A stretch of 64,000 nucleotides of DNA from Paenibacillus hemerocallicola. Its GTDB lineage: Bacteria > Bacillota > Bacilli > Paenibacillales > NBRC-103111. This document shows, in pieces, positions 1-64,000 of this stretch. The position numbers and the translations under genes were made by a program. Below the pieces are notes generated by a model, which saw only the letters and a list, made by a program, of their open reading frames with translations, did no database searches and was not told where the DNA came from. The DNA lies in NCBI RefSeq assembly GCF_006265175.1, contig NZ_VDCQ01000017.1, forward strand, positions 1 through 64,000. The letters run 5' to 3'. Position 1 is the first letter of the stretch. The number at the start of each line of letters is the position of its first letter.

Positions 1-610
1 GGAATGGAATGAACGTTAAAACCTTTAGTTCAACTTATATAAATGCAAAAGTGCATGTAAATTCAGCGGAAAATGGCGTTAGTATCACTCTAACTGCATA
101 AGTGCATGTAGTTTTGAGTAGTTTTGCACTTATAGGCCCGTTTAGCCTGAATCCCCGAAATCTAGCTGCAGTTTTGCAGGCAGATCAAAGATATTCGATT
201 AAAATGGCAAAACAAGATGCACTATTGCATTTTGACGAAAGGTACACTGCTGTTTGGACAGCTATCGTTAAAAGAAATCTTCTGTTTGGCGTATTTCAAG
301 GTAGGGCGATCACGATTCAGCGGAAGCTTTTTGGTAAAGAATGTCGTACTTCGCTATATCGCATTAGCAAAGATATGTTTTTACGGATAACCTTGATCAT
401 TCAGTCCGTCATCCGTCTGTCCCCATGCTTTGACTTCGATTCGTGTTCAGTAGGTTGCTCTTCTTGGCACAGCAAGTCGCAGCTTGCTTTATCCCGCCTA
501 TGGCTTGCTTTACCCGGCAACGCTTTGCAGCCTGATTGCGTTTGTAGAAGAGAGGTCGCCCTTCGACGAATCCGTTGCATTCGGATGCACCTGCGCTCTA
601 CACGGTTTCG
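1..610. repeat. Non-coding leader with 51-bp-spaced short repeats
   Basis: I see no convincing gene here. The first 250 bases are AT-rich and contain a 16-base direct repeat, TGCAAAAGTGCATGTA at 44-59 and TGCATAAGTGCATGTA at 95-110 (one mismatch, 51 bp apart). The second lies inside the quasi-palindrome AACTGCAT...ATGTAGTT (92-113). An inverted partial copy, TGCACTTAT, lies at 125-133. The 51-bp spacing matches that of related repeats near 5.1 kb and 49.6 kb. From about 250 to 610 I see nothing recognisable; the open frames there have no ribosome site and no family-like composition. Confidence 0.5.
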
Positions 611-1423
611 TCAGGTCTGAACTCCGATTCGCCTGATATAATCTTCCGGCGATCTGCCTATGATTGCCTTAAAATCTTTAATGAAATGGGCCTGATCGTA
701 GTAGCCCAAATCAAGCGACAGCTGCGGCCAGTCCGATACTTCGCCCCGTTCCAGCTTTTCCGCCGCTTCGTGCAGGCGATAGCGCTGGATGACCCACTTC
801 GGGCTAATACCGACATACCGGCCGAACAGCCGCTGCAGCGTGCGTTTGTTGATGCCGAACCGGCTTGCGAGATCGTCCACCTTCGTGATGTCCCGATCCC
901 GCTCGATAGCGACTACGATGCGATTAACCTCTTCGACGTTCTCATCCCGCTCCGGCAGTCTCTCGCGAAAAAAACGTTCGGCCAGCTCGACCATCTTGTT
1001 CTCGTCTTCTTGAGCGAGTATGTCCGCTTCAAGCGCGCCGACGTCTTCGCCAAACGCTTCCCGGAAGCTGACGGAACGTCCGGTCAGTCCCGAGATGTCC
1101 TTTTTCCAGAAAGGATAAAAGCCGCCGGGCTTGAACTTTACGCCCAGCACTTGGCCTGCATTCTTGATGATGCGGATGTCGCTCGTCTTCGTAATCCCGT
1201 ATATGCGCGTCAAATCTTTCTCGAATACCATATTGACATTGGGGTGGGACAGCACGACTTGTTCGAAAGGTTGTTGGCCGCGCAAATCCCATTTTACGAC
1301 CCAGAACCGTTTGATAAGCCAGTCCAGATCGGGCGAAGGGGAATGCCGGGTAAGCGAAAACTTCCGCATGCTTTCCTGCTGGTTCAGTATGCCTTTGCCG
1401 CTTGCCTCCACAGTTGTATGCAT
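611..1423 (-). CDS. AraC-family transcriptional regulator
   Basis: A 270-residue DNA-binding regulator. The last ~100 residues form a double helix-turn-helix of the AraC/XylS type: a first helix pair around DLASRFGINKRTLQRLF and the typical second-helix signature LGYYDQAHFIKDFKAIIGRSP ending in PEDY. The N-terminal ~140 residues (FWVVKWDL..., LSHPNVNMVFE) resemble the small sensor domain of the DUF6597 group; the ligand is unknown. The start is supported by AGGAGG a few bases upstream. It is divergent from the SRPBCC gene at 1666, separated by 242 bp, so it may control that gene; no operator could be singled out. Confidence 0.9.
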   Translation of the reverse strand: MHTTVEASGKGILNQQESMRKFSLTRHSPSPDLDWLIKRFWVVKWDLRGQQPFEQVVLSHPNVNMVFEKDLTRIYGITKTSDIRIIKNAGQVLGVKFKPGGFYPFWKKDISGLTGRSVSFREAFGEDVGALEADILAQEDENKMVELAERFFRERLPERDENVEEVNRIVVAIERDRDITKVDDLASRFGINKRTLQRLFGRYVGISPKWVIQRYRLHEAAEKLERGEVSDWPQLSLDLGYYDQAHFIKDFKAIIGRSPEDYIRRIGVQT

Positions 1424-1665
1424 AAACTCTCCTCCTGACGGGTATAGCTTGAACGATGCGCAAAACGTTCGCCTTATCGCTTGTCCGAAGCTGCCCGGAT
1501 TTCCTTCTGCTCGGTCCCGGCCTGTTGCGGCCGCAGGGTGTTCCTGAACCCGCTCCCCGGTTTGTCGCGTTTTTACAATACAGCCAGAAAGACTTGTCCT
1601 ATATTTAGGTTAGCAAGCGAACGCCGATATTGCAACGATTTTAACAACGTCAGGAGGCCATTGCA

Positions 1666-2121
1666 ATGATGAACGATCTCAGCTACGTAATCTATATAGG
1701 GGCAAAGCCCGAAGACGTATGGCAAGCGCTGCTGTCGCCCGAAGGCACGAAAGCTACTTTTTTCGGCAGCGTCATCCGGTCTACGTTCGAAATCGGTTCT
1801 TCCCTGGAATATGTAGGTCCCGGCAATGACGGAGACGAAACGGTCCATGTGTACGGCAAGGTGCTGGCGTTTGAACCGAACCGCGTTTTGAGCGTGACGG
1901 AGCACCCCGGTCCTTCTTACAATGAAAAGCATGCCGAGCTCGAGACAAGAATCACGATGACGCTCGAACCGGTCGGTACGAGTACGAAGCTTACTTTGGT
2001 AAACGATCTTTGGCCGGACGATCATCCTTCCCGCGCCAGCACCGAGCAGAGCTGGCCGATGATTTTGAGCAACATCAAGTCTTACGTAGAGACCGGCAAG
2101 ACTTTGGACTTGGGCTGGTAA
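1666..2121 (+). CDS. SRPBCC-domain (AHSA1-like) protein
   Basis: A 151-residue soluble protein with the START-like/SRPBCC fold of the Aha1-C (AHSA1) group. Seen are the N-terminal strand with AKPEDVWQALLSPEGTKATFFGS, a central region of alternating strands (VLAFEPNRVLSVTEHPG) and the C-terminal long-helix segment WPMILSNIKSYVETG. Such proteins bind hydrophobic ligands; no specific ligand can be inferred. AGGAGG lies 9 bases before the first of two adjacent ATG codons, so the protein may start at 1666 or 1669. A terminator follows directly. AHSA1-like genes are often paired with a regulator; here the partner would be the divergent AraC gene. Confidence 0.85.
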   Translation: MMNDLSYVIYIGAKPEDVWQALLSPEGTKATFFGSVIRSTFEIGSSLEYVGPGNDGDETVHVYGKVLAFEPNRVLSVTEHPGPSYNEKHAELETRITMTLEPVGTSTKLTLVNDLWPDDHPSRASTEQSWPMILSNIKSYVETGKTLDLGW

Positions 2122-2129
2122 AGCAATAT

Positions 2130-2174
2130 AAACCTCCTTCACCTCAACTAATAGGTGATTTGGAGGTTTTTTTT
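2130..2174 (+). terminator. Rho-independent terminator after the SRPBCC gene
   Basis: AACCTCC (2131-2137) pairs with GGAGGTT (2162-2168), with an inner CACCT/AGGTG pairing, followed by a run of T on the plus strand. It lies 10 bases after the stop codon. Confidence 0.85.
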
Positions 2175-2291
2175 GCATGGCTTGCTGCAACTTTTACCGC
2201 TCCTCCCCGGCAAAACCACGTATTGAGCATTCATCCGGTTGCGGCTATACTTGGGGGGATAGGCACTCCAACATAAAAAGGAGCGAGCAGG

Positions 2292-2705
2292 ATGGGGAAC
2301 AACGAGACAATCGGCGGCGGCGGGTTTCACCACGTCGCCATACGCGTATTCGATTTCGAAGCTACGATCCGCTTCTACACCGAAGTTCTCGGGTTTCGCG
2401 AGAAGACGCGCTGGGGAGAGGGAGACCGACGGGGGGCGCTGCTCGATACGGGCGACGGCAACTATTTGGAGGTGTTCGCCGGAGGCCGGGAAGGTCCGAA
2501 GGAGGAAGGCGCTTTGCTGCACGTGGCGTTTCGCTGCGAGAATGTCGATGAAGTGACCGAGCGCGTGAGGGCAGCGGGACGCGAAGTAACCGTCGAGCCC
2601 AAAACGGCGCAGCTCGGCGACTACGCGATCCGCCTTTCTTTCTTCAAAGGTCCGGACGGGGAGCTGATCGAGCTGTTCCACACGATCGGCGAGGACAAGC
2701 TGTAG
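2292..2705 (+). CDS. VOC-family (glyoxalase/dioxygenase superfamily) protein
   Basis: A 137-residue single-module vicinal-oxygen-chelate protein. Two beta-alpha-beta-beta-beta repeats are visible: GFHHVAIRVFDFEATIRFYTEVLGF at the start and LLHVAFRCENVDEVTERVRAAG from about residue 78. Candidate metal ligands are the His of FHHVA, a His in LLHVAF and the Glu of ELIELF near the C terminus, as in glyoxalase I and fosfomycin-resistance relatives. The substrate cannot be told. AAAGGAGC lies ahead of the ATG. The gene stands alone between two terminators. Confidence 0.88.
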   Translation: MGNNETIGGGGFHHVAIRVFDFEATIRFYTEVLGFREKTRWGEGDRRGALLDTGDGNYLEVFAGGREGPKEEGALLHVAFRCENVDEVTERVRAAGREVTVEPKTAQLGDYAIRLSFFKGPDGELIELFHTIGEDKL

Positions 2706-2727
2706 CAGCGCGTCCGGACACGGCACC

Positions 2728-2757
2728 AGCCGACGGTTCCATACCGTCGGCTTTTTG
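2728..2757 (+). terminator. Rho-independent terminator after the VOC gene
   Basis: Perfect 9-bp stem AGCCGACGG (2728-2736) / CCGTCGGCT (2744-2752) followed by TTTTTGC. It sits between two genes pointing at each other. Confidence 0.9.
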
Positions 2758-2772
2758 CTATCCAACAGGTCG

Positions 2773-3147
2773 TCAGCGATTATTTTTAGTCAGATACAGA
2801 AAGAGAGTTTCCCCGTTCAACAGAGCAGGCTGCAGACTGGAAAGCTTGTGCATTAACGAAGTGGATTTGCCTCCCATGGCCCCTTGCATGCCCTTTAAGA
2901 GATTGTAGATCACCGAAAAGTCGTCGACGGAGATGTGCTGTTTCGTCAAGAAGAAACCGTTCATCAGCTCAAAACCGCCATCTGCGCCCGTATACGAAGC
3001 AATGGGTATGCCCGCTTGATTAATCAGCTCCACGTCGCGATAGATGGTTCGGACGGAGACCTCGTACCTGGCTGCCAATTCGGTAGCCGTCACTCTTTTT
3101 CTCGTCATCAGCTCCATCGTAATGCCGAGCATGCGATCCAGTTTCAT
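2773..3147 (-). pseudogene. Truncated YafY/WYL-type transcriptional regulator
   Basis: The 124-residue product starts with a normal DeoR/HTH_11-type winged helix (MKLDRMLGITMELMTRKRVTATEL, then VSVRTIYRDVELI) typical of YafY-like regulators. Family members run to about 300 residues with a WYL ligand-binding domain. This frame stops soon after the linker, and the following sequence is the VOC terminator, so the sensor domain is absent. Purine-rich GGAAAG precedes the ATG. It may be a decayed remnant, or a DNA-binding-only protein that still occupies its operator; a 9-bp-arm palindrome lies 60 bp upstream. Confidence 0.75.
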
Positions 3148-3206
3148 CTTTCCGCTTCTCGCGTTCCTAACTTATCGGCGTCATCTATTTGAAAGCATAA
3201 CGCATC

Positions 3207-3233
3207 AATCCTGACTTCTTGGATGTCAGGATT
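3207..3233. promoter_or_regulatory. Palindrome upstream of the truncated regulator (operator candidate)
   Basis: AATCCTGAC (3207-3215) and GTCAGGATT (3225-3233) are perfect 9-bp inverted arms around a 9-base centre, 60-86 bp upstream of the start at 3147. There is no T-run, so an operator is more likely than a terminator. Regulator binding is inferred. Confidence 0.5.
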
Positions 3234-3249
3234 TAAATGGTGCATCAAC

Positions 3250-3295
3250 TCAAAAATAAACCTCCATCGCCACTTCATCAAGTGGGTCTGGAGGT
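3250..3295 (-). terminator. Terminator for the FAD oxidoreductase gene
   Basis: Read on the minus strand, a two-part hairpin (ACCTCCA/TGGAGGT outer, CCACTT/AAGTGG inner) is followed by TTTATTTTTG. It lies about 75 bases beyond the stop codon at 3370. The same ACCTCC...GGAGGT design recurs at 2130-2174 and 44779-44817. Between hairpin and gene is a short duplication, AAACGGCACCT, at about 3342-3363. Confidence 0.75.
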
Positions 3296-3369
3296 CGTCT
3301 CTCAGGCTCTATCCTTTCGGGGCAGCCCTTCCTTTCGCATAAAACGGCACCTAAACGGCACCTAAGCGG

Positions 3370-4704
3370 CTACTTCAGCGTCACTTTCTCCACGTCGCCT
3401 TCGACAAACTGGCCACCTGCCTGCAGCACATAGCGGATACGGGCCGCCGATACGTCCCGCGCGTCGTTCGCTTTCGACCAGACGGCTAACGCCGCCGCCG
3501 TTCCGGCCGCTTCGCCGATCGCGCTGACGCCCGACATGACCCGGTACGAGCTGTGAGCTTCATGCGTGCCGCTGATGCAGCGGGAGCTGAGCAGCAGGTT
3601 TTTGCGGCCCTTTGCGATCAGCGCGCGGTACGGGATATGGTAATAGCCCGGGTCGCCGATCTTCACGAGCTTGGCCCCGCCGCCCAGCGGATCGTGAATA
3701 TCCAGGCTGTAGGCGCAGGCGGCCACCATGTCGTCGAACTTGCGCGCGTTCAGGCAGTCGTCCGCCGTCAGCACGTAGTCGCCTATTACCCGCCTGCCTT
3801 CGCGGACGCCAAGCTTCGGAGCGACAAATTCGACCTCGGCTTCGGCGAAAGCCGGGTGTCGCTTGACCGCCTCCGCCAGCTGCAGCGCCTGCTCCGTACC
3901 TTCCCTCATACCTGCGGCTACCGATTCCGCGCTTGTCGGATCGACATCCGTAACGGCCGTGGAATTGAACAAAATGCCGCGACCGTCCGGATACGGGAAG
4001 CAAAGCACGCTCGGCCTCGGGTTGCGGGTTCCGCCTTCCTCCTTCAACTGCTTGTAATGCACCGTCAATTCCTGTCTAAGCGAACGAATGCCGCCCCATG
4101 TCGCGATACGGGAATTTTGCAGCTTGGACGGATCGAAGCCGGTCATTTTGAACGTAACGGTCGCCGTCTGCAGCTTGCCGTCCTCCTCCCGTCCGATCTG
4201 GAATTCGGCTCCGGCCATGGCGCTCAAATTGCCGTCAGCCGTAGCGTCGAGAAAGAAATCTCCGTTGACGGACACCGGCTCCCCTTCGCCCGGGGCGACT
4301 GTAATGCTCACAATTTTATCCGTTTCCGTGACGACACCCGTTACTTTGCAATCCGTCCAGACGGCAATTAACGGTTCCGCCTTCAGCAGAGCCTCATATT
4401 TTTCCTTCAGCTCCTTCTCGTCGTAGGTCGGAACAGTCTCCTCGACATCGAACAATCCTTTGCCGACCGTATACGCCTGCGGAAACAGCTCGCGGTGAAT
4501 GCCGTTATTGATCGGCCTGCCGTTCTTGTCCCGGAACATGCAAATGAGCGAGACGGCCGAATGGACGCCCGTCCCGCCAATTTCCTTCATCTCCTCGACC
4601 AGCAGCACGCTTCTGCGCAGCCGGGCGGCGGCCAGGGCGGCGCATATGCCGCCCACCCCCGCTCCGACTATGACGATATCGTACTTCGTTTCTTTTGCAG
4701 TCAT
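3370..4704 (-). CDS. FAD-dependent oxidoreductase (PF12831-type)
   Basis: A 444-residue flavoprotein. It opens with a Rossmann dinucleotide motif, DIVIVGAGVGGICAALAAA (GxGxxG), followed by LLVEEMKEIGGTGVHS. The middle carries DATADGNLSAMAGAEFQIGR, and the C-terminal part GDPGYYHIPYRALI and SSRCISGTHEAHSSYR matches the FAD-dependent oxidoreductase family often found in carbohydrate clusters of Bacillota. No signal peptide, so cytoplasmic. AAAGGAGAG precedes the ATG. The gene is monocistronic, with its own terminator. The substrate is unknown; a sugar or sugar acid is a guess from the neighbourhood. Confidence 0.87.
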   Translation of the reverse strand: MTAKETKYDIVIVGAGVGGICAALAAARLRRSVLLVEEMKEIGGTGVHSAVSLICMFRDKNGRPINNGIHRELFPQAYTVGKGLFDVEETVPTYDEKELKEKYEALLKAEPLIAVWTDCKVTGVVTETDKIVSITVAPGEGEPVSVNGDFFLDATADGNLSAMAGAEFQIGREEDGKLQTATVTFKMTGFDPSKLQNSRIATWGGIRSLRQELTVHYKQLKEEGGTRNPRPSVLCFPYPDGRGILFNSTAVTDVDPTSAESVAAGMREGTEQALQLAEAVKRHPAFAEAEVEFVAPKLGVREGRRVIGDYVLTADDCLNARKFDDMVAACAYSLDIHDPLGGGAKLVKIGDPGYYHIPYRALIAKGRKNLLLSSRCISGTHEAHSSYRVMSGVSAIGEAAGTAAALAVWSKANDARDVSAARIRYVLQAGGQFVEGDVEKVTLK

Positions 4705-5337
4705 GATGCTCTCTCCTTTAACTTATCTGAATCGGTACAAGCTTTTCCAAGTTCGTCCGGGAATGCGGGAGGGTTTGACGCTCTCGGCCATTAAGCGGTA
4801 ATTAGTCGCCGAGCTATTGAAGATTGGTGATTAACACTGCAAATTGTCCACTAAAGAGAATGGAAGTTCGGGCTTCCGCAAATAACTGGAAAATATGAGG
4901 CTGTTGAAAAAGTCTGCAAAGAGAGGAAGCGCCGGAGACAAGAGGTGCGGGAAAACACTCCACATCCGTCAAAATCGTGTTGTTTTAAGATTTTAGCGGT
5001 TACAACACGATTTAGTCAACCGCTTCGCTTTCCCCACATTTCCCCCACCTTTTGTATTCCAACTCTCTCTTTTCGACTTTTTCAACAACCAGAAAATATG
5101 CAGTTATATTCAGAAAAAAAGCGATATTTGCCGAAATAACTGGAAAACATGCAGTAAAATCGATGGTAATCTCCAAAATGGGCGATAACAATTGAAAATA
5201 ACTGGATCTTTTCCATTTCATCACGCCATCAGAAGAGCTTCTTCTCCATATAACCGCATGTTTTCCAGTAAAAACTGACTTGTACGTCGGACACTCCAAG
5301 CAGCTTCGAGCGGCGACAGTCGCACGGCCCGAACGCC
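4705..5337. other. Non-coding interval carrying dispersed repeats
   Basis: No gene is seen. The interval holds copy A of the palindromic element (4899-5090) and a series of short motifs of the form AACTGGAAAAYATGCAGT at about 4884, 5092, 5139 and, inverted, 5253-5271. GAAAATATG at 5092 and GAAAACATG at 5143 are 51 bp apart. The composition is AT-rich compared with the flanking genes. Confidence 0.6.
4899..5090. repeat. Dispersed palindromic element, copy A
   Basis: About 192 bp. The outer ends GGCTGTTGAAAAAGTC (4899-4914) and GACTTTTTCAACAACC (5075-5090) are inverted repeats with one mismatch. The centre is a perfect 11-bp stem, AAATCGTGTTG (4972-4982) / CAACACGATTT (5003-5013). Shared internal blocks include AAAGAGAGGAAGCG on the left and CGCTTCGCTTTCC plus ACTCTCTCTTTT on the right. 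GAAAATATG occurs on both sides (4889-4897 and 5092-5100), a candidate 9-bp target duplication. Confidence 0.8.
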
Positions 5338-7545
5338 CTACAGGACAATCCACCCGGTCCCGATGCTGAACAACCCGGCGCTTTGTCCCGCAGCCATCAG
5401 CGTGATCGACGACCCGCCGCCGTCAATCGGCTCCGAGCCGCTCGTCTGGATCTGAACCGCATTCGTCCCCGAATCGATTTTTTTGACGACAACCTTCATT
5501 CCGGCTGCATCGGAAGCCGGGGGCAGCGTGACGGCGATCGGCGACGCGGAGGCGTCGACGATGAGCTGGCCGTCCGCGCGCTCAAGCGTCGTGTCGGCCG
5601 CGACCGTCCGGTAAGGCGATCGGATTTGCCGCACCGCATCGGGCAACCAGCTTCCTCGGCAATTCGCGATTCGCCAATAGCCGTCTCCGCTCCCCGCGAT
5701 CGTCAGCGTGTCTCCGACATCGGCAGACTGTACGTCCCAGCCGGAGCCGAACGACGACAAGATCGACTCGCCGCTCTGCGGCACCAGCTTGATCCTATGA
5801 GGGGACTCGACCCGGAACGTGAAGGTGAAGCCCTCCTGCACGGGAGGAAGCGTCAGCGCGATATCCTCCGTCGCTCCGGCGTTCGTCACGATGCCTCCGA
5901 TCCAGTTCAGGCTGACCGGTCCGGCAACCGGCTGGACGTATACATACGGAATCGCATTCTCGACGAGAATGTTGCGGGTATCGGTGTCGAACTGGAACGG
6001 GCTGACCGTATGTCCGACCGATTCGCAGTCGCGGAACCATATATCCCGCACCGTAAAGCCCTCATAGCCGTAAGTGGCAAACCCCCGGCGAATGAGCGAC
6101 GGGCTGCGGTCGTCGATGGACCGGCAATCGATGAAATGAGAGTTGCCCACGCTCGTTCTCGCCTCCGACGTCGTCGAACTGAGGAAGAACGATGCCGCGT
6201 ACGAATAGGCTGCGCCCGTCCCGTTGTTGACATTGCAATTATACGCCGTACAACGGACATAAGTTGTGCGGACGCTGTCGGCCGAGCTCGACAATTCGAA
6301 AAATCCCGACCATTTCTCGTACTCGGCACGACAGTCGATATATTTCACTTCGCCCTTGGCGGCGACCGAGCCGTCCTTGCCGTATACGGTCGCGAACCCG
6401 AAGGCGTTATTGCGGCTGACGCAGTTCTGGAATACGATGTCGACCTGCTCGCTCGCGGGGCTCAGCTTCTTGATCATTGTCATGAAACCGCGGGCCTTGT
6501 TCCCCTCGGCGACGCAATTGACAAAACGGATATTGCGCAGCCGGTCGCCCGGATGATTCGGCTCGATATCGACGCCGGCTTGCGGCGCCGTGCCGATCGT
6601 GTTCGTAAAGCGGCAATTGTCCGCAAGCAAACCGTCCACGGAAATGACCGACATCCCCTGGCGCCTGTTGTTGTCGGCCCGGCAATTTTTGAGCACGATA
6701 TTGCTGCACACCGTGTTCGCGGACTGGTATGCGCCGATATAGAAGCCGTCGCCGCCCGAATCGTTGGCGTTCATATGCTCGATCGTCACGTTCGACGATC
6801 CGCTAATATCGAATATGTGGGCATGCTCGCCGGTCGTATAGGCGGTTTTGTTCATCCGCAGCACGGCCCCGTTGCCGATAATCCGCACGTCGCTAGTGTC
6901 GAGTATGCGGATCAGCTTCTCGTACGGGGCGGTCACGCTCAGCGTATCTACGGCTTGCACAATCGTGCCGGCCTCGAATTCGACAGCTGTGCGGCTCCTG
7001 ATGAACAACTGATGGCTCAAATAATAGCTGCCGCTTTGCTTCGGCACGTAGAGCTTGCGACCCGCCGCCGCATCCAGAGCCGCCTGGAACGCGGCAGTAT
7101 CTTCCGTGACGCCGTCTCCCTTTGCCCCGAACCATTTTACCGAAAGCGCATCGTCGTACAACCGTTTGAACCGGCTGCCGTCCGTTGAAACGACGACCGT
7201 CCCCGTATTGTCGGACGAGACCGTATCGCCCGTATCGAATACGAACCAGCCTTCTTGCCCCGAATCCGTCACGAAGTACAGCGTCTCCGCGGCGGGAGCC
7301 GTTTCCGCCCGCAGTTCGGCGAGAGTCACTTTGCGGCAGCACTCGTCCGTCTCCGACGGCCCATCCTTGTCCTTGTCTTTGTCCTTCTTCTTATATACGG
7401 CATCCGACACCGACGAATCCGCTGCTACACGCTCCCATCCCGTGTTCCCCAAAATGCCGGCCGAAGCCACGGCGACACCCGCCGCCCCCACCTTGGTCAA
7501 CAGCGCTCTTCTGCTCCACCTTGCATCGGAATTGTTATCGGGCAT
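5338..7545 (-). CDS. Tat-exported beta-helix (pectate-lyase-fold) protein 1
   Basis: A 735-residue secreted protein. A twin-arginine signal, SRRALLTKVGAAG (residues 11-23), is followed by a hydrophobic stretch. A lysine/aspartate repeat linker (KKKDKDKDKD, 52-61) leads to a DECC motif (67-70). Next come a small tailspike-like segment (TLYFVTDSGQEGWFVFDTGD) and the hallmark WFGAKGDGVTEDTAAFQAAL of the Pect-lyase_3 (PF12708) right-handed beta-helix. The rest is parallel strands rich in Asn, Asp and Gly, ending in small beta domains. The carbohydrate substrate and catalytic residues are not identifiable. GGGAGG precedes the ATG. It is the second gene after the SBP at 7671-8990, 125 bp downstream, so probably co-transcribed. 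Confidence 0.87.
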   Translation of the reverse strand: MPDNNSDARWSRRALLTKVGAAGVAVASAGILGNTGWERVAADSSVSDAVYKKKDKDKDKDGPSETDECCRKVTLAELRAETAPAAETLYFVTDSGQEGWFVFDTGDTVSSDNTGTVVVSTDGSRFKRLYDDALSVKWFGAKGDGVTEDTAAFQAALDAAAGRKLYVPKQSGSYYLSHQLFIRSRTAVEFEAGTIVQAVDTLSVTAPYEKLIRILDTSDVRIIGNGAVLRMNKTAYTTGEHAHIFDISGSSNVTIEHMNANDSGGDGFYIGAYQSANTVCSNIVLKNCRADNNRRQGMSVISVDGLLADNCRFTNTIGTAPQAGVDIEPNHPGDRLRNIRFVNCVAEGNKARGFMTMIKKLSPASEQVDIVFQNCVSRNNAFGFATVYGKDGSVAAKGEVKYIDCRAEYEKWSGFFELSSSADSVRTTYVRCTAYNCNVNNGTGAAYSYAASFFLSSTTSEARTSVGNSHFIDCRSIDDRSPSLIRRGFATYGYEGFTVRDIWFRDCESVGHTVSPFQFDTDTRNILVENAIPYVYVQPVAGPVSLNWIGGIVTNAGATEDIALTLPPVQEGFTFTFRVESPHRIKLVPQSGESILSSFGSGWDVQSADVGDTLTIAGSGDGYWRIANCRGSWLPDAVRQIRSPYRTVAADTTLERADGQLIVDASASPIAVTLPPASDAAGMKVVVKKIDSGTNAVQIQTSGSEPIDGGGSSITLMAAGQSAGLFSIGTGWIVL

Positions 7546-7670
7546 TGATCATTCCTCCCCATTGTTTAACAAGCGCATTAGTGCTGTCCATCGTTATCGT
7601 CGGGTCGCCGCCGGTTGTCCTTACCGTTATCCGCCGCTCCTCTTGATTAGAAATTATTGGTTTTTCTCTC

Positions 7671-8990
7671 TTATTTCGCTTTGGCGGCCTCGATCTGCTT
7701 GTTAATATCTTCTTCCGTTTCCCGTAGTGCCGTGTTGACATCCTTGCGGTCTATGGCGATGCCGCGTATTCCTTTTTTGACCATCGAGGTTTTGGCTATC
7801 GTATCGTAGATGGTAGCCGGCGCGGGCTTGGCGACCGTATCCTTGAAGAACGCTTGCAAGTTTTTCCCCTTCAAGCCGTCAATCCCGGTGCCGAATTCGC
7901 TCTTCGCCTTGTCGCTCTTGACGATCGGCAGTCGGCCCTGCTTGGACATGATCGTCTGCACCTCGTCGGACATCATGTAGTCGATAACCTGAAACGCCTG
8001 GTCTTTGTATTTGCTTGTAGGCGGAATCGCAAAATACGGCGCATTGAACTGCGAGCCCTTGCCCTCGAAGCCTTGGAAATCGGGCAGCGATACTACGTCC
8101 CAATCGAAGCCTCCCTTGCCGACCGCGGCCGGCAGCTCGCTCATAAAATTCGGTCCCGTCCGCATCGCCAGCGTCTGCACCTTCATGAATTCGTCCTTCT
8201 CCGAAATCTTCGTATCCAGATCGTTGCCGGGAATCGTATGGAATGCCGTCATCGTGCTGAGCCAGCGTTTCCAACCATCGTTGCCGAGTGAAGCCTTCAA
8301 CGTTTTCGGGTCGACGAAGGAGAGGCCGAGCTGGTTTTTGAACACTAGATTCGTTTCTTCGAAGCGGAAGCCTTTGTACTGCACGCCGCCGTCCATCCGT
8401 GTCACTTGCTTGGCTACGTCGAGCAATCCTTCCCATGTCATGCCGTCTTTCGGGTAAGCGACCCCGAACTTGTCGAATATCGTTTTGTTGTAAAACAGGG
8501 CGTTGTTGTTCAGCTCGAAAGGCATCAGAATGAATCTGCCGTCATTGTCCGAGAACGACCGGACGTTCTCCTCCACGCCTGCGGCAAAACGCGTCAGGTC
8601 GAAGCCGTGCTTCTTGATCAGCGGCGTCAAATCCGACACAAGCTGCAGCTCCTTCAGCTTCGTAACGCCGCCGAGCGAATACGAGATCAGATCCGGCACC
8701 TGGCCCGCGCCGACTACATCCTCGATCTTGATGTTGCCTCCACCTACCGTCGTATTCAGCTTGATGTGGGGAAACTTCTTCGTTATCAGCCCTCCGATCT
8801 GATCCGCGAGCACGGCCGAGTTTCCTTCCGTGTAGAAATTCAATGTAACCGGCTCCGTTGAAATCTCGGCTTTGGCGGGTGGCGTATCGGCGGCCGGAGA
8901 GGCCGGCTTCGGGCTTCCGCCCCCGGAGCACCCCGCCATCGCAACGGCAATGAGCGTAACGGCTGACAAGCGCAAACGATGAATAGACAT
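7671..8990 (-). CDS. Extracellular solute-binding lipoprotein 1 (family 1 type)
   Basis: A 439-residue sugar-type ABC solute-binding protein. The chosen start gives MSIHRLRLSAVTLIAVAMAGC, a lipoprotein signal with a lipobox cysteine at residue 21; AAGGGGG lies before it, whereas a longer frame to 9092 lacks a ribosome site. The family-wide motif FYNKTIFDKFGVAYPKDGMT is present and nearly identical in the three other SBPs of the window. The C terminus (VNTALRETEEDINKQIEAAK) is the usual final helix. No permease gene is nearby, so it must use permeases encoded elsewhere or act as a surface binder. It leads an operon with beta-helix protein 1 and faces the AraC gene at 9206. Confidence 0.9.
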   Translation of the reverse strand: MSIHRLRLSAVTLIAVAMAGCSGGGSPKPASPAADTPPAKAEISTEPVTLNFYTEGNSAVLADQIGGLITKKFPHIKLNTTVGGGNIKIEDVVGAGQVPDLISYSLGGVTKLKELQLVSDLTPLIKKHGFDLTRFAAGVEENVRSFSDNDGRFILMPFELNNNALFYNKTIFDKFGVAYPKDGMTWEGLLDVAKQVTRMDGGVQYKGFRFEETNLVFKNQLGLSFVDPKTLKASLGNDGWKRWLSTMTAFHTIPGNDLDTKISEKDEFMKVQTLAMRTGPNFMSELPAAVGKGGFDWDVVSLPDFQGFEGKGSQFNAPYFAIPPTSKYKDQAFQVIDYMMSDEVQTIMSKQGRLPIVKSDKAKSEFGTGIDGLKGKNLQAFFKDTVAKPAPATIYDTIAKTSMVKKGIRGIAIDRKDVNTALRETEEDINKQIEAAKAK

Positions 8991-9035
8991 GGTCAATCCC
9001 CCTTGTTTGAAATCGCTCTCATTTGCAGCGGCAGT

Positions 9036-9065
9036 CGGTTCCGAATGGTTCCAAACGGTTCCGTA
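9036..9065. promoter_or_regulatory. Three GGTTCC direct repeats at exact 10-bp spacing
   Basis: GGTTCC begins at 9037, 9047 and 9057, within CGGTTCCGAA, TGGTTCCAAA and CGGTTCCGTA. The array lies 47-75 bp upstream of the SBP start at 8990, in the region divergent with the AraC gene. Repeats on the same helix face suggest a protein-binding array; that role is inferred. Confidence 0.5.
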
Positions 9066-9104
9066 AGCTTGAATCAGGTTTGCTCGGAACATCGCTGCTC
9101 CTTA

Positions 9105-9135
9105 ACTTTCCATGAAAAAGTTATAGATTTTTGCG
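9105..9135. promoter_or_regulatory. Shared 31-bp upstream block, copy 1
   Basis: This block (TTCC, two bases, GAAAAAGTTATA, then a T-run) matches 12816-12846 at 23 of 31 positions. Copy 1 is upstream of the SBP1/beta-helix operon. Copy 2 is upstream of the isomerase/glycosidase pair. Both transcription units flank the AraC gene at 9206, so this is a candidate regulator site or conserved promoter. Confidence 0.5.
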
Positions 9136-9205
9136 ATTTCCGCGTAACGCCTCCTCCCTCTATGCTACAATAAGGCTGTCAGTGTCGGCGGGGAGGCGGT
9201 TTGTT

Positions 9206-10090
9206 ATGGAAATCAAGAAGAAAAAAGAAATCTTTGAAGGGAAGCGCTTTCCATTCAAAATCGGGATGCAACAGCATACGCCCCATCTGGTGCGCGCCCA
9301 TTGGCACGAACACCTCGAGTTCATCCGGATTATCCGGGAACCGGTCACCCTTCATATCGACAGCGAGACGTTCGAAGCGCGCAAGGGCGACATTTTTTTC
9401 ATCAACAGCAACCAGATCCACTCCGCGACGACGTGGCTGAACGAGCGGGAAAACGGAAATGGCGTCATTCTGGGCATGGTGTTCGACAAATCGATACTGT
9501 TCCTCGCGGCGGACAATCTCCAATTGCGTCAAACGTTTTCACTATTCAACGGCGCAAACGTGATCCGCAACCGGTATTCGCCCGACGATCCGCACTGGGA
9601 GGAACTGGCCGGGGCTATGGACAAGGCGTACGACGAATTTACGGGACAGCAGCCGGCCTACGAATTCGCCATATTGTCGTGCCTGTACCGGATGATGACA
9701 CCTCTGCTTCGTCTGCATCAACACAACCCGCGAAGCGGCGATCCCGACAAGCATGCCGCCTATTACCGCAGACTGAAGCCCGCGCTCGACTATATGGAGA
9801 ACCATTACGCCCGAAAAGTATATATGGAGTCCGTCTGTCAAACCGTCAACATGAGCCCGTACCATTTCTCCAGCATGTTCAAGAAAACGTTCGGCATCCC
9901 GCCCGTCCAATACTTGACCCGCATTCGCGTCGATCAGGCGAAACGCTTGCTCGTCGATCGGGAAATACCGGTTACCGAGATTGCCGAACGGAGCGGCTTT
10001 TGCAATATTAACTACTTCGATAAAGTGTTCAAAGAGCAGAGCGGCTTCACGCCGATGGAATATCGGAAACGGTTCGTTCCGACTTCCTGA
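9206..10090 (+). CDS. AraC-family regulator with cupin sensor domain
   Basis: A 294-residue regulator. The N-terminal half is a cupin-like arm (LVRAHWHEHLEFIRIIREPV, then ARKGDIFFINSNQIHS). The last 100 residues are an AraC double helix-turn-helix: VCQTVNMSPYHFSSMFKKTFG followed by IAERSGFCNINYFDKVFKEQ and the PMEYRK ending. GGGAGG nine bases ahead of the ATG at 9206 decides the start; an upstream start at 9131 has no such site. It is divergent from SBP1 and convergent with the glycosidase gene, overlapping its tail by 44 bp. It probably controls both neighbouring transcription units, which share an upstream block. Confidence 0.9.
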   Translation: MEIKKKKEIFEGKRFPFKIGMQQHTPHLVRAHWHEHLEFIRIIREPVTLHIDSETFEARKGDIFFINSNQIHSATTWLNERENGNGVILGMVFDKSILFLAADNLQLRQTFSLFNGANVIRNRYSPDDPHWEELAGAMDKAYDEFTGQQPAYEFAILSCLYRMMTPLLRLHQHNPRSGDPDKHAAYYRRLKPALDYMENHYARKVYMESVCQTVNMSPYHFSSMFKKTFGIPPVQYLTRIRVDQAKRLLVDREIPVTEIAERSGFCNINYFDKVFKEQSGFTPMEYRKRFVPTS

Positions 10091-11795
10091 CGCCGTACTT
10101 GTCGAGAATGAGACACGCCGTCAAAGCCGCGCTCCAATGGTAGTCGCGGATCGAATCCGTTTTGACGCGGATATCGTACGTGCCGTTGCCCGGTCCTTTA
10201 CGGTCGCATTCGACCGGAGGTCGTTCATCCTTGGAGTCAAAATATTCGAATATAACGCCATACCGCTCGTAGTAGCGGCGTACGAGCTCGATCGTCCGGT
10301 CTGCCAGTGCCTTAGCTTCGTCGTACCGCCCATGCAGCCGCAATCCTTGGACGATCAAATAGTTCAAGTTGATCCACGTAGGCCCCCTCCACATGTCCGT
10401 TCCCCATGCCGGTTCGGACACCGCTATGCTGGGAACCGGATAGACCGTTCCGAAATGTCCGGGATGTCGTAGCATGGCCACGAGCCGGTCGACATGGGAT
10501 TTCGGCGTATCCTCCAGCAGCAGCGGGAGAAACCCGCTCGCCGCCTTCACTTTCGTGAACCGTCCGTCCAGCCGTTTGTCATAAAAGAACCCGTCTTCGT
10601 CGTCCCACAGCTCCGCCAATATACGGGCAGACAACGCTTTTGCTTTGGCGCGCCATCGTTCGGCGTTCTCCTCCATACCAAGCTCGGCCGCAATCTTCGC
10701 GGTATACTCCATGTCCAGAGCGGCAAAAGTGGAGAAATCGACGGCGTCCAGCTTCAGCGCCTCGTCGAACCGGGATGAATTGTCCATGCCGGATTCTCCG
10801 GACCGGCATTTGACGTTCCCTTCGATCGCCCATTCCAGCAAATCGTTGCCGTTGGCGTCCCTATTGTTCAAATCCCACTCCAAATACCGCTCCAAAATCG
10901 GCAGGGCGAATCGCAGCTTGTCTTGGTCGGGCTCGCTCGAATAATTGGCCCATACTCCCCATGCCAAAATCGGCGGCTGCGTAATGGAGCTGTATTTGCC
11001 CGCTGCCGATACCTGATGGACGATCATGCCGTCGGAACGCGCCGAATCGAGCATAGTCTTCAAGCATTGCCACGACACGCCGGCGTCAAGCTCGTTCATC
11101 GCGATCGAATGAAATACGGTATCCCACAGCCACATATCTTTGTGCGGCACCCGGTCGGGCGTGGACCACATTTGCTTGAATACGCCTTCCGGCGACAGCG
11201 TGTTCACTTTCATGACGCTTATGCATTTGCCCAGCAAACGGGCATCAGCCGTGTCGGGTATTGCCGGCACCTGGCGATACAATCGCAGTCTTCGCTCTGT
11301 TTCGCTTGCCGTATCGATCGTCATGGCCACTGTCGCCCGGTCCGCCGCTTCCTCTGCCGACTTGCCGTAACTGACGCCGAACCGGGCGCCGCGCACGGCC
11401 AAAGCGATATAGTCGCCGCCCGCCTCGTCTCGTGTCATCCAAACCTCCGGTGACCATGGCTCCGCCTCCGCACCGTCTTCCCATTCCAGCGTCGGCTGCG
11501 TCCCGATTTGACTGTAGCCGGTCAACGAATGCCAGTCGGAGTAAGCAAGCTCCAGCCCGCCCCCGGGCGACCGCAGCTTGCAGGCGTCTCCCGTAACGAA
11601 CATGGTTTCCGTCTTTTCTCTCGTCGCGCCGAGGCTCAATACCCGCCGTCTTTTCGTATGAACCAGCAGGGAATAAGGAGCCGCCCCCCATGACGCGACA
11701 AACCCGGTAATCGTACGAGTTTCCCCATCCATACCCGAGAAAGCGAACAACCCTCCTTCGCCGATAATATTTGGTAAAATCGCAATTTGTTCCAA
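10047..11795 (-). CDS. MGH1-like (alpha/alpha)6 glycoside hydrolase
   Basis: About 582 residues. The fold is the glucosidase/trehalase-like (alpha/alpha)6 barrel of the MGH1/GH63 type: MWLWDTVFHSIAMNELD around the first conserved acid, GMDNSSRFDEA, and the C-terminal WRGPTWINLNYLIVQGL with a catalytic-acid region. No signal peptide, so it probably acts on imported oligosaccharide. The start is uncertain: the frame has no ATG at the expected place, and I chose TTG at 11795 behind GGAG. An out-of-frame ATG directly follows the upstream stop codon (TGAATG), so a one-base indel near 11820-11870 is possible. It follows the isomerase gene in one operon. Confidence 0.8.
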   Translation of the reverse strand: MEQIAILPNIIGEGGLFAFSGMDGETRTITGFVASWGAAPYSLLVHTKRRRVLSLGATREKTETMFVTGDACKLRSPGGGLELAYSDWHSLTGYSQIGTQPTLEWEDGAEAEPWSPEVWMTRDEAGGDYIALAVRGARFGVSYGKSAEEAADRATVAMTIDTASETERRLRLYRQVPAIPDTADARLLGKCISVMKVNTLSPEGVFKQMWSTPDRVPHKDMWLWDTVFHSIAMNELDAGVSWQCLKTMLDSARSDGMIVHQVSAAGKYSSITQPPILAWGVWANYSSEPDQDKLRFALPILERYLEWDLNNRDANGNDLLEWAIEGNVKCRSGESGMDNSSRFDEALKLDAVDFSTFAALDMEYTAKIAAELGMEENAERWRAKAKALSARILAELWDDEDGFFYDKRLDGRFTKVKAASGFLPLLLEDTPKSHVDRLVAMLRHPGHFGTVYPVPSIAVSEPAWGTDMWRGPTWINLNYLIVQGLRLHGRYDEAKALADRTIELVRRYYERYGVIFEYFDSKDERPPVECDRKGPGNGTYDIRVKTDSIRDYHWSAALTACLILDKYGVRKSERTVSDIPSA

Positions 11796-11868
11796 CCGCT
11801 TCCGCTCCAATTCGTCAAATGTTTTTCCGCTTTTCCCGCTTGCGCGGAGCTGCCGCCCGCACGCGCAT

Positions 11869-12732
11869 TCACGCTTCTTCCCATAGCCGTTTGGCGTTGG
11901 CCAAGCCGATCCTCGACCCGCTCCGGCATTCCTCCATGCCCTCGAATTCGAGCGAGACGTACCCGGCATAGCCGGACTGCTTGATGATCCGCAGCACCTC
12001 GCGCACATCCACGTCTCCGTGGCCGAATATAGCGCCGCGCAAATAGTTGCCCGATGCGCTCCGTCTCCAGCCCGGCCCCGGGTCCATCCTAGACGGCCTG
12101 ACATAAAAATCTTTCAGATGGATCATCGAAGCATGTCCGATCATCCGTTTCACAGCGGCTGCGGGGGATTCGTCGACGCACAAAAAATTGCCTACATCCA
12201 GCGTCGTTTTGAAATTTTCCCGATTCACGGCCTGCAGCAGCGTCAACACCCGCTCGCTCGCCTGAAGATGGTAACCGTGATTTTCCACGCTCGTCACAAT
12301 GCCGAATCGGGCCGCATAATCGGCAATTCTCGCGCAAGCCTCGGCCAGCCTCGGTAAATCTTCCCGGAAGCGGTCCGGCCCGGTCTGCTCCATCGGCCGC
12401 TTGGCCGCGTCGTGCCTCATCCGCTTCGTACCGAGACGATAGGCCCGGTCCACCTGCCGACATACCCGCTCGATCTCCGCCTCGTACTGCTCCCGACTGT
12501 CCGTGATGAAGTCGGCGCCGATCGTATAGCTCGAAATCGCGATTCCGGCCTTTTCGGCTTTTGCTCGAACCGTTTCGATCCAGTCGAAGTCGCCGTCAGC
12601 CGCAAAACCGACCGGCACGATTTCGATATGCGCTCCGCCTTGGTCCGCCGTCCACTGAATGGCGTCCTCGATCGTCATCTCTCCGGAGCGCAGCGCCCGG
12701 ACGAGACTGTAAGAGCTTAAGCCAAGCTTCAA
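11869..12732 (-). CDS. Sugar phosphate isomerase/epimerase-like TIM-barrel protein
   Basis: A 287-residue xylose-isomerase-like TIM barrel (AP_endonuc_2 family). Characteristic pieces are AHIEIVPVGF near the N terminus, IVTSVENHGYHLQ (Glu and His metal ligands), TTLDVGNFL (metal-binding Asp), MIHLKDFYVRP, and the C-terminal GYAGYVSLEFEGME carrying the last Glu ligand. It starts with TTG at 12732 behind AAAGGAG. It is the first gene of an operon with the glycosidase. Members isomerise or epimerise ketoses or act on inositol derivatives; the substrate here is open. Confidence 0.88.
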   Translation of the reverse strand: MKLGLSSYSLVRALRSGEMTIEDAIQWTADQGGAHIEIVPVGFAADGDFDWIETVRAKAEKAGIAISSYTIGADFITDSREQYEAEIERVCRQVDRAYRLGTKRMRHDAAKRPMEQTGPDRFREDLPRLAEACARIADYAARFGIVTSVENHGYHLQASERVLTLLQAVNRENFKTTLDVGNFLCVDESPAAAVKRMIGHASMIHLKDFYVRPSRMDPGPGWRRSASGNYLRGAIFGHGDVDVREVLRIIKQSGYAGYVSLEFEGMEECRSGSRIGLANAKRLWEEA

Positions 12733-12815
12733 CGGTTCTCCACTCCTTTCCGGATTGCTCGTTACTCTCCGTTCTCATTTCCATCATAGGAAATACGGCG
12801 ATTCCGTTCTATGCA

Positions 12816-12846
12816 ACATTCCGGGAAGAAGTTATAATTTTTTGGC
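12816..12846. promoter_or_regulatory. Shared 31-bp upstream block, copy 2
   Basis: The partner of 9105-9135 (TTCC, two bases, GAAGAAGTTATA, T-run), 84-114 bp upstream of the TTG start of the isomerase gene. It probably marks the promoter/operator of the isomerase-glycosidase operon. Confidence 0.5.
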
Positions 12847-12875
12847 CTACAACTCGATTTTGTGCTGAAAATTGA

Positions 12876-13067
12876 ATGGATAAGATTTTAGACGTAATAA
12901 AAAAGATGTACCTGCGTCATGTCGACTTGGAGTATGAAGACAAGAGAGGGGGGCACCTCGGGAGCCCTATGTTTGTGGAGGGATTCCTATCCATACGTCT
13001 TATTCGTCCAGGAAGTGTATCAGCTTGTTCATTCGATCATTATCTTGTTCCAGTACCTCGAACTTAG
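12876..13067 (+). CDS. Possible small ORF or gene fragment, unknown
   Basis: A 63-codon frame whose first 40 residues (MDKILDVIKKMYLRHVDLEY, then RGGHLGSPMFVEGF) look like real protein, while the last part runs antisense through the end of the next gene. There is no ribosome site ahead of the ATG. It may be the leftover N terminus of a gene interrupted when the AT-rich segment arrived. I do not recognise the family. Confidence 0.25.
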   Translation: MDKILDVIKKMYLRHVDLEYEDKRGGHLGSPMFVEGFLSIRLIRPGSVSACSFDHYLVPVPRT

Positions 13068-13659
13068 AGTTAGTTGAGGTAAAATAACTTCTCCCTTGGA
13101 GATCCAAAAATCCCGTATAATTTACTACTTGTACTACTCTCTGTCCTGTGACAAAAACAAATAAGTTTTGAAAGTCTGTTGTTAACAATCCATCTTTGTT
13201 GGACCAACGAAATCCCAGTTTTTTGTTTGCTTCCAATCCACTACTGTATGAGCCGATAATGTACATTTTATCCCATGTAAAATCGGTCATCGTTCCAAAA
13301 TTCATTACAACTTTTTCAGCAGGGTTATTGTTTTTGTATTTTAATAGGTCATAGACTCTTTTTTGCAATTGTTCTTGCATTATTACATCTATCTCATGGT
13401 ATTCCCGAATACTTAGGCTATTCCCCAGGAAACATAGCGGTATATACAGGGTACTGAAAAGTATAGCAATCCATGCCATCTTCAAATGCTTCAAAAATTT
13501 ACTTTTTTTATGCACTCGGATTCCTACCCATAATACGATAGTGCATAATAGTAAAAACATTAGCGTGGTGCCGAAATTCCAGGACGCATCCATAGTAACA
13601 AAAATCCATAAAATAATGGTGACTATCATATACAGTACTAATAATAGCTGTGTTCTCAT
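13000..13659 (-). CDS. AT-rich orphan membrane protein, unknown function
   Basis: A 219-residue protein. Three hydrophobic spans lie in the first ~90 residues (TQLLLVLYMIVTIILWIFV, GTTLMFLLLCTIVLWVGI, MAWIAILFSTLYIPLCFLG). An extracytoplasmic domain follows with TDFTWDKMYIIGSYSSG, a motif pattern I associate with small secreted or membrane proteins of Bacillota that form no named family. The second ATG was chosen because GGGGTG lies just ahead of it; four codons upstream is another ATG without a site. Base composition is clearly AT-richer than all neighbours, and it stands alone, suggesting acquisition by transfer. Confidence 0.7.
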   Translation of the reverse strand: MRTQLLLVLYMIVTIILWIFVTMDASWNFGTTLMFLLLCTIVLWVGIRVHKKSKFLKHLKMAWIAILFSTLYIPLCFLGNSLSIREYHEIDVIMQEQLQKRVYDLLKYKNNNPAEKVVMNFGTMTDFTWDKMYIIGSYSSGLEANKKLGFRWSNKDGLLTTDFQNLFVFVTGQRVVQVVNYTGFLDLQGRSYFTSTNSKFEVLEQDNDRMNKLIHFLDE

Positions 13660-13789
13660 TCTGCACCCCATTATTAATTACGAAAGAACTATGATACCTT
13701 ACCGCTATGTAATTCGATTATCGGATTTGAATTCCCGAATTTCACCCGCCTCTGGTTTAATCAATTGATAATTTCGATTTATTGTAAAA

Positions 13790-13813
13790 AAAGCGGCCTG
13801 CAACGGCCGCTTT
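13790..13813 (-). terminator. Terminator after the ABC exporter operon
   Basis: AAAGCGGCC (13790-13798) pairs with GGCCGCTTT (13805-13813). Read on the minus strand it is followed by seven T residues. It lies about 20 bases beyond the permease stop codon. Confidence 0.88.
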
Positions 13814-13830
13814 CCTTAACCAACTCCATA

Positions 13831-15492
13831 TCAAGCCTCGATCTTGCCGAACCAAGTCTCCCCCTTCGCCCGCAGCAGTCGAACGAGCAGCAAGTCCGCG
13901 ACGATCACCGCAACGAGCAAGGTGAACGCGGCCGCCCACAAGCCGAGCCCGACCCAATTGACTAGGAAAAACAGGGCGGCGGCGAAGGCGATGCTGACCA
14001 GCATATTGAACAAGCCGTTCATATTTTGCTTGACCGCCTTTTGCTCGTTGTCCCATACCAGCTTCGGCAGCCACAGATCGATCATGATGCCGGTCAGGCA
14101 CGTAAACAGCGTGGCCGCGACAGCGATCGCGAGCAAGATCAAAATGAACGATACCGGCAGCTGCAGCAGGAACAGCGCCACCGCGAGGATAAGCACGGCT
14201 CCGATCATCGTAATGAGCCAGCCGGATACGACTTTGGCGGCGATAATGCTGGCGTACGGCACGGGTATATATTTCGATACGAAAAACCCGGCCCCTTCCC
14301 GCGATATCGCGGTGGACGACGTGGCGTTCGCTCCGGACACGAACAGCAGAATCGCCAGACCGATCGCTGGCACGATCGCCGACGATGTCGCGGAATCGAA
14401 CAAGGTCCTGACCATGCCGATCATATCCTTGAAGTCCGGCTGCGTCATGATCGGAATGAGCATGAGCACCGGCCACAGGAACGACATGAGCACGCAGTTG
14501 AGAAAAAACGGAGGGGTCCGCATCAACATGCGCAGCTCCTTCGTCACCAGCGCCTTCAGCGCCGACTGCTGCAAAGTCTGCTTGTCGAGCTGGCTGCCGC
14601 TCAGACGGATGCGGCGGGCTCCCGTCTCCGAAATGCCCATGACGCCTTTGAAATAAAACCGTTGGGCCAGCAGGACGAAGACTAAATAAAACAGCGCGGT
14701 CAGCCCGACGAACAAGACGAGCCATGCCGCCCCGGCAAGCTGCGACTCTCTCAGCAGCGCATTCGCGGCCAGCTTGACGCTCGGAAACGAACGGGTGGCG
14801 AAGTCGACGAACGTATTGTTGCCACCGAGCAGCATCTCTTGCAATTGCTCGGGCTTCATCGCTTTATTGAGAGACCGTTGGATGAACATATTCAATCCGA
14901 ACGAGGCCAGCACGGCCGCGATCCCCCCGTACATCCGGAAACGGTCTTTGTTTCGCGCCACTCCGGCAAAGCTCATGATCGCCATCGCGATCACCGACGC
15001 CAAGACAAGCGGGACGACGGGCAATGCCAGGTACACGAGCACCGCATACAAATAGTACAGCACTCCGCCGTTTATTTTGACTCCGAATACGATCAGCAGG
15101 GGAACAAGCAGCACAAGCAAGGTCAAATATTCATACAGCAGCACGGTCAGAAATTTGGCGGTTACAATTTGTCCCGGCCTCAGCGGCAGCGGCAGCAAAT
15201 GCTCCACGTCCTGGGCGAAATAAAACACCGTGATCACGTAAAAGATGCCGAACATGAACACGACAAGGCTGGCCAGCGCGAGCCCGAGTCCGAGGACGAC
15301 TCCCCCCTGTCCGATCGACTCCAGCGCATCGTAAAACATCGACACCAGGTTGCCGATCGCGATCGTCAAAGGGAGAAGCGCGACGAGCAGCAGCGCGGGG
15401 ACGAGAAATTGCTTGATCGGCTTCCCCCGCTTGGACAGCTGTCCTGTTCCGTTTTTGAGCAGCATGCGTGTCAGCGCGAGCGTCTTATTCAT
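13831..15492 (-). CDS. ABC transporter permease subunit (PF16949-type)
   Basis: A 553-residue integral membrane protein with about a dozen hydrophobic spans (for example FLVPALLLVALLPLTIAIGN and VVLGLGLALASLVVFMFGIF). Cytoplasmic loops include LPLPLRPGQIVTAKFL and KALVTKELRMLMRTPPFFLN, a pattern seen in large permeases of ABC-2-like exporters of Bacillota. Its start overlaps the end of the ATPase gene by 8 bases, which implies translational coupling and a single complex. The transported substance is unknown. Confidence 0.85.
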   Translation of the reverse strand: MNKTLALTRMLLKNGTGQLSKRGKPIKQFLVPALLLVALLPLTIAIGNLVSMFYDALESIGQGGVVLGLGLALASLVVFMFGIFYVITVFYFAQDVEHLLPLPLRPGQIVTAKFLTVLLYEYLTLLVLLVPLLIVFGVKINGGVLYYLYAVLVYLALPVVPLVLASVIAMAIMSFAGVARNKDRFRMYGGIAAVLASFGLNMFIQRSLNKAMKPEQLQEMLLGGNNTFVDFATRSFPSVKLAANALLRESQLAGAAWLVLFVGLTALFYLVFVLLAQRFYFKGVMGISETGARRIRLSGSQLDKQTLQQSALKALVTKELRMLMRTPPFFLNCVLMSFLWPVLMLIPIMTQPDFKDMIGMVRTLFDSATSSAIVPAIGLAILLFVSGANATSSTAISREGAGFFVSKYIPVPYASIIAAKVVSGWLITMIGAVLILAVALFLLQLPVSFILILLAIAVAATLFTCLTGIMIDLWLPKLVWDNEQKAVKQNMNGLFNMLVSIAFAAALFFLVNWVGLGLWAAAFTLLVAVIVADLLLVRLLRAKGETWFGKIEA

Positions 15493-16210
15493 CGCCGGTC
15501 AGCTCCAGGAACAGTTTCTCGAGCGACAGATCGGACTGGAAACGCTCCTGCATGTCCTTGAACGTCCCGCAGAACAAAATTTCCCCTCTGTTGATAATCG
15601 CCACCCGGTCGCACAGCTTCTCGGCCACCTCGAGCACGTGGGTGGAGAAAAACACCGTCTTGCCGCTGTCCGCATGCTCCCGCATCATTTCCTTCAGCGT
15701 ATAGGACGATTTCGGATCGAGGCCGGTAAGCGGCTCGTCCAATATCCATACCGCGGGGTCGTGAATGAGCACGCCCATGATGACGATCTTTTGCCTCATC
15801 CCGTGGGAGTAGCTCTGGATCGGGTCGGACAACGCCTGGGCCAAATCGAACCGGCCCGCCAGCGCTTCGATCCGCTGCTTGCGGACTTCCTTCGGAACGT
15901 CGTACATGTCCGCCATGAAGTTCAAATATTCCAGCCCTTTCAGCCGCAGGAACAAATCCGGGCTGTCCGGAACGTAACCGAATTGCTTTTTCGCCTCGAT
16001 CGGAGTATTCGCTACGTCGTGTCCGTTTATCTTGATCGTACCTTTATCTGGCTTCGTGATGCCGGTTATCATCTTGATCGTCGTCGTTTTGCCCGCGCCG
16101 TTCGGGCCGAGGAAGCCGAATATTTCGCCCCCCTGCACGGTCAGCGTCAAATTGTCGACCGCTTTCGTCTTGTTGTTGTAGCTTTTGTTCACATACATGA
16201 GTTCGATCAA
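15485..16210 (-). CDS. ABC transporter ATP-binding protein (exporter)
   Basis: A 241-residue nucleotide-binding subunit with Walker A GPNGAGKTT, Q-loop region FGYVPDSPDLF, signature YSHGMRQKIVIMG, Walker B VWILDEPLTGLD and H-loop STHVLE. The start is TTG at 16210 behind AAAGGAG; a longer frame to 16294 has no site. It energises the permease at 13831-15492, with which it overlaps. The closest functional class is the ABC-2-type drug, lantibiotic or polysaccharide exporters; the sequence does not choose among them. Confidence 0.9.
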   Translation of the reverse strand: MIELMYVNKSYNNKTKAVDNLTLTVQGGEIFGFLGPNGAGKTTTIKMITGITKPDKGTIKINGHDVANTPIEAKKQFGYVPDSPDLFLRLKGLEYLNFMADMYDVPKEVRKQRIEALAGRFDLAQALSDPIQSYSHGMRQKIVIMGVLIHDPAVWILDEPLTGLDPKSSYTLKEMMREHADSGKTVFFSTHVLEVAEKLCDRVAIINRGEILFCGTFKDMQERFQSDLSLEKLFLELTGDE

Positions 16211-16373
16211 GTTTATGCTCCTTTCACACCGCATGTTAAGTTTGCCATGCTTATTATAGCACAAATGCCTCCTTCTCTTGTCAGCCTTATCCATAACGCC
16301 AAAAAGGCATTCCCCTTCCCCGGTCCGAAAAGGTTCGAAAATAGTTCAACCTTATCCCCGTATTCGATCAAAC

Positions 16374-16451
16374 CTATAATTGGGGTAAGACGAAAACATC
16401 TGCTCGCAAGTTTTGCTCCGCCATATGCAACTGCTAAGGAGGTCATCCATC
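16374..16451 (+). promoter_or_regulatory. Probable promoter and leader of the sulfatase operon
   Basis: A TATAAT hexamer at 16375-16380 lies about 70 bases ahead of the sulfatase start, with only a weak -35 (around 16352). TATCCCC and GGGGTAAG flank it as a loose inverted repeat. AGGAGG sits at the ribosome position before 16452. Confidence 0.5.
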
Positions 16452-17906
16452 ATGAGAATTATCTATCTCGATATCGATTCGTTGCGCCCGGACCATATGA
16501 GCTGCTACGGCTACGACCGGAAAACGACGCCGAACATCGATACGATCGCCGCAAGAGGCGTGCGCTTCAACAGCTGCTATACGGCATCCTCCCCTTGCGT
16601 CCCTTCGAGGGCGAGCTTTATGTCGGGTCGGTTCGGCATCAACCACGGCGCCTTGACCCATTGGGGACCGGGAGGCGAGTTTCAATATCCGGAAGGAGAC
16701 GGACACAGCGAGGAAATCCCGTTTTTCACCCGCTATATGCGCAAAGCCGGCTACAAAACGGTCACGTTCTCCTCGTTCGGGGATCGCCATCACGCCTGGT
16801 GGTACTTCGCCGGCTGGAACGAATTGCATACGCATACATTGAAGGAAGGCAACGAGAACGCGGACGAGGTGAACGCCGCCGTCATCCCTTGGCTGAAGGC
16901 GCACGGCAAAGAAGACGACTATTTCCTGCACATCCAATATTGGGACCCGCACACGTTCTACACATATCCGGTCGAATATATGGAGCAATGGAAGGACGCT
17001 CCCCTCAAAGCTTTCCCCGACGAAGCGACGATCGCCTCGCAGCAGTCGCAAAGCTTCCCGCGTTCGGCGCAGTTTCTGCATTGGGGAGACGAATTCCCCG
17101 CCACGATGCCGGAGAAAATCCGCAACCGCGACGACTTCAAGCATGCGATCGACGGCTATGACGGCGGCATCAGCTATATGGACAAGGCGGTCGGCGAGCT
17201 GCTGGACACGCTTCGAGAGCTCGGCATCGAAGACGAAGTATGCTTCATCATCAGCGCCGACCATGCGGAATCGATGGGCGAGCAGGGTATCTACATCGAG
17301 CATGCAAGCGCTACCGAGGCGGTGCACCACATCCCGTTGATTATTACGGTACCGGGGATGGACGAGCCGGGCAAGGCGATCGACGGACTCGTCTACAACG
17401 TAGACGTTATCGCCACCATTACCGAGCTCGTCGGCCTCGAAGTCCCGTCCGGCTGGGACGGCCAATCGTTCCTCCCGGCGTTGCAGGGCGGGCATTGGCA
17501 AGGACGCGACTATCTCGTCTTGGACCACGCGCTGTACGTTTGCCAACGAGCCGTCCGCGACGACAAATGGTACTTCATCCGGACGTATCATCCCGGCTTG
17601 TACACTCATTTTGACGAAGTCATTTTGTACGACATGGCGAACGACCCGAACCAAACGCGCAACGTCGCCGATCAATATCCGGACGTCGTCATGGAGATGG
17701 ACCACCGTTTGTCGCAATGGCTGCATGAGCAAGCCCGCAAGCCGGGATATCGCGCCGACCCGATGCAGAAGGTCATCGAAACCGGGCCGTTCAAATATTT
17801 GAAAGTGGAAGACTGGGTGCGCCGATTGGAGCACAAGGGTCGGCGCGAAGAGGCCGACCGGCTGCGCTCCGTCTATTCCCGGGAAGCGTTGCGACCCGCC
17901 TATTGA
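16452..17906 (+). CDS. Type I sulfatase (formylglycine-type), cytosolic
   Basis: A 484-residue alkaline-phosphatase-superfamily sulfatase. The N-terminal metal Asp residues are in YLDIDSLRPDH, and the active-site motif SPCVPSRASFMSGR carries Cys49, the residue normally converted to formylglycine (C-x-P-S-R). The second metal cluster is IISADHAESMGEQG. There is no signal peptide, so the enzyme should act inside the cell. The start at 16452 has AGGAGG; an upstream start at 16413 does not. It leads a run with an SsuABC-like importer, implying uptake of a sulfated compound followed by desulfation. No maturation enzyme (anSME or FGE) is seen in the window. Confidence 0.93.
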   Translation: MRIIYLDIDSLRPDHMSCYGYDRKTTPNIDTIAARGVRFNSCYTASSPCVPSRASFMSGRFGINHGALTHWGPGGEFQYPEGDGHSEEIPFFTRYMRKAGYKTVTFSSFGDRHHAWWYFAGWNELHTHTLKEGNENADEVNAAVIPWLKAHGKEDDYFLHIQYWDPHTFYTYPVEYMEQWKDAPLKAFPDEATIASQQSQSFPRSAQFLHWGDEFPATMPEKIRNRDDFKHAIDGYDGGISYMDKAVGELLDTLRELGIEDEVCFIISADHAESMGEQGIYIEHASATEAVHHIPLIITVPGMDEPGKAIDGLVYNVDVIATITELVGLEVPSGWDGQSFLPALQGGHWQGRDYLVLDHALYVCQRAVRDDKWYFIRTYHPGLYTHFDEVILYDMANDPNQTRNVADQYPDVVMEMDHRLSQWLHEQARKPGYRADPMQKVIETGPFKYLKVEDWVRRLEHKGRREEADRLRSVYSREALRPAY

Positions 17907-17938
17907 TACCCATCATCCCAGAAAAAGAGGTCGTTTGC

Positions 17939-18700
17939 ATGAAAAAACTTTCCAACAAAGCGCTAACTCTCCTTTCGGTTGTGCTCGGGATCGCACTCTG
18001 GTACGTGCTGTCCAAAGTTCCGGCGATCGGGGCCATCATCAATAATCCGTTTAACGTGGCGAAGACGTTTTTCACCGAACTGGAAAGCGGTCGGCTGTGG
18101 ACGAACATATGGGCGAGCCTGTTCCGCGTCATAGGCGGGTTTTCGCTCGGCTTGCTCGTCGCCATTCCGGTGGCGTTTCTGATGGCCTGGTATTCGATCG
18201 TCCGCGCCGTCGTCGATCCTTGGATCCAGTTTTTCCGCACGATTCCGCCGATCGCGCTGACGCCTATCGTTATCGTCTCCCAAGGGGTCGGGGAATCCGC
18301 CAAAATCTCGATTATTTTCGTAGCGACGTTTCTGGTCATGGTCATCTCGATTTTCCAAGGCGTGCGCAATGTGGACTCGACGCTGCTGCGCGCGGCCCGG
18401 GTGCTGGGCGCGAAAGATAAAGACATTTTTTTCGAAGTCGTCGTGCCCGCCTCCTTCCCTTACATTCTCGTAGGGGTCCGGCTCGGCCTGGCGGCTGCCT
18501 GGACGACGCTCGTGGCGGCGGAATTGACGGGAGCGAGCAAAGGGCTTGGCAATATGATCATGGAAGCGAGCCTGTACTTCCGTATGGATGTCGTTATTCT
18601 CGGCGTGATCGTAATCGGCATGATCGGTCTTGCCATGGATAAATTCGTGTTGTTTCTGGAAAGGAGGCTGACGGGATGGCAGGAAGTGCGTCCATCTTAA
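17939..18700 (+). CDS. ABC importer permease, SsuC/TauC type
   Basis: A 253-residue BPD-type permease with about six membrane spans (TLLSVVLGIALWYVLSKVPA first). The coupling loop with EAA-like sequence, LLRAARVLGAKDKDIFFEVVVPASFPYI, is as in nitrate/sulfonate/taurine importers. It begins 32 bases after the sulfatase stop and overlaps the ATPase gene by 25 bases, so the genes form one operon. Expected cargo is a sulfonate or sulfate ester, by analogy with the AtsRBC and SsuABC systems; this is inference. Confidence 0.9.
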   Translation: MKKLSNKALTLLSVVLGIALWYVLSKVPAIGAIINNPFNVAKTFFTELESGRLWTNIWASLFRVIGGFSLGLLVAIPVAFLMAWYSIVRAVVDPWIQFFRTIPPIALTPIVIVSQGVGESAKISIIFVATFLVMVISIFQGVRNVDSTLLRAARVLGAKDKDIFFEVVVPASFPYILVGVRLGLAAAWTTLVAAELTGASKGLGNMIMEASLYFRMDVVILGVIVIGMIGLAMDKFVLFLERRLTGWQEVRPS

Positions 18701-19509
18701 ACAATGGCACAGAACGCGGACAGCAGGAGGCCGCTCCGGCGAAAATCGAAATCGCCGGACTGTCGAAAATTTTCAAGGGCCGCAACGGGGACGTCGTGGC
18801 GCTGCAAAACACCGACTTGACGATCCGGCAAAACGAGTTCGTTTGCGTCGTAGGACCGAGCGGCTGCGGCAAAACGACATTGCTGAACATTATCGGGGGC
18901 CTGGAGAAAGCTTCGTCCGGCAGCGTCAAGGTCGACGGCAAAGAAGTAACCGGCCCCGGCAAGGAGCGCGGCGTCGTATTCCAGCAATACGCCTTGTTCC
19001 CTTGGAAAACGGTATTGAAAAACGTCGAGTTCGGCTTGAAGCTGCGCGGACTCGGCAAGCAGGAGCGCAAGGAAAAGGCGGAAAGCTATCTGGAAATGGT
19101 CGGACTGAAAGATTTCGCCCATTCGTATCCGAAGGAACTGTCCGGCGGCATGAAGCAGCGCGTCGCCATTGCCAGAGCTTATGCGGTTCAGCCGGAGGTT
19201 CTGCTTATGGACGAGCCGTTCGGCGCCCTGGACGCCCAGACGCGGGCGCAGTTGCAGGAGGATTTGCTCCGGACTTGGCAAAAAGAGAAAAAGACTTGCT
19301 TCTTCATTACCCACGATGTGGAAGAAGCGGTCATTCTCGCCCAACGCGTCATCATTATGAGCGCGCGGCCGGGACGCATCAAGGAAATGATCGACGTGGA
19401 CATTCCTTATCCGCGGGATCAGGCTACGAAGCTGGACAGCCGCTTCGTGGAGATCAAAAACGAAATATGGTCCAAGGTGTACAAGGAATATTTGGAAGTA
19501 TCGAAATAA
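18676..19509 (+). CDS. ABC importer ATPase, SsuB/TauB type
   Basis: A 277-residue ATP-binding subunit: Walker A GPSGCGKTT (about 60-68), Q-loop VFQQYALFPWKTV, signature LSGGMKQRVAIARA, Walker B VLLMDEPFGALD, H-loop FITHDVEEA. AAGGAGG precedes the ATG, inside the permease gene. The FPWKTV Q-loop context is typical of nitrate/sulfonate/taurine importers. It works with the permease before it and the binding protein after it. Confidence 0.93.
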   Translation: MAGSASILNNGTERGQQEAAPAKIEIAGLSKIFKGRNGDVVALQNTDLTIRQNEFVCVVGPSGCGKTTLLNIIGGLEKASSGSVKVDGKEVTGPGKERGVVFQQYALFPWKTVLKNVEFGLKLRGLGKQERKEKAESYLEMVGLKDFAHSYPKELSGGMKQRVAIARAYAVQPEVLLMDEPFGALDAQTRAQLQEDLLRTWQKEKKTCFFITHDVEEAVILAQRVIIMSARPGRIKEMIDVDIPYPRDQATKLDSRFVEIKNEIWSKVYKEYLEVSK

Positions 19510-19545
19510 GCTCGACAAAACAAACTATTATTGGGAGGTCACACC

Positions 19546-20619
19546 ATGTTCCGTACAAGCAATCGGTTATCCAAGCTTTCCGTTACGGCAATCCTACTCC
19601 TTCTGGCGCTGCTGGTCAGCGCCTGCGGCGCAGGCGGCAATACGCAATCGGGCGCTCCCGCCTCCGGCTCGGAAGGGCAAGGCTCTGGCGCGAAATTGGA
19701 AACGGTTAATTTCGCCTATATGCCCGATATGGGCGGAGCCACTCCCGTCGCCGTCGGACTGGAGAAAGGCTTCTTCAAGGAAGCGGGCATCAACTTGAAT
19801 GCCGTCAAATTTTTGAGCGGACCTCCCGAATTTCAGGCGATGGCTTCCGGCGATATCGACATCGCTTATATCGGACCCGGCGCCACCTTCCTGGCCGCCC
19901 AAGGCCAAGGCAACATTCTCGGCATCGTGAGCCTCGGCAACGCCGACATGGTGCTGGCGACGAAAAAATCCGGCATCACCGATTGGGCCGGCTTGAAAGG
20001 CAAAACGGTCGGCGTGCCTAAGGGCACCTCCGGCGAAATGGTGTTGAACCTCGGCATCGAGAAAGCCGGCTTGAAGCCGAGCGACGTCAACATTCTCAAC
20101 ATGGACGTGGCCGGCGCGGTCAGCGCTTTCGTAGCGGGCAAAGTCGACGCGGTCGCGATCTGGAACCCTTACTCGGCCGAAATCGAGAAACAGGTCGGGA
20201 AAGATAACTTCGTCAAGCTGGGCGACAACAGCAATTTTTATCCGGAATATATTTTCCCTTCGAGTTGGGTCGTCAATCCGAAGTTTCTGAAAGAAAAACC
20301 GGACGTCGTCAACAAGTTCATGCAGGCGATCGCCAAGACGACCGATTACAAAATCAAAAACGTGGACGAAGCGATCAAGCTGACTTCGCAATATACGCAA
20401 ATTCCCGAGGAAAATCTGCGTCAGGAAATGACGACGCTCGAATGGCAGACGAACGAGAAGGTCGCGCAGGCGTTCAAGGACGGCACGGCCGTGAAATGGT
20501 ACGACAATTTGCAGCAGCTGTTCGTAAAAAACGGCAAAATGGAGAAGGCGGTTCCTTCCGATACGTTCCTCGCGAAAGAGCCGATCATCAAAGCCGTCGA
20601 GGCGCTCGGCGCCAAATAA
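19546..20619 (+). CDS. SsuA/NMT1-like substrate-binding lipoprotein
   Basis: A 357-residue lipoprotein. The signal LSVTAILLLLALLVSACG gives a lipobox cysteine near residue 27. The mature part has the NMT1/SsuA fold: YMPDMGGATPVAVGLEKGFF, FQAMASGDIDIAYIGPG, LKGKTVGVPKGTSGEM. GGGAGG precedes the ATG at 19546; the frame opens 15 bases earlier without a site. It completes the sulfatase-importer operon, so a sulfate ester or sulfonate is the likely ligand. A GC-rich hairpin follows the stop. Confidence 0.92.
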   Translation: MFRTSNRLSKLSVTAILLLLALLVSACGAGGNTQSGAPASGSEGQGSGAKLETVNFAYMPDMGGATPVAVGLEKGFFKEAGINLNAVKFLSGPPEFQAMASGDIDIAYIGPGATFLAAQGQGNILGIVSLGNADMVLATKKSGITDWAGLKGKTVGVPKGTSGEMVLNLGIEKAGLKPSDVNILNMDVAGAVSAFVAGKVDAVAIWNPYSAEIEKQVGKDNFVKLGDNSNFYPEYIFPSSWVVNPKFLKEKPDVVNKFMQAIAKTTDYKIKNVDEAIKLTSQYTQIPEENLRQEMTTLEWQTNEKVAQAFKDGTAVKWYDNLQQLFVKNGKMEKAVPSDTFLAKEPIIKAVEALGAK

Positions 20620-20626
20620 TCAACGC

Positions 20627-20653
20627 AGAAGGGGCCTATAAGGGGCCCCTTCT
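20627..20653 (+). terminator. Hairpin after the sulfatase-importer operon
   Basis: AGAAGGGGCC (20627-20636) pairs with GGCCCCTTCT (20644-20653). The stem is strong, but only a short mixed CTGT follows instead of a clean T-run, so termination is likely but not certain. Confidence 0.65.
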
Positions 20654-20660
20654 CTGTCAA

Positions 20661-20842
20661 GAAAGTCTGCAAAGAGAGGAAGCGGTGAGGGCAAGAGATG
20701 GGGAATGCACTCCACTTCCGTTAAAATCGAGTTGTTTGGTTTGAAATATAGCGGTTACAACTCGATTTAAAAGTCAGCCGCTTCGCTTTCCGTACATCTC
20801 CCCCATCCCTTTCGGAAGTTCAACTCTCTCTTTTTGACTTTC
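20661..20842. repeat. Dispersed palindromic element, copy B
   Basis: About 182 bp between two converging gene ends. The outer ends GAAAGTC (20661-20667) / GACTTTC (20836-20842) are shorter than in the other copies. The central stem is AAATCGAGTTG (20724-20734) / CAACTCGATTT (20758-20768). Compared with copies A and C, T to A on the left arm is matched by A to T on the right arm, keeping the pair. The inner blocks AAAGAGAGGAAGCG and CGCTTCGCTTTCC are preserved. This copy lacks the AT-rich 51-bp motifs seen beside A and C. Confidence 0.8.
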
Positions 20843-20851
20843 TGGGCAAAC

Positions 20852-20874
20852 TAAAAAGGGGCCTTAACGGCCCC
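20852..20874 (-). terminator. Terminator overlapping the end of the response regulator gene
   Basis: On the minus strand GGGGCC (complement of 20869-20874) pairs with GGCCCC, followed by TTTTTAG. The TAA stop codon of the response regulator lies in the loop. Confidence 0.8.
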
Positions 20875-21559
20875 CTCTCACTTTCTGGATGAACGGCAGA
20901 AGATTGAGGTCGCGCAGAAGCGCCATCACTTCTTTCGTTCTTTTTTTGTTGAACTTTTTCAGGATGACATTGATTTGCGATTTGATCGTCGACAGCTCCA
21001 CTTGGCGGTCTTTGGCGATCTCCGCTATTTTCATGTCCTTCTGCAGCAGGTCGAGAATGGCGAGCTCGGAGGGCGTCAGCTGGGATACGATGACCGCGGC
21101 CTGCATGAAGCTTTCTTCGTTGCGCCTGATGCGCGTGAACTCGTTTTTGATTTTGTAGGCGACCTCGGGACGCACCTGCACGATTCCTTCATGAGCTTTG
21201 CGGATGCTGCCGATAATTTCCGTCACCGGACTCGTCTTCAGCAAATAGTCGACCGCCCCCGTCTCGAAAGCGCCGAATACCGTCTCGTCGTCCTCGTGGA
21301 CGGTAAGGAAAATGATTTTCATATCCGGATATTCCGCCAGAACCTGAATCGCCGTGGCGATTCCGTCGTGCTTGAAATCCATCTCGATATCCATCAGGAT
21401 CATATCGACCGGCTGCTTCCCGACAAGCTCCATCACCTCACGGCCGCTGGCCGCTTGGCCGACTACCCGCATGTCCGGCTCCTTGGCAATGCAATCGCAA
21501 AAATGCTCCCGGAGCACCTTCAAATCTTCGGCTACGATTATTCGTATCGGCTCTGTCAT
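20864..21559 (-). CDS. Response regulator, NarL/LuxR-like
   Basis: A 231-residue two-component regulator. The receiver domain has the acidic pair AEDL near residue 10, phospho-acceptor Asp57 in ILMDIEMD and the switch Lys in YLLKTSP. The C-terminal part, LTPSELAILDLLQKDMKIAEIAKDR then LSTIKSQINVILKKF, is a LuxR/GerE-like helix-turn-helix, somewhat divergent. It lies 16 bp after the histidine kinase and forms a pair with it. The last codons and stop are built into the terminator hairpin. Confidence 0.92.
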   Translation of the reverse strand: MTEPIRIIVAEDLKVLREHFCDCIAKEPDMRVVGQAASGREVMELVGKQPVDMILMDIEMDFKHDGIATAIQVLAEYPDMKIIFLTVHEDDETVFGAFETGAVDYLLKTSPVTEIIGSIRKAHEGIVQVRPEVAYKIKNEFTRIRRNEESFMQAAVIVSQLTPSELAILDLLQKDMKIAEIAKDRQVELSTIKSQINVILKKFNKKRTKEVMALLRDLNLLPFIQKVRGGR

Positions 21560-21575
21560 AAGCTGCAGTCCCCCA

Positions 21576-23096
21576 TCAAAGCTCCTCTTTCAATACGTAC
21601 AGCGGAATAATAAGCTGGAACGTGCTGCCCGCGTCAGGCTTGCTGGACAAATGGATGCGCCCGTAATGGCCCAGCACGACATGCTTGACGTAAGACAGCC
21701 CGACGCCCCAGTTTTTCGTCGTGTTTTTGCTCGTATAGAACGGATCGAACACCGTTTCCTGCAAATGCTCCGGTATACCCGGTCCGTTGTCGGCAATGTG
21801 GATAATAACCCACTTTTCTTCCCGGTAGGACAGCACGCTTATTACGCCGTCCGGACTCGAGCCGATCGCTTCGATCGCGTTGGTCAGCACGTTGTGGATC
21901 GCTTCCGTCATATGCTCCGCGTCAACGAGCACCATGACGCTCCGGTCGGGCAGCGTGCAATCGATCCGGATATTGTCCGGCACGTAGGCAAGCCGCTGCA
22001 CCGTTTCCTGAATCAGATCGGCGACGGCGCATGGCTTTAGATGCAAATGGTTCGTCTTGAACGATTGGTACAGTCTGTCCAGCCGCTGCAGCGTATGGCC
22101 GACGATATCCTCGGCTTGCGCCAGCGGGCCTCCCGCTTGTCCGGCACGATCCGTCAAGAGGCCTCCATGCTCCGCTTCCTTCCTCTGCTCGGCCGCTTGA
22201 CGAATCAGCAGCTGAATCATGATCAACTGGTTTTTGATCGCATGGGTAAACACCCGCGCCCCCATGTTCGCCGTCTTCAGCTTCCGCTCGAGCTGCATGT
22301 CCGCCTTCCCCATCTTCATCTCGACCTCGGCATAGCGCCATATCGACAAAAGGCTGACGAGCGACAGCACGCCCGTGAAGACGATGCTCAAATACCACTG
22401 GGTCACCGTAAGCGGCGGATTGAAATTGGAGAAATCGGAATACAGCACGTAATAGGTGCGAACGTCAAATACTTGCAGCGGTCCCATAAAGCCCAAATAA
22501 AAGTAAAACAGCACGAGCGTAAACACGCCGAGCAAAATGAACTTTCCTTGCTTCTTCACCCACGGAACGGTTACTTTCCGGTACTTCCATATCATCATGG
22601 AGATGGCGACGACCGCGGATACGACGATCCAGCCGCGCGTGACCCAACCGATCATATACGTATATTTGCGTTCCAGGACGACTAGCGCCATTTTGTAAAT
22701 AGCCGGTTCGTAAAACAAAATGTTCGCGATCGGCAAAATCAGATTGAGCGCATATATTTTCCACATGCTCTTGAACGGCCTATAGTACAGCAGCGAAACG
22801 GACAATCCGATCAGGCTGAAAATGAACAGCGAACGACCGACCGTAATCATCCGGCTGACGCCCCCTATTTTGATCGGAGAATGGAGCAGGAGGTTGCGGA
22901 TCTCGTCGTTGAAGAACAGCACCGTATTGACCTTGTAATAGAAGCCTCCGTACTTGGCGATAAACAGGATCAAGCCGGCCATGCTGAGAAACCAGCCGAT
23001 CAGCATGCTGCCCATCCAGTAGGCGGACGGATTGCGCGCCTTGGAAATAAACAGGATTATGGCCGCCGTCATCAGGAAAATGAGCAGGATCGTCAT
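21576..23096 (-). CDS. Membrane sensor histidine kinase with seven-span sensor
   Basis: A 506-residue kinase. About seven hydrophobic spans fill residues 1-255, resembling 7TM sensor modules. The phospho-acceptor is probably His285 in RVFTHAIKNQLIMIQLLI. The ATPase domain has the N box LTNAIEAIGSS, G1 DNGPGIPEHL and G2 WGVGLSYVKHV. The signal sensed is unknown. It is co-transcribed with the response regulator downstream. Neighbours on either side (sulfate-ester import, AAA+/TPR) are candidate targets but nothing in the sequence proves this. Confidence 0.92.
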   Translation of the reverse strand: MTILLIFLMTAAIILFISKARNPSAYWMGSMLIGWFLSMAGLILFIAKYGGFYYKVNTVLFFNDEIRNLLLHSPIKIGGVSRMITVGRSLFIFSLIGLSVSLLYYRPFKSMWKIYALNLILPIANILFYEPAIYKMALVVLERKYTYMIGWVTRGWIVVSAVVAISMMIWKYRKVTVPWVKKQGKFILLGVFTLVLFYFYLGFMGPLQVFDVRTYYVLYSDFSNFNPPLTVTQWYLSIVFTGVLSLVSLLSIWRYAEVEMKMGKADMQLERKLKTANMGARVFTHAIKNQLIMIQLLIRQAAEQRKEAEHGGLLTDRAGQAGGPLAQAEDIVGHTLQRLDRLYQSFKTNHLHLKPCAVADLIQETVQRLAYVPDNIRIDCTLPDRSVMVLVDAEHMTEAIHNVLTNAIEAIGSSPDGVISVLSYREEKWVIIHIADNGPGIPEHLQETVFDPFYTSKNTTKNWGVGLSYVKHVVLGHYGRIHLSSKPDAGSTFQLIIPLYVLKEEL

Positions 23097-23274
23097 CGTG
23101 TCACCCTACCGTTCGAATGTACCCCTATTTTAACATAATGTCGGATATTTCAATAAATAGAGCTCACGGACCCGGATCGAGACGCTTCCCAACATATCCC
23201 TCTCTTGCTATCATGAAGAGAAGCGGGCAGCGTGTCCATTTATGACAGGCAAGGTATAGGCAAAGGAGACGATA

Positions 23275-24237
23275 ATGATGACGGATCATCGCGACGATTT
23301 ATCGGAGCACCGCCGCAAAAAGCTGAAGCTGCTGCGGTTCGACGAGAATGAAAATAAGCTGGTGGAAACCGAAAAGCCGCAAGAAACATTCGAGGACGTC
23401 GGCGGATTGGACGAGGTCAAGAAAAAAATCCGCATGAACTTCATCTTTCCGCTGAAGCAGCCCGAGCTGTTTGCCGCCTATGGCAAAGAGGCCGGCGGGA
23501 GCCTGCTGCTCTATGGACCTCCCGGCTGCGGCAAAACGTTTTTGGCCCGCGCGGTCGCAGGCGAAATCGACGCTCACTTCATGCATATCGAGCTCCAGGC
23601 GATCTTGTCGATGTACGTCGGGCAAAGCGAGCACAACCTGCACGATTTTTTCGAGAAGGCAAGGAACAACAAGCCTTGCGTCATTTTCATAGACGAGCTG
23701 GATGCTTTGGGCGGCAACCGTCACCAGATGAGACAGCACCACGACCGAATGCTTGTCAACCAGCTGCTGCTGGAGCTGGACGGCCTTCAGGCTTCCAACG
23801 GCAACGTGTTCGTCATCGGGGCTACCAATACGCCTTGGTATTTGGACCCGGCACTGCGCAGACCGGGAAGATTCAACCATCTCGTATTCGTTCCGCCTCC
23901 GGAGGAGCCCGAGCGCGAGACGATCCTTAAGCTGAAGCTGGCGGGCAAGCCGGTCGGACAAATAGACTTGGCCAAAATAGCCAGAGAGACGAAGCATTTT
24001 TCCGGCGCGGATCTGCAGCAGGTCGTGAAGGACGCAGTCGAGTGCGCATTGGAGCGGTCGATGGAGAGCGGATCGATCGAGCCGATCACCCGGGACGACA
24101 TGAGCCGGGCGTGCAATGGAAGAAAACCGACTACGCTGGAATGGTTCGCCACGGCCAAAAATTATGCCACCTTCAGCGATGTCAATCAAGACTACAAGCA
24201 TGTGCTGGACTATATGAAGGCGAATGGGATGAAATAA
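23275..24237 (+). CDS. AAA+ ATPase, classic-clade (Cdc48/Vps4/FtsH-like) domain
   Basis: A 320-residue single-domain AAA ATPase. Walker A GPPGCGKT (81-88), pore-loop candidate SMYVGQSEHNL (about 112-122), Walker B CVIFIDELDAL (135-145), sensor 1 ATNTPW (183-188) and arginine-finger segment RRPGRF (195-200) are all intact. No protease or transmembrane segment is present. AAGGAGA precedes two adjacent ATG codons. The stop is 4 bases before the TPR membrane protein gene, so the two are a unit. I infer a protein remodelling or extraction machine whose TPR partner anchors it at the membrane. Confidence 0.92.
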   Translation: MMTDHRDDLSEHRRKKLKLLRFDENENKLVETEKPQETFEDVGGLDEVKKKIRMNFIFPLKQPELFAAYGKEAGGSLLLYGPPGCGKTFLARAVAGEIDAHFMHIELQAILSMYVGQSEHNLHDFFEKARNNKPCVIFIDELDALGGNRHQMRQHHDRMLVNQLLLELDGLQASNGNVFVIGATNTPWYLDPALRRPGRFNHLVFVPPPEEPERETILKLKLAGKPVGQIDLAKIARETKHFSGADLQQVVKDAVECALERSMESGSIEPITRDDMSRACNGRKPTTLEWFATAKNYATFSDVNQDYKHVLDYMKANGMK

Positions 24238-24241
24238 GGCG

Positions 24242-25114
24242 ATGATGGAGACGACAGCTTACACGACCCGCTTTCGCAAAGCGTATCAATTGATGGAGTG
24301 GAAGCGGCACGCGGAGGCGTTAAAGGAGGCCGGAGAGCTTATCCGGGAAAATCCCGACGATGCCGATGTTTACGCGCTGGCGAGCGACATTCATCTGAAG
24401 ATGGATCAGCACGACAAAGCGCTGCATTGGAGCGGAGAAGCGCTGAAGCGCGATCCCGAGAACCGGGTCGCCTGGTTCGTCCGGGTATCCGTCTATTACG
24501 AGACGGACAATGACAAGCCGCTGGAGGAAGCGCTGCGGGAAGCGTTGCGAATCGATCCTTATGAATCGCATTATTCGTTCCTGAAGGCCAATCTTTGCAA
24601 CAAAAAGGGCCGTTTCGCGGAAGCGAAGGCCCACATTGAAACGGCGCTGGAGCTGCAGCCGGAGAACGCGCTCTATTTGGCCGTGCTTGGTTATATCGAA
24701 GCGCTGCTGAAGCATTATGACGCCTCCAGGATATTCGAGCAAGAGGCGCTCCGCCTTGACTCGGAATCTCCTCACGTATTTTTGTATCTCGCCTGGGCCG
24801 CGGGCCGCAGAGACGAATACGAAGCCCAGACGAACTTTTTGAAAAACGCGATCCGGCTCGACCCCGTCAATGGACAGATCCGTACCGAGTATCTCGAAGC
24901 GCTGCAAAAAAACTATAAGCTTTACCGCTTCTTTCTATACCCCGCCAAGCTGCTCAAACGGTGGAAGCCCTGGCAGCTGCTGCTCGCATGGATCGTCGCG
25001 TGGATCGTGTTCAAGACGCTCGTGCTCGTCTTTATCGGGTTGTACATTTTGTCGCACTGGATGACGAAGCTGCTCGTGCATGTCAAAGTATTCGGCTGGA
25101 CGTTCAGGAAGTAG
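24242..25114 (+). CDS. TPR protein with C-terminal membrane anchor
   Basis: A 290-residue protein. Residues ~8-225 form about six tetratricopeptide-like repeats (for example ADVYALASDIHLKMDQHDKA and ALYLAVLGYIEALLKHYDAS). A basic segment, KLLKRWKPW, then leads to one or two hydrophobic spans (LLLAWIVAWIVFKTLVLVFI) near the C terminus. The topology suggests a cytoplasmic TPR scaffold fixed in the membrane by its tail. Its position directly behind the AAA+ gene suggests a substrate adaptor for that ATPase. Its 3' end overlaps the convergent exporter gene by 11 bases. Confidence 0.88.
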   Translation: MMETTAYTTRFRKAYQLMEWKRHAEALKEAGELIRENPDDADVYALASDIHLKMDQHDKALHWSGEALKRDPENRVAWFVRVSVYYETDNDKPLEEALREALRIDPYESHYSFLKANLCNKKGRFAEAKAHIETALELQPENALYLAVLGYIEALLKHYDASRIFEQEALRLDSESPHVFLYLAWAAGRRDEYEAQTNFLKNAIRLDPVNGQIRTEYLEALQKNYKLYRFFLYPAKLLKRWKPWQLLLAWIVAWIVFKTLVLVFIGLYILSHWMTKLLVHVKVFGWTFRK

Positions 25115-27002
25115 CGCCCTCGATATTTTTGAACTGGTTGTGGAACATCCGGAAATACGTTCCTTTCTGGGCGATCAGCGCTTCGTGGCTTCCCTTCTCG
25201 ACGATTTCGCCGCGGTCGACGACCATGATCGTATCGGCGTCTCGGATCGTGTTCAGCCTGTGCGCGATAATGAAGCTCGTGCGTCCCTTCATAAGCTGAA
25301 GCAGCGCATCCTGGATATGCAGCTCCGTCCGGGTGTCGATGCTGCTGGTCGCCTCGTCGAGAATCAATATGGAAGGATCGGCGAGAATGACGCGCGCGAT
25401 CGCCAGCAGCTGCCGCTGCCCTTGACTCAGGTTGCCGCCGTTTTCCGTCAACTGCGTATCGTACTTGCCCGGCAGGCGCTGAATGAAGGCGTCGGCGTTC
25501 GCCATAGCCGCTGCTTTGCGCATTTCCCCGTCGGTCGCGTCCGGCTTGCCGTACTTGATATTGTCCCTGATCGTACCGGAGAACAAATAAGTATCCTGCA
25601 GCACGATGCCGAAGCATCGCCTCAAGCTGTCCCGCGTATACTCTCGGATGTCCCGGCCGTCCAAATAGATCGTTCCGTCGGTAACGTCGTAAAACCGGGT
25701 GACGAGATTGACCACGGTCGTCTTGCCCGCGCCCGTCGGACCGACAAGCGCCGTCGAGCTTCCTTGCGGCGATTCGAACCCGACCTCCTTCAGGATAGGG
25801 ACATCCGGACGGTACCCGAAGCTTACCCGGTCGAAGACGACATGGCCCTTCGGATTTTTCAGCACGATCGCGTTCGGCGGATCCTCCGGCTCCTCCTTTT
25901 CCTCCAGCACCTCGAATGCCCGCTCCGCTCCGGCCACGCCGGACTGCAGCACGTTGTATATGTTCGCGAGCTCGTTGAGCGGCCGGACGAACTGGCGGGA
26001 GTAGCTGATGAAGCTGGCGATCACCCCGACCGTAATGTTTCCTTTGACCGCCAATATACCGCCGACGATCGCTACCGCCGCGAAGCCGATATTGCTGATG
26101 ACGCTGAGCAGAGGCATCATGAACCCGGACCATATTTGCGCCTTCAGGCCGACCTCGTACAGTCTGGCATTGACGGCATCGAACTCCTCGATCGACTTTT
26201 CCTCGCGGTTGAACGCCTTGACGACCTGGATGCCGGATATCGTCTCTTCGATATGACCGTTCAGTTGGCCGAGCTGCGCCTGCTGTTCCTTGAACATGAC
26301 GCTCGTCTTCTTCGTAATCGTCCGCGCGAGAACGTAAACGAGCGGCACCGTGATCAAACTCGCCAAAGTCAATATCGGACTTAAGACGAGCATCATCACA
26401 AGCGATCCGACGATTGCGATAATCCCGGACATCAATTGCACGGTCGATTGCGAGATCGTCGTGCTGACGTTGTCGATGTCGTTCGACATCCGGCTCATCA
26501 CTTCGCCGTGAGGACGGGCATCGAAAAACGAGATCGGCAGCTTCTGCAGCTTCTCGAACATCGTGCTGCGCAAGCTCATGACGACCCGCTGCGAAACGCC
26601 GGCCATCAGCCATCCTTGCACAAACGTAAGGACGCCGTCCGATACGTAGGCCGCCGTCAGCGCGAACAGCGTCACCTCCAGCAGACGGAAATCGACTTTG
26701 CCGCCCGAAGCCGTCAGGGCGTCTATGGCGACCCCGATCAAGTAAGGCCCGGTCAGCATAATAGCCGCATCGATCAGCAGAAAGGCGAAAATGAGCGCAA
26801 GCATTTTCCTTTCCTTGCCCAAATAGCGCCACAGCTTGCCCATCGTTTTGCGAAAGTTTTTCGGTTTCGCTACCGGCCCTCTGCCGCGCGCCCCGAAGCC
26901 TCCCGCTCCCGGATGCCTTCCGGGGCCTCCCGGACCGATCATCGGCGGAATATCGGTTCCGCCGCCCTGCGTTCCGCTATTTTGCTCATTCGGCTTTGGC
27001 AT
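25104..27002 (-). CDS. ABC exporter half-transporter, second subunit
   Basis: A 632-residue fused membrane-ATPase exporter subunit. A Gly/Pro-rich cytoplasmic N-terminal tail (~50 residues) leads to six spans (LALIFAFLLIDAAIMLTGPY first) and the ATPase with Walker A GPTGAGKTT, signature LSQGQRQLLAIAR and Walker B ILILDEATSSID. Its start overlaps the partner gene by 17 bases. The pair resembles heterodimeric multidrug exporters of the BmrCD/YheIH kind; in those one nucleotide site is usually degenerate. Here the residue after Walker B is Glu (consensus), while the partner has Asp. Confidence 0.92.
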   Translation of the reverse strand: MPKPNEQNSGTQGGGTDIPPMIGPGGPGRHPGAGGFGARGRGPVAKPKNFRKTMGKLWRYLGKERKMLALIFAFLLIDAAIMLTGPYLIGVAIDALTASGGKVDFRLLEVTLFALTAAYVSDGVLTFVQGWLMAGVSQRVVMSLRSTMFEKLQKLPISFFDARPHGEVMSRMSNDIDNVSTTISQSTVQLMSGIIAIVGSLVMMLVLSPILTLASLITVPLVYVLARTITKKTSVMFKEQQAQLGQLNGHIEETISGIQVVKAFNREEKSIEEFDAVNARLYEVGLKAQIWSGFMMPLLSVISNIGFAAVAIVGGILAVKGNITVGVIASFISYSRQFVRPLNELANIYNVLQSGVAGAERAFEVLEEKEEPEDPPNAIVLKNPKGHVVFDRVSFGYRPDVPILKEVGFESPQGSSTALVGPTGAGKTTVVNLVTRFYDVTDGTIYLDGRDIREYTRDSLRRCFGIVLQDTYLFSGTIRDNIKYGKPDATDGEMRKAAAMANADAFIQRLPGKYDTQLTENGGNLSQGQRQLLAIARVILADPSILILDEATSSIDTRTELHIQDALLQLMKGRTSFIIAHRLNTIRDADTIMVVDRGEIVEKGSHEALIAQKGTYFRMFHNQFKNIEGATS

Positions 27003-28734
27003 CCGCCTGCAACTCCTTTCCGATCTGCGACTGATAAATTTCCCGGTATACGCCGCAGCTGTGCATAAGCGTATCGTGAGTGCCTATACCGACAATTTCC
27101 CCTTGATCGAGCACGACAATCTTGTCCGCATCCATCACGGACGTGATGCGCTGGGCGATAAGCAGGCATGTAAGCCCTTTGGCGTACGTCTTCAACGATT
27201 GCTTGATCCTCGCTTCGGTCGCGACATCCACCGCGCTCGTGCAGTCGTCGAGTATCAAAATGTCCGGCTTGCGGATGAGCGCTCTCGCGATCGACAGGCG
27301 CTGCTTCTGCCCTCCGGACAAGTTCACCCCGCGCTGGCCGAGGCGCGTCTCGTACTGTTCCGGGTAAGTGGAGATGAACTCGTGCGCTTCCGCCAGCTTC
27401 GCCGCTTCCTCGACCTCTTGCTGAGTGGCGTCGTCTTTGCCCCAGCGGATATTGTCGGCGATAGCTCCCGTGAACAGGACGGTTTTTTGCGGAACGACGG
27501 CTATGCTCTCCCTTAGCCGCTGCGGATCGACGTTCTTCACGTCCTCCCCATTCACCTTGACGGCGCCCGAATCGGCATCGTAAAACCGCGGTATGAGGCT
27601 GACCAGGCTGCTCTTCCCGGAGCCGGTGGAGCCGATAATGCCGATGGTTTCTCCCGGCAGACAGCTGAACGTAATCCGCTTGATCGCGGGTTCTCCCCCG
27701 GGACCCTCGTAGGAAAAGGAAACGTTTTCGAAATCGACCCGGCCCTTCTTGCCGAAAGTCGGCTTCGGCGCCTCGTCGCTCCACGTCATGGCGTTCGTCT
27801 CCGAGAACACTTCCCCGATCCGCACCGAGGACGCCTTCGCTCTCACGAACATATTGAACACCATCGAGATCGTCATGAGCGACATCAAAATTTGCGTCAT
27901 GTAATTGATGAAGGCGATGATGCTGCCGAGCTGCATCTGGCCGTTGTCGACGCGAATGCCGCCCATCCAGATGACCGCGATTATGCCGAAGTTCACCGTA
28001 AGCATAATCGCCGGATTGAAGACGGACATGGCGCGCATGACCGTAACCGAGCGGTCGCGGTATTCCGCATTCGCCAGGTTGAATTTGTCGGTCTCGTAAT
28101 CGAACCGGTTGAACGCCTTCACGACCCGGACTCCCGACAAATATTCGCGGATAACCCCGTTTACCCGGTCAAGCGCTTTCTGGACGAACATAAATCGCGG
28201 AAAGCCTATCTTCATGTTGAGCACGACCAGCAGGGCGACGAGGGGCACGACGATGGCCAGCACGACGGACAGATGAATATCCAGCCGCGCGGCCATAATC
28301 AAACTCCCGATGCACAGCAGCGGCGCTTTGACGAAAATGCGCATCAGTCCGTTGACGAAGTTTTGCACCTGGGTGACGTCATTCGTCAGCCGCGTCACCA
28401 AGGAAGCCCTTTCATACTTGTCGATGTTGACGAAGGACAGCGTCTGAATTTTGCGAAACAGATCGCTCCGCAGCTCCGTCCCGAATTTCTGCGATACGCG
28501 GCTCGAAATAATATTGCGCGTCGAAGCGCCCAGCGCGCCTACCGCCGTAATGAGCAGCATCAGTCCTCCCATGCTCAGCACATAATCCATGCGATTCTCG
28601 GCGATGCCGACATCGATGATTTTGGCCATGATGGTCGGCTGCATCAGGTCGCAAGCCGCTTCGACCGTCAAGAACGCTACCGCCACGCAAAACAGCTTCC
28701 AATGCTTCCGGACGTAAGGAAGTAAAAAGTGCAT
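26986..28734 (-). CDS. ABC exporter half-transporter, first subunit
   Basis: A 582-residue fused exporter subunit. Six spans from LFCVAVAFLTVEAACDLMQP onward, and an ATPase with Walker A GSTGSGKSS, signature LSGGQKQRLSIAR and Walker B ILILDDCTSAVD. The catalytic Glu position is Asp (DDCTS), the degenerate type typical of one half of heterodimeric exporters such as BmrC/YheI-like pairs. AAGGAGAG lies before the ATG at 28734; the longer frame to 28866 has none. The stop lies within the first codons of the partner gene. The cargo is unknown, most likely drugs or lipids. Confidence 0.92.
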   Translation of the reverse strand: MHFLLPYVRKHWKLFCVAVAFLTVEAACDLMQPTIMAKIIDVGIAENRMDYVLSMGGLMLLITAVGALGASTRNIISSRVSQKFGTELRSDLFRKIQTLSFVNIDKYERASLVTRLTNDVTQVQNFVNGLMRIFVKAPLLCIGSLIMAARLDIHLSVVLAIVVPLVALLVVLNMKIGFPRFMFVQKALDRVNGVIREYLSGVRVVKAFNRFDYETDKFNLANAEYRDRSVTVMRAMSVFNPAIMLTVNFGIIAVIWMGGIRVDNGQMQLGSIIAFINYMTQILMSLMTISMVFNMFVRAKASSVRIGEVFSETNAMTWSDEAPKPTFGKKGRVDFENVSFSYEGPGGEPAIKRITFSCLPGETIGIIGSTGSGKSSLVSLIPRFYDADSGAVKVNGEDVKNVDPQRLRESIAVVPQKTVLFTGAIADNIRWGKDDATQQEVEEAAKLAEAHEFISTYPEQYETRLGQRGVNLSGGQKQRLSIARALIRKPDILILDDCTSAVDVATEARIKQSLKTYAKGLTCLLIAQRITSVMDADKIVVLDQGEIVGIGTHDTLMHSCGVYREIYQSQIGKELQADAKAE

Positions 28735-28866
28735 CCCGTTCTCTCCTTCGTTTATGGCGATACCGTTATTATACATCCGGAAGCGGAAAAACTGAATTTT
28801 CCGTTTACGGGAATATCGGGAGCGTACGGCCGGACATAAAGCCCCCATACCCCGGATTAACGGCAA

Positions 28867-28900
28867 AAGGCCGCCTCCGTTTTTACCCGGCTGCGGCCTT
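28867..28900 (-). terminator. Terminator after the decayed siderophore-binding gene
   Basis: AAGGCCGC (28867-28874) pairs with GCGGCCTT (28893-28900), followed on the minus strand by TTTTG. It lies 4 bases after the remnant stop codon. Confidence 0.75.
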
Positions 28901-28903
28901 CCC

Positions 28904-29343
28904 TTATTTTACGCTTTTCTCGATTTCCTTGATCATTTCGGAGACGGAGATCAGTCCGCCGCCCGACAAATACCAGTAGTTTTGATCGAGGTACACGATG
29001 TTGCCGTCCTTGAACGCCTTCGTTTTCTTGACCAGCTCGTTCTCGATCGTTTTCTTTGCAGCCGACGGCGGCTCCCCGGTCGACTACGAACAAGTAGTCG
29101 GGGTTTTTCTCGGCGATATATTCGAACGTTACGCTTTGTCCGTGTGTCGTCACCTGGATTTTCGGATCGCGACCGGCTTCGATTGTCTCTCCGCAGCGTT
29201 GCTTTGGCGTTCCCTTTCAGAGCGAAGCCGAAGATCGGGTACCGATGGTCCGAAATTTCCATGCTGCCCCCGCTGTTCAGCTTCAGCTCCTCCGTTCCGA
29301 CATATTGCAAAGTCATTCCCCGATAGCGATCGAAGGGTATCAC
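28904..29343 (-). pseudogene. Frameshifted remnant of an iron-siderophore binding protein (YclQ/CeuE type)
   Basis: Three reading frames together give a family-like C-terminal half. One (about 29170-29060) reads VTTHGQSVTFEYIAEKNPDY and LFVVDRGA. A second (29060-28904) reads ENELVKKTKAFKDGNIVYLD, then NYWYLSGGGL and SVSEMIKEIEKSVK with a stop. An upstream piece (29343 to about 29190) has RYPIFGFALKGN in a third frame. The lipoprotein signal and N-terminal lobe are missing, so at least two frameshifts and a deletion occurred. A Fur box remains about 50 bp upstream and a terminator remains downstream. No siderophore permease or ATPase gene is present nearby. Confidence 0.8.
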
Positions 29344-29391
29344 GGCTGTTCACGTCCTTGCCCGAATAATAGGAATGACTCAAATTTTATA

Positions 29392-29406
29392 TGATAATCA
29401 TTCTCA
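29392..29406. promoter_or_regulatory. Fur box
   Basis: TGATAATCATTCTCA fits the 7-1-7 Fur consensus (TGATAAT, one base, ATTATCA) at 13 of 14 specified positions. It sits upstream of the siderophore-binding remnant on the minus strand and 200 bp ahead of the sialidase-fold gene on the plus strand. Confidence 0.8.
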
Positions 29407-29607
29407 ATGTCAAACTTGGAAATCGCAGCAAGCTACGACTTTCGTTACAAAGACCGCTTTGCGTGCACTTTTCCCGTCGATTCGCCCCAAAAGAGTATAA
29501 TGCTCGTTGACAAGGGTTTACGGTTCGACTAACATAAACTCAATGAATAAGTTAATTGACCGTAACGCACGAGTCTGTACGGAAGGATGAGGAAGGGAGC
29601 TTGTCGA

Positions 29608-30888
29608 ATGTATCCCAAGCACACAATCCGGGAGCTGGCACCGGACTATATGAAAGTATATGAATCGCCCGACCCCGAGCATATTTATGCTTACAGTCCC
29701 GGGATCGCCGTGCTGCCGGGCGGTCGAATTATCGCTACGCTCGATTTGAGCGGACCGGGTATAGACGGTTTGCCGGGACCGAAGCGCGTTATCGAATGGG
29801 GGCGGCTTTGGTTCGGCAAAGTGTTCGCCTCCGATGACGGGGGACGGACGTGGAACCATAAGACCGATTTTCCGTTTATGCACGCGAGACCTTTCGTCGC
29901 CGGCAATCGTTTGTACGTAATCGGCCATTGCAACGATTTGTTCATTATGAGGTCCGACGATGGCGGAGAGAGCTGGGGAGAACCGTTTCCGCTGACCGAC
30001 GGGCAAGTGTGGCATCAAGCCCCCTGCAATGTTCATTATGCCAAAGGAAACGTATACCTGGTCATGGAACGGATTACGCATCCAGGGGTAAAGGAGCTGC
30101 GTACGCATAAGATGGCGCCCGTTCTGATGAGGGGAAACGTGTCGGAGGATTTGACCCGAAGGGAATCGTGGACGTTCGCCTCCGAATTGACGATGCGGGA
30201 GGCGTTGTCCGACAAGGAATGCGATCTGTTCGGCGTTCCTTTTTTTCCGGAGAAGCAGCCGGACGGTCCGCCCCCGTCAACGCCCAAGCAAAAGGAGATG
30301 TATCCCCGGGGCTGGCTGGAGACGAACGTCGTGCAAATCGTCGACGATCGCCACTATTTATTCGACCCGAACGGACTCACCTTCCATCTATGGATGCGAG
30401 CGTCGACCGGAGGCACCGGCTTTGCCGCGATTGCCAAAGCGGTCGAGCAGGAAGACGGCAGCATCCTTACGATGCTCGAGCAGGTTCCGTCGGGCAAAAC
30501 GCTGCTGTACGTGCCCTGTCCGGGCGGACAGATGAAGTTTCATATATTGTACGACGAAGCGACGGCCTTGTACTGGCTGCTCAGCAGTCAAGCTACGGAC
30601 AGCATGACGCGCGCCGACAAACTCCCGCCGGAACGAAGCGGAAATCCGAACAACGAGCGCCAGCGTCTGCAGCTGCATTTCTCGACCAATTGCGTCGATT
30701 GGTGCTTCGCCGGTCTCGTCGCCAAGTCCGTCAAGCCGAACCAGGCGCGCCATTATGCCAGTATGGCCATTTCCGGCGAGGATTTGCTCATTTTGAGCCG
30801 GTCCGGCGACGAACGGGCGAATAACCCGCATGACGGGAATATCATTACGTTCCATCGAATCGAACGTTTCCGCGAGCTCGTGTATTAA
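29608..30888 (+). CDS. Sialidase-fold (BNR/Asp-box) protein
   Basis: A 426-residue protein with two clear Asp boxes, SDDGGRTW (75-82) and SDDGGESW (116-123), in a beta-propeller context (SPGIAVLPGGRIIATLDLSG). It ends without extra domains. No signal peptide, so cytoplasmic. It is probably a glycoside hydrolase of the exo-alpha-sialidase superfamily, though many such proteins act on other sugars, and the Arg triad of true sialidases could not be assigned. GGGAG lies before the ATG at 29608, with TATAAT at 29496-29501. It is convergent with an MDR dehydrogenase, 25 bp apart. Confidence 0.82.
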   Translation: MYPKHTIRELAPDYMKVYESPDPEHIYAYSPGIAVLPGGRIIATLDLSGPGIDGLPGPKRVIEWGRLWFGKVFASDDGGRTWNHKTDFPFMHARPFVAGNRLYVIGHCNDLFIMRSDDGGESWGEPFPLTDGQVWHQAPCNVHYAKGNVYLVMERITHPGVKELRTHKMAPVLMRGNVSEDLTRRESWTFASELTMREALSDKECDLFGVPFFPEKQPDGPPPSTPKQKEMYPRGWLETNVVQIVDDRHYLFDPNGLTFHLWMRASTGGTGFAAIAKAVEQEDGSILTMLEQVPSGKTLLYVPCPGGQMKFHILYDEATALYWLLSSQATDSMTRADKLPPERSGNPNNERQRLQLHFSTNCVDWCFAGLVAKSVKPNQARHYASMAISGEDLLILSRSGDERANNPHDGNIITFHRIERFRELVY

Positions 30889-30913
30889 GCGGGAGCCTCG
30901 ACCGGAGTCTCGC

Positions 30914-31900
30914 TTACCGCCACTCCAGCACGACGCCCAGGCAGCCGGATTTGTTGTCGCGTATAAAACTCCACGCTTCGGCGGCCTCTTCGGCCCGGAA
31001 TCGATGGGTAATCAACGGAGACGTATGGAGCCATCCTTCCGATATGGCCGCTATCGTCGCATCCATGCGCGGTCCCGACCATCCGGAAGGAGTGTGCAGC
31101 GTTATTTCCTGCCCTCGGAGCTTCTGAATGTCGATCGTGCCGGTATCGCCGAGAAAACCGGCCGACACGAAATGGCTGTCCCGCTGCATGAAGGGCTGTA
31201 TCGTGCGAAAAGCGGCCATGTCGCCGACCGAATCGATCACTATCGCCACTTTGCCGAACGTTTCCAGGAACGCCGCCAGCTCCGTCCGGCGAGTATGGAT
31301 ACCTCGAATCGACTCCGGCAGCAAGCTTAACCTGCCGTCGTGTCGGCCCAGGACCGCAACGTCCGCCCCTCTGTGCAGCAGCGTTTGCGCCGCCCATTGT
31401 CCGACAAGGCCGTCGCCGACAACGACCGCCCGATCCCCCGCTTCCACTGCCGGCCGGATTCCGCAATTGTAGCCCACTTGCGCGAGCACAAGCCCGCAAT
31501 AATCGAGCGGGGAGGCGCCCTCGGGCAGCTTCCAGATTTGATGAGCCGGCGTGACCGACGGATTGACGTGGCCGCCGTGCGGCTCGAACATCCCCGATAC
31601 TTTGCCGAGCGCCGCGAAGACGCGCTCCCCGACTTCAATCCCGCGAACGGCCGAGCCGACATGCCTGACGATGCCTACCTTCTGGTAGCCGGCAACGATC
31701 GGGAACGGCCAACGGTCCCCTTCCTTGTAAGGCACCTCGCCGCCTATCCGTTCGGCGCGCAAATAGGATGATTCCGTGCCGATGCTGATCCACGAATACT
31801 CGACATCGACGACGACATCGTTCTCTCCCGGCTCCGGAACTTGAATCTCCCTGTATTCGACCTGCTCCTTGTCCGTAAACACTACTGCGTGAGCTTTCAT
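30914..31900 (-). CDS. MDR-family (zinc-type alcohol dehydrogenase-like) oxidoreductase
   Basis: A 328-residue medium-chain dehydrogenase. The N-terminal GroES-like part has IQVPEPGENDVVVDVEYSWI and the cofactor domain has DRAVVVGDGLVGQWAAQTLL. The catalytic zinc Cys of classical ADH (usually C-x-x-S/T) is replaced by SWISIGTESS, so zinc may be absent; this subgroup resembles sugar dehydrogenases and bacteriochlorophyllide-dehydrogenase-like proteins of carbohydrate clusters. It lies 40 bp after a second MDR gene in one operon. Confidence 0.88.
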   Translation of the reverse strand: MKAHAVVFTDKEQVEYREIQVPEPGENDVVVDVEYSWISIGTESSYLRAERIGGEVPYKEGDRWPFPIVAGYQKVGIVRHVGSAVRGIEVGERVFAALGKVSGMFEPHGGHVNPSVTPAHQIWKLPEGASPLDYCGLVLAQVGYNCGIRPAVEAGDRAVVVGDGLVGQWAAQTLLHRGADVAVLGRHDGRLSLLPESIRGIHTRRTELAAFLETFGKVAIVIDSVGDMAAFRTIQPFMQRDSHFVSAGFLGDTGTIDIQKLRGQEITLHTPSGWSGPRMDATIAAISEGWLHTSPLITHRFRAEEAAEAWSFIRDNKSGCLGVVLEWR

Positions 31901-31940
31901 CGCATCCTCCGAATCGATCGGGACGAGGACGGCAAGCCGT

Positions 31941-32906
31941 CTACTCTCCCGGAATGAAGCAAATTTTGATCGCCTCTTGCTTCTTCAGCAATTGTACGCC
32001 TTGGCTGTACTCGGCCAGCGGCAGCACGCGGCTGATAAGCGGCTCGAAATCGAGCTTTCCGGCGATGACCATATCCAGGGCATACTCCGCCGCTTCCCGG
32101 AAGTGGCCGGGATATCCGATAACGCTTAACCCTTGATGACGAAGCGTATAATCGTCGCGTTGGACGGCGAACAGCGCTACCGCCTTGTTCGTGCGGTCCA
32201 TAATATTGCGCACCGCCTGCGGGTATCCGACGCAATCGATCGCGATATCGAGCGCTCCCGGCTTGCCCCGGCTCGCGATTTCCCCGGAATCCGGCTCGCA
32301 GCAGAAGGAGGCTCCGAGCTTCAGCGCCAACTCCCTGCGCTGCGGGTTCGGATCGAGACCGATTACTTCCCGGGCGCCTTCGGCAAGCAGCATCTGCACC
32401 GCGATCAGACCGGCCGGCCCCAGACCGTTTACGCCGCAGCGCTGCCCGCGAATCCCTTCGGACTGCTTCAGCTTCATGACGCTTGCGGCGACGCACATGC
32501 CGAGCTCGAGCGAAACCGCCTTGCGGAACGGCAGCTCCTCGGGAATCGGCAGCAGATGCTCTTCCTTCATGACCACGTACTGGGCATAGCAGCCCGGTCT
32601 ATGATGCCCGGCATCCCGCCAGGCGGCTACTTTCTGCCCCGCCTTCAGCGTGCAGTCCGGCCCCGCTTTCTCCACGATTCCCGCCATTTCGTGTCCGGGC
32701 TGGCCCGGGGAATAAGGGAACGGAACGGCTTGCTCGTGCGCGAACATCGGCTTGCCGTAATAAATGTGCAAATCCCATTGGGGGCATGTCGCTACTTCCG
32801 CGACCCGGACCAGCGCTTCGCCGGGCCCCGGCTCCGGGATCGGGGCGTCGATCAGTTCGGTATGCTCGGCGCGGATAATTTGCAATGTTTTCATCGTTTT
32901 GTTCAT
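31941..32906 (-). CDS. MDR-family zinc-type dehydrogenase
   Basis: About 321 residues. TCPQWDLHIYYGK and GQPGHEMAGIVEKAG match the zinc-ADH GroES domain (Cys and the GHE motif). The Rossmann segment is GVNGLGPAGLIAVQMLLAEG, and DPNPQRRELALKLGA follows. Three possible starts lie close together (GTG 32921, ATG 32906, ATG 32894) with no strong ribosome site; 32906 is my choice. It leads the operon with the second MDR gene. Its promoter belongs to a module shared with two SBP promoters, tying it to the carbohydrate regulon. Sugar or polyol oxidation is inferred. Confidence 0.87.
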   Translation of the reverse strand: MNKTMKTLQIIRAEHTELIDAPIPEPGPGEALVRVAEVATCPQWDLHIYYGKPMFAHEQAVPFPYSPGQPGHEMAGIVEKAGPDCTLKAGQKVAAWRDAGHHRPGCYAQYVVMKEEHLLPIPEELPFRKAVSLELGMCVAASVMKLKQSEGIRGQRCGVNGLGPAGLIAVQMLLAEGAREVIGLDPNPQRRELALKLGASFCCEPDSGEIASRGKPGALDIAIDCVGYPQAVRNIMDRTNKAVALFAVQRDDYTLRHQGLSVIGYPGHFREAAEYALDMVIAGKLDFEPLISRVLPLAEYSQGVQLLKKQEAIKICFIPGE

Positions 32907-32957
32907 ACTCACTCTAGTCACCGCCGTTTTGGATTGTTATTCCAGCGTTCCATCTAA

Positions 32958-33077
32958 TCATAATGAATGACGACGGCACGGTCTTTAGAGAATCTATTCC
33001 AATAGTCATTCGTCCGATGGCCGGGAATCCGTTCGGCTTCGCAACGTTCTCCCGGAACGTTTGCACATTATTGACAT
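32958..33077 (-). promoter_or_regulatory. Shared promoter module, copy 1 (MDR operon)
   Basis: On the minus strand: -10 TATGAT (complement of 32958-32963), 17 bases, then CTAAAGACC (complement of 32981-32989) with weak -35 AAGACC. The box CGTTTGCACATTATTGACAT lies at 33058-33077, 77 bp from GGTCTTTAG. The same arrangement recurs at 44601-44720 and 49033-49153. The box overlaps a TTGACA that may serve the divergent AraC gene at 33130. A poor -35 suggests an activator. Confidence 0.65.
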
Positions 33078-33129
33078 ATCGGGCGCCACCCTATACCGTA
33101 AGATGTAAATAGGAACGGAGGGAACCGGG

Positions 33130-34017
33130 ATGAATCAACCGCTCGTGTACCGGAGCGACAACTATTTTCGAGCCGGAGAACTGTTCAGCATTATCCGTTT
33201 TCACGAACCGAGTAAAGAACACCGCAAGTACCACTCCCATGATTTTGTCGAGATTTGTTATGTGGCGAGCGGCAACGGATATCACATACTGGACGGCGAG
33301 GTGCACCGCGTCACCCGGGGGAATCTGTTCATTATCAATTACGATGTCTCCCACGCCTTCTACCGCGAGGACAACGCAAGTCTCATCATCTACAACATTT
33401 TGTTCAAGCCCGGATTTGTAGACGAATCTTTGATCGATTTCAACGATTTCAACAGCTTGTCGTTATCGTATTTGTTCAACGGCCTACTGGAGAAGCCGTT
33501 CCATCCGAACCTGGCGCTATCTTTCGACGAGATACAAGAGTTCGAATCTTTGATCGAAAAAATATATGCCGAATACAACGAACGACGGTCCGGTTACATC
33601 TCGATCGTTCGTGCCTATGTAATCGAGCTCATTATTCATATGATGCGCTGCTTCGACCGGTACCCCGACAACCGGGAGATGAGCAGAAGACTGGATGTCA
33701 TCTACGCGGCGATGGATTATTTGCGGGAAAATTATACCAGCTCATTCAGCTTGGGGAGCCTTGCGTCCAAATCGTTTTTCAGCAAAAACTACTTTTGCAG
33801 GCTCTTCAAAGAAACGGCGGGTATGACGGTTACGGAGTACGTGCAGAAGCTTCGGATCGAGGAAGCGTGCAAAATGATGGAGAACCCCAATAAGTACATC
33901 ACGGAAATTTCCATGGAAACCGGGTTCGCCGACTATAAATCTTTCTACACAGCGTTTACGAAGCGGGTCGGCATGACACCGAGCGAATACCGGAAACGAA
34001 TGGAAGAAACTACTTAA
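33130..34017 (+). CDS. AraC-family regulator with cupin domain
   Basis: A 295-residue regulator. The N-terminal cupin arm, KYHSHDFVEICYVASGNGYH and RGNLFIINYDVSHAFY, is the typical sugar-sensing part. The C-terminal double helix-turn-helix has LASKSFFSKNYFCRLFKETA, then ISMETGFADYKSFYTAFTKR and PSEYRK. GGAGG precedes the ATG. It is divergent from the MDR operon and upstream of beta-helix protein 2 and SBP2, so it is a candidate activator for either side. Confidence 0.92.
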   Translation: MNQPLVYRSDNYFRAGELFSIIRFHEPSKEHRKYHSHDFVEICYVASGNGYHILDGEVHRVTRGNLFIINYDVSHAFYREDNASLIIYNILFKPGFVDESLIDFNDFNSLSLSYLFNGLLEKPFHPNLALSFDEIQEFESLIEKIYAEYNERRSGYISIVRAYVIELIIHMMRCFDRYPDNREMSRRLDVIYAAMDYLRENYTSSFSLGSLASKSFFSKNYFCRLFKETAGMTVTEYVQKLRIEEACKMMENPNKYITEISMETGFADYKSFYTAFTKRVGMTPSEYRKRMEETT

Positions 34018-34026
34018 CGCAGTCCG

Positions 34027-34060
34027 TCCCCGATCCTACGGTTCGGGGGCTTTCGTTTTT
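34027..34060 (+). terminator. Terminator after the AraC gene
   Basis: CCCCGA (34028-34033) pairs with TCGGGG (34043-34048), then CTTTCGTTTTTC on the plus strand, about 10 bases after the stop codon. Confidence 0.75.
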
Positions 34061-34072
34061 CAGGATAATATT

Positions 34073-34138
34073 CACCATTTATGCGAGAACATACGCCATT
34101 TATATTCGAAGCCACCGCATGTATCTTAATGTTAGATA
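34073..34138 (+). promoter_or_regulatory. 21-bp-spaced direct repeats upstream of beta-helix gene 2
   Basis: CACCATTTAT (34073-34082) and CGCCATTTAT (34094-34103) lie exactly 21 bp apart, the spacing expected for two AraC-type half sites on one face of the helix. Downstream, GTATCT/AGATAC (about 34120-34138) form a small palindrome. The gene start is 116 bases further on. Confidence 0.5.
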
Positions 34139-34253
34139 CGAACGAGGAGGGGATGCCATCATCCGAGCCGGAACGGCCCGATATAGAAAACGTACCTCTA
34201 TGTGGCTGCCCAATGCCTTGAAAGCGCTGTCTATTATAAGGAGGGATTGTCCG

Positions 34254-35915
34254 ATGGAGAAAGAGAATCATGACCGCAAGATGAGCAGGAGAGCCGTACT
34301 TACCTTTGGTGCTGCAGGTGCCGCTGCGGTTACGGGAAGTTTGCTCGGCAGGGACGTTTCGTTCGGATACGGCGTGACGGACAATGTCTACGGCAGCGAA
34401 GCGGATATGCGGCGGATTGCGGAAGAAGTCGTGCAGGAATATGACCAGCAAGCATCCGAGGAGCTGGAACTGCACGGAGTGAATGCCGCGAAGCTGGGAG
34501 TGAAAGGAGACGGCACGGACGAAACCGCCGCATTGCGATCCGCTATCCAATATGCGGCCGACCGCCATTTGACACTGCTCATTCCGAGATGGATGACCGT
34601 AAGCGTTGATACGATCACGATTGCAGGCAAACAAAATTTCGGCATTCGATGCGAAGGCTGGATACGAAGATTGGACAGTTCCCCCACGATCGGCTCCTTA
34701 TTGAAGCTGGATTCATGTGCCGGTGTGTACATGCCCGAAATCCGTTTCGACGGAAACGGCTTGAATAACGGATGTATCGAGAATGTCGCTTATACCGTCA
34801 ATCAGGAACAGAAGCATTGCCTCGTCCTGCTGAACTGTCAGGACGTCTCGATCGATCGGTTCCATTGTGCGAACCCTTGCGGGGACGGCATCTATATTTC
34901 GGGTGGCTCCAAAAATTTGAAGCTGAATACGGTCACGGGAACAGCGGATGCGCAAATCGGCCGAAACCTCGTGTCGATCATTAACGCCCAAAATATATGG
35001 ATAGACTATTTGTACAGCGACAACATCGGTCATTACGATATGCCGGGAGGGTTCGATATCGAGCCTAACGCTTCTACCGAAACGGTACGCAACGTTTTCG
35101 TAAATTGTATGAACATTACGAGCGGCGGCACGAACCCCTGCTCTGTGTTGGGCACGAACAACGCCTTGGTAGAAAACGTGTTTCTCGGCAAGGTCAATCT
35201 CGTTCGCACGAACGTCGTTCAGCCTCCATCCGAGATTACAAGCGTCTACATATCCGCCTCCAACGTCCATATCGGTCAATTGAGCGTCATCAATAAAACG
35301 GCTCATAACATTTCGTTCCTTACCTTGAGCAAACAAGGACTGACGCCCAGAGGGATAACGATTCACGAGGCTTACGGCGAAGGCTGTTACCGCGGCATTC
35401 AAGTCGGCTTCGGCTCGAATGCGGTCGAAGATGTTCATATTCGGGCGACCCTCAGAAATTGCAAGCACGACGGAATCTTTATGGGAACCGCGAAAAATGT
35501 GAAGCTGGACATTGATATCGACAGCGTCGGAGCCGAGCGTTTCATGCTGAACAAGCCCGCGGGCGGCGGAGTATGCGACAATATTTACATTACCGGCAAC
35601 TTCTCAAAGCGGGGCACGGGGCTCAAAGCGATGATCATCGGCGACGTTCCCGCGAATGTGGTGAATTGGACACTCGAAAACGTCGATTTTACGGGATGGG
35701 GCAACAACCAGCGCTTGTACGGAGGAGGCTTCCAAGGCTCCGTCCGCAAAATCAATTGCCGGAATTTGACTCACTTGACGGCACTGCCGGCTTTCGAGCA
35801 ATTTAAGCAGGGCGACCTGATTTGGAATGACGGGGCCGATCCCGATGTTTCATACTGGAGAAGGCTGACGAACGGAACGGGAAATGCGCTGAATACAGAT
35901 TGGAAAGCGTATTGA
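34254..35915 (+). CDS. Tat-exported beta-helix protein 2
   Basis: A 553-residue secreted protein. Tat signal SRRAVLTFGAAGAAAVTG (11-28). A charged helical linker (RIAEEVVQEYDQQASEELEL) replaces the Cys-Cys linker of other copies. The PF12708 hallmark is KLGVKGDGTDETAALRSAI, followed by repeated parallel strands with short Asn/Gly turns (for example CQDVSIDRFHCANPCGDGIY). No extra C-terminal domain. AAGGAGGG decides the start at 34254; the open frame begins 135 bases earlier without a site. SBP2 follows after 27 bases, so the pair is one operon, in the reverse order from the other sites. Confidence 0.88.
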   Translation: MEKENHDRKMSRRAVLTFGAAGAAAVTGSLLGRDVSFGYGVTDNVYGSEADMRRIAEEVVQEYDQQASEELELHGVNAAKLGVKGDGTDETAALRSAIQYAADRHLTLLIPRWMTVSVDTITIAGKQNFGIRCEGWIRRLDSSPTIGSLLKLDSCAGVYMPEIRFDGNGLNNGCIENVAYTVNQEQKHCLVLLNCQDVSIDRFHCANPCGDGIYISGGSKNLKLNTVTGTADAQIGRNLVSIINAQNIWIDYLYSDNIGHYDMPGGFDIEPNASTETVRNVFVNCMNITSGGTNPCSVLGTNNALVENVFLGKVNLVRTNVVQPPSEITSVYISASNVHIGQLSVINKTAHNISFLTLSKQGLTPRGITIHEAYGEGCYRGIQVGFGSNAVEDVHIRATLRNCKHDGIFMGTAKNVKLDIDIDSVGAERFMLNKPAGGGVCDNIYITGNFSKRGTGLKAMIIGDVPANVVNWTLENVDFTGWGNNQRLYGGGFQGSVRKINCRNLTHLTALPAFEQFKQGDLIWNDGADPDVSYWRRLTNGTGNALNTDWKAY

Positions 35916-35942
35916 TATTACGATTGCGATGGAGGATCGCCT

Positions 35943-37280
35943 ATGTCAAAGAAAAGCATAATCGCCGCAATACTGGCACTATCGTCTTTAATCGGCTGCA
36001 GCAGTGGAGGAAGCGGCAGCGCCGGAACGGGACAAGACACGGACGGCAAGGCTGACGTCAAGCCGCAGACCGACGAACCGGTCGAACTGATCTTCCATTC
36101 CAACAACGGAGGAAACGTGGAGCAGTTCGACAGCAAATACGGGAACGATCTGCGGAAGAAGTTTCCGAATTATACGATCAAATATATCCCCGACGCCAAA
36201 GGCACCACGCTCCCCGACTTGATAGCCACGAACCAGCGGGTCGATATTTTGTACAATGTGCTCGATGCCGCCTTGCAGCCTTTGATCGAATACAATTTGC
36301 AGTATGACATGACCGATCTTGCCAAGAAGCACCAGGTCGACTTGTCGGTATTCGAGCCTGCGGTCATCAATGCGATCCGTAATTCGAGCGGCGGCAAGCT
36401 TTATATGCTCCCGACGGAAAATCAGGTTCTCGTGTTGTTTTACAACAAAGGCATTTTCGACAAGTTCGGCGTTCCTTATCCGAAAGACGGGATGACCTGG
36501 GACGAGGCGAATGAAGTGGCCAAGAAATTGACGCGCAGAGAAGGAGACAAGCAATATTTGGGCATCTTTAACGCCTCCCCCGCCATCATGTTCAAGACGA
36601 ACCAGTTGTCCGAGCCTTATCTCGATCCGAAGACGGGCAAATCGACGTTCGAGCGGGAATCGTGGAAGAAGCTCATTCAGACGCTCTTCCTCGATCCGGC
36701 GAAAAGTCAAGGTTATGCCGAGCGGATTGCCGAGTTGAAGCGGATGCCCAACCGGCTGGACTTTACGAATACGCAGGAGATCGCCATGTTTGCGTTCCAG
36801 TACGGATTTCCGCTGGCAGTGCCGAAAGATTTGGAGAAAATCGACTGGGACCTGGTATCGCTGCCGACGTTCAAGGAACAGCCCGGCATCGGTTCGCAAT
36901 CCGCCTCGGTCAGCGTCGGCATCACCTCGATCGCCAAAAACAAAGATGCGGCCATGGAAGTCATCAAATATTTGACGTCGGCGGAATACCAGATGGAAAT
37001 ATCGAAGAAAGGCGTCATGTCCGCCCGGACTGACGAAGCGATCAAGAATGCGTTCGCCCAGGACAGCCCGAACAAGGGAAAGAACTGGAAAGCGGTATAC
37101 TACAACAAAATCGCTCCCATCTCGTATAAATCCCCTTACGAGACGAAGGTCGAGAACTTGTACGGCGCGGCCGTTATGGACATCGTGACGGGCAAGACGG
37201 ACTTGAATACCGCTCTGCGCGAGACGGCGGAGAAGGCCGACAAAGCCGTTGCCGACGAGAAGCAGAGCAAGAATAAGTAG
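35943..37280 (+). CDS. Extracellular solute-binding lipoprotein 2
   Basis: A 445-residue lipoprotein. The signal KSIIAAILALSSLIGCSSGG has its lipobox cysteine near residue 20. It belongs to the same paralogous family as SBP1, 3 and 4: FYNKGIFDKFGVPYPKDGMT and the final TDLNTALRETAEKADKAVAD are conserved. GGAGG lies before the ATG. Encoded directly after beta-helix protein 2; no permease is linked. It probably binds an oligosaccharide at the outer face of the membrane. The GDSL hydrolase gene follows after 103 bp. Confidence 0.9.
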   Translation: MSKKSIIAAILALSSLIGCSSGGSGSAGTGQDTDGKADVKPQTDEPVELIFHSNNGGNVEQFDSKYGNDLRKKFPNYTIKYIPDAKGTTLPDLIATNQRVDILYNVLDAALQPLIEYNLQYDMTDLAKKHQVDLSVFEPAVINAIRNSSGGKLYMLPTENQVLVLFYNKGIFDKFGVPYPKDGMTWDEANEVAKKLTRREGDKQYLGIFNASPAIMFKTNQLSEPYLDPKTGKSTFERESWKKLIQTLFLDPAKSQGYAERIAELKRMPNRLDFTNTQEIAMFAFQYGFPLAVPKDLEKIDWDLVSLPTFKEQPGIGSQSASVSVGITSIAKNKDAAMEVIKYLTSAEYQMEISKKGVMSARTDEAIKNAFAQDSPNKGKNWKAVYYNKIAPISYKSPYETKVENLYGAAVMDIVTGKTDLNTALRETAEKADKAVADEKQSKNK

Positions 37281-37383
37281 GGCGGAACAGCAGGTAAAGT
37301 CAATAGCGTGCAACGACAAGGACCTTCCCTTAGGTTAAAATGATGAAGTGAACGTAGCATAAGCGAATGGGAGGAACAAGCGC

Positions 37384-38109
37384 ATGTACGAGTTTACGAG
37401 ACTATACGGCCGGCTGCAGGAAAAAGCGGATAACCCCGCCGCCCGACCGGTTATTTATGTAGCGATCGGAGACAGCGTCACGCAGGGCTGTATGGAAGAC
37501 GGCGTAGTCGAGCACGAGCAAGTATACCACCAGTTGTTAAGGCTGCGCGTGGCCAAGCGATATCCTTCCAGCATCTTCAACGTGATCAACTCGGGAGTAT
37601 CCGGGGACAGCGTCTCCCGGTCCAGAGGAAGGTGGCAGCGGGACGTCCTGTGCTACAATCCCGACCTGGTGACGATCAAGTTCGGCCTGAATGACGCCCA
37701 TGGCGGAGTAAAGGGAATCGAAGCGTATATCGGCGCCATCCGCGACCTCGTCCGACTCGTCAAGGAAGAGACGGAAGCCGACATCCTCCTCATTACCCCA
37801 AGCATGATGATGAAGCGGGAGAACGGGCTCATATCGCCCGGCCACGAGCATCACATTCCGACTTTCAAGGCCTTGTACGAAGCCGGTCACCTGCTCCGGT
37901 ATGTCGAAGCGTTGCGGGCATTCGCTTCGGCGAGCGGTCTGCCGCTGCTCGACGTCTACGCCATGTGGGAGAAGATGGAGGCGGACGGCGTGGATATACA
38001 CACCCGTCTGTCCAACGGCATCAACCATCCCGACCGACTGTTTCACGAGCAATTCGCCGAAGCGCTGGAGGAAGCGCTGTTCGCGGGAGCGACTCGATCC
38101 GATTCATAA
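37384..38109 (+). CDS. SGNH/GDSL-family hydrolase (esterase)
   Basis: A 241-residue hydrolase. Block I AIGDSVTQG has the nucleophile Ser31, block II NSGVSGDS has the oxyanion Gly, block III GLNDAHGG has Asn103, and block V NGINHPDRLFHEQF supplies the Asp-x-x-His-like pair near residue 215. No signal peptide, so intracellular; a deacetylase for acetylated sugars is the usual role in carbohydrate clusters. GGGAGG precedes the ATG. It probably belongs to the beta-helix 2/SBP2 operon. Confidence 0.9.
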   Translation: MYEFTRLYGRLQEKADNPAARPVIYVAIGDSVTQGCMEDGVVEHEQVYHQLLRLRVAKRYPSSIFNVINSGVSGDSVSRSRGRWQRDVLCYNPDLVTIKFGLNDAHGGVKGIEAYIGAIRDLVRLVKEETEADILLITPSMMMKRENGLISPGHEHHIPTFKALYEAGHLLRYVEALRAFASASGLPLLDVYAMWEKMEADGVDIHTRLSNGINHPDRLFHEQFAEALEEALFAGATRSDS

Positions 38110-38117
38110 CGTCGGAG

Positions 38118-38162
38118 CAAAAGGGCGACCGAGCCGGAATGACCGGCACGGCCGTCCTTTTG
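38118..38162. terminator. Bidirectional terminator between GDSL and beta-helix 3 genes
   Basis: CAAAAGG (38118-38124) pairs with CCTTTTG (38156-38162), enclosing an inner CCGG/CCGG stem. The A- and T-rich ends could work in both directions for the two converging genes. Confidence 0.65.
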
Positions 38163-38172
38163 CGTACCGTTG

Positions 38173-40230
38173 TCAAGCGTCGGCCAAACATAGGAGACCG
38201 TTATGATAAGCTTGCGCGTCTTCCAGCCGATCGAACTGGACCGCCTGCCAGTCGGCCACGCGTACGACGGAAGCCGCGGTCGCGGCCGAGAACGTCAGCG
38301 CGATCCGGTTCGTGCCGTTCGCCACCACTTTCGCAAGCGTCGATATGCAGCGCCAACGCGCCTGGATATCCGCTCCGAAGTCGTTGGTCAGCAGAATTCC
38401 GCCCGATTGCTTGAAAGCCGTCTTCACATCGCCGGATACGTTCTTGACATGAACGCTCGCGACGATATATTTCCCGGGCGTCAACGTGTATGGAGAGGTC
38501 ATCGTTACGGTAGTTGCGGCGGGAATCGTATATTCGGCGCACGAAGCGGCCACAACGCCGTCTGCGACTTGCGTCGACGTAATGGACGGGTGCGATGCGC
38601 TAGGGATGGACGCGGTTCCGCCGAACGACCGGTGCTGCGCGTCGGCTCCGAAATCCTGGCGTGACGCCGCGACGCGCAGCGGCGTCCAAGCCCCGCCCCG
38701 GGCGGTTTTATGCGGCGCTCCGATCGAGGTGACGAGCATATTTTGCGGGCGGCCGTATTGGGAATTGTCCCGCTCCGACATCAGCACGCTGTCCGCGTCT
38801 ACGGATACGCGCAGCCGGGTCACCCCGGTAATATCGGATAGCTGGCATTCCGACATTTTCAAGGAGGAGTTGATCAGTTCGATCGATTCCATCAAAAGCC
38901 CGGACAGCGTCGCATTGCGGACATTGGTCAAACTGATTTCATACGGAACGCGCATCGTCCCGTCGATATTTACCGGAGCCCCCGGAGTCGTCGTTCCCGC
39001 CACCCGCTCGAACCAGCCTCCGCGAAAATCGATACTGCCCGTCGCGATGCCGTTCGTATTGCCGCCGGTAGTAAGCATGCCGAAACCGTTTACATATTCG
39101 GTCAAACAGCCGTCGAAGACAAGATCCAGAGAGGAGCCGGAGCGGGTGGACATATCGTAGCGGTAACACGCTTTGGCTATGTTCGGCCCCATGTGGCAGC
39201 GGATGTAGTGGTCGTTCCCTTCGTGCATCGACGGATCGGCATTGACCGCGGTCGACCATACGCCATAATCGGATGCGATTACGGTCAGCTCGCGGAATAC
39301 GTTGCCGATATTGCCTTGAGGCTTGCGGACGGCCGCCAGGCAGTTGGCGAACAAAATGCGCGCGAATTCGTACCGGCCTACGAATCGGCCGTCCGCGGGG
39401 GAATCGGCCAAGGTCGGGTAAGAGATCGCCGCGGCGCCGCGATTGATGCCGTCGTAGCGAAAGTCCCCCACGAACCGCCAGCGCCAGTCCCCCGTCGGAA
39501 TCCGCCTGTTCAAAGTAATGGCCGGGATCGAGGTGACCGCCGGAGTAATAACGGTACCGTAGCCGTTGCCCTGCAGGCCGCCGGGAAGCAGTACATTAAA
39601 CTTGTACGTTCCGTCGCCTAGCCGGAGGGTCGAATCCGGATCGGACGAATCGATGCAGGCTTGGATCGCTTCCGTATCGACTGTCGCCGGCTCGTAAGGC
39701 TTCGCCCCGAAATCGTCCGCGGTATACGGCACCGTGCCTCCTCCCCTGCATCTTAGCCAGCAGCCGCTGCCCGTGCCGGAATGGGCGTACCACGCCTGTC
39801 TCTGAGTCTGGGACGACCAGTCGGACGGAAATGGCGCCGACGGATCGACGATGCTTCCGCCGTTATGCAGCGTTCGGCCAATCGTCTCGTCGTATACGAA
39901 GATCTCCCCGCCAATGACGCTCCCGGCATGATAACCTGCCAATCCTGCTACCTTTCCGTGCTCGTAAGGCAGGGTCAGCAAATCGGCCATATAAAGCGCC
40001 GACTCGCCGTAAGCGGCTGCATACACCGATCCCGATACCGTCAGCGCGCTCCCCTGGACGGGATACAGCGTCCCGAAGCCTGCGCCGCAGGCCGCCGCCG
40101 CAATCCCCGCCGTACCGATCGTCTGCAGCAGCCTTCTTCGGCTCAACGACTGCTCCCCGCTCCAATTTGCTTGTTCCGCTCCCGTCTCTGCTTCCACGAC
40201 ATTCCCGTTTTCATGGTTACGATCCGTCAT
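38173..40230 (-). CDS. Tat-exported beta-helix protein 3 with C-terminal jelly-roll-like domain
   Basis: A 685-residue secreted protein. Tat signal SRRRLLQTIGTAGIAAAACG (30-49). Next comes a small tailspike-like lead domain (LAGYHAGSVIGGEIFVYDET), then DDFGAKPYEPATVDTEAIQA, a divergent version of the PF12708 entry motif, and a beta-helix. The last ~150 residues (YTLTPGKYIVASVHVKNVSG to TAASVVRVADWQAVQFD) look like a carbohydrate-binding-type beta-sandwich. AAGGAGAG precedes the ATG. It is the last gene of the run SBP3, beta-helix 4, beta-helix 3, with 172 bp before it. I cannot identify catalytic residues. Confidence 0.85.
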   Translation of the reverse strand: MTDRNHENGNVVEAETGAEQANWSGEQSLSRRRLLQTIGTAGIAAAACGAGFGTLYPVQGSALTVSGSVYAAAYGESALYMADLLTLPYEHGKVAGLAGYHAGSVIGGEIFVYDETIGRTLHNGGSIVDPSAPFPSDWSSQTQRQAWYAHSGTGSGCWLRCRGGGTVPYTADDFGAKPYEPATVDTEAIQACIDSSDPDSTLRLGDGTYKFNVLLPGGLQGNGYGTVITPAVTSIPAITLNRRIPTGDWRWRFVGDFRYDGINRGAAAISYPTLADSPADGRFVGRYEFARILFANCLAAVRKPQGNIGNVFRELTVIASDYGVWSTAVNADPSMHEGNDHYIRCHMGPNIAKACYRYDMSTRSGSSLDLVFDGCLTEYVNGFGMLTTGGNTNGIATGSIDFRGGWFERVAGTTTPGAPVNIDGTMRVPYEISLTNVRNATLSGLLMESIELINSSLKMSECQLSDITGVTRLRVSVDADSVLMSERDNSQYGRPQNMLVTSIGAPHKTARGGAWTPLRVAASRQDFGADAQHRSFGGTASIPSASHPSITSTQVADGVVAASCAEYTIPAATTVTMTSPYTLTPGKYIVASVHVKNVSGDVKTAFKQSGGILLTNDFGADIQARWRCISTLAKVVANGTNRIALTFSAATAASVVRVADWQAVQFDRLEDAQAYHNGLLCLADA

Positions 40231-40402
40231 GAGTCACTCTCCTTAGTGAGCTAGAATTGCGTTACGAATAACTCTCCTGATGCCGCCTTCCGTCTCTCGC
40301 CATTTACCCCGACAATTGCAATCGCTTTCTTTTCCCGGTACTGAAGCTTAGCTAAATTATCCCGCACCGGAACCCTAGCGAGAAGCAAGGAATGAGCGTT
40401 TG

Positions 40403-42847
<2,445 letters not shown>

Positions 42848-42885
42848 TCCCATTCCTCCCGCATCGATACGTTTTTGCCGTACGC

Positions 42886-42929
42886 GCATTGCCCCGGGGT
42901 CTCCTATCTCGGTACGCCCGAGGCAATGC
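42886..42929 (-). promoter_or_regulatory. Intercistronic hairpin between SBP3 and beta-helix 4
   Basis: GCATTGCC-CCGGG (from 42886) pairs with CCCG-AGGCAATGC (42917-42929), a near-perfect long stem without a T-run. It lies between the SBP3 stop and the beta-helix start. It may stabilise the upstream mRNA or dampen read-through; this is inferred from position and form. Confidence 0.5.
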
Positions 42930-42997
42930 CAACTACTTCCGATTTCAAAGCACGTCGGCTGTCAAACGCAATTCCTGGCATGATGGCCCGCAGTCGG

Positions 42998-44326
42998 CTA
43001 TCTGGCTTTGAGCTCGGCCAACTTTTTGTCCACTTCCTCTTCCGCCCTTTTCAGTCCGCTGTTGACATCGGTATTCCCCTTCAATACTTCCATCAGCTGG
43101 TTTTGCACGATCGTCATCGCTTCCCGGTCATAGATCGTAACCGGCGGAATATTCGGGTACGTTTGGTTGAACAGACTTTTCACGTTTTTCCCTTTGGCTG
43201 CCGGGTTGTTCTCGAACGCATGCTCCAAAATCGCCTTATCCTTCAGTCCGGTAACCCGTCCGTTCTTGGTCGCCTCCAGCTGCACCTCGGGGTCCGTGCT
43301 CAAATACGAAATGATCTGGAAGGCCAGGTCGGCATGCTTGCCGCCTTGCGGCAGGACGAAGCCGTCGGAGAACAATCCCGTATTGACGTTTGGCTTATCC
43401 TTGAGAGTCGGATACGTGACCAGATCCCAGCGGAAGCCGTCCTTCTCCGCGCCGACCATGTCGGAATTTTGCAAATACAGGATTTCCGCGATCATCGCCA
43501 CGTTCCGCGTCTTCAGAAACTCGTCCCGCGTACTTATATTTCGTTGAGCTTGCGGCATCGGCTCGGGGTACGTCCGCTGCATAAGCTCGAACAACGATTT
43601 CCAGCCGTCGGTCGCCACTGCCGCTTTCCCCGTCTTGGCGTCGAGATACGGAAGACCCATCTGCATTTGCAAACGATTCAGCGCACCCGGCGGGCGGAAG
43701 CCTATATAGTTCACGCCGTTGTCCGGCCGGGTCAGCTTCTTGCCGAGCTCGATAACCTCGTCCCATGTCATATTGTCTTTCGGATATGTGACCCCGAACT
43801 TGTCGAAAATGTCTTTGTTGTATTGAAGCGCGAAGGCGAGAACGTTATAGGGCAAATAATACAGGTGTCCCTGATCCGAATACGACTTGATGCTGTCGAC
43901 CAATTTGGGATCGTATTTGCCGAAATCGAAGCCGTGCTTTTTGGCGAGCGGCGTCAAATCTATCGGCACCTTGAGCGGGGTGAGCAGATGGATATTGGTC
44001 AGCCCTTCCCAAATGATATCGGGGACATCCCCGGCCGCGAGCAGCTCTTCGATCGTCGTTCCTTTTTCGTTTTTGACCAGTTGCAGCGTGACGTGAGGAA
44101 ATTTCTTCTTGACGAATTGGTTGATGTATTTCTCGAAATCGTCCAGCACCGTATGCGCGTAAAACTTCAGCGTTACCGGCTCCACCGGCTTCGTCTGCGC
44201 ATTGGTTCCCGCCTTCGGATCTTTCCCGTCTTCCGCGCCGTTCTCTTTCTCTTGGGAGCCGCAGCCTGCCGCAAACAGTCCTAGCGCAAGCACTGCGGCG
44301 CCGATTCCGATCGTTCTCGCTTTCAT
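42998..44326 (-). CDS. Extracellular solute-binding lipoprotein 3
   Basis: A 442-residue lipoprotein. The signal ARTIGIGAAVLALGLFAAGC has its lipobox Cys near residue 22. Paralogue of the other SBPs: QYNKDIFDKFGVTYPKDNMT is present and the end is TDVNSGLKRAEEEVDKKLAE. AAGGGGAC before ATG 44326 fixes the start; the open frame extends to 44602 but has no signal or site there. It heads the operon with beta-helix proteins 4 and 3. The shared promoter module lies about 275 bp upstream, implying a long leader. No permease is linked. Confidence 0.9.
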   Translation of the reverse strand: MKARTIGIGAAVLALGLFAAGCGSQEKENGAEDGKDPKAGTNAQTKPVEPVTLKFYAHTVLDDFEKYINQFVKKKFPHVTLQLVKNEKGTTIEELLAAGDVPDIIWEGLTNIHLLTPLKVPIDLTPLAKKHGFDFGKYDPKLVDSIKSYSDQGHLYYLPYNVLAFALQYNKDIFDKFGVTYPKDNMTWDEVIELGKKLTRPDNGVNYIGFRPPGALNRLQMQMGLPYLDAKTGKAAVATDGWKSLFELMQRTYPEPMPQAQRNISTRDEFLKTRNVAMIAEILYLQNSDMVGAEKDGFRWDLVTYPTLKDKPNVNTGLFSDGFVLPQGGKHADLAFQIISYLSTDPEVQLEATKNGRVTGLKDKAILEHAFENNPAAKGKNVKSLFNQTYPNIPPVTIYDREAMTIVQNQLMEVLKGNTDVNSGLKRAEEEVDKKLAELKAR

Positions 44327-44600
44327 TCGAATGTCCCCTTTTGCTCCGCCGACAGGCGGAAGTTCGGATTTTGGTGAAACACGGGTCCGGAGCTGCCGCG
44401 CATCAGCCTTTCGGAATATCGCGCGATGACTCGCTCCATAGTTGGCATTGTGAAGCTCGAAAGCTCCGTCGATGGCCGTCCTGTACCTCCCATCCACTCC
44501 TTTCGCCGATTTTGTTCCAAGAGCTTCCGGTCGCAGCCTTTTTCTACTTCCTGCTTCCCCCAGGTCCGTATGGCTGATACGCTTGCCGCCAACTGATCCC

Positions 44601-44720
44601 ATTATAAGAAACCGGGCCGCCGCGGGTCTTTAGAGAATATCTCACAAGTTGCCGGAATCGTCGTTCAAGTAACCGCTTTCTCCACCCCGTTTGCACGGCG
44701 CGTTTGCATTTTATTGACTT
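44601..44720 (-). promoter_or_regulatory. Shared promoter module, copy 2 (SBP3 operon)
   Basis: On the minus strand: -10 TATAAT (complement of 44601-44606), 18 bases, CTAAAGACC (complement of 44625-44633). The box CGTTTGCATTTTATTGACTT is at 44701-44720, 76 bp from GGTCTTTAG. A second CGTTTGCAC lies closer, at 44688-44696. Same layout as copies at 32958 and 49033. The leader to the SBP3 start would be about 270 bases. Confidence 0.65.
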
Positions 44721-44776
44721 CTTTCGCAAAACCGGAAGCCCGGACACCCGATTCCGCAAAGCCGCGCCAGACAAAA

Positions 44777-44817
44777 TAAAACCTCCACCCCGCTTTCGAG
44801 CAAGCGGTTGTGGAGGT
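44777..44817 (-). terminator. Terminator after the AraC gene
   Basis: Minus strand: ACCTCCA...TGGAGGT (44781-44787 / 44811-44817) with an inner CCGCTT/AAGCGG pairing, followed by TTTATTTTG. The design is like the hairpin at 3250-3295. Confidence 0.8.
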
Positions 44818-44875
44818 ATGGACTTCATCGGAGCGGTACTCGCTTATCGGATTGCGCCTTTTTCGGCGATAGCCG

Positions 44876-45709
44876 CTACTTGGCGCCGCCGCGACCGTTT
44901 TTCTGCGCTTCCCGCCACTCACGGGGACTGCTGCCGAACTTTTGCTTGAACAGCCGCGAGAAGTAGTGGATGCTGTTGAACCCCGTCGATTCGGCTATTT
45001 GCTGAATCCCCATATCGGTGTTGGCCAAATAACTGACTGCGGCGCTCAGCCTCAGCTTGTTCAAATAATGCATCGGCGTAACGCCCGCCTCGTTCTTGAA
45101 AGCCCGGACGAGATACGACGGATTCAGATGCACTTGCTTGGCCAGCGCCGTCAAATCGAGCGGATCGTAATAATTCGTTTCCATTTGCCGGATGAGCCAT
45201 TGGATCGATTGTCTTGTCGTCTGGTCCTGCTCCTCGGAGGCGTCGATACGCCCCCGAAAATGATGGCGGATTAAGAGCAGCGTTTTCCTTATATCCAGCA
45301 GGGCGATTTCCTCATAGAACGAAGCATCGCTTTTGCGGCTTAACAAGGACGATGTCAGCGTATCGAGCGTCTGCTTGATGAGCCGCAGCTCCGCGCAATC
45401 GTAGTCCGCCGACCGCTGTAAGCGATTCCATTCGATCGCCTGCTCGACCGTCACGAACGGATCGGATTCCCCGATATCCAGCTCGAGAAACCAGAAGCTT
45501 AGCGGAGACGGAAATCGCAGCAAATGGGGCGTGTTCGGCGTAAGCAGAAACAGACTCGGCGAAGGAACCTCATATTCGAGTCCCATCCACTCCAGCACCG
45601 TCGTCTCTCCTTGCGTAAAGTACAGCATCTCGCAATAAGGGTGTATGCCGCCGCTTCTTCCCGATCGATCGAGAATCCGGTCGTAGTAGTTGAACGTTCT
45701 GATTCGCAA
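44876..45709 (-). CDS. AraC-family regulator (paralogue of 54295-55116)
   Basis: A 277-residue regulator. N-terminal cupin segment GGIHPYCEMLYFTQGETTVL and PSLFLLTPNTPHLLRF. The C-terminal DNA-binding part has LAKQVHLNPSYLVRAFKNEA and IAESTGFNSIHYFSRLFKQK, ending PREWRE. I place the start at TTG 45709, behind GGGAGGG, giving LRIRTFNYY, which aligns with MQIRTFNHH of the paralogue. Its own terminator separates it from the SBP3 promoter. It is a candidate regulator of the SBP3 and SBP4 operons on either side. Confidence 0.92.
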   Translation of the reverse strand: MRIRTFNYYDRILDRSGRSGGIHPYCEMLYFTQGETTVLEWMGLEYEVPSPSLFLLTPNTPHLLRFPSPLSFWFLELDIGESDPFVTVEQAIEWNRLQRSADYDCAELRLIKQTLDTLTSSLLSRKSDASFYEEIALLDIRKTLLLIRHHFRGRIDASEEQDQTTRQSIQWLIRQMETNYYDPLDLTALAKQVHLNPSYLVRAFKNEAGVTPMHYLNKLRLSAAVSYLANTDMGIQQIAESTGFNSIHYFSRLFKQKFGSSPREWREAQKNGRGGAK

Positions 45710-45860
45710 GTGGCTCCCTCCCGTCAATCGCCGTATACGGGAATTATACGGTTACCGGAGTACGCGGGTCAATCGCGCCCGTTCTCAAGCCCGTTTCCGG
45801 CGCGATATGCGGCTTCCGACCAGGCGGTCGGACAAACCGGCCGTTCCGGCAAGCTGCCGG

Positions 45861-47618
45861 CTATAGCTTTATTCTCGCGTCTCCAGCAGACGTCTTGTAA
45901 AGTCTGCCTCCGCTCAAGCCTCCCGTTCCCGCCGAAGCGTCGTCCGGATAAGCCGGTACATGAGCCGTCAGGCCGTAATGGACGGAGGCGCCTGAGTAAT
46001 CGGACAGCAGCGCGGAGGAGCCGATCGCACTCGCGAACCCTTCGATCCGCGTATGATGCTGCCGGTTTTGGATGCTGCAATATACGGTCGTCTTCGCCGC
46101 CATGGCCGGCGTCAGCACGAGACCGGAGGTAACTGTGTCCGTAGCCAGACCGAGCTCCGTATCGCGAACTTTCAGATCGTCCGCCTTGCTGGTCGTCACC
46201 GTATTCGCGCACGTTCCTACATGCTTGATTCCTTTGAATGCGCAGTTCAACGTGGCGAAGACGTCGTCGGCGATCGTGTCGGCTTCGAAGAAGCGGGTAA
46301 ACGAGAGCAGGCTGCCGCAATCTCCGATAAACGTTGCGCCGTCGACCGCGACGTTGGACCAGTCGCCCATGAACAGGGAGCCGATCGTCCCGTATGCGGG
46401 GTCATTATGCAGCGACAGGCTGCCGATCCGCACATTCGAGCCGCGATCGGATACGAACGCGCCGTGCGGACGGGCGTACGTGACCGCCTTTCCGCAATTG
46501 CGGGCGGCCACTCCGCCGACCACGTGCTGCATGTTCACCCCGGGATGAGGGTAGCCGGCCGAGTTCCCGAACAGTCCGATCACCGTCTCGCAGCGTTCGG
46601 CCACGAGGCTGTTCACGACGACTCCCGTATCCTCCTGATTCGTTCCCCCGGCGAGACAGAGCGCCATATAGCAATCGATGGCGATGATGCTTCCGATGAC
46701 CGCTTTCCTTCCTCCGTACAGGCCCGGATTGACGCCGGCCTCGCACGTTACGGCTCTGCCCCCTTTGCGCGACTTGCTGTGCGCCGCATTTTTGACCGTA
46801 ATGCTGCCCGCATGCCATTCCGTATTGTTTCTGCGCAAGTAGAGCCCGCCCTGGGCCGGGATGAGTCCGCCGTCCACCTTCAGCTCGGTGATATGCACGT
46901 TTTTGGCTCCGGGTACGCCGGTAACCGCGCAATCATAAGTTGTTTGCGCGATGATTTTCAACCAATTCGGTCCTCCGAAGGTCGTATTGTTCCACAGCGT
47001 AATCGTCTCCCCGATGCCGTATGCGCCGCCGGCCCAATCCAGCACCGCCGTTCCGCCCCCCTGCTTCTTGAGCTGGAGCGCCATCGCCTGCAGCTGCGGA
47101 TACGAGTCGGTCGCGCCGTCGTCTCCTTTCGCTCCATATCGGGTAGCGAGGAGTCCTCCCGTCTTGCGGATGACGGCGATGTTGCCGTTGACCAATACAT
47201 GATCGCCGTAGCCGTCCGGCGTACCGGCAAAATCTCCCGGAGCGACGATGTCGTACAACGCTCCGCCGAGCGGACCGAGCGGCGAAGCCGCCCAGCCGGC
47301 ATAATAGGAGACGGTGCTGGCCAGCTTTCCGGCCGGAAGATCCGCCAGCTTCATCTCCGCCACATGGTCGAAGCCGGCGAGCGGCGAACAGCAGTCGTCC
47401 GGATTTTGGCCATATACGGCGTTCATGACGGAATGGACGGGCGGAGACGAGTCCGCCGCTGCCGCAAATCCGCTTCGCTCCCCGAGCATCATGCCTGCTG
47501 CCGCGGCGGCTCCCGCGACCGAGAGGGCGGCCAGTACCTCCCTCCGGCTAATCGTGCGGCTTCCCTGTTCGCTGGCGGGGTGTTGCGGCAATAGGTTGTT
47601 TTCCGGGTTCGTCTTCAT
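45861..47618 (-). CDS. Tat-exported beta-helix protein 5
   Basis: A 585-residue secreted protein. Tat signal SRREVLAALSVAGAAAAAG (24-42), then a DDCC motif (74-77), a lead domain (VSYYAGWAASPLGPLGGALY) and TRYGAKGDDGATDSYPQLQA, a variant of the PF12708 entry motif. The beta-helix follows (IIAQTTYDCAVTGVPGAKNV, VVNSLVAERCETVIGLFGNS). It ends soon after the helix. ATG 47618 is chosen (AAGGAG 13 bases upstream, rather long spacing); GTG at 47630 is the alternative. It is second in an operon after SBP4, 91 bp downstream. Confidence 0.86.
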   Translation of the reverse strand: MKTNPENNLLPQHPASEQGSRTISRREVLAALSVAGAAAAAGMMLGERSGFAAAADSSPPVHSVMNAVYGQNPDDCCSPLAGFDHVAEMKLADLPAGKLASTVSYYAGWAASPLGPLGGALYDIVAPGDFAGTPDGYGDHVLVNGNIAVIRKTGGLLATRYGAKGDDGATDSYPQLQAMALQLKKQGGGTAVLDWAGGAYGIGETITLWNNTTFGGPNWLKIIAQTTYDCAVTGVPGAKNVHITELKVDGGLIPAQGGLYLRRNNTEWHAGSITVKNAAHSKSRKGGRAVTCEAGVNPGLYGGRKAVIGSIIAIDCYMALCLAGGTNQEDTGVVVNSLVAERCETVIGLFGNSAGYPHPGVNMQHVVGGVAARNCGKAVTYARPHGAFVSDRGSNVRIGSLSLHNDPAYGTIGSLFMGDWSNVAVDGATFIGDCGSLLSFTRFFEADTIADDVFATLNCAFKGIKHVGTCANTVTTSKADDLKVRDTELGLATDTVTSGLVLTPAMAAKTTVYCSIQNRQHHTRIEGFASAIGSSALLSDYSGASVHYGLTAHVPAYPDDASAGTGGLSGGRLYKTSAGDARIKL

Positions 47619-47709
47619 GCTTCGCGTCACGCTCCTTAATCTCTACGTTCGGATCGGGCATTCCCTTATCCGCCGAAATTTTGGAAAGATCGGATTGTCA
47701 TGCATGCGA

Positions 47710-48999
47710 TCATTTTTTCTTCTGCTGCTCCAGCAGTTTGTCCGCCCTGTCGTTCGCGTCCCTGAGTGCCGAATTGATGTCCTTGCCTGCCAATACTTCA
47801 GTCAGCGCTTTGGCCAGCTCGGCCCTGACGAGCGAATCGTAGGCATGGACCTTGTACAACGGCGCCGACGGCAGCTTGAAGATCGCATCCGTATTTTTGC
47901 CCTTCAGCGACTGGAGGTTCGCTCCGAACACTTTCTGCGGCTCGAGATCGACGAGACTGGATACGTAGCCGCTGCGGCTGATGTCCATCTGCAGTTCCTT
48001 GGAGGTCATATAGGTAATGACTTGGAACGCCGCCTCCTTATGCTTGCTTAGCGAAGAGATGCTCAAATTGTGCGAGTCGACCTGGAACGACTTGCCCGGC
48101 ACCTGCTCGTAGGTCGGCATCGTGACCATGTCCCAGTTCTGATTGACGCCTTTCTTGTAATTGTCCTCGAAATTGCCGAGAACGTTCCAGAAAGCCGACA
48201 TCGCCACCGTTCCTTTGTAGAAATCCTGCATGTTGTTGCCCCGGCTGTTGCCCGGTATGCCGTAGATCGTCCTCAGGTTGTCCAGCGCCAGCGCGAACCG
48301 CTCCGCCTCCAGATTCGCTTTGCCGTCGGCCTTCACGAACGGGGTCGTCAATTGCGAGACGGCCGAGTACGAATCGCTCGCGTCCAGTCCCTTGTATTGG
48401 ACGCCGCCGTCCGTCCGCGTTACTTTGGCCGCCAGCTCCCCCGCCTGCTTCCAGGTCATGCCGTCCTTCGGGTAAGCGACCCCGAACTTGTCGAACAAGT
48501 CCTTGTTGTAATACAGGACCGCGAAGTTGCGATAGATCGGCAAGGCGTACAGCTCGCCCTTGTCTCCCCACATCTTGATCGCCTCGATGGCGAGCGGGTC
48601 GAGCTTCGATACGTCGAAGCCGTTTTTCTTTACGAGCTCGTTCAAGTCCTGGAGCACGTTCAGGTTGATATATTCCGCATACCACGGCGTACTGTTGTAG
48701 ATCAGGTCCGGGAACGTACCCGCCGCCACGAGATCCTCCGGCAGCTGTCCCTTTTGCCTGAGCAGCGGCTGCAGCGTAATGTGCGGATATTTTTTGCGCA
48801 CCGCCTCTACGATCAGATCCTGGATCGGAAAAGCGTTCTGCATGTACAGCGTAAGCGTGACCGGCTCCGGAGCGGGCTGCGTGCTCTTGCCGCCATTCGC
48901 CGTCTCCTGCCCTTTCGACTCTCCCGCGCTTCCCTGGCCGCAGCCCGTCGTCGCGACCAGCGCCGTCGCGAGCGCCGCTAACGTCCATAAACGTTTCAT
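47710..48999 (-). CDS. Extracellular solute-binding lipoprotein 4
   Basis: A 429-residue lipoprotein. The signal KRLWTLAALATALVATTGCG has its lipobox Cys near residue 20. Same family as SBP1-3: YYNKDLFDKFGVAYPKDGMT, and the final KDINSALRDANDRADKLLEQ. AAGGGGG lies before the ATG. It leads the operon with beta-helix protein 5. The promoter module copy 3 is immediately upstream, with a leader of only about 25-30 bases. No permease is linked. Confidence 0.91.
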   Translation of the reverse strand: MKRLWTLAALATALVATTGCGQGSAGESKGQETANGGKSTQPAPEPVTLTLYMQNAFPIQDLIVEAVRKKYPHITLQPLLRQKGQLPEDLVAAGTFPDLIYNSTPWYAEYINLNVLQDLNELVKKNGFDVSKLDPLAIEAIKMWGDKGELYALPIYRNFAVLYYNKDLFDKFGVAYPKDGMTWKQAGELAAKVTRTDGGVQYKGLDASDSYSAVSQLTTPFVKADGKANLEAERFALALDNLRTIYGIPGNSRGNNMQDFYKGTVAMSAFWNVLGNFEDNYKKGVNQNWDMVTMPTYEQVPGKSFQVDSHNLSISSLSKHKEAAFQVITYMTSKELQMDISRSGYVSSLVDLEPQKVFGANLQSLKGKNTDAIFKLPSAPLYKVHAYDSLVRAELAKALTEVLAGKDINSALRDANDRADKLLEQQKKK

Positions 49000-49032
49000 T
49001 GTGATTCCCCCTTGGTTAATCGCTACACCTTA

Positions 49033-49153
49033 ATCATAATGAAACGCCGCCGCGAGGTCTTTAGATGATCCGCACCTATCGTCTACTGTGCCAATTCCGG
49101 GAAACCGCTTTCCGCATATCGTCAATCGACCCCGTTTGCACAAAACTGACATG
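49033..49153 (-). promoter_or_regulatory. Shared promoter module, copy 3 (SBP4 operon)
   Basis: On the minus strand: -10 TATGAT (complement of 49033-49038), 17 bases, CTAAAGACC (complement of 49056-49064). The box CGTTTGCACAAAACTGACAT is at 49134-49153, 78 bp from GGTCTTTAG. Between them GGAAACCGCTTTCC (49101-49114) is a small inverted repeat, partly shared with copy 2. Confidence 0.65.
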
Positions 49154-49419
49154 AGCGTCCGACCAGGGGGGCCGGCCCTAGCCGAACAGACAACGGCCGA
49201 TAATTGCGCCGAGATCAAGCTGGCGGATTTTAATCGCTAACCGCGCATATTGCATGAACGTTTAAACCTTCTTTGTCATATTCGCAGGATGAAGCAGGAG
49301 AAAGTCTCGAGTAAGAGCGGTTTGGGGCTGTTATTCGGACTCCCGTCTGCGAAGCTTCCTGCGGAGACTGAAGAGTGGCGCCGAACAGTTGACCCCATCG
49401 CAAACCAAATGTACGATGG

Positions 49420-49621
49420 GGCTGTTGAAAAAGTCTGACAAAGAGAGGAAGCGTCGGAGACAAGAGGTGGGGGAGTGCGCTCTACATCCGTTAACATCGT
49501 GTTGTTTTTAAGATTTTAGCGGTTGCAACACGATTTTAAAGTCAACCGCTTCGCTTTCCGCACATATCCCCCATCTCTTTTTTTGTATTTCAAATCTCTC
49601 TTTTTGACTTTTTCAACAACC
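49420..49621. repeat. Dispersed palindromic element, copy C
   Basis: About 202 bp. The outer ends GGCTGTTGAAAAAGTC and GACTTTTTCAACAACC (49606-49621) equal those of copy A. Central stem ATCGTGTTG (49496-49504) / CAACACGAT (49526-49534). The left block AAAGAGAGGAAGCG and the right blocks CGCTTCGCTTTCC and TCTCTCTTTTTGAC are shared with A and B. The right flank GGAAAATATGCAGTTA is also shared with copy A. Confidence 0.8.
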
Positions 49622-49827
49622 GGAAAATATGCAGTTAAAATTAGAAATAAAGCAAACTTCACCAAAATAAATGGAAAACCTGTAGCTAAATCTCCGCCAA
49701 ATCGATAAATGGCAAAAACAAGCTAAAATAACTGTACGTTTTCCAGTTAACTACCGCAGCAGGGAACCTTCCACGGGGAATAACTGCATGTAATACAGTT
49801 CAATCGATTTAACCCCGGACGATATCA

Positions 49828-49871
49828 AAAAAAACAGCCGCCACGGCGAGCTTTCGCCGATGACAGCTGCT
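49828..49871 (-). terminator. Terminator after the 2-hydroxyacid dehydrogenase operon
   Basis: Minus strand: hairpin with CGGCGAAAGCTCGCCG as its core and CAGC arms outside, followed by eight T residues. It starts about 8 bases past the stop codon. Confidence 0.8.
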
Positions 49872-49878
49872 TGAGTCC

Positions 49879-50868
49879 TTATTGAAACTGGGCTGCGAGC
49901 ATCTCCGCCCATTTGAAATTCGCTTCCTTCGTTCTTCCCGCATTATGCGGCGTATGAATGACATTATGCCGCCCGATAAGCGGGTCGTCCATCGGCAAGG
50001 GCTCTATGTCGAATACATCCGCGGCGAGGCTGATCTCGTCGGCGAGCACCCTCCTCCTGATCGCCTCCATATCGCATATTCCGGCGCGCGTCGCCAGCAC
50101 TACGATACAGCCTTGCGGCAACATCCGGATAAGCTCTGCGGTCACGAGTCCCTTCGTTCCCTCTATCAGCGGTACCATCGGGACGAAAATTTCGGCGTCC
50201 CGCACCAGTCTCTCCAGGTACCACTCCTTCCGGCTGCCCGCACGGTGAAAGGCCGGCTCCGCGGCATACGGATCCCAGACGGCGACATCGGCTCCCAGCA
50301 TGCTGACGAAGCTCGCATATCGGCTGGCGATATTTCCCGCACCTACGATGCGCACCCGCTTGCCTTCCACGGTGCCGTTGACGAAGCGGGGATCGTCCCC
50401 GAACTGCTGAGCCTCATACTTCCATGGCTCAAGACTCTCGATCATCTCGCGGTGCATTTGCGGAATCCGTCTTAACGCGCATATCGTCAGCCCGAGGGCA
50501 AATTCCGAGACCGATTGTCCCCAGTATCCTTCGGAAGGCTGGGCGTACACGCTTACGCCTCTGTCCTTCAGACGCGAATACGCTTCCTCGGGTATCCGGA
50601 CGGCATAATTGCCGGTGCCGATATAGGCCTCCCGAAGGTTAGGGAATCTGTCCATGCACGAGGCCGTCACCGGAACCGCCAACGATACGAGGCGGACTAC
50701 TTTCTCGGGAGCCGCAATCGCCTCGGAAAGCTTGCCGGCCCAGCCCGGAGCCAATCGAATCAGCTCGAATTCCCCCGCCCTTCCAAGAAGCTGCCGCAAG
50801 CTCTCCGCCGTATAAGGCCACACCTGCTCGAAGTCCGGATGGACGACAATCACATTTTGAATAGTCAT
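49879..50868 (-). CDS. D-isomer-specific 2-hydroxyacid dehydrogenase
   Basis: A 329-residue NAD-dependent dehydrogenase. The Rossmann motif is RIVGAGNIASRYASFVSMLG (GxGxxx variant). The catalytic Arg is probably in LATRAGICDMEAI, the Glu in IEPLPMDDP and the His in VIHTPHNAG. Start ATG 50868 has GGGAGG and lies next to the stop of the preceding gene; the longer frame to 51066 overlaps it. Third and last gene of the operon with the Gfo/Idh and DUF6807 genes. Reduction of a keto acid from sugar breakdown is inferred. Confidence 0.9.
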   Translation of the reverse strand: MTIQNVIVVHPDFEQVWPYTAESLRQLLGRAGEFELIRLAPGWAGKLSEAIAAPEKVVRLVSLAVPVTASCMDRFPNLREAYIGTGNYAVRIPEEAYSRLKDRGVSVYAQPSEGYWGQSVSEFALGLTICALRRIPQMHREMIESLEPWKYEAQQFGDDPRFVNGTVEGKRVRIVGAGNIASRYASFVSMLGADVAVWDPYAAEPAFHRAGSRKEWYLERLVRDAEIFVPMVPLIEGTKGLVTAELIRMLPQGCIVVLATRAGICDMEAIRRRVLADEISLAADVFDIEPLPMDDPLIGRHNVIHTPHNAGRTKEANFKWAEMLAAQFQ

Positions 50869-50869
50869 G

Positions 50870-51709
50870 TTACCTCCCGCAAAATGACTTCCACGATCGT
50901 TCGATAACGGAAGCCTCGAGTTGTCCGCAAAATACAAGCAAGCGAAACTTGAACGAACGGCTTCGGCCCTGCGCCAGCTTCCATTCTCCGGCGATGCAGC
51001 AGCTTGGGCAAATCCCCAGCTGCCCGTCCACGCGCCAAGGAACCGGATGCTCCGGATTGGCGACATGATCCATGATCGCGATTCCCGCCGGACCTTCCCG
51101 CCCCTCGATCGGCATGCTCACGGCAACCCAGCGAGCCCGCCGCCCTTCCGCTTCGGCATTTCGCAACCCTTCGCTGCTGTATACTTCGCCGCCTGCTTCG
51201 TTGCGATACGGCATTCGAAGAAACAAGCCTCCATAGGGAGATTGCCCGAAGGTCAAATCGATTTCCGCGGATAGCCGCCAATTCAGATCCATTTCATAAC
51301 GATCGCCAAGGTCTATAAAGGACCATGCCTGCTCCTCCAGCAGCATCGGAGACCCGGAAGGGTCGCGCCATTCCGCTTGAACCGTCCAGGACGCCTGATT
51401 GCCGGCGGTCCGGACATGTTCGATCGGGAGAGGGTGAAACGAGCCGTCGCGATCTTGATTTCCGCCGAGCCCCTCGCTCCAAAACCCGATGCCGTTAACC
51501 GCGTTCAAGCCAACGTAAAGACCATGCTGCCAAGGATGGTGAGACGGCGCGTCCTCGGTCAGAACGCCTTTCCCGTCCGGGGCCGAGATCGGATGAATAT
51601 GGGGTCGCTTATTGCTCTCCGCATGCTGAACCATTAAAGGTTCGGATTGATCTTCCCGGTATATCCGCAAGCTGCCGGGCAAGGATTCCATTCTCAGCGT
51701 ATTGGACAT
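50870..51709 (-). CDS. DUF6807 (PmoA-like) family protein
   Basis: A 279-residue soluble protein of the family annotated as PmoA-like or DUF6807, common in sugar operons of Bacillota and Bacteroidota. Family-typical segments are RPHIHPISAPDGKGVLTEDA and SHHPWQHGLYVGLNAVNGIG, with a His cluster near residues 35-60 that might bind metal. The name PmoA comes from annotation only; no methane oxidation is implied. GAGGAG precedes ATG 51709. It overlaps the Gfo/Idh gene by 16 bases and abuts the dehydrogenase. Confidence 0.82.
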   Translation of the reverse strand: MSNTLRMESLPGSLRIYREDQSEPLMVQHAESNKRPHIHPISAPDGKGVLTEDAPSHHPWQHGLYVGLNAVNGIGFWSEGLGGNQDRDGSFHPLPIEHVRTAGNQASWTVQAEWRDPSGSPMLLEEQAWSFIDLGDRYEMDLNWRLSAEIDLTFGQSPYGGLFLRMPYRNEAGGEVYSSEGLRNAEAEGRRARWVAVSMPIEGREGPAGIAIMDHVANPEHPVPWRVDGQLGICPSCCIAGEWKLAQGRSRSFKFRLLVFCGQLEASVIERSWKSFCGR

Positions 51710-52836
51710 CGCGCTCGCTCCTCGATTTGGCCTGTTGTTCCGAAATGAGGCAGTTGGACCGTAACGCCCCGGTTCATGGCCGATTCGTGCGCGCATAAGC
51801 CGGCGCTTGTCCAATTCGCGGAAGTATAGACATCGGGAAACGGCCTCCGTTCCTCGATGATGCTCATTACGAACTCATGAGCCAGATGAGGGTGAGAGCC
51901 TCCGTGTCCGCTTCCCTGAGTGAAGGAAAGATGTCGGTTCTCCGACGCGTCGTAAACCCCTTGCATGGTGAATTTACGAATTTCTTTCGGCAGTCTGTCG
52001 GCGTAATCCGGAATCCGCACGCGCTCACCGGTCTCGCCGGCAAACAAGACCGGCGCTTCCCGCTCCAGCTGCTGCCATTCGAAGCTCATCCGGTCTCCGT
52101 ACACGTTAAAGCTCTCCACATATTCTCTGGAAGTTTCAAAAAGGGAGCGTGTAACCTCCATGGCCAGCTCCGAATCGCGCAACCGGAACAGCGCGGATTC
52201 TACCGCGAACGGCGAGCCGTATTTCTCGGCCAACCTCGTCCCGATCCTGCCCGAGCCCAGGCAGTTGACGCTATCCGCCTCCCGGCAGGCCAGCGCAAGC
52301 AGCGGACTGACCGCATGCGTCGCATAGTGCATGGGCGGCAATCCTTCCCAATACCCCGGCCACCCGGCCATCTCTTGCTGATGTGCGCCCCGCAGAAATT
52401 GAATGCGACCGAGCTTCCCTTGATCCAGCAATTCCTTAACGTAGAAAAACTCTCTCGTATATACGGCCGTTTCCATCATCATGTACTGTTTCCCCGACTG
52501 CTGCTGGGCTTCGACGATTCGATGGCAGTCTTCTATCGAGGTCGCCATAGGAACCGTGCAGGCGACATGCTTGCCTGCCCGCAGCGCCGCAATGCTCTGC
52601 TCCGCGTGGTCGGGAATCGGCGTATTGATATGAATGGCGTCGATATCCGGATCCAGCAGCATATCCTCGTATCGGCTGTATCGTTTCGGTATGCCGAAAT
52701 GGTCGGCTATCCGTCCCAGCTTCTCCGCCGAACGTTGGCATACCGCCATCAGTTCGGCATGAGGATGCAGCTGATAGATCGGAATGAATTCCGCGCCAAA
52801 CCCTAAACCCGCGATGCCGATTTTTAATTTTTTCAA
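51694..52836 (-). CDS. Gfo/Idh/MocA-family oxidoreductase
   Basis: A 380-residue NAD(P)-dependent sugar oxidoreductase. N-terminal Rossmann motif KIGIAGLGFGAEFIPIYQLH, middle NTPIPDHAEQSIAALRAGKH. The usual catalytic E-K-P is VACTVPMATS here, a variant in which the Lys is missing. The C-terminal domain has GGSHPHLAHEFVMSIIEERR. First gene of the operon, divergent from the XylR-like regulator with 156 bp between. The substrate is open. Confidence 0.9.
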   Translation of the reverse strand: MKKLKIGIAGLGFGAEFIPIYQLHPHAELMAVCQRSAEKLGRIADHFGIPKRYSRYEDMLLDPDIDAIHINTPIPDHAEQSIAALRAGKHVACTVPMATSIEDCHRIVEAQQQSGKQYMMMETAVYTREFFYVKELLDQGKLGRIQFLRGAHQQEMAGWPGYWEGLPPMHYATHAVSPLLALACREADSVNCLGSGRIGTRLAEKYGSPFAVESALFRLRDSELAMEVTRSLFETSREYVESFNVYGDRMSFEWQQLEREAPVLFAGETGERVRIPDYADRLPKEIRKFTMQGVYDASENRHLSFTQGSGHGGSHPHLAHEFVMSIIEERRPFPDVYTSANWTSAGLCAHESAMNRGVTVQLPHFGTTGQIEERARCPIR

Positions 52837-52901
52837 CCGAAAGCTCCTCCCTCCCCAACAATACTTATACTATATCCACCGGCGACGGGAAGGTCGATGA
52901 G

Positions 52902-52951
52902 AATTTTCGTACAAATCCTTTGATTTTTTACATTTAATATTTGCGAAAATT
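52902..52951. promoter_or_regulatory. Inverted repeat in the divergent XylR-like/Gfo-Idh region
   Basis: AATTTTCG (52902-52909) and CGAAAATT (52944-52951) are inverted arms 34 bases apart in an AT-rich divergent promoter region. A binding site for the XylR-like regulator is possible. Confidence 0.4.
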
Positions 52952-52992
52952 ATTATACGATAAACCATATAGACAGATAAGAGGAGTATAGA

Positions 52993-54180
52993 ATGAGGAA
53001 TTTTACAGCAGATGATCCGCATCGGCAAGAAGAGAAGCCGCAGAAGCATGTCGCTCTGTTGATCGAAACCTCCAACGAATATGCGCGCGGACTGCTCGCC
53101 GGAATCAAATCGTACATTAGGACGCACCGCCCATGGTCGATCTATCTGGGGGAGCATAGCCGGCTCGGCACGGACTTGTCCTGGTTGAACGACTGGCGAG
53201 GCGACGGTATTCTGGCCCGTATCGAGAATAAGGAGATAGCCGAGTATGTCCGGCTTCTGAATGTGCCGACCGTCGATCTGAGCGCGTCGCGCTTGATCCC
53301 TGCATTGCCTTGCGTAGAGACTGACGATGAAACGATAGCGGATTGGGCGGCGGAACATTTTGCCGGCCGGGGCTTGCGGCACTATGCGTATTGCGGGGAT
53401 CCCTCATTCCCCTGGTCCGTTCAACGGGAGAGGCACTTTGAACGGATTGTTCGCCGTAACGGCCACACGATCCACCGCTTTCAGCACGAATCCAAATCGA
53501 CGGTAATGGAGGAAAGGATGGCGATGGCCCGGTGGGTCGGGCAGCTGCCCAAGCCGATCGGCATCATGGCCTGCTACGATATTATGGCCCATTCGCTGCT
53601 GGAGGCATGCCGGATTGCCGGTGTGGCTGTTCCCGACCAGGTCGCCATTCTGGGAGTGGACAACGACGATTTGCTTTGCAACCTCTCTTCCCCGCCGTTA
53701 TCCAGCATCAGAACGGATACGATGAAAACCGGATACATGGCGGCATCGCTGCTGGACCGCATGATGGCGGGCGAACGAATCGACCCTCAGGTATGGTCCA
53801 TCCCGCCTCTCGAGGTGGTTACGCGCTTGTCCACGGATGTCGTCGCAGTCGATGATCCTTACGTATCGGCGGCCGTCCAGTTCATTCGCGAGCATGCCTA
53901 CGAGGATCTGAAGGTGGAGGACGTGCTGCGCGCTATTCCGCTATCCCGCCGGTCTCTGGATCATCGTTTTCGGCAAGCTTTGGGTCGAACCGCTCATGAG
54001 GAAATCGTCCAGGTAAGGATGAAGCTCTTGAAACGCCTGCTTACCGAAACGGACTGGACCTTGTCCGTCATCGCCGAGCGACTAAGCTTCAAGCATGCCG
54101 AGTACATGGGGGTAGCTTTCAAGAAATTCGCCGGGCTATCGCCTGGAGCTTACAGAGAGAAGCATTCCGGAACACGTTAA
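52993..54180 (+). CDS. XylR-like regulator (periplasmic-binding-type sensor plus AraC DNA-binding domain)
   Basis: A 395-residue regulator of the same length class and layout as E. coli XylR. Residues ~15-280 are a LacI/PBP1-like sensor (KHVALLIETSNEYARGLLAG, GIMACYDIMAHSLLEACRIA, AILGVDNDDLLCNLSSPPLS). Residues ~290-395 are an AraC double helix-turn-helix (IPLSRRSLDHRFRQALGRTA, then LSFKHAEYMGVAFKKFAGLS). AGAGGAG precedes the ATG. Divergent from the Gfo/Idh-DUF6807-dehydrogenase operon, which it probably controls in answer to a sugar. Confidence 0.92.
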   Translation: MRNFTADDPHRQEEKPQKHVALLIETSNEYARGLLAGIKSYIRTHRPWSIYLGEHSRLGTDLSWLNDWRGDGILARIENKEIAEYVRLLNVPTVDLSASRLIPALPCVETDDETIADWAAEHFAGRGLRHYAYCGDPSFPWSVQRERHFERIVRRNGHTIHRFQHESKSTVMEERMAMARWVGQLPKPIGIMACYDIMAHSLLEACRIAGVAVPDQVAILGVDNDDLLCNLSSPPLSSIRTDTMKTGYMAASLLDRMMAGERIDPQVWSIPPLEVVTRLSTDVVAVDDPYVSAAVQFIREHAYEDLKVEDVLRAIPLSRRSLDHRFRQALGRTAHEEIVQVRMKLLKRLLTETDWTLSVIAERLSFKHAEYMGVAFKKFAGLSPGAYREKHSGTR

Positions 54181-54294
54181 GACAGCCCGCGGCCGTTAGG
54201 TGCACAGGCTACAGCCTTTTTCGCACATGGACATGGATGTCGTATCCAGCAGCAACCTGCTGCGCAATCAGGCCGGGTGCGAACCCCGTTGGCG

Positions 54295-55116
54295 CTACTT
54301 CCTGTTCGCGAGCCGCCATTGCTGGGGACTGATCCCGTACTTGCGCTTGAACAGCCGGGAAAAATAGTGGATGCTGTTGAAGCCGGTCGCCTCCGCGATC
54401 TGCTGCACGCCCATCTCGGTATTGACCAAATAGCTGATCGCCGCGCTCAGCCGCAGCTTGTTCAAATATTGCATCGGCGTGACCCCGGTCTCGTGCTTGA
54501 ATGCCCGTACGAGATAGGAGGAGTTCAGATGTACCCGGTTCGACAACCGGGTCAAATCGATCGGTTCGTAGTAGCTCGTTTCCATATGTCTCATCAGCGT
54601 CTGGATAAAATCCCGGCTCGACTTGTCGCTTGCCTCGTTAACGGTCTGAAGGCGGTTGCGGAGATCGTTTTGAATTAGGCGTACCGTCTTTCTGATGTCG
54701 AGCATGACGATCTCCTCGTCGTATCGTTTATCGCCCCGATGCTTGAGCTCCAGCGCCATGCTCAAGGCGTCAAGCGTCTGCTTGATTGGGCGCAGCTCGT
54801 CCGATTCGTAATCGGCCTCTTTTTGTAAGCGATTCCAGTGAATCGCCTGCTCGCTCGCGGGAAAAGCATCCTCATCCCCGATATCCAGCTCGATATACCA
54901 GAAGCTGAACGGCGTCTGAAACCGGACGATTCGATGGGGCGTATTCGGCGTCAAGACGTACAGGCTCGGCGACGGGACTTCGTATTCGCTCCCCATCCAT
55001 TCCAATGTCGCCTTTCCTTGCGTCACGTACAAGATTTCGAAGTATGGGTGAATCCCCCCGCTTTTCCCTTTGTAGCCGGAGTGAAACGTATGGTGATTGA
55101 ACGTTCTGATCTGCAT
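54295..55116 (-). CDS. AraC-family regulator (paralogue of 44876-45709)
   Basis: A 273-residue regulator. Cupin part GGIHPYFEILYVTQGKATLE and PSLYVLTPNTPHRIVRF. DNA-binding part VHLNSSYLVRAFKHETGVTP and IAEATGFNSIHYFSRLFKRK with PQQWR at the end. It aligns through its whole length with the AraC protein at 44876-45709, so the two are recent paralogues. GGGGGGAG precedes the ATG. No target operon is adjacent; it stands between a regulator and a chemoreceptor, so it may act at distant sites such as the shared promoter modules. Confidence 0.92.
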   Translation of the reverse strand: MQIRTFNHHTFHSGYKGKSGGIHPYFEILYVTQGKATLEWMGSEYEVPSPSLYVLTPNTPHRIVRFQTPFSFWYIELDIGDEDAFPASEQAIHWNRLQKEADYESDELRPIKQTLDALSMALELKHRGDKRYDEEIVMLDIRKTVRLIQNDLRNRLQTVNEASDKSSRDFIQTLMRHMETSYYEPIDLTRLSNRVHLNSSYLVRAFKHETGVTPMQYLNKLRLSAAISYLVNTEMGVQQIAEATGFNSIHYFSRLFKRKYGISPQQWRLANRK

Positions 55117-55223
55117 GGCGCTCCCCCCGGAACGATGGTTCTTATCCGTTCGCCCTGTGCTGCGGGCTTCTTACAAGCATTATAGATTTCCGACCGCAAG
55201 CGGTCAATCGGCAACAAAGAGCA

Positions 55224-55255
55224 AAACGGCAAGAAGTCGGAGCTCCTTGCCGTTT
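55224..55255 (-). terminator. Terminator after the chemoreceptor gene
   Basis: AAACGGCAAG (55224-55233) pairs with CTTGCCGTTT (55246-55255), followed on the minus strand by TTTTGCTCTTT. Confidence 0.85.
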
Positions 55256-55272
55256 CGACGTCTTGTCGCAGC

Positions 55273-57285
55273 CTACAATTTGAATACTTTGATCAAATCG
55301 TTCAATTCGCCCATCAGCTTGTCCAGCGATTGTGCGGAGGAAGCGATGCCCTCCATGATGGCGCTTTGCTCCTCCGTCGAGGCCGCGACGGATTGGGAGT
55401 TGTCCGCCGACAGCTTGGAGACGCTCACCATCTCTACGATCGATGCGGTTATTTGTTCGGTACCGGCCGATATTTGCTCCGTTGTGGCGGAAACTTCCTG
55501 GATTTGCGCGGAAACGTCGCGGATGGACGTGCGGATGTTCGCAAACGATTCCCCGATTTGCTGCATTTTGCTTATGCCTCCGTTGATCTCCGATACGTTT
55601 CTTTGCATCGATTCCACGGCCCCGTTGGCCGACTGCTGAATCAATTGGACGAGCCCGACGATGCTGGCTACCGATTGCGTCGTCTGCTCCGCCAGCTTCT
55701 TCACTTCATTCGCGACGACGGCAAAGCCGCGGCCCTGCTCTCCCGCTCTGGCCGCTTCGATAGAAGCGTTCAAGGAAAGCAGCGCGGTTTGGCTCGAAAT
55801 GTTCGAGATGACATCGACGATTTGCCCGATCTCGTCGGAATGCTTGTAGAGCCGGCCGATTACCGTCGAAGCGTCGTTCGCCGACGTCGCGATCACGTTC
55901 ATCTGCCCGATCGCCGCCTGAATGTCCACATAACCGTTCTCGACCTCGGAAGATACGATTCCGGTCTGATCCGCTACGATCCCGGACGACTCGGCGATTT
56001 TTTGCACGCCCGTCGCCGTCTCCTCCATCGCTCTGGCCGACTGCTCCGCTCCTTGCAGCTGGCTTTCCGCTCCGCTCGCCACCTCCTGGATCGCCGAGGC
56101 GATTTGGACGCTTGCCTGAGTGGATTGCTCCGCCGATTCCAGCAGCTCTTTGGAAGCTGAGGCGACATGCGCGATCGTGCCGTTGATTTTGCGTACGATA
56201 TCCGCCGTCGAATCGACCATCGCATTGATATTGCGACTCATTTGACCGATTTCGTCCTCGGACCGGACAACCAATCTTTCGTTCAGTTCGTTATTCGCCA
56301 CCTTTTTCATGAAATTCGAAATGGTAACGATCGGCTTCGCTATGTAACGCGTCATGATCAAGGAAATGGCCGTAACGACGACAACGACGAGCAGCAGAAA
56401 CCAAATCGCGATATTTTGCACTTCTTTTACTTTGGCATACACTTCGCTTGTCGGAACCGTTACGATCAATCTCCATGACGTATCCGGGATCGTATCGTAG
56501 TGAGTAATGACTTCTTTGCCGTCGACGCCCGTATAAGTAACGCTACCGCTCGGACTGCCCAGTACTTGCTTGAAAGCGTCCTTGGCTCCGTCGGTCGTCT
56601 CGAATTCCTCGACCGTTTTGCCGATTCGGGCCGCATCGGGATGGGTGTAATATTCTCCGGCGCCCGATATGATGTAGCCGTATCCGGTGTCGGCGACCTT
56701 GATCGTGGACGTCAGCGCCGCGAACGTATCCGGCGATACCGAGGCGGACAGCAGGCCCATGAATGCGCCGGACTCGTTTAAGATCGGGACGTCGATCGGC
56801 AGCACGTATTTGTTCGTCTTCTTGCTGACCACCATGTCGGCGATGACCGGCTGCTTCGTTTCTTTCGTCTTCTTGAAATGATCGCGGTCGGCGATATTGA
56901 TCGGGACGTTGCTCGTATCGACGCCGTCCCCGCTCGCGTTGATTATGTTAAAAGAAGTTACCTGCTCGTCGCTTTCGTCCAGCACCTTCAGTACGGGAAT
57001 AATGATGGCCGGATCCGCCGTCCTGAACTCGTTGCGCTGCTTGATGAGCGACTCCATGAAATTGATTTTGCCGTGCATCCATTCAACCAAACGATCGACG
57101 TTGGAATTCAGCACGCTGCTGACGACTTTTTCATTTTCCGTTCTGGTTGCGTTTCCGAAATAGTTGATGAAAAACAAGGTAGAGGCTAGCAGCGGAACGA
57201 TGGCAATGACTAGCATGACGATCGAGTACTTTCTGCGGATGGACATATTCCTTAAGCTCCATTTGGACAATTGCTTGGCTGACAT
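55273..57285 (-). CDS. Methyl-accepting chemotaxis protein with dCache sensor
   Basis: A 670-residue chemoreceptor. First span [20 protein letters not shown] (about 20-39); a ~250-residue extracytoplasmic Cache region ([40 protein letters not shown]); second span [24 protein letters not shown]; and the signalling hairpin tip [20 protein letters not shown] with [24 protein letters not shown] lies before the ATG. Monocistronic with its own terminator. The ligand is unknown; dCache receptors often bind amino acids or organic acids, and the next operon degrades D-amino acids. Confidence 0.95.
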
Positions 57286-57737
57286 GATCGCTTCCTCCGA
57301 AATCCAATGTAGGTTCGTGTATGATCATATCATAATATGTCGAATTTTGTAGATGGTTTTTGTTAAAAATCTCCTATATTTTTGCTAAAACTAGTGTCCC
57401 GGTTAGTACGATGATCGCAAAAACCTATTTGGAGATATACGTCCTAGTATCATTAGCGCATATAAGCAATTCGCAAACGGACAGTTACCAATTGAACCGG
57501 ACAAATGGTATACGCATTAGTTCAGCCATTTATTCCACCGTGACTGGGTACTCCGATATCCTGCTGCCTTGTTCTTCTGGTTCCGCAATGAAGGAATGAA
57601 CCAACTTTGCGCTTATGCTTGCTGGATGAGGCGAATGCAGCCGATAGCGAACCACCCAGCTGTTCAAACGATCGCAAAAAGAGCCGCTCTCCAGGGAGCG
57701 GCTCCATTGTGCACACGATACCGGATATCCGGTTCCT
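57286..57737. other. Non-coding interval between the chemoreceptor and the D-amino-acid operon
   Basis: The left end is the chemoreceptor promoter region, AT-rich with overlapping TATGAT-like hexamers (about 57320-57345). The middle holds no gene that I can support. The right end holds the operon terminator at 57674-57703. Confidence 0.5.
57674..57703 (-). terminator. Terminator of the D-amino-acid operon
   Basis: GAGCCGCTC (57681-57689) pairs perfectly with GAGCGGCTC (57695-57703), followed on the minus strand by TTTTTGCG. Confidence 0.9.
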
Positions 57738-58007
57738 CTATCCGAACGTTTTGATCAACAAGCTCACGCATACGATATTGAGCAGCAGAAGCGCCGGAAT
57801 GCCGAACGTGAACGAGGCGTGCTTCGTCTTGTGCCGGAATTTCCTCATTCCGATCCAGGCGCCCGCCGCGCCGCCGAGCGCGGCGATCAGAAACAAGCGC
57901 TTCTCCGGCACCCGCCGCTCCTTGCGCACGGCCTTCAGCTTGTCGAACCCGAACAGGAAAAAGCCGACGATATTGATGGCAAGCCAATAGAGCAAAATAA
58001 CGGCCAT
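57738..58007 (-). CDS. DUF1294-family small membrane protein
   Basis: An 89-residue protein with two or three hydrophobic spans: LLYWLAINIVGFFLFGFDKL at the N terminus, LFLIAALGGAAGAWIGM, and FGIPALLLLNIVCVSLLI at the end. The motif FDKLKAVRKERRVPEK and the RHKTKHASF segment are typical of DUF1294, a membrane family of unknown role. It begins one base after the RidA-like stop, so it is the last gene of the operon. Its link to D-amino-acid breakdown is positional only. Confidence 0.88.
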   Translation of the reverse strand: MAVILLYWLAINIVGFFLFGFDKLKAVRKERRVPEKRLFLIAALGGAAGAWIGMRKFRHKTKHASFTFGIPALLLLNIVCVSLLIKTFG

Positions 58008-58008
58008 G

Positions 58009-58482
58009 TTACGCTTTCAATGCCACGACGATTTCTACCTCGGTAGAGGAGCCGAGCGGCAGCGTATGAATGCCGAGCGCGGCCCGGGCATGCTTGCCCG
58101 CATCTCCGAACACGTCGACGAGCACTTGGCTGCCCGCGTTCATAATGTCCGGATGCTCGGTTACTTCCTCGGTGCAGCTCAAATATCCCGTTACTTTGAC
58201 AATCTGCTCGACCGAGTCGAGCCCGACTTCGCGGTCCAGCGCCTTCAGGCAGTTCAGCACGGAGAAGGCCGCTGACAGCTTGCCCTCCTCGATCGACACA
58301 TCCGCGCCGATGCGGCCCTTGAACTTCAACTCGCCCGCCGAGAACGGAACATTGCCGGATACGTATGCGTAACGGCCATCCACCCGCACCGGCAATACGA
58401 GCTTCGGCTCCTTGACTGCAGGCGACTCCTTCCACCCGAGAGATAATCCGACTTGCTCGAATCGTTCAGAAACGTTTGCCAT
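58009..58482 (-). CDS. RidA-like enamine/imine deaminase
   Basis: A 157-residue YjgF/YER057c/UK114-family protein (YoaB-like subgroup): VDGRYAYVSGNVPFSAGELK, VTGYLSCTEEVTEHPDIMNA, and the end HARAALGIHTLPLGSSTEVE with the conserved Arg of the active site. RidA proteins hydrolyse reactive enamines such as 2-aminoacrylate, made when PLP enzymes dehydrate serine. That fits its place after a D-serine-dehydratase-like gene and a D-aminoacylase. GAGGAGG precedes ATG 58482; the long upstream extension of the frame overlaps the aminoacylase antisense-free region and has no site. Confidence 0.9.
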   Translation of the reverse strand: MANVSERFEQVGLSLGWKESPAVKEPKLVLPVRVDGRYAYVSGNVPFSAGELKFKGRIGADVSIEEGKLSAAFSVLNCLKALDREVGLDSVEQIVKVTGYLSCTEEVTEHPDIMNAGSQVLVDVFGDAGKHARAALGIHTLPLGSSTEVEIVVALKA

Positions 58483-58508
58483 TTTATGGCCTCCTCTAGT
58501 TTGATCGA

Positions 58509-60092
58509 TTATTGGACTATGCGTCCGAAGTTGCCAGGCACGATTTCGCCGCCCTTGACGGCAAACCGGCCGTTGACCAGCACGTGCTCGACTCCCTCCG
58601 GCTGCAAGCGCGGTTCGGAGAACGTAGCCCGGTCGCGTATCCGCGACGGGTCGAATATTGCGATATCGGCGTAGTAGCCTTTCGCCAGCTTGCCCCGGCG
58701 ATCGATGCGGAACCGTTCGGCCGGGTATGCGGTCATTTTCCGGACGGCCTGCTCCAGCGACAACCAACCGCGGTCGTATACGAATTCGCGGAATATTTTC
58801 GGGTATGTGCCGAAGCCTCGCGGATGCGGACTAACCCCGGCATAGATGCCGTCCGTGCTGACCATATGAAGCGGATGCTTGAACGAATCTTCCAAATAAC
58901 CATACCGCTCCTCGGGCCAATGGAAAATCATGAGCGACGGATACTCGGTATGGACGATCAGATCGCATACAAGGTCGGTCAACCCGATGCCGAGCTGCTC
59001 GCGGACTTCGCCGATCAGCTTCCCTTCCCAATCCCGGATTGAGGCGATCCAGTCCGGCGCCGGGACGGAGCCGTTCTCTTCGGCCCGCGGCCTGCCGACC
59101 GACGCAAAGCGGACCCGGTCCAGCGGGAAAGCTTGCTCGACGTGGCCGGCGATCCTTTCCCGGAAGCTTTTGCCGGACAACCGCTCCCGCACTTCCCGGG
59201 GATTCCCCTCCTGGGCGTAGGGAGGCAAATTGAGCAGCAAATGCGTGCTCCCCGCCGGATAAGGATACATGTCGAACGTAATGTCCGCGCCTTGAGCCGC
59301 ACCCCGCTCCAGCTCGGACGCCGCCATCGGATCGATCGTCAGATGGGAAATATGGACGGGGATGCCCGCTTGTACGCCGATGGCGAACGTCTCCTCGCAG
59401 CCTGTCCGGATATTGTCGGCATAACCCCGTTGATGAGCGACGTAAATGCCGCCGTATTCGGCCACGGTTCTCGACAGCGCGACCAGCTCGCGAAGATCGG
59501 CTCTCCGCATCGGCTCGTATTCGAGCCCGGTGGCGAACGCCTTCGCCCCGCGCTCCATCCATTCCCGGGTAATAGTCGACATTGTGGCGATCTCCGCATC
59601 GCTCGCGGGCCGCGTCTCCCAATTCAGGACGGCCTGCCGGATCGAGCCGTGAGGCACCTGCAGCACGAGATTGGACGGGATGCTGCCGCGGAACAGGGCC
59701 AGCAAATCGTCGATAGACATCGCCCTCGACGCGTCGATGCAATCGTCCTCGTAAAACGTCGCCAAGTAATCCTTCATTTCCTTCAGCTGCTCCCCGTTCA
59801 GCGGCGCCCAGGAAAACCCGTCGGGCGAGGCGAGCTGCGTCGTCACGCCCATCCGCAGCGGAGCGTATCGATCCGGTCCGCCGAGCAGAGCCAGCTCCGA
59901 ATGCACATGGACGTCGATAAAGCCGGGACATACGACCAAACCTTCCGCATCGACGATTTCCCCGGCTTCCGCGCCGTCCAGATTGCCGATGGCGGCGATC
60001 TCGTCCCCGACGATGCCGATATCTCCTTTCACCCGCGACGCTCCCGTGCCGTCTACGATCCAGCCATTTTTAATCAGCTTGTCAAATGCCAT
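58509..60092 (-). CDS. N-acyl-D-amino-acid deacylase (D-aminoacylase)
   Basis: A 527-residue amidohydrolase. Metal motif CPGFIDVHVHSE (His62 and His64), then VAHQRGYADN and IPVHISHLTIDP with further His ligands, and VSTDGIYAGVSPHPRGFGTY, the D-aminoacylase signature containing the catalytic Asp. N- and C-terminal small beta domains flank the barrel (LIKNGWIVDGTGASRVKGDI; ADIAIFDPSRIRDRATFSEP). It releases D-amino acids from N-acyl forms. GGAGG precedes the ATG. Third structural gene of the operon, 26 bp before RidA. Confidence 0.93.
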   Translation of the reverse strand: MAFDKLIKNGWIVDGTGASRVKGDIGIVGDEIAAIGNLDGAEAGEIVDAEGLVVCPGFIDVHVHSELALLGGPDRYAPLRMGVTTQLASPDGFSWAPLNGEQLKEMKDYLATFYEDDCIDASRAMSIDDLLALFRGSIPSNLVLQVPHGSIRQAVLNWETRPASDAEIATMSTITREWMERGAKAFATGLEYEPMRRADLRELVALSRTVAEYGGIYVAHQRGYADNIRTGCEETFAIGVQAGIPVHISHLTIDPMAASELERGAAQGADITFDMYPYPAGSTHLLLNLPPYAQEGNPREVRERLSGKSFRERIAGHVEQAFPLDRVRFASVGRPRAEENGSVPAPDWIASIRDWEGKLIGEVREQLGIGLTDLVCDLIVHTEYPSLMIFHWPEERYGYLEDSFKHPLHMVSTDGIYAGVSPHPRGFGTYPKIFREFVYDRGWLSLEQAVRKMTAYPAERFRIDRRGKLAKGYYADIAIFDPSRIRDRATFSEPRLQPEGVEHVLVNGRFAVKGGEIVPGNFGRIVQ

Positions 60093-60116
60093 CCGACTCG
60101 CGCCTCCTCCGATTAA

Positions 60117-61214
60117 TTACCGGTTCTTTCCTCTGCCCAGAACGGGAATGACGGTCTCCAGCTCGCCGTTCCGGAAGCCGAACAGCTCATCGGCCAAATT
60201 GATCGACGGGCATATATGATTCGGAATGATTCTCAGCACGTCGCCGATCCGCAGGTCGGAGTCTCCCGTCACTTCGATCGTCCCGTGCTCCTCGGACAAC
60301 GACCTCAGCGTCACATTCGGATGCCCGATCACATGCCCGTGGCCTCCATGCTTGAAAGCGTCAGCCGCAAACGTTTTGCTTCCGGCATCGATAATGATCC
60401 GGTTCGGCGTCGGTCGCGCCACCACGGTAGCCACGACCGTCACGGCGCAATCCTCGACCTCCGCTCCGCCGGCGGCCATCACGAACCGGTCGTTGAACGC
60501 GTACATGCCCGGACGCATTTCCGTCGCATGCGGAATATCGCGGATAAAGCGGGCCGTCGCGCTCGCGCCGACGCTGATTTCCGGCACTTCCACACCTTGC
60601 TTGGCCAACTGCAGACGCGCCTCGTTCATCAGCTCCGCATCTTCGATCGCAATCGCCTTAATCTCTTCCTCCGTCGGTTTCGCATATGCGTGTCCGGTGT
60701 GGCTCATCAGTCCGCGCAGTTCCAAATAGGGCAGCTTGGCGATTTCGAGAATCGGCCCTATGCTTTCCGAGACCTCTCTGCCCATCCGGTGCAGGCCGGT
60801 GTCGACGTCCGCATAGATCGGGATTCGCCGCTTGTGCGCCTCCCCGACATCGTTGATCCCCTTGGCGACGGCAATGTCGTCCAAGCCGACGGTCAGCTTC
60901 GCCCGGCCGAGCAGGTCGCTGAACCGCTTCAGCTTGTTCCTCCCGACGAGCGGAAATGCGATGAGGATATCGTCGATACCGTGCTCGGCCATCACCTCGG
61001 CCTCACCCAGCTTGGCTACCGTTATGCCGGCAGCGCCGTATTCGAGCTGCTTCTTCGCGATGTAAGGGCTCTTATGCGTCTTCGTATGGGGACGCAGCTT
61101 GACGCCCGCCGCTTTGGCCAGAGCCGCCATGTTTTGCAAATTGCGCTCCAGCACTTCGAGATCCAAAGCAAGGAACGGCGTATCCGACAACAATTCGAAC
61201 TGTTCGTTAATCAT
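60117..61214 (-). CDS. D-serine dehydratase-like / D-threonine aldolase-like PLP enzyme
   Basis: A 365-residue fold-type III PLP enzyme. The PLP lysine is probably Lys45 in LRPHTKTHKS. The TIM barrel continues GAAGITVAKLGEAEVMAEHG, YADVDTGLHRMG and SVGASATARF. Near the C terminus, PNHICPSIN gives His333 and Cys335. In characterised relatives His plus Cys is the zinc pair of eukaryotic-type D-serine dehydratase, while His plus Asp marks D-threonine aldolase; that favours dehydratase here. It lies between an SDR gene and the D-aminoacylase, 24 bp from the latter. Confidence 0.88.
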   Translation of the reverse strand: MINEQFELLSDTPFLALDLEVLERNLQNMAALAKAAGVKLRPHTKTHKSPYIAKKQLEYGAAGITVAKLGEAEVMAEHGIDDILIAFPLVGRNKLKRFSDLLGRAKLTVGLDDIAVAKGINDVGEAHKRRIPIYADVDTGLHRMGREVSESIGPILEIAKLPYLELRGLMSHTGHAYAKPTEEEIKAIAIEDAELMNEARLQLAKQGVEVPEISVGASATARFIRDIPHATEMRPGMYAFNDRFVMAAGGAEVEDCAVTVVATVVARPTPNRIIIDAGSKTFAADAFKHGGHGHVIGHPNVTLRSLSEEHGTIEVTGDSDLRIGDVLRIIPNHICPSINLADELFGFRNGELETVIPVLGRGKNR

Positions 61215-61252
61215 CCTATCGGCTCCCTATCGATTGATTATCCATCGAAACA

Positions 61253-62005
61253 TTAGATGATCGACCAGCCCGAATCGACCATCAGCGCTGTCCCCGTAAC
61301 GAAGCCGGACTCGTCGCCGGCCAAATAGACGGCCGCGGAAGCGATGTCGTCGGGCGTTCCGTAACGCCCGGCAAGCGTCTTGGCCATGCGCAGCCGACGC
61401 AGCTCCTCGGTGTCGTCGGAGCGGGTCGAGGGCGTGTCGATGATGCCCGGGCAAATGGCGTTGCAGCGGATGCCGTCCGGCGCGAAATCGACCGCGATCG
61501 ATTTGCACAGCTGAATGACGCCGGCCTTGGCCGTCATATAGGACGCGTTGTTGTAAAAGGCGACGACACCGCCTACGGAGGAGGTGTGGACGATCGAGCC
61601 GCCACCCGTCTTCTTCATGAGCGGGATGGCATGCTTGCTGCATAGATACGGGGCCGTCAACGTAACCGCCATGCACCGGTTCCACTCTTCGAGCGTCGTC
61701 TCCTCGGCGTTTTTGGGAGCCGCCCAATACGCGTTCGTGCTGAGGATGTGCAATCCTCCGTGCCGCTCGCCGACTTGACGGAACAGTTCGGCGATTTCCC
61801 GCTCCGAACCGACATCCGTCCGGCATGTCTCGCACTTGCCTCCGGTACGGCGGATCTCCTCTTCGATCTCGCGGGAAGCCCCCTCGTTCACGTCTGCCAA
61901 GACGACCAACGCCCCTTCGCGGGCGAAACGTTTGGCGATTCCGGCTCCGATCCCCGAAGCCGCACCCGTCACAACGCATATTTTATTCGACAGCCGGTTC
62001 CCCAT
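61253..62005 (-). CDS. Short-chain dehydrogenase/reductase
   Basis: A 250-residue classical SDR. Cofactor motif TGAASGIG (13-20), Asp38 in LADVN (suggesting NAD preference), catalytic Ser in HTSSVGG, and YMTAK (Tyr156, Lys160). The usual NNAG is replaced by STNAYW. Ends with VTGTALMVDSGW. It is the first enzyme gene after the AraC regulator, 25 bp downstream, and 38 bp ahead of the PLP enzyme. It may oxidise a hydroxy acid or act on a product of D-threonine-type substrates; not determinable from sequence. Confidence 0.92.
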   Translation of the reverse strand: MGNRLSNKICVVTGAASGIGAGIAKRFAREGALVVLADVNEGASREIEEEIRRTGGKCETCRTDVGSEREIAELFRQVGERHGGLHILSTNAYWAAPKNAEETTLEEWNRCMAVTLTAPYLCSKHAIPLMKKTGGGSIVHTSSVGGVVAFYNNASYMTAKAGVIQLCKSIAVDFAPDGIRCNAICPGIIDTPSTRSDDTEELRRLRMAKTLAGRYGTPDDIASAAVYLAGDESGFVTGTALMVDSGWSII

Positions 62006-62030
62006 TTCCTGTATTCACCGCTTTCTCAAA

Positions 62031-63011
62031 CTAATTTCCTTGTTTCGTATCGCCCGTCTTGGCGCCGAACGCGAGCGTATCCGTCCAGTACGGCTGCCCC
62101 CGATCGTCCCCGGCGCGGGATTCGCCGGCCCGGGCCTGAACGGACTTCGCATACTCGGACGGAGTCATGCCTCCGTACTTCTTGAACGCTTTGGAAAAAT
62201 GGTGGATGCTGCCGTAGCCGAGCAGACGGGCGATTTCCGTGAAATTGTGCTGCTCCTCGCGGACGAGCATTTTGGCCTGTTCCACCTTGAGACGTTTGAA
62301 ATATTCCATCAGCGGGTAGCCTGTTCGTTTCTTGAACAGCCGGGTAATGTGCGTCTTGCCTACATTGAACGATTCGCATATCGCGTCCAAGGACAGATCC
62401 TGGTCCAGCCTGTCTCGCAAAAACGCGGTCACGCTCCGAACGAGGTCGCGCTCGCGCTTTTCCTTCGGCACGAACAGCAGCTTCTCCCCCGGCTCCTGCC
62501 CGCCATGTGCGCGGCGGATGAGATGGATCAGCAATATTTCCAGGTAGCTCCGCAGCAATTGCTCGCAGCCTTCCGGGGCGCCGGACTGGCGCTCGATCGT
62601 ATGCGCGTCCGGTACGTGGTAAGGCGGCGCGAATGCCCGGAAGCCTTCCTTGACGATTTGCGCGAGCATGCCCCGCTCGCTCTCGTTCAAACGGAAATGA
62701 CGGTTCGCCAAATGCTCCAGCACCGGGGAACCGCTTTCGAATGCGATATCGAACAGATTGGAGGCGGTAACCCGGTTGGCGGACAGCCGATGATACGCGT
62801 TCGGCTTATACAGCATCACGTCTCCCTGCTTCAGCTCGTACTGCACATCGTCGACGTGGACGATCACCTCGCCCTTGTCGACGTAGAACAGCTCCCAGAA
62901 ATCGTGCTTCTCGCCGTGGAACACGTAGTCTTTCGTAAATTCGAAGTAATGGAACGAGAACAGTTGATCGACGTTAATATAATTCCGCAGCCGGATGCCG
63001 GTGTAATTCAA
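62031..63011 (-). CDS. AraC-family regulator of the D-amino-acid operon
   Basis: A 326-residue regulator. Cupin part EKHDFWELFYVDKGEVIVHV and LKQGDVMLYKPNAYH. DNA-binding part ICESFNVGKTHITRLFKKRT and IARLLGYGSIHHFSKAFKKY, with PSEYAKS. The C-terminal tail of about 35 residues (ARAGESRAGDDRGQPYWTDT...) is an uncommon extension. AAGGAGG precedes the start. Only 25 bp separate it from the SDR gene, so it is probably transcribed with the operon and controls it and possibly the divergent Gfo/Idh gene. Confidence 0.92.
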   Translation of the reverse strand: MNYTGIRLRNYINVDQLFSFHYFEFTKDYVFHGEKHDFWELFYVDKGEVIVHVDDVQYELKQGDVMLYKPNAYHRLSANRVTASNLFDIAFESGSPVLEHLANRHFRLNESERGMLAQIVKEGFRAFAPPYHVPDAHTIERQSGAPEGCEQLLRSYLEILLIHLIRRAHGGQEPGEKLLFVPKEKRERDLVRSVTAFLRDRLDQDLSLDAICESFNVGKTHITRLFKKRTGYPLMEYFKRLKVEQAKMLVREEQHNFTEIARLLGYGSIHHFSKAFKKYGGMTPSEYAKSVQARAGESRAGDDRGQPYWTDTLAFGAKTGDTKQGN

Positions 63012-63250
63012 AGATAGCCTCCTTCCCGGCCGGACAGCCTGTCGTCATTCATGCCCGCTTTCCTCCATTATACATGCCCCCTCCCCCCGCCTGTCGCGCA
63101 TTTGGCGAAAAAGAACAAAAAAAATGCGATTTCAGACAAAGCAACATCGCTTTCGATCGTCTTATAATGCAAGATGTAAGCATTTACGCACCGTCCTGAA
63201 CGCGAGATTGGCGAATCGGCACGATTCAAGTGCGATAAGGAGCGATACGA

Positions 63251-64000
63251 ATGGACCGGAACGGGAAACTGAATGTCGGCATCGTAGGAGCGGCCGGCCG
63301 GCCGAGAATATTCAGGGATGCGATTCATGCTCATCCGCGGGCCGCGATTGCCGCGCTGTGCGAAATTTCGGAGGAGCGGCTGGATATGGCCAAAGCCTAT
63401 TTCGGACAGTATCCCGCCTATCTTTCCTTCGAGAGCATGCTGGAGAGCGCCGATCTGGACGCGGTCATTATCGGGACCCCGATGCAATTTCACGTCGAGC
63501 AGGCGCTGCTAGCCCTGGAGCGCAATCTGCATGTGATCAGCGAAGTTCCCGCCGGCATCGACATCGGGGAATGCAGACGGCTGACCGAGACGGCGGCGCG
63601 TTCCAAGGGGCAGTATATCATGGCGGAGAACTGCAACTACATGAAGCCGCACATGGTCATTTCCAATATGGTTCGCAGCGGCCTGTTCGGTGAACTGTAT
63701 TACGCCGAAGGCGAATATTTGCACGATGCCAAGCCATTATGCGTATCGACGCCTTGGCGTCGGGCGTGGCAAACCGGGGTAAACGGCATCACGTACGGAA
63801 CGCATAGCCTCGGGCCGATTCTCGACTGGATGGAAGGCGACCGGATCGCGCGGGTCAGCTGCATCGGCAGCGGACGCCATCATGCGGACGGCCAAGGAAG
63901 AGCGTACGAGCAGGAGGATACTTGTCTGATGATGGGCCAGACAGAACGAGGCAAACTCATCCGGGTTCGGCTCGATTTGCTGTCCGACCGGCCTACCGCG
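63251..64000 (+). CDS. Gfo/Idh/MocA-family oxidoreductase (partial, runs off the window)
   Basis: At least 250 codons, open to the last base of the window. Rossmann start LNVGIVGAAGRPRIFRDAIH, then AVIIGTPMQFHVEQALLALE, ISEVPAGIDIGECRRLTETA and MAENCNYMKPHMVISNMVRS. The usual E-K-P catalytic motif is E-V-P, so Lys is absent, as in some non-classical or GH109-like members. GITYGTHSLGPILDWM is family-typical. AAGGAG lies ahead of ATG 63251. It is divergent from the AraC gene, with a 239-bp gap. The C terminus lies outside the window. Confidence 0.9.
   Translation, partial: MDRNGKLNVGIVGAAGRPRIFRDAIHAHPRAAIAALCEISEERLDMAKAYFGQYPAYLSFESMLESADLDAVIIGTPMQFHVEQALLALERNLHVISEVPAGIDIGECRRLTETAARSKGQYIMAENCNYMKPHMVISNMVRSGLFGELYYAEGEYLHDAKPLCVSTPWRRAWQTGVNGITYGTHSLGPILDWMEGDRIARVSCIGSGRHHADGQGRAYEQEDTCLMMGQTERGKLIRVRLDLLSDRPTA

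Follow-up and report, generated by a model that had tools for sequence, protein, structure and literature searches.

The four paralogous SBP lipoproteins encoded in the 64,000-nucleotide stretch analysed here (the window) each have one or two Tat-signal proteins beside them, as the initial annotation had described, and the overall picture suggests an extensive toolkit for polysaccharide breakdown and collection whose parts are reshuffled. We consider it reasonably probable that each SBP/Tat pair is a small glycan-foraging unit, combining polysaccharide cleavage and oligosaccharide capture with permeases located elsewhere. The initial interpretation, a putative surface capture/cleavage complex amplified under AraC control, is partly supported. 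All nine ORFs (four SBPs and five Tat partners) lie at the positions originally assigned to them. The first module, on the minus strand, holds an FAD-dependent oxidoreductase (3370..4704; PF12831), the 735-aa Tat-signal protein P0001, tailspike-like and beta-helical by profiles and model (5338..7545), and the SBP P0002 (7671..8990, the longest ORF extending to 9092), with a glycoside hydrolase (MGH1-like, with GH63/trehalase matches; 10047..12104) upstream of this SBP on the same strand. An AraC-type regulator with an AraC_binding/cupin domain by profile (33130..34017), the Tat-signal family member P0003 (34254..35915), the SBP P0004 (35943..37280) and the GDSL-type lipase/acylhydrolase of the second module (37384..38109) are on the plus strand, while the minus strand carries the Tat-signal proteins P0005 (38173..40230) and P0006 (40403..42853), the SBP P0007 (42998..44326), a further AraC-type regulator with an AraC_binding domain (44876..45727), the Tat-signal family member P0008 (45861..47618) and the SBP P0009 (47710..48999).

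The window SBPs belong to a permease-less family. All four score higher than the curated cut-off against SBP_bac_1 and/or SBP_bac_8, are predicted to be lipid-anchored by lipobox-like cysteines read directly from the sequence (MAGC, LIGC, AAGC and TTGC), and have no cognate permease pair alongside. The window had been described as free of sugar permeases, which holds by context: one PF00528 permease gene is present (17939-18700, with the domain at 18161-18673), but it adjoins an ATPase and an NMT1-type SBP and is therefore not a sugar permease by this criterion. Genome-wide, none of 150 SBPs has a PF00528 permease within 1.5 kb and two of 150 have one within 3 kb, a comparison of the best 150 of 441 SBPs with the best 150 of 219 permeases, so that some permeases near SBPs could be missed; in other-species loci a permease lies within two genes of the SBP in 3 of 76. 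The sequence F-D-K-F-G-V-x-Y-P-K-D-x-M-T-W, exact outside the x positions in the four window SBPs, was correctly singled out as near-identical among them, but it marks the permease-less SBP family and not the pairing, as its strict form occurs in 30/120 SBPs near a Tat protein, 44/141 others and 0/37 near a permease.

The five Tat partners in the window are predicted to carry a Tat export signal on the strength of their N-termini, all of which combine an SRR motif, a hydrophobic stretch and V-x-x-x-V-Y; the Pfam TAT_signal model reaches 14 bits in one of the nine proteins (cut-off 22.7), and the genome encodes two copies of TatC. A profile search found 94 matches to this leader genome-wide (E up to 0.01), and V-x-x-x-V-Y-G follows the Tat signal in most family members; B. 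subtilis, by comparison, has a handful of Tat substrates. When the profile was run over a draw from the phylum (at most 17 candidates scored per genome), the genome under study was the sole match among 398.

The beta-helix label originally given to the Tat proteins is firm for P0001 and good for P0005, but has support in P0006 at its C terminus only and is weak for P0003 and P0008. P0001 matches PF12708 and PF13229 and is modelled as a right-handed parallel beta-helix with a tailspike neck, a model that resembles phage tailspikes and polysaccharide enzymes in structure comparison, and the polysaccharide role proposed for the pairs is supported in that at least one partner has, as modelled, the fold of glycan enzymes; acidic residues are conserved across its relatives. 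Residues 186-679 of P0005 resemble a phage tail-fibre family (phrog_27367, 5.5e-48), and P0006 matches phage tail families from residue 685 onward and ends in a Peptidase_S74 intramolecular chaperone domain (PF13884). The matches of P0008 (phrog_14442, 6.5e-5) and P0003 (phrog_14824, 0.0017) are weak, and single-sequence folding of P0008 gave no usable model (pLDDT 31).

Phage-like matches recur in the family and raise the question of whether its members derive from phage receptor-binding proteins, domesticated to serve in phage or competitor interactions (as decoys, anti-phage devices or tailocin parts). Among the 75 of 90 own Tat proteins that entered the profile scans (9 short or partial and 6 other sequences being left out by size limits), 39 match the tail spike family phrog_2234, the top E-value is 1.7e-149 (phrog_23059 tail fibre) and three carry the S74 chaperone, while relatives of P0001, mostly covering its neck, are encoded in 97 viral-contig stretches; the same viral-contig scans with P0008 and with P0005 as query returned no relatives. 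The beta-helix fold, the neck and these three S74 domains are shared with phage tailspikes such as phi29 gp12, Fri1 gp49 and K2-2 TSP, whereas the Tat leader and the chromosomal loci with SBPs are not. Because no Tat leader was detected in ORFs of at least 150 aa from 79 viral loci (profile, E 0.01), and the labelled neighbours of the Tat proteins are SBPs, permeases and AraC genes, we regard a role in phage or competitor interactions as highly improbable.

In the own-genome loci analysed, an SBP lies within one, two or three genes of 47, 63 and 70 of 90 Tat proteins, whereas among 284 genes taken from arbitrary regions of this genome the figures are 34, 62 and 83 (Fisher p 3e-14, 2e-16 and 6e-16), loci L001-L060 having been picked by PF12708 and L207-L226 by the Tat profile, with the selection bias that this entails. 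Gene calls came from a codon-based script favouring SBP, Tat and permease ORFs that was also applied to the arbitrary regions. The arbitrary regions rule out chance adjacency. The pairing, called constant on the evidence of the window, is so there; genome-wide it is strong but not constant, and the foraging reading is weakened by 20 of 90 Tat proteins that have no SBP as close as three genes in the stretch analysed. A random-placement test agreed, although its effect was smaller: 35 of 92 Tat N-termini (the two weakest of the 94 hits removed, gene extents of 1.9 kb assumed) lay within 1 kb of one of 247 SBPs among the matches listed, against a mean of 14.9 and a maximum of 27 in 500 shuffles. 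The proposed link to AraC control likewise found support, an AraC gene lying within three genes of 51/90 Tat proteins versus 75/308 arbitrary genes.

Such adjacency could also arise if the Tat proteins acted on the cell's own exopolysaccharide or wall polymer, or were adhesins, and merely shared carbohydrate loci with SBPs, which make up 25 of 324 genes in arbitrary regions and will therefore often turn up as neighbours. WceF of Pantoea stewartii, a trimeric, tailspike-like enzyme that uses the Tat route and hydrolyses the bacterium's own EPS, provides a precedent (PMC7949094), and the structural matches of the P0001 model include PfbA, which is titled a surface adhesin. WceF is, however, a single gene serving a single EPS of a Gram-negative bacterium, with a P22-type head domain and no SBP partner described in the accessible part of that source, whereas the family considered here runs to about 90 paralogues that have SBP neighbours and a different short motif at the N terminus. 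The three- to fourfold enrichment of SBPs over arbitrary genes, the arrangement of the pairs mostly on one strand with short gaps, and the recurrence of the adjacency in outgroups with other SBP types make an own-polymer or adhesin role improbable, and about 90 different members would be hard to account for with one or two own polymers.

The adjacency extends beyond this strain, with an SBP within three genes in 15 and within five in 19 of 20 outgroup loci, these being drawn from the best search hits listed and thus subject to selection bias; in another set of loci, 21 of 28 Tat proteins had one no more than three genes away. The outcome named as refuting the proposal, that the SBPs work only with standard permeases, is approached in relatives, where these Tat proteins adjoin ordinary SBP-permease-permease sets, which in part contradicts the original reading, yet most SBPs of the genome under study are permease-less. 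Relatives of P0001 illustrate this, as they stand beside an SBP-permease-permease set in 11/11 other-species loci and beside a permease-less SBP in 4/4 own copies and in genome G010.

The suggestion that one module had been amplified into several specificities was not supported, since the two halves do not co-diverge over 43 pairs (Mantel r -0.05, p 0.86), which also counts against a fixed matched specificity; by domain (40 pairs), the halves likewise did not co-diverge. Fixed-pair amplification is thereby rejected for the genome as a whole. When permease-less SBPs were labelled as having a Tat neighbour or none on a FastTree phylogeny of 298 rows, the label was not clustered among own-genome rows (32 changes versus a shuffled mean of 30.6) but was clustered among all rows (68 versus a mean of 86.3, minimum 74) and among other species (29 versus 36.7, minimum 30).

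Some units, including P0002/P0001, look co-inherited by sequence comparison. The two own-genome SBPs nearest to P0002 (74% and 55%) adjoin relatives of P0001 (35% and 73%) that the Mantel test omitted because their leaders miss the Tat profile, and P0002 and P0001 orthologues stand side by side in G010. A unit of an SBP and an 838-844 aa Tat protein recurs in the own genome, G009 and G010. The own C122 unit and the C70 unit of G009 also match. Co-inherited units of this kind speak against free reshuffling. Of the P0002 orthologues, the one in G010 has the Tat protein beside it, whereas those in G009 and G011 lack it, and these absences count against a constant pair as well as against the foraging reading. 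Genes 86% and 81% identical to the FAD oxidoreductase directly follow the P0002 orthologue in G009 and G011, an 86% identical gene lies beside an ABC operon of G008, and a gene 74% identical to the glycoside hydrolase precedes the P0002 orthologue in G009.

As we envisage the foraging unit, the Tat protein would fold in the cytoplasm, probably into a trimer of the kind formed by phage tailspikes, and would cross the membrane in folded form to cleave or modify one polysaccharide outside the cell. The adjoining lipid-anchored SBP would capture the released oligosaccharides and, because no permease gene lies beside it, would hand them to CUT1-type permeases encoded elsewhere, the imported sugar being sensed by cytoplasmic AraC-type regulators. 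We infer the enzymatic activity, the trimer, the shared permease, the matching specificity of the halves and the direction of replacement; the units would have been built mostly by reshuffling of SBP and enzyme genes, with some inherited whole. CUT1 ABC importer loci and Gram-positive polysaccharide utilization loci combine an SBP with an AraC or LacI regulator and CAZyme genes. The loci described here may resemble them in combining SBP, regulator and CAZyme genes, with AraC and glycan genes present and the transporter reduced to the SBP, but differ in that permease genes are missing next to most of the SBPs.

No clearly free permease pair available for sharing was found in 20 stretches around listed permeases, which counts against the foraging reading: a permease was recognised by profile in 18, of which 17 had an SBP no more than three genes away, the exception (L326) being a free-pair candidate. 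The permease-less SBPs might instead be surface sensors or co-receptors that, without taking part in transport, bind the oligosaccharide released by the beta-helix enzyme and pass a signal on to a kinase or regulator. The absence of free pairs agrees with this, as does NagB1 of Paenibacillus sp. FPU-7, a lipid-anchored chitooligosaccharide SBP that, according to the accessible part of its description, lacks adjacent transmembrane domains like the SBPs studied here but, unlike them, adjoins a two-component system (PMC8233162); its PDB chain 7ehp is a distant match to the window SBP profile (1.7e-8). In other species, however, 109 directly neighbouring genes (110 less one of 2302 aa; 25 commonest families) gave 29 AraC and 12 AraC_binding matches and only two to His_kinase, and AraC_binding is present in each of the two AraC genes that adjoin window pairs; four of the 109 match SBP_bac_1, so the SBP profile misses some SBPs. 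That one enzyme type stands beside either a full importer set or a permease-less SBP, depending on the genome, fits transport better, and we judge a sensor role unlikely, if less so than action on own polymers.

A more speculative reading, to which we give a minority chance slightly above that of the sensor role, is a plug-in display platform. The Tat leader and the mature N-terminal V-[TS]-x-[SA]-V-Y-G, bound by a surface partner, might carry interchangeable, phage-exchanged tailspike-type glycan enzymes, each in combinatorial partnership with one SBP from a permease-less pool of several hundred (a figure roughly estimated from SBP frequency in arbitrary regions). This pool would supply a small number of permeases in common, and the motif would be a signal that sorts or docks folded cargo of the Tat pathway. 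We know of no description of such a signal, and a full-text literature search gave no account of one. The motif recurring after the Tat signal makes this sorting question directly testable. If the picture is right, one Paenibacillus lineage would have split the parts of the sugar ABC importer, with its capture proteins numbering in the hundreds and its exported depolymerases in the dozens, the two being freely combined. Its genome would encode some 90 probable Tat substrates of one kind, offer a test case for many SBPs sharing few permeases, and supply a sizeable natural collection of enzyme/binding-protein pairs for glycans.

Re-reading of the ORFs places four solute-binding protein (SBP) lipoproteins (7671-8990, hereafter P0002; 35943-37280; 42998-44326; 47710-48999) and five Tat-signal proteins (5338-7545, the tailspike-like beta-helix protein P0001; 34254-35915; 38173-40230; 40403-42853; 45861-47618) where the initial annotation had them, on contig C77 of a 9.65-Mb genome. 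The pairing that it reported between the two families is real and bigger than it supposed: in fetched loci of the same genome an SBP lies within two genes for 63 of 90 Tat proteins (within one gene for 47 and within three for 70), compared to 34, 62 and 83 of 284 arbitrary genes with an SBP within one, two and three genes, respectively (p from 3e-14 to 2e-16). Only 2 of the 90 have a permease within three genes, and an AraC gene lies within this distance for 51 of them versus 75 of 308 arbitrary genes. Direct SBP/Tat neighbours share a strand in 47 of 52 instances, with the SBP upstream in 34, and 37 of the 47 same-strand instances have a gap of <150 bp. On contig C87 (locus L215), two members of the Tat family, 971 and 1006 residues long, neighbour each other with a 979-residue ORF adjoining, and no SBP was found in the stretch fetched around them.

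Both families are large. A profile built from 50 Tat N-termini found at least 94 matches in this genome at E <=0.01 (150 of 237 candidates scored), and PF12708 matches 70 places in it. At E <=1e-5 the profile found matches in 71 of 104 genomes from the same taxonomic family: five of the same genus hold from 13 to at least 67 matches each, 62 of the other 66 hold 1 to 7, and four hold 14, 18, 39 and 43. A draw of 398 genomes from the phylum, with few candidates scored, gave no match outside the own genome. SBPs outnumber Tat proteins here, as the window SBP profile returned 441 first-look candidates and all 150 scored ones pass. Their density in arbitrary regions is extreme, at 25 of 324 called genes (~8%) in 20 such regions of 20 kb (L227-L246), 18 of the 25 lacking a permease up to three genes away in the stretch. 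The four window SBPs have the motif F-D-K-F-G-V-x-Y-P-K-D-x-M-T-W in common, the other three are each 34% identical to the first, and their best relatives in named genomes are from Paenibacillus species or MAGs labelled Paenibacillaceae or Bacilli.

Clear similarity among the five window Tat proteins is confined to the N-terminus (S-R-R, a hydrophobic stretch and V-x-x-x-V-Y). When 156 members from this and other species were aligned on VY, which fixes the Y, V occupied position -4 in 132 and position 0 in 129, and G followed Y in 119; V-x-x-x-V-Y or V-x-x-V-Y occurs in 121 of the 156, which were recruited by a profile that includes the motif. Where loci were picked by PF12708 instead, V-x(2,3)-[VA]-Y-[GASNK] occurs in 47 of 66 Tat-like rows (about five being non-family by eye) versus 72 of 2960 segments of 66 residues taken at random from those proteins, and a similar expression found one unrelated sequence among the other called genes of the loci then fetched. 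Since an A-x-A site, seen in 60 of the 156, ends 0 to 6 residues ahead of the motif in 48, the motif is probably close to the mature N-terminus, ahead of a Gly-rich stretch. Cysteine is enriched in the first 40 residues past VY in the own Tat proteins (0.029 versus 0.016 in the rest), with an adjacent CC pair there in 24 of 83 own members and 35 of 156 overall. The chromosomal Tat-signal protein at 40403-42853 ends in a C-terminal S74 intramolecular chaperone, seen in 3 of 75 family members scanned. On a contig classed as viral, an ORF (L288, 785-2977) opens with the Tat-like leader TRRSMLQLTG, continues into a P0001-like stretch and has no family-profile match.

The adjacency, sought in related genomes, holds outside the strain: of 20 outgroup loci drawn from 19 genomes, 15 have an SBP within three genes and 19 within five, and 13 have a permease within three genes. 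With 82 to 244 first-look SBP candidates per 4.3 to 9.2 Mb in these genomes and a gene density of about one per kb, chance would put an SBP within three genes in roughly 15% of cases, by arithmetic and not from a measured null. Another 20 loci (L187-L206), from the same genus and from three other genomes, contain 28 Tat proteins, 21 with an SBP and 13 with a permease within three genes. When loci of other species are centred on the SBP, the Tat protein proves to be one frequent companion among several: it lies within two genes of the SBP in 16 of 76 such loci (a permease in 3), and the direct neighbours otherwise include AraC (29 of 109), GH31 (4), GH95 (3), GDSL (3), sulfatase (2) and oxidoreductase genes. 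The SBP therefore looks like a hub and the Tat protein like one of several plug-ins.

Partners are also reshuffled. In 43 adjacent pairs the similarity of the SBPs shows no correlation with that of their beta-helix partners (r -0.05, p 0.86); L019 and L208 have like SBPs and unrelated Tat partners, and L218 and L221 have like Tat proteins and dissimilar SBPs. When the comparison is made by domain (40 pairs), the neck correlates with the core (r 0.256, p <0.001) and weakly with the leader (r 0.152, p 0.014), leader and core are uncorrelated (r 0.008), and the SBP correlates with none of the three, the short leader giving its comparisons low power. Certain units, P0002/P0001 among them, nevertheless appear to be co-inherited. 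A P0001 paralogue (L043, 10015-11769; 73% over 435 aa) has SRG in place of SRR and no Tat-profile score, and is possibly decaying.

The P0001 type, defined by matches >250 bits, offers the clearest comparison on the permease question: each of the 11 such loci elsewhere (four genus codes) includes an SBP and two or more permeases no more than a few genes away, versus an SBP without permease within two genes for all four own copies. Both arrangements are found inside the genus, since in loci fetched later a P0001 orthologue (78%) adjoins a P0002 orthologue (86%) without permease in genome G010, and a P0001-like protein adjoins a permease-less SBP in G009 (L351). Genome G008 has, in strand order, an FAD oxidoreductase (86% identical to that at 3370-4704 in the window), a LacI-like regulator (by eye), an SBP 27% identical to P0002, two permeases, a Tat protein and a P0001-type Tat protein; the window order is SBP, P0001, FAD oxidoreductase. 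In G009 and G011 the FAD oxidoreductase comes immediately after a P0002 orthologue (80%), with no Tat protein between them. Contig C80 of the own genome retains a G008-type permease (85% identical) alongside an SBP of its own, in a stretch that shows no Tat protein. From these gene orders, a permease-less SBP may take the place of an importer set, and vice versa, within one catabolic module, an interchange that supports possible uptake by permease-less SBPs via permeases encoded elsewhere. Against such sharing, no clearly free permease pair was seen in the 20 stretches inspected around listed permeases.

The window also carries three consecutive genes for a permease (PF00528), an ABC ATPase and an NMT1-type SBP (17939-20619), no sugar importer and presumably of the taurine/nitrate/thiamine-precursor kind. 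At 58009-61214 lie an amidohydrolase gene, an alanine-racemase-like/D-serine dehydratase-like gene and that of a small protein we take to be RidA-like; alanine-racemase-like genes 48-49% identical to the window one lie downstream of Tat proteins in the L167 and L174 ABC operons.

Taken singly, none of the components (SBP, Tat signal, beta-helix, AraC) is out of the ordinary. Orphan SBPs have a precedent in NagB1 (PMC8233162), and one Tat-exported tailspike-like enzyme is known, WceF of Pantoea (PMC7949094). Open-access full text, which leaves most subscription journals outside, yielded no account of SBPs combined with such Tat proteins, of a family this large or of the motif. The mechanism is ordinary in outline; what is unusual about the SBP/Tat pairing is its scale, the absence of permeases and the reshuffling.
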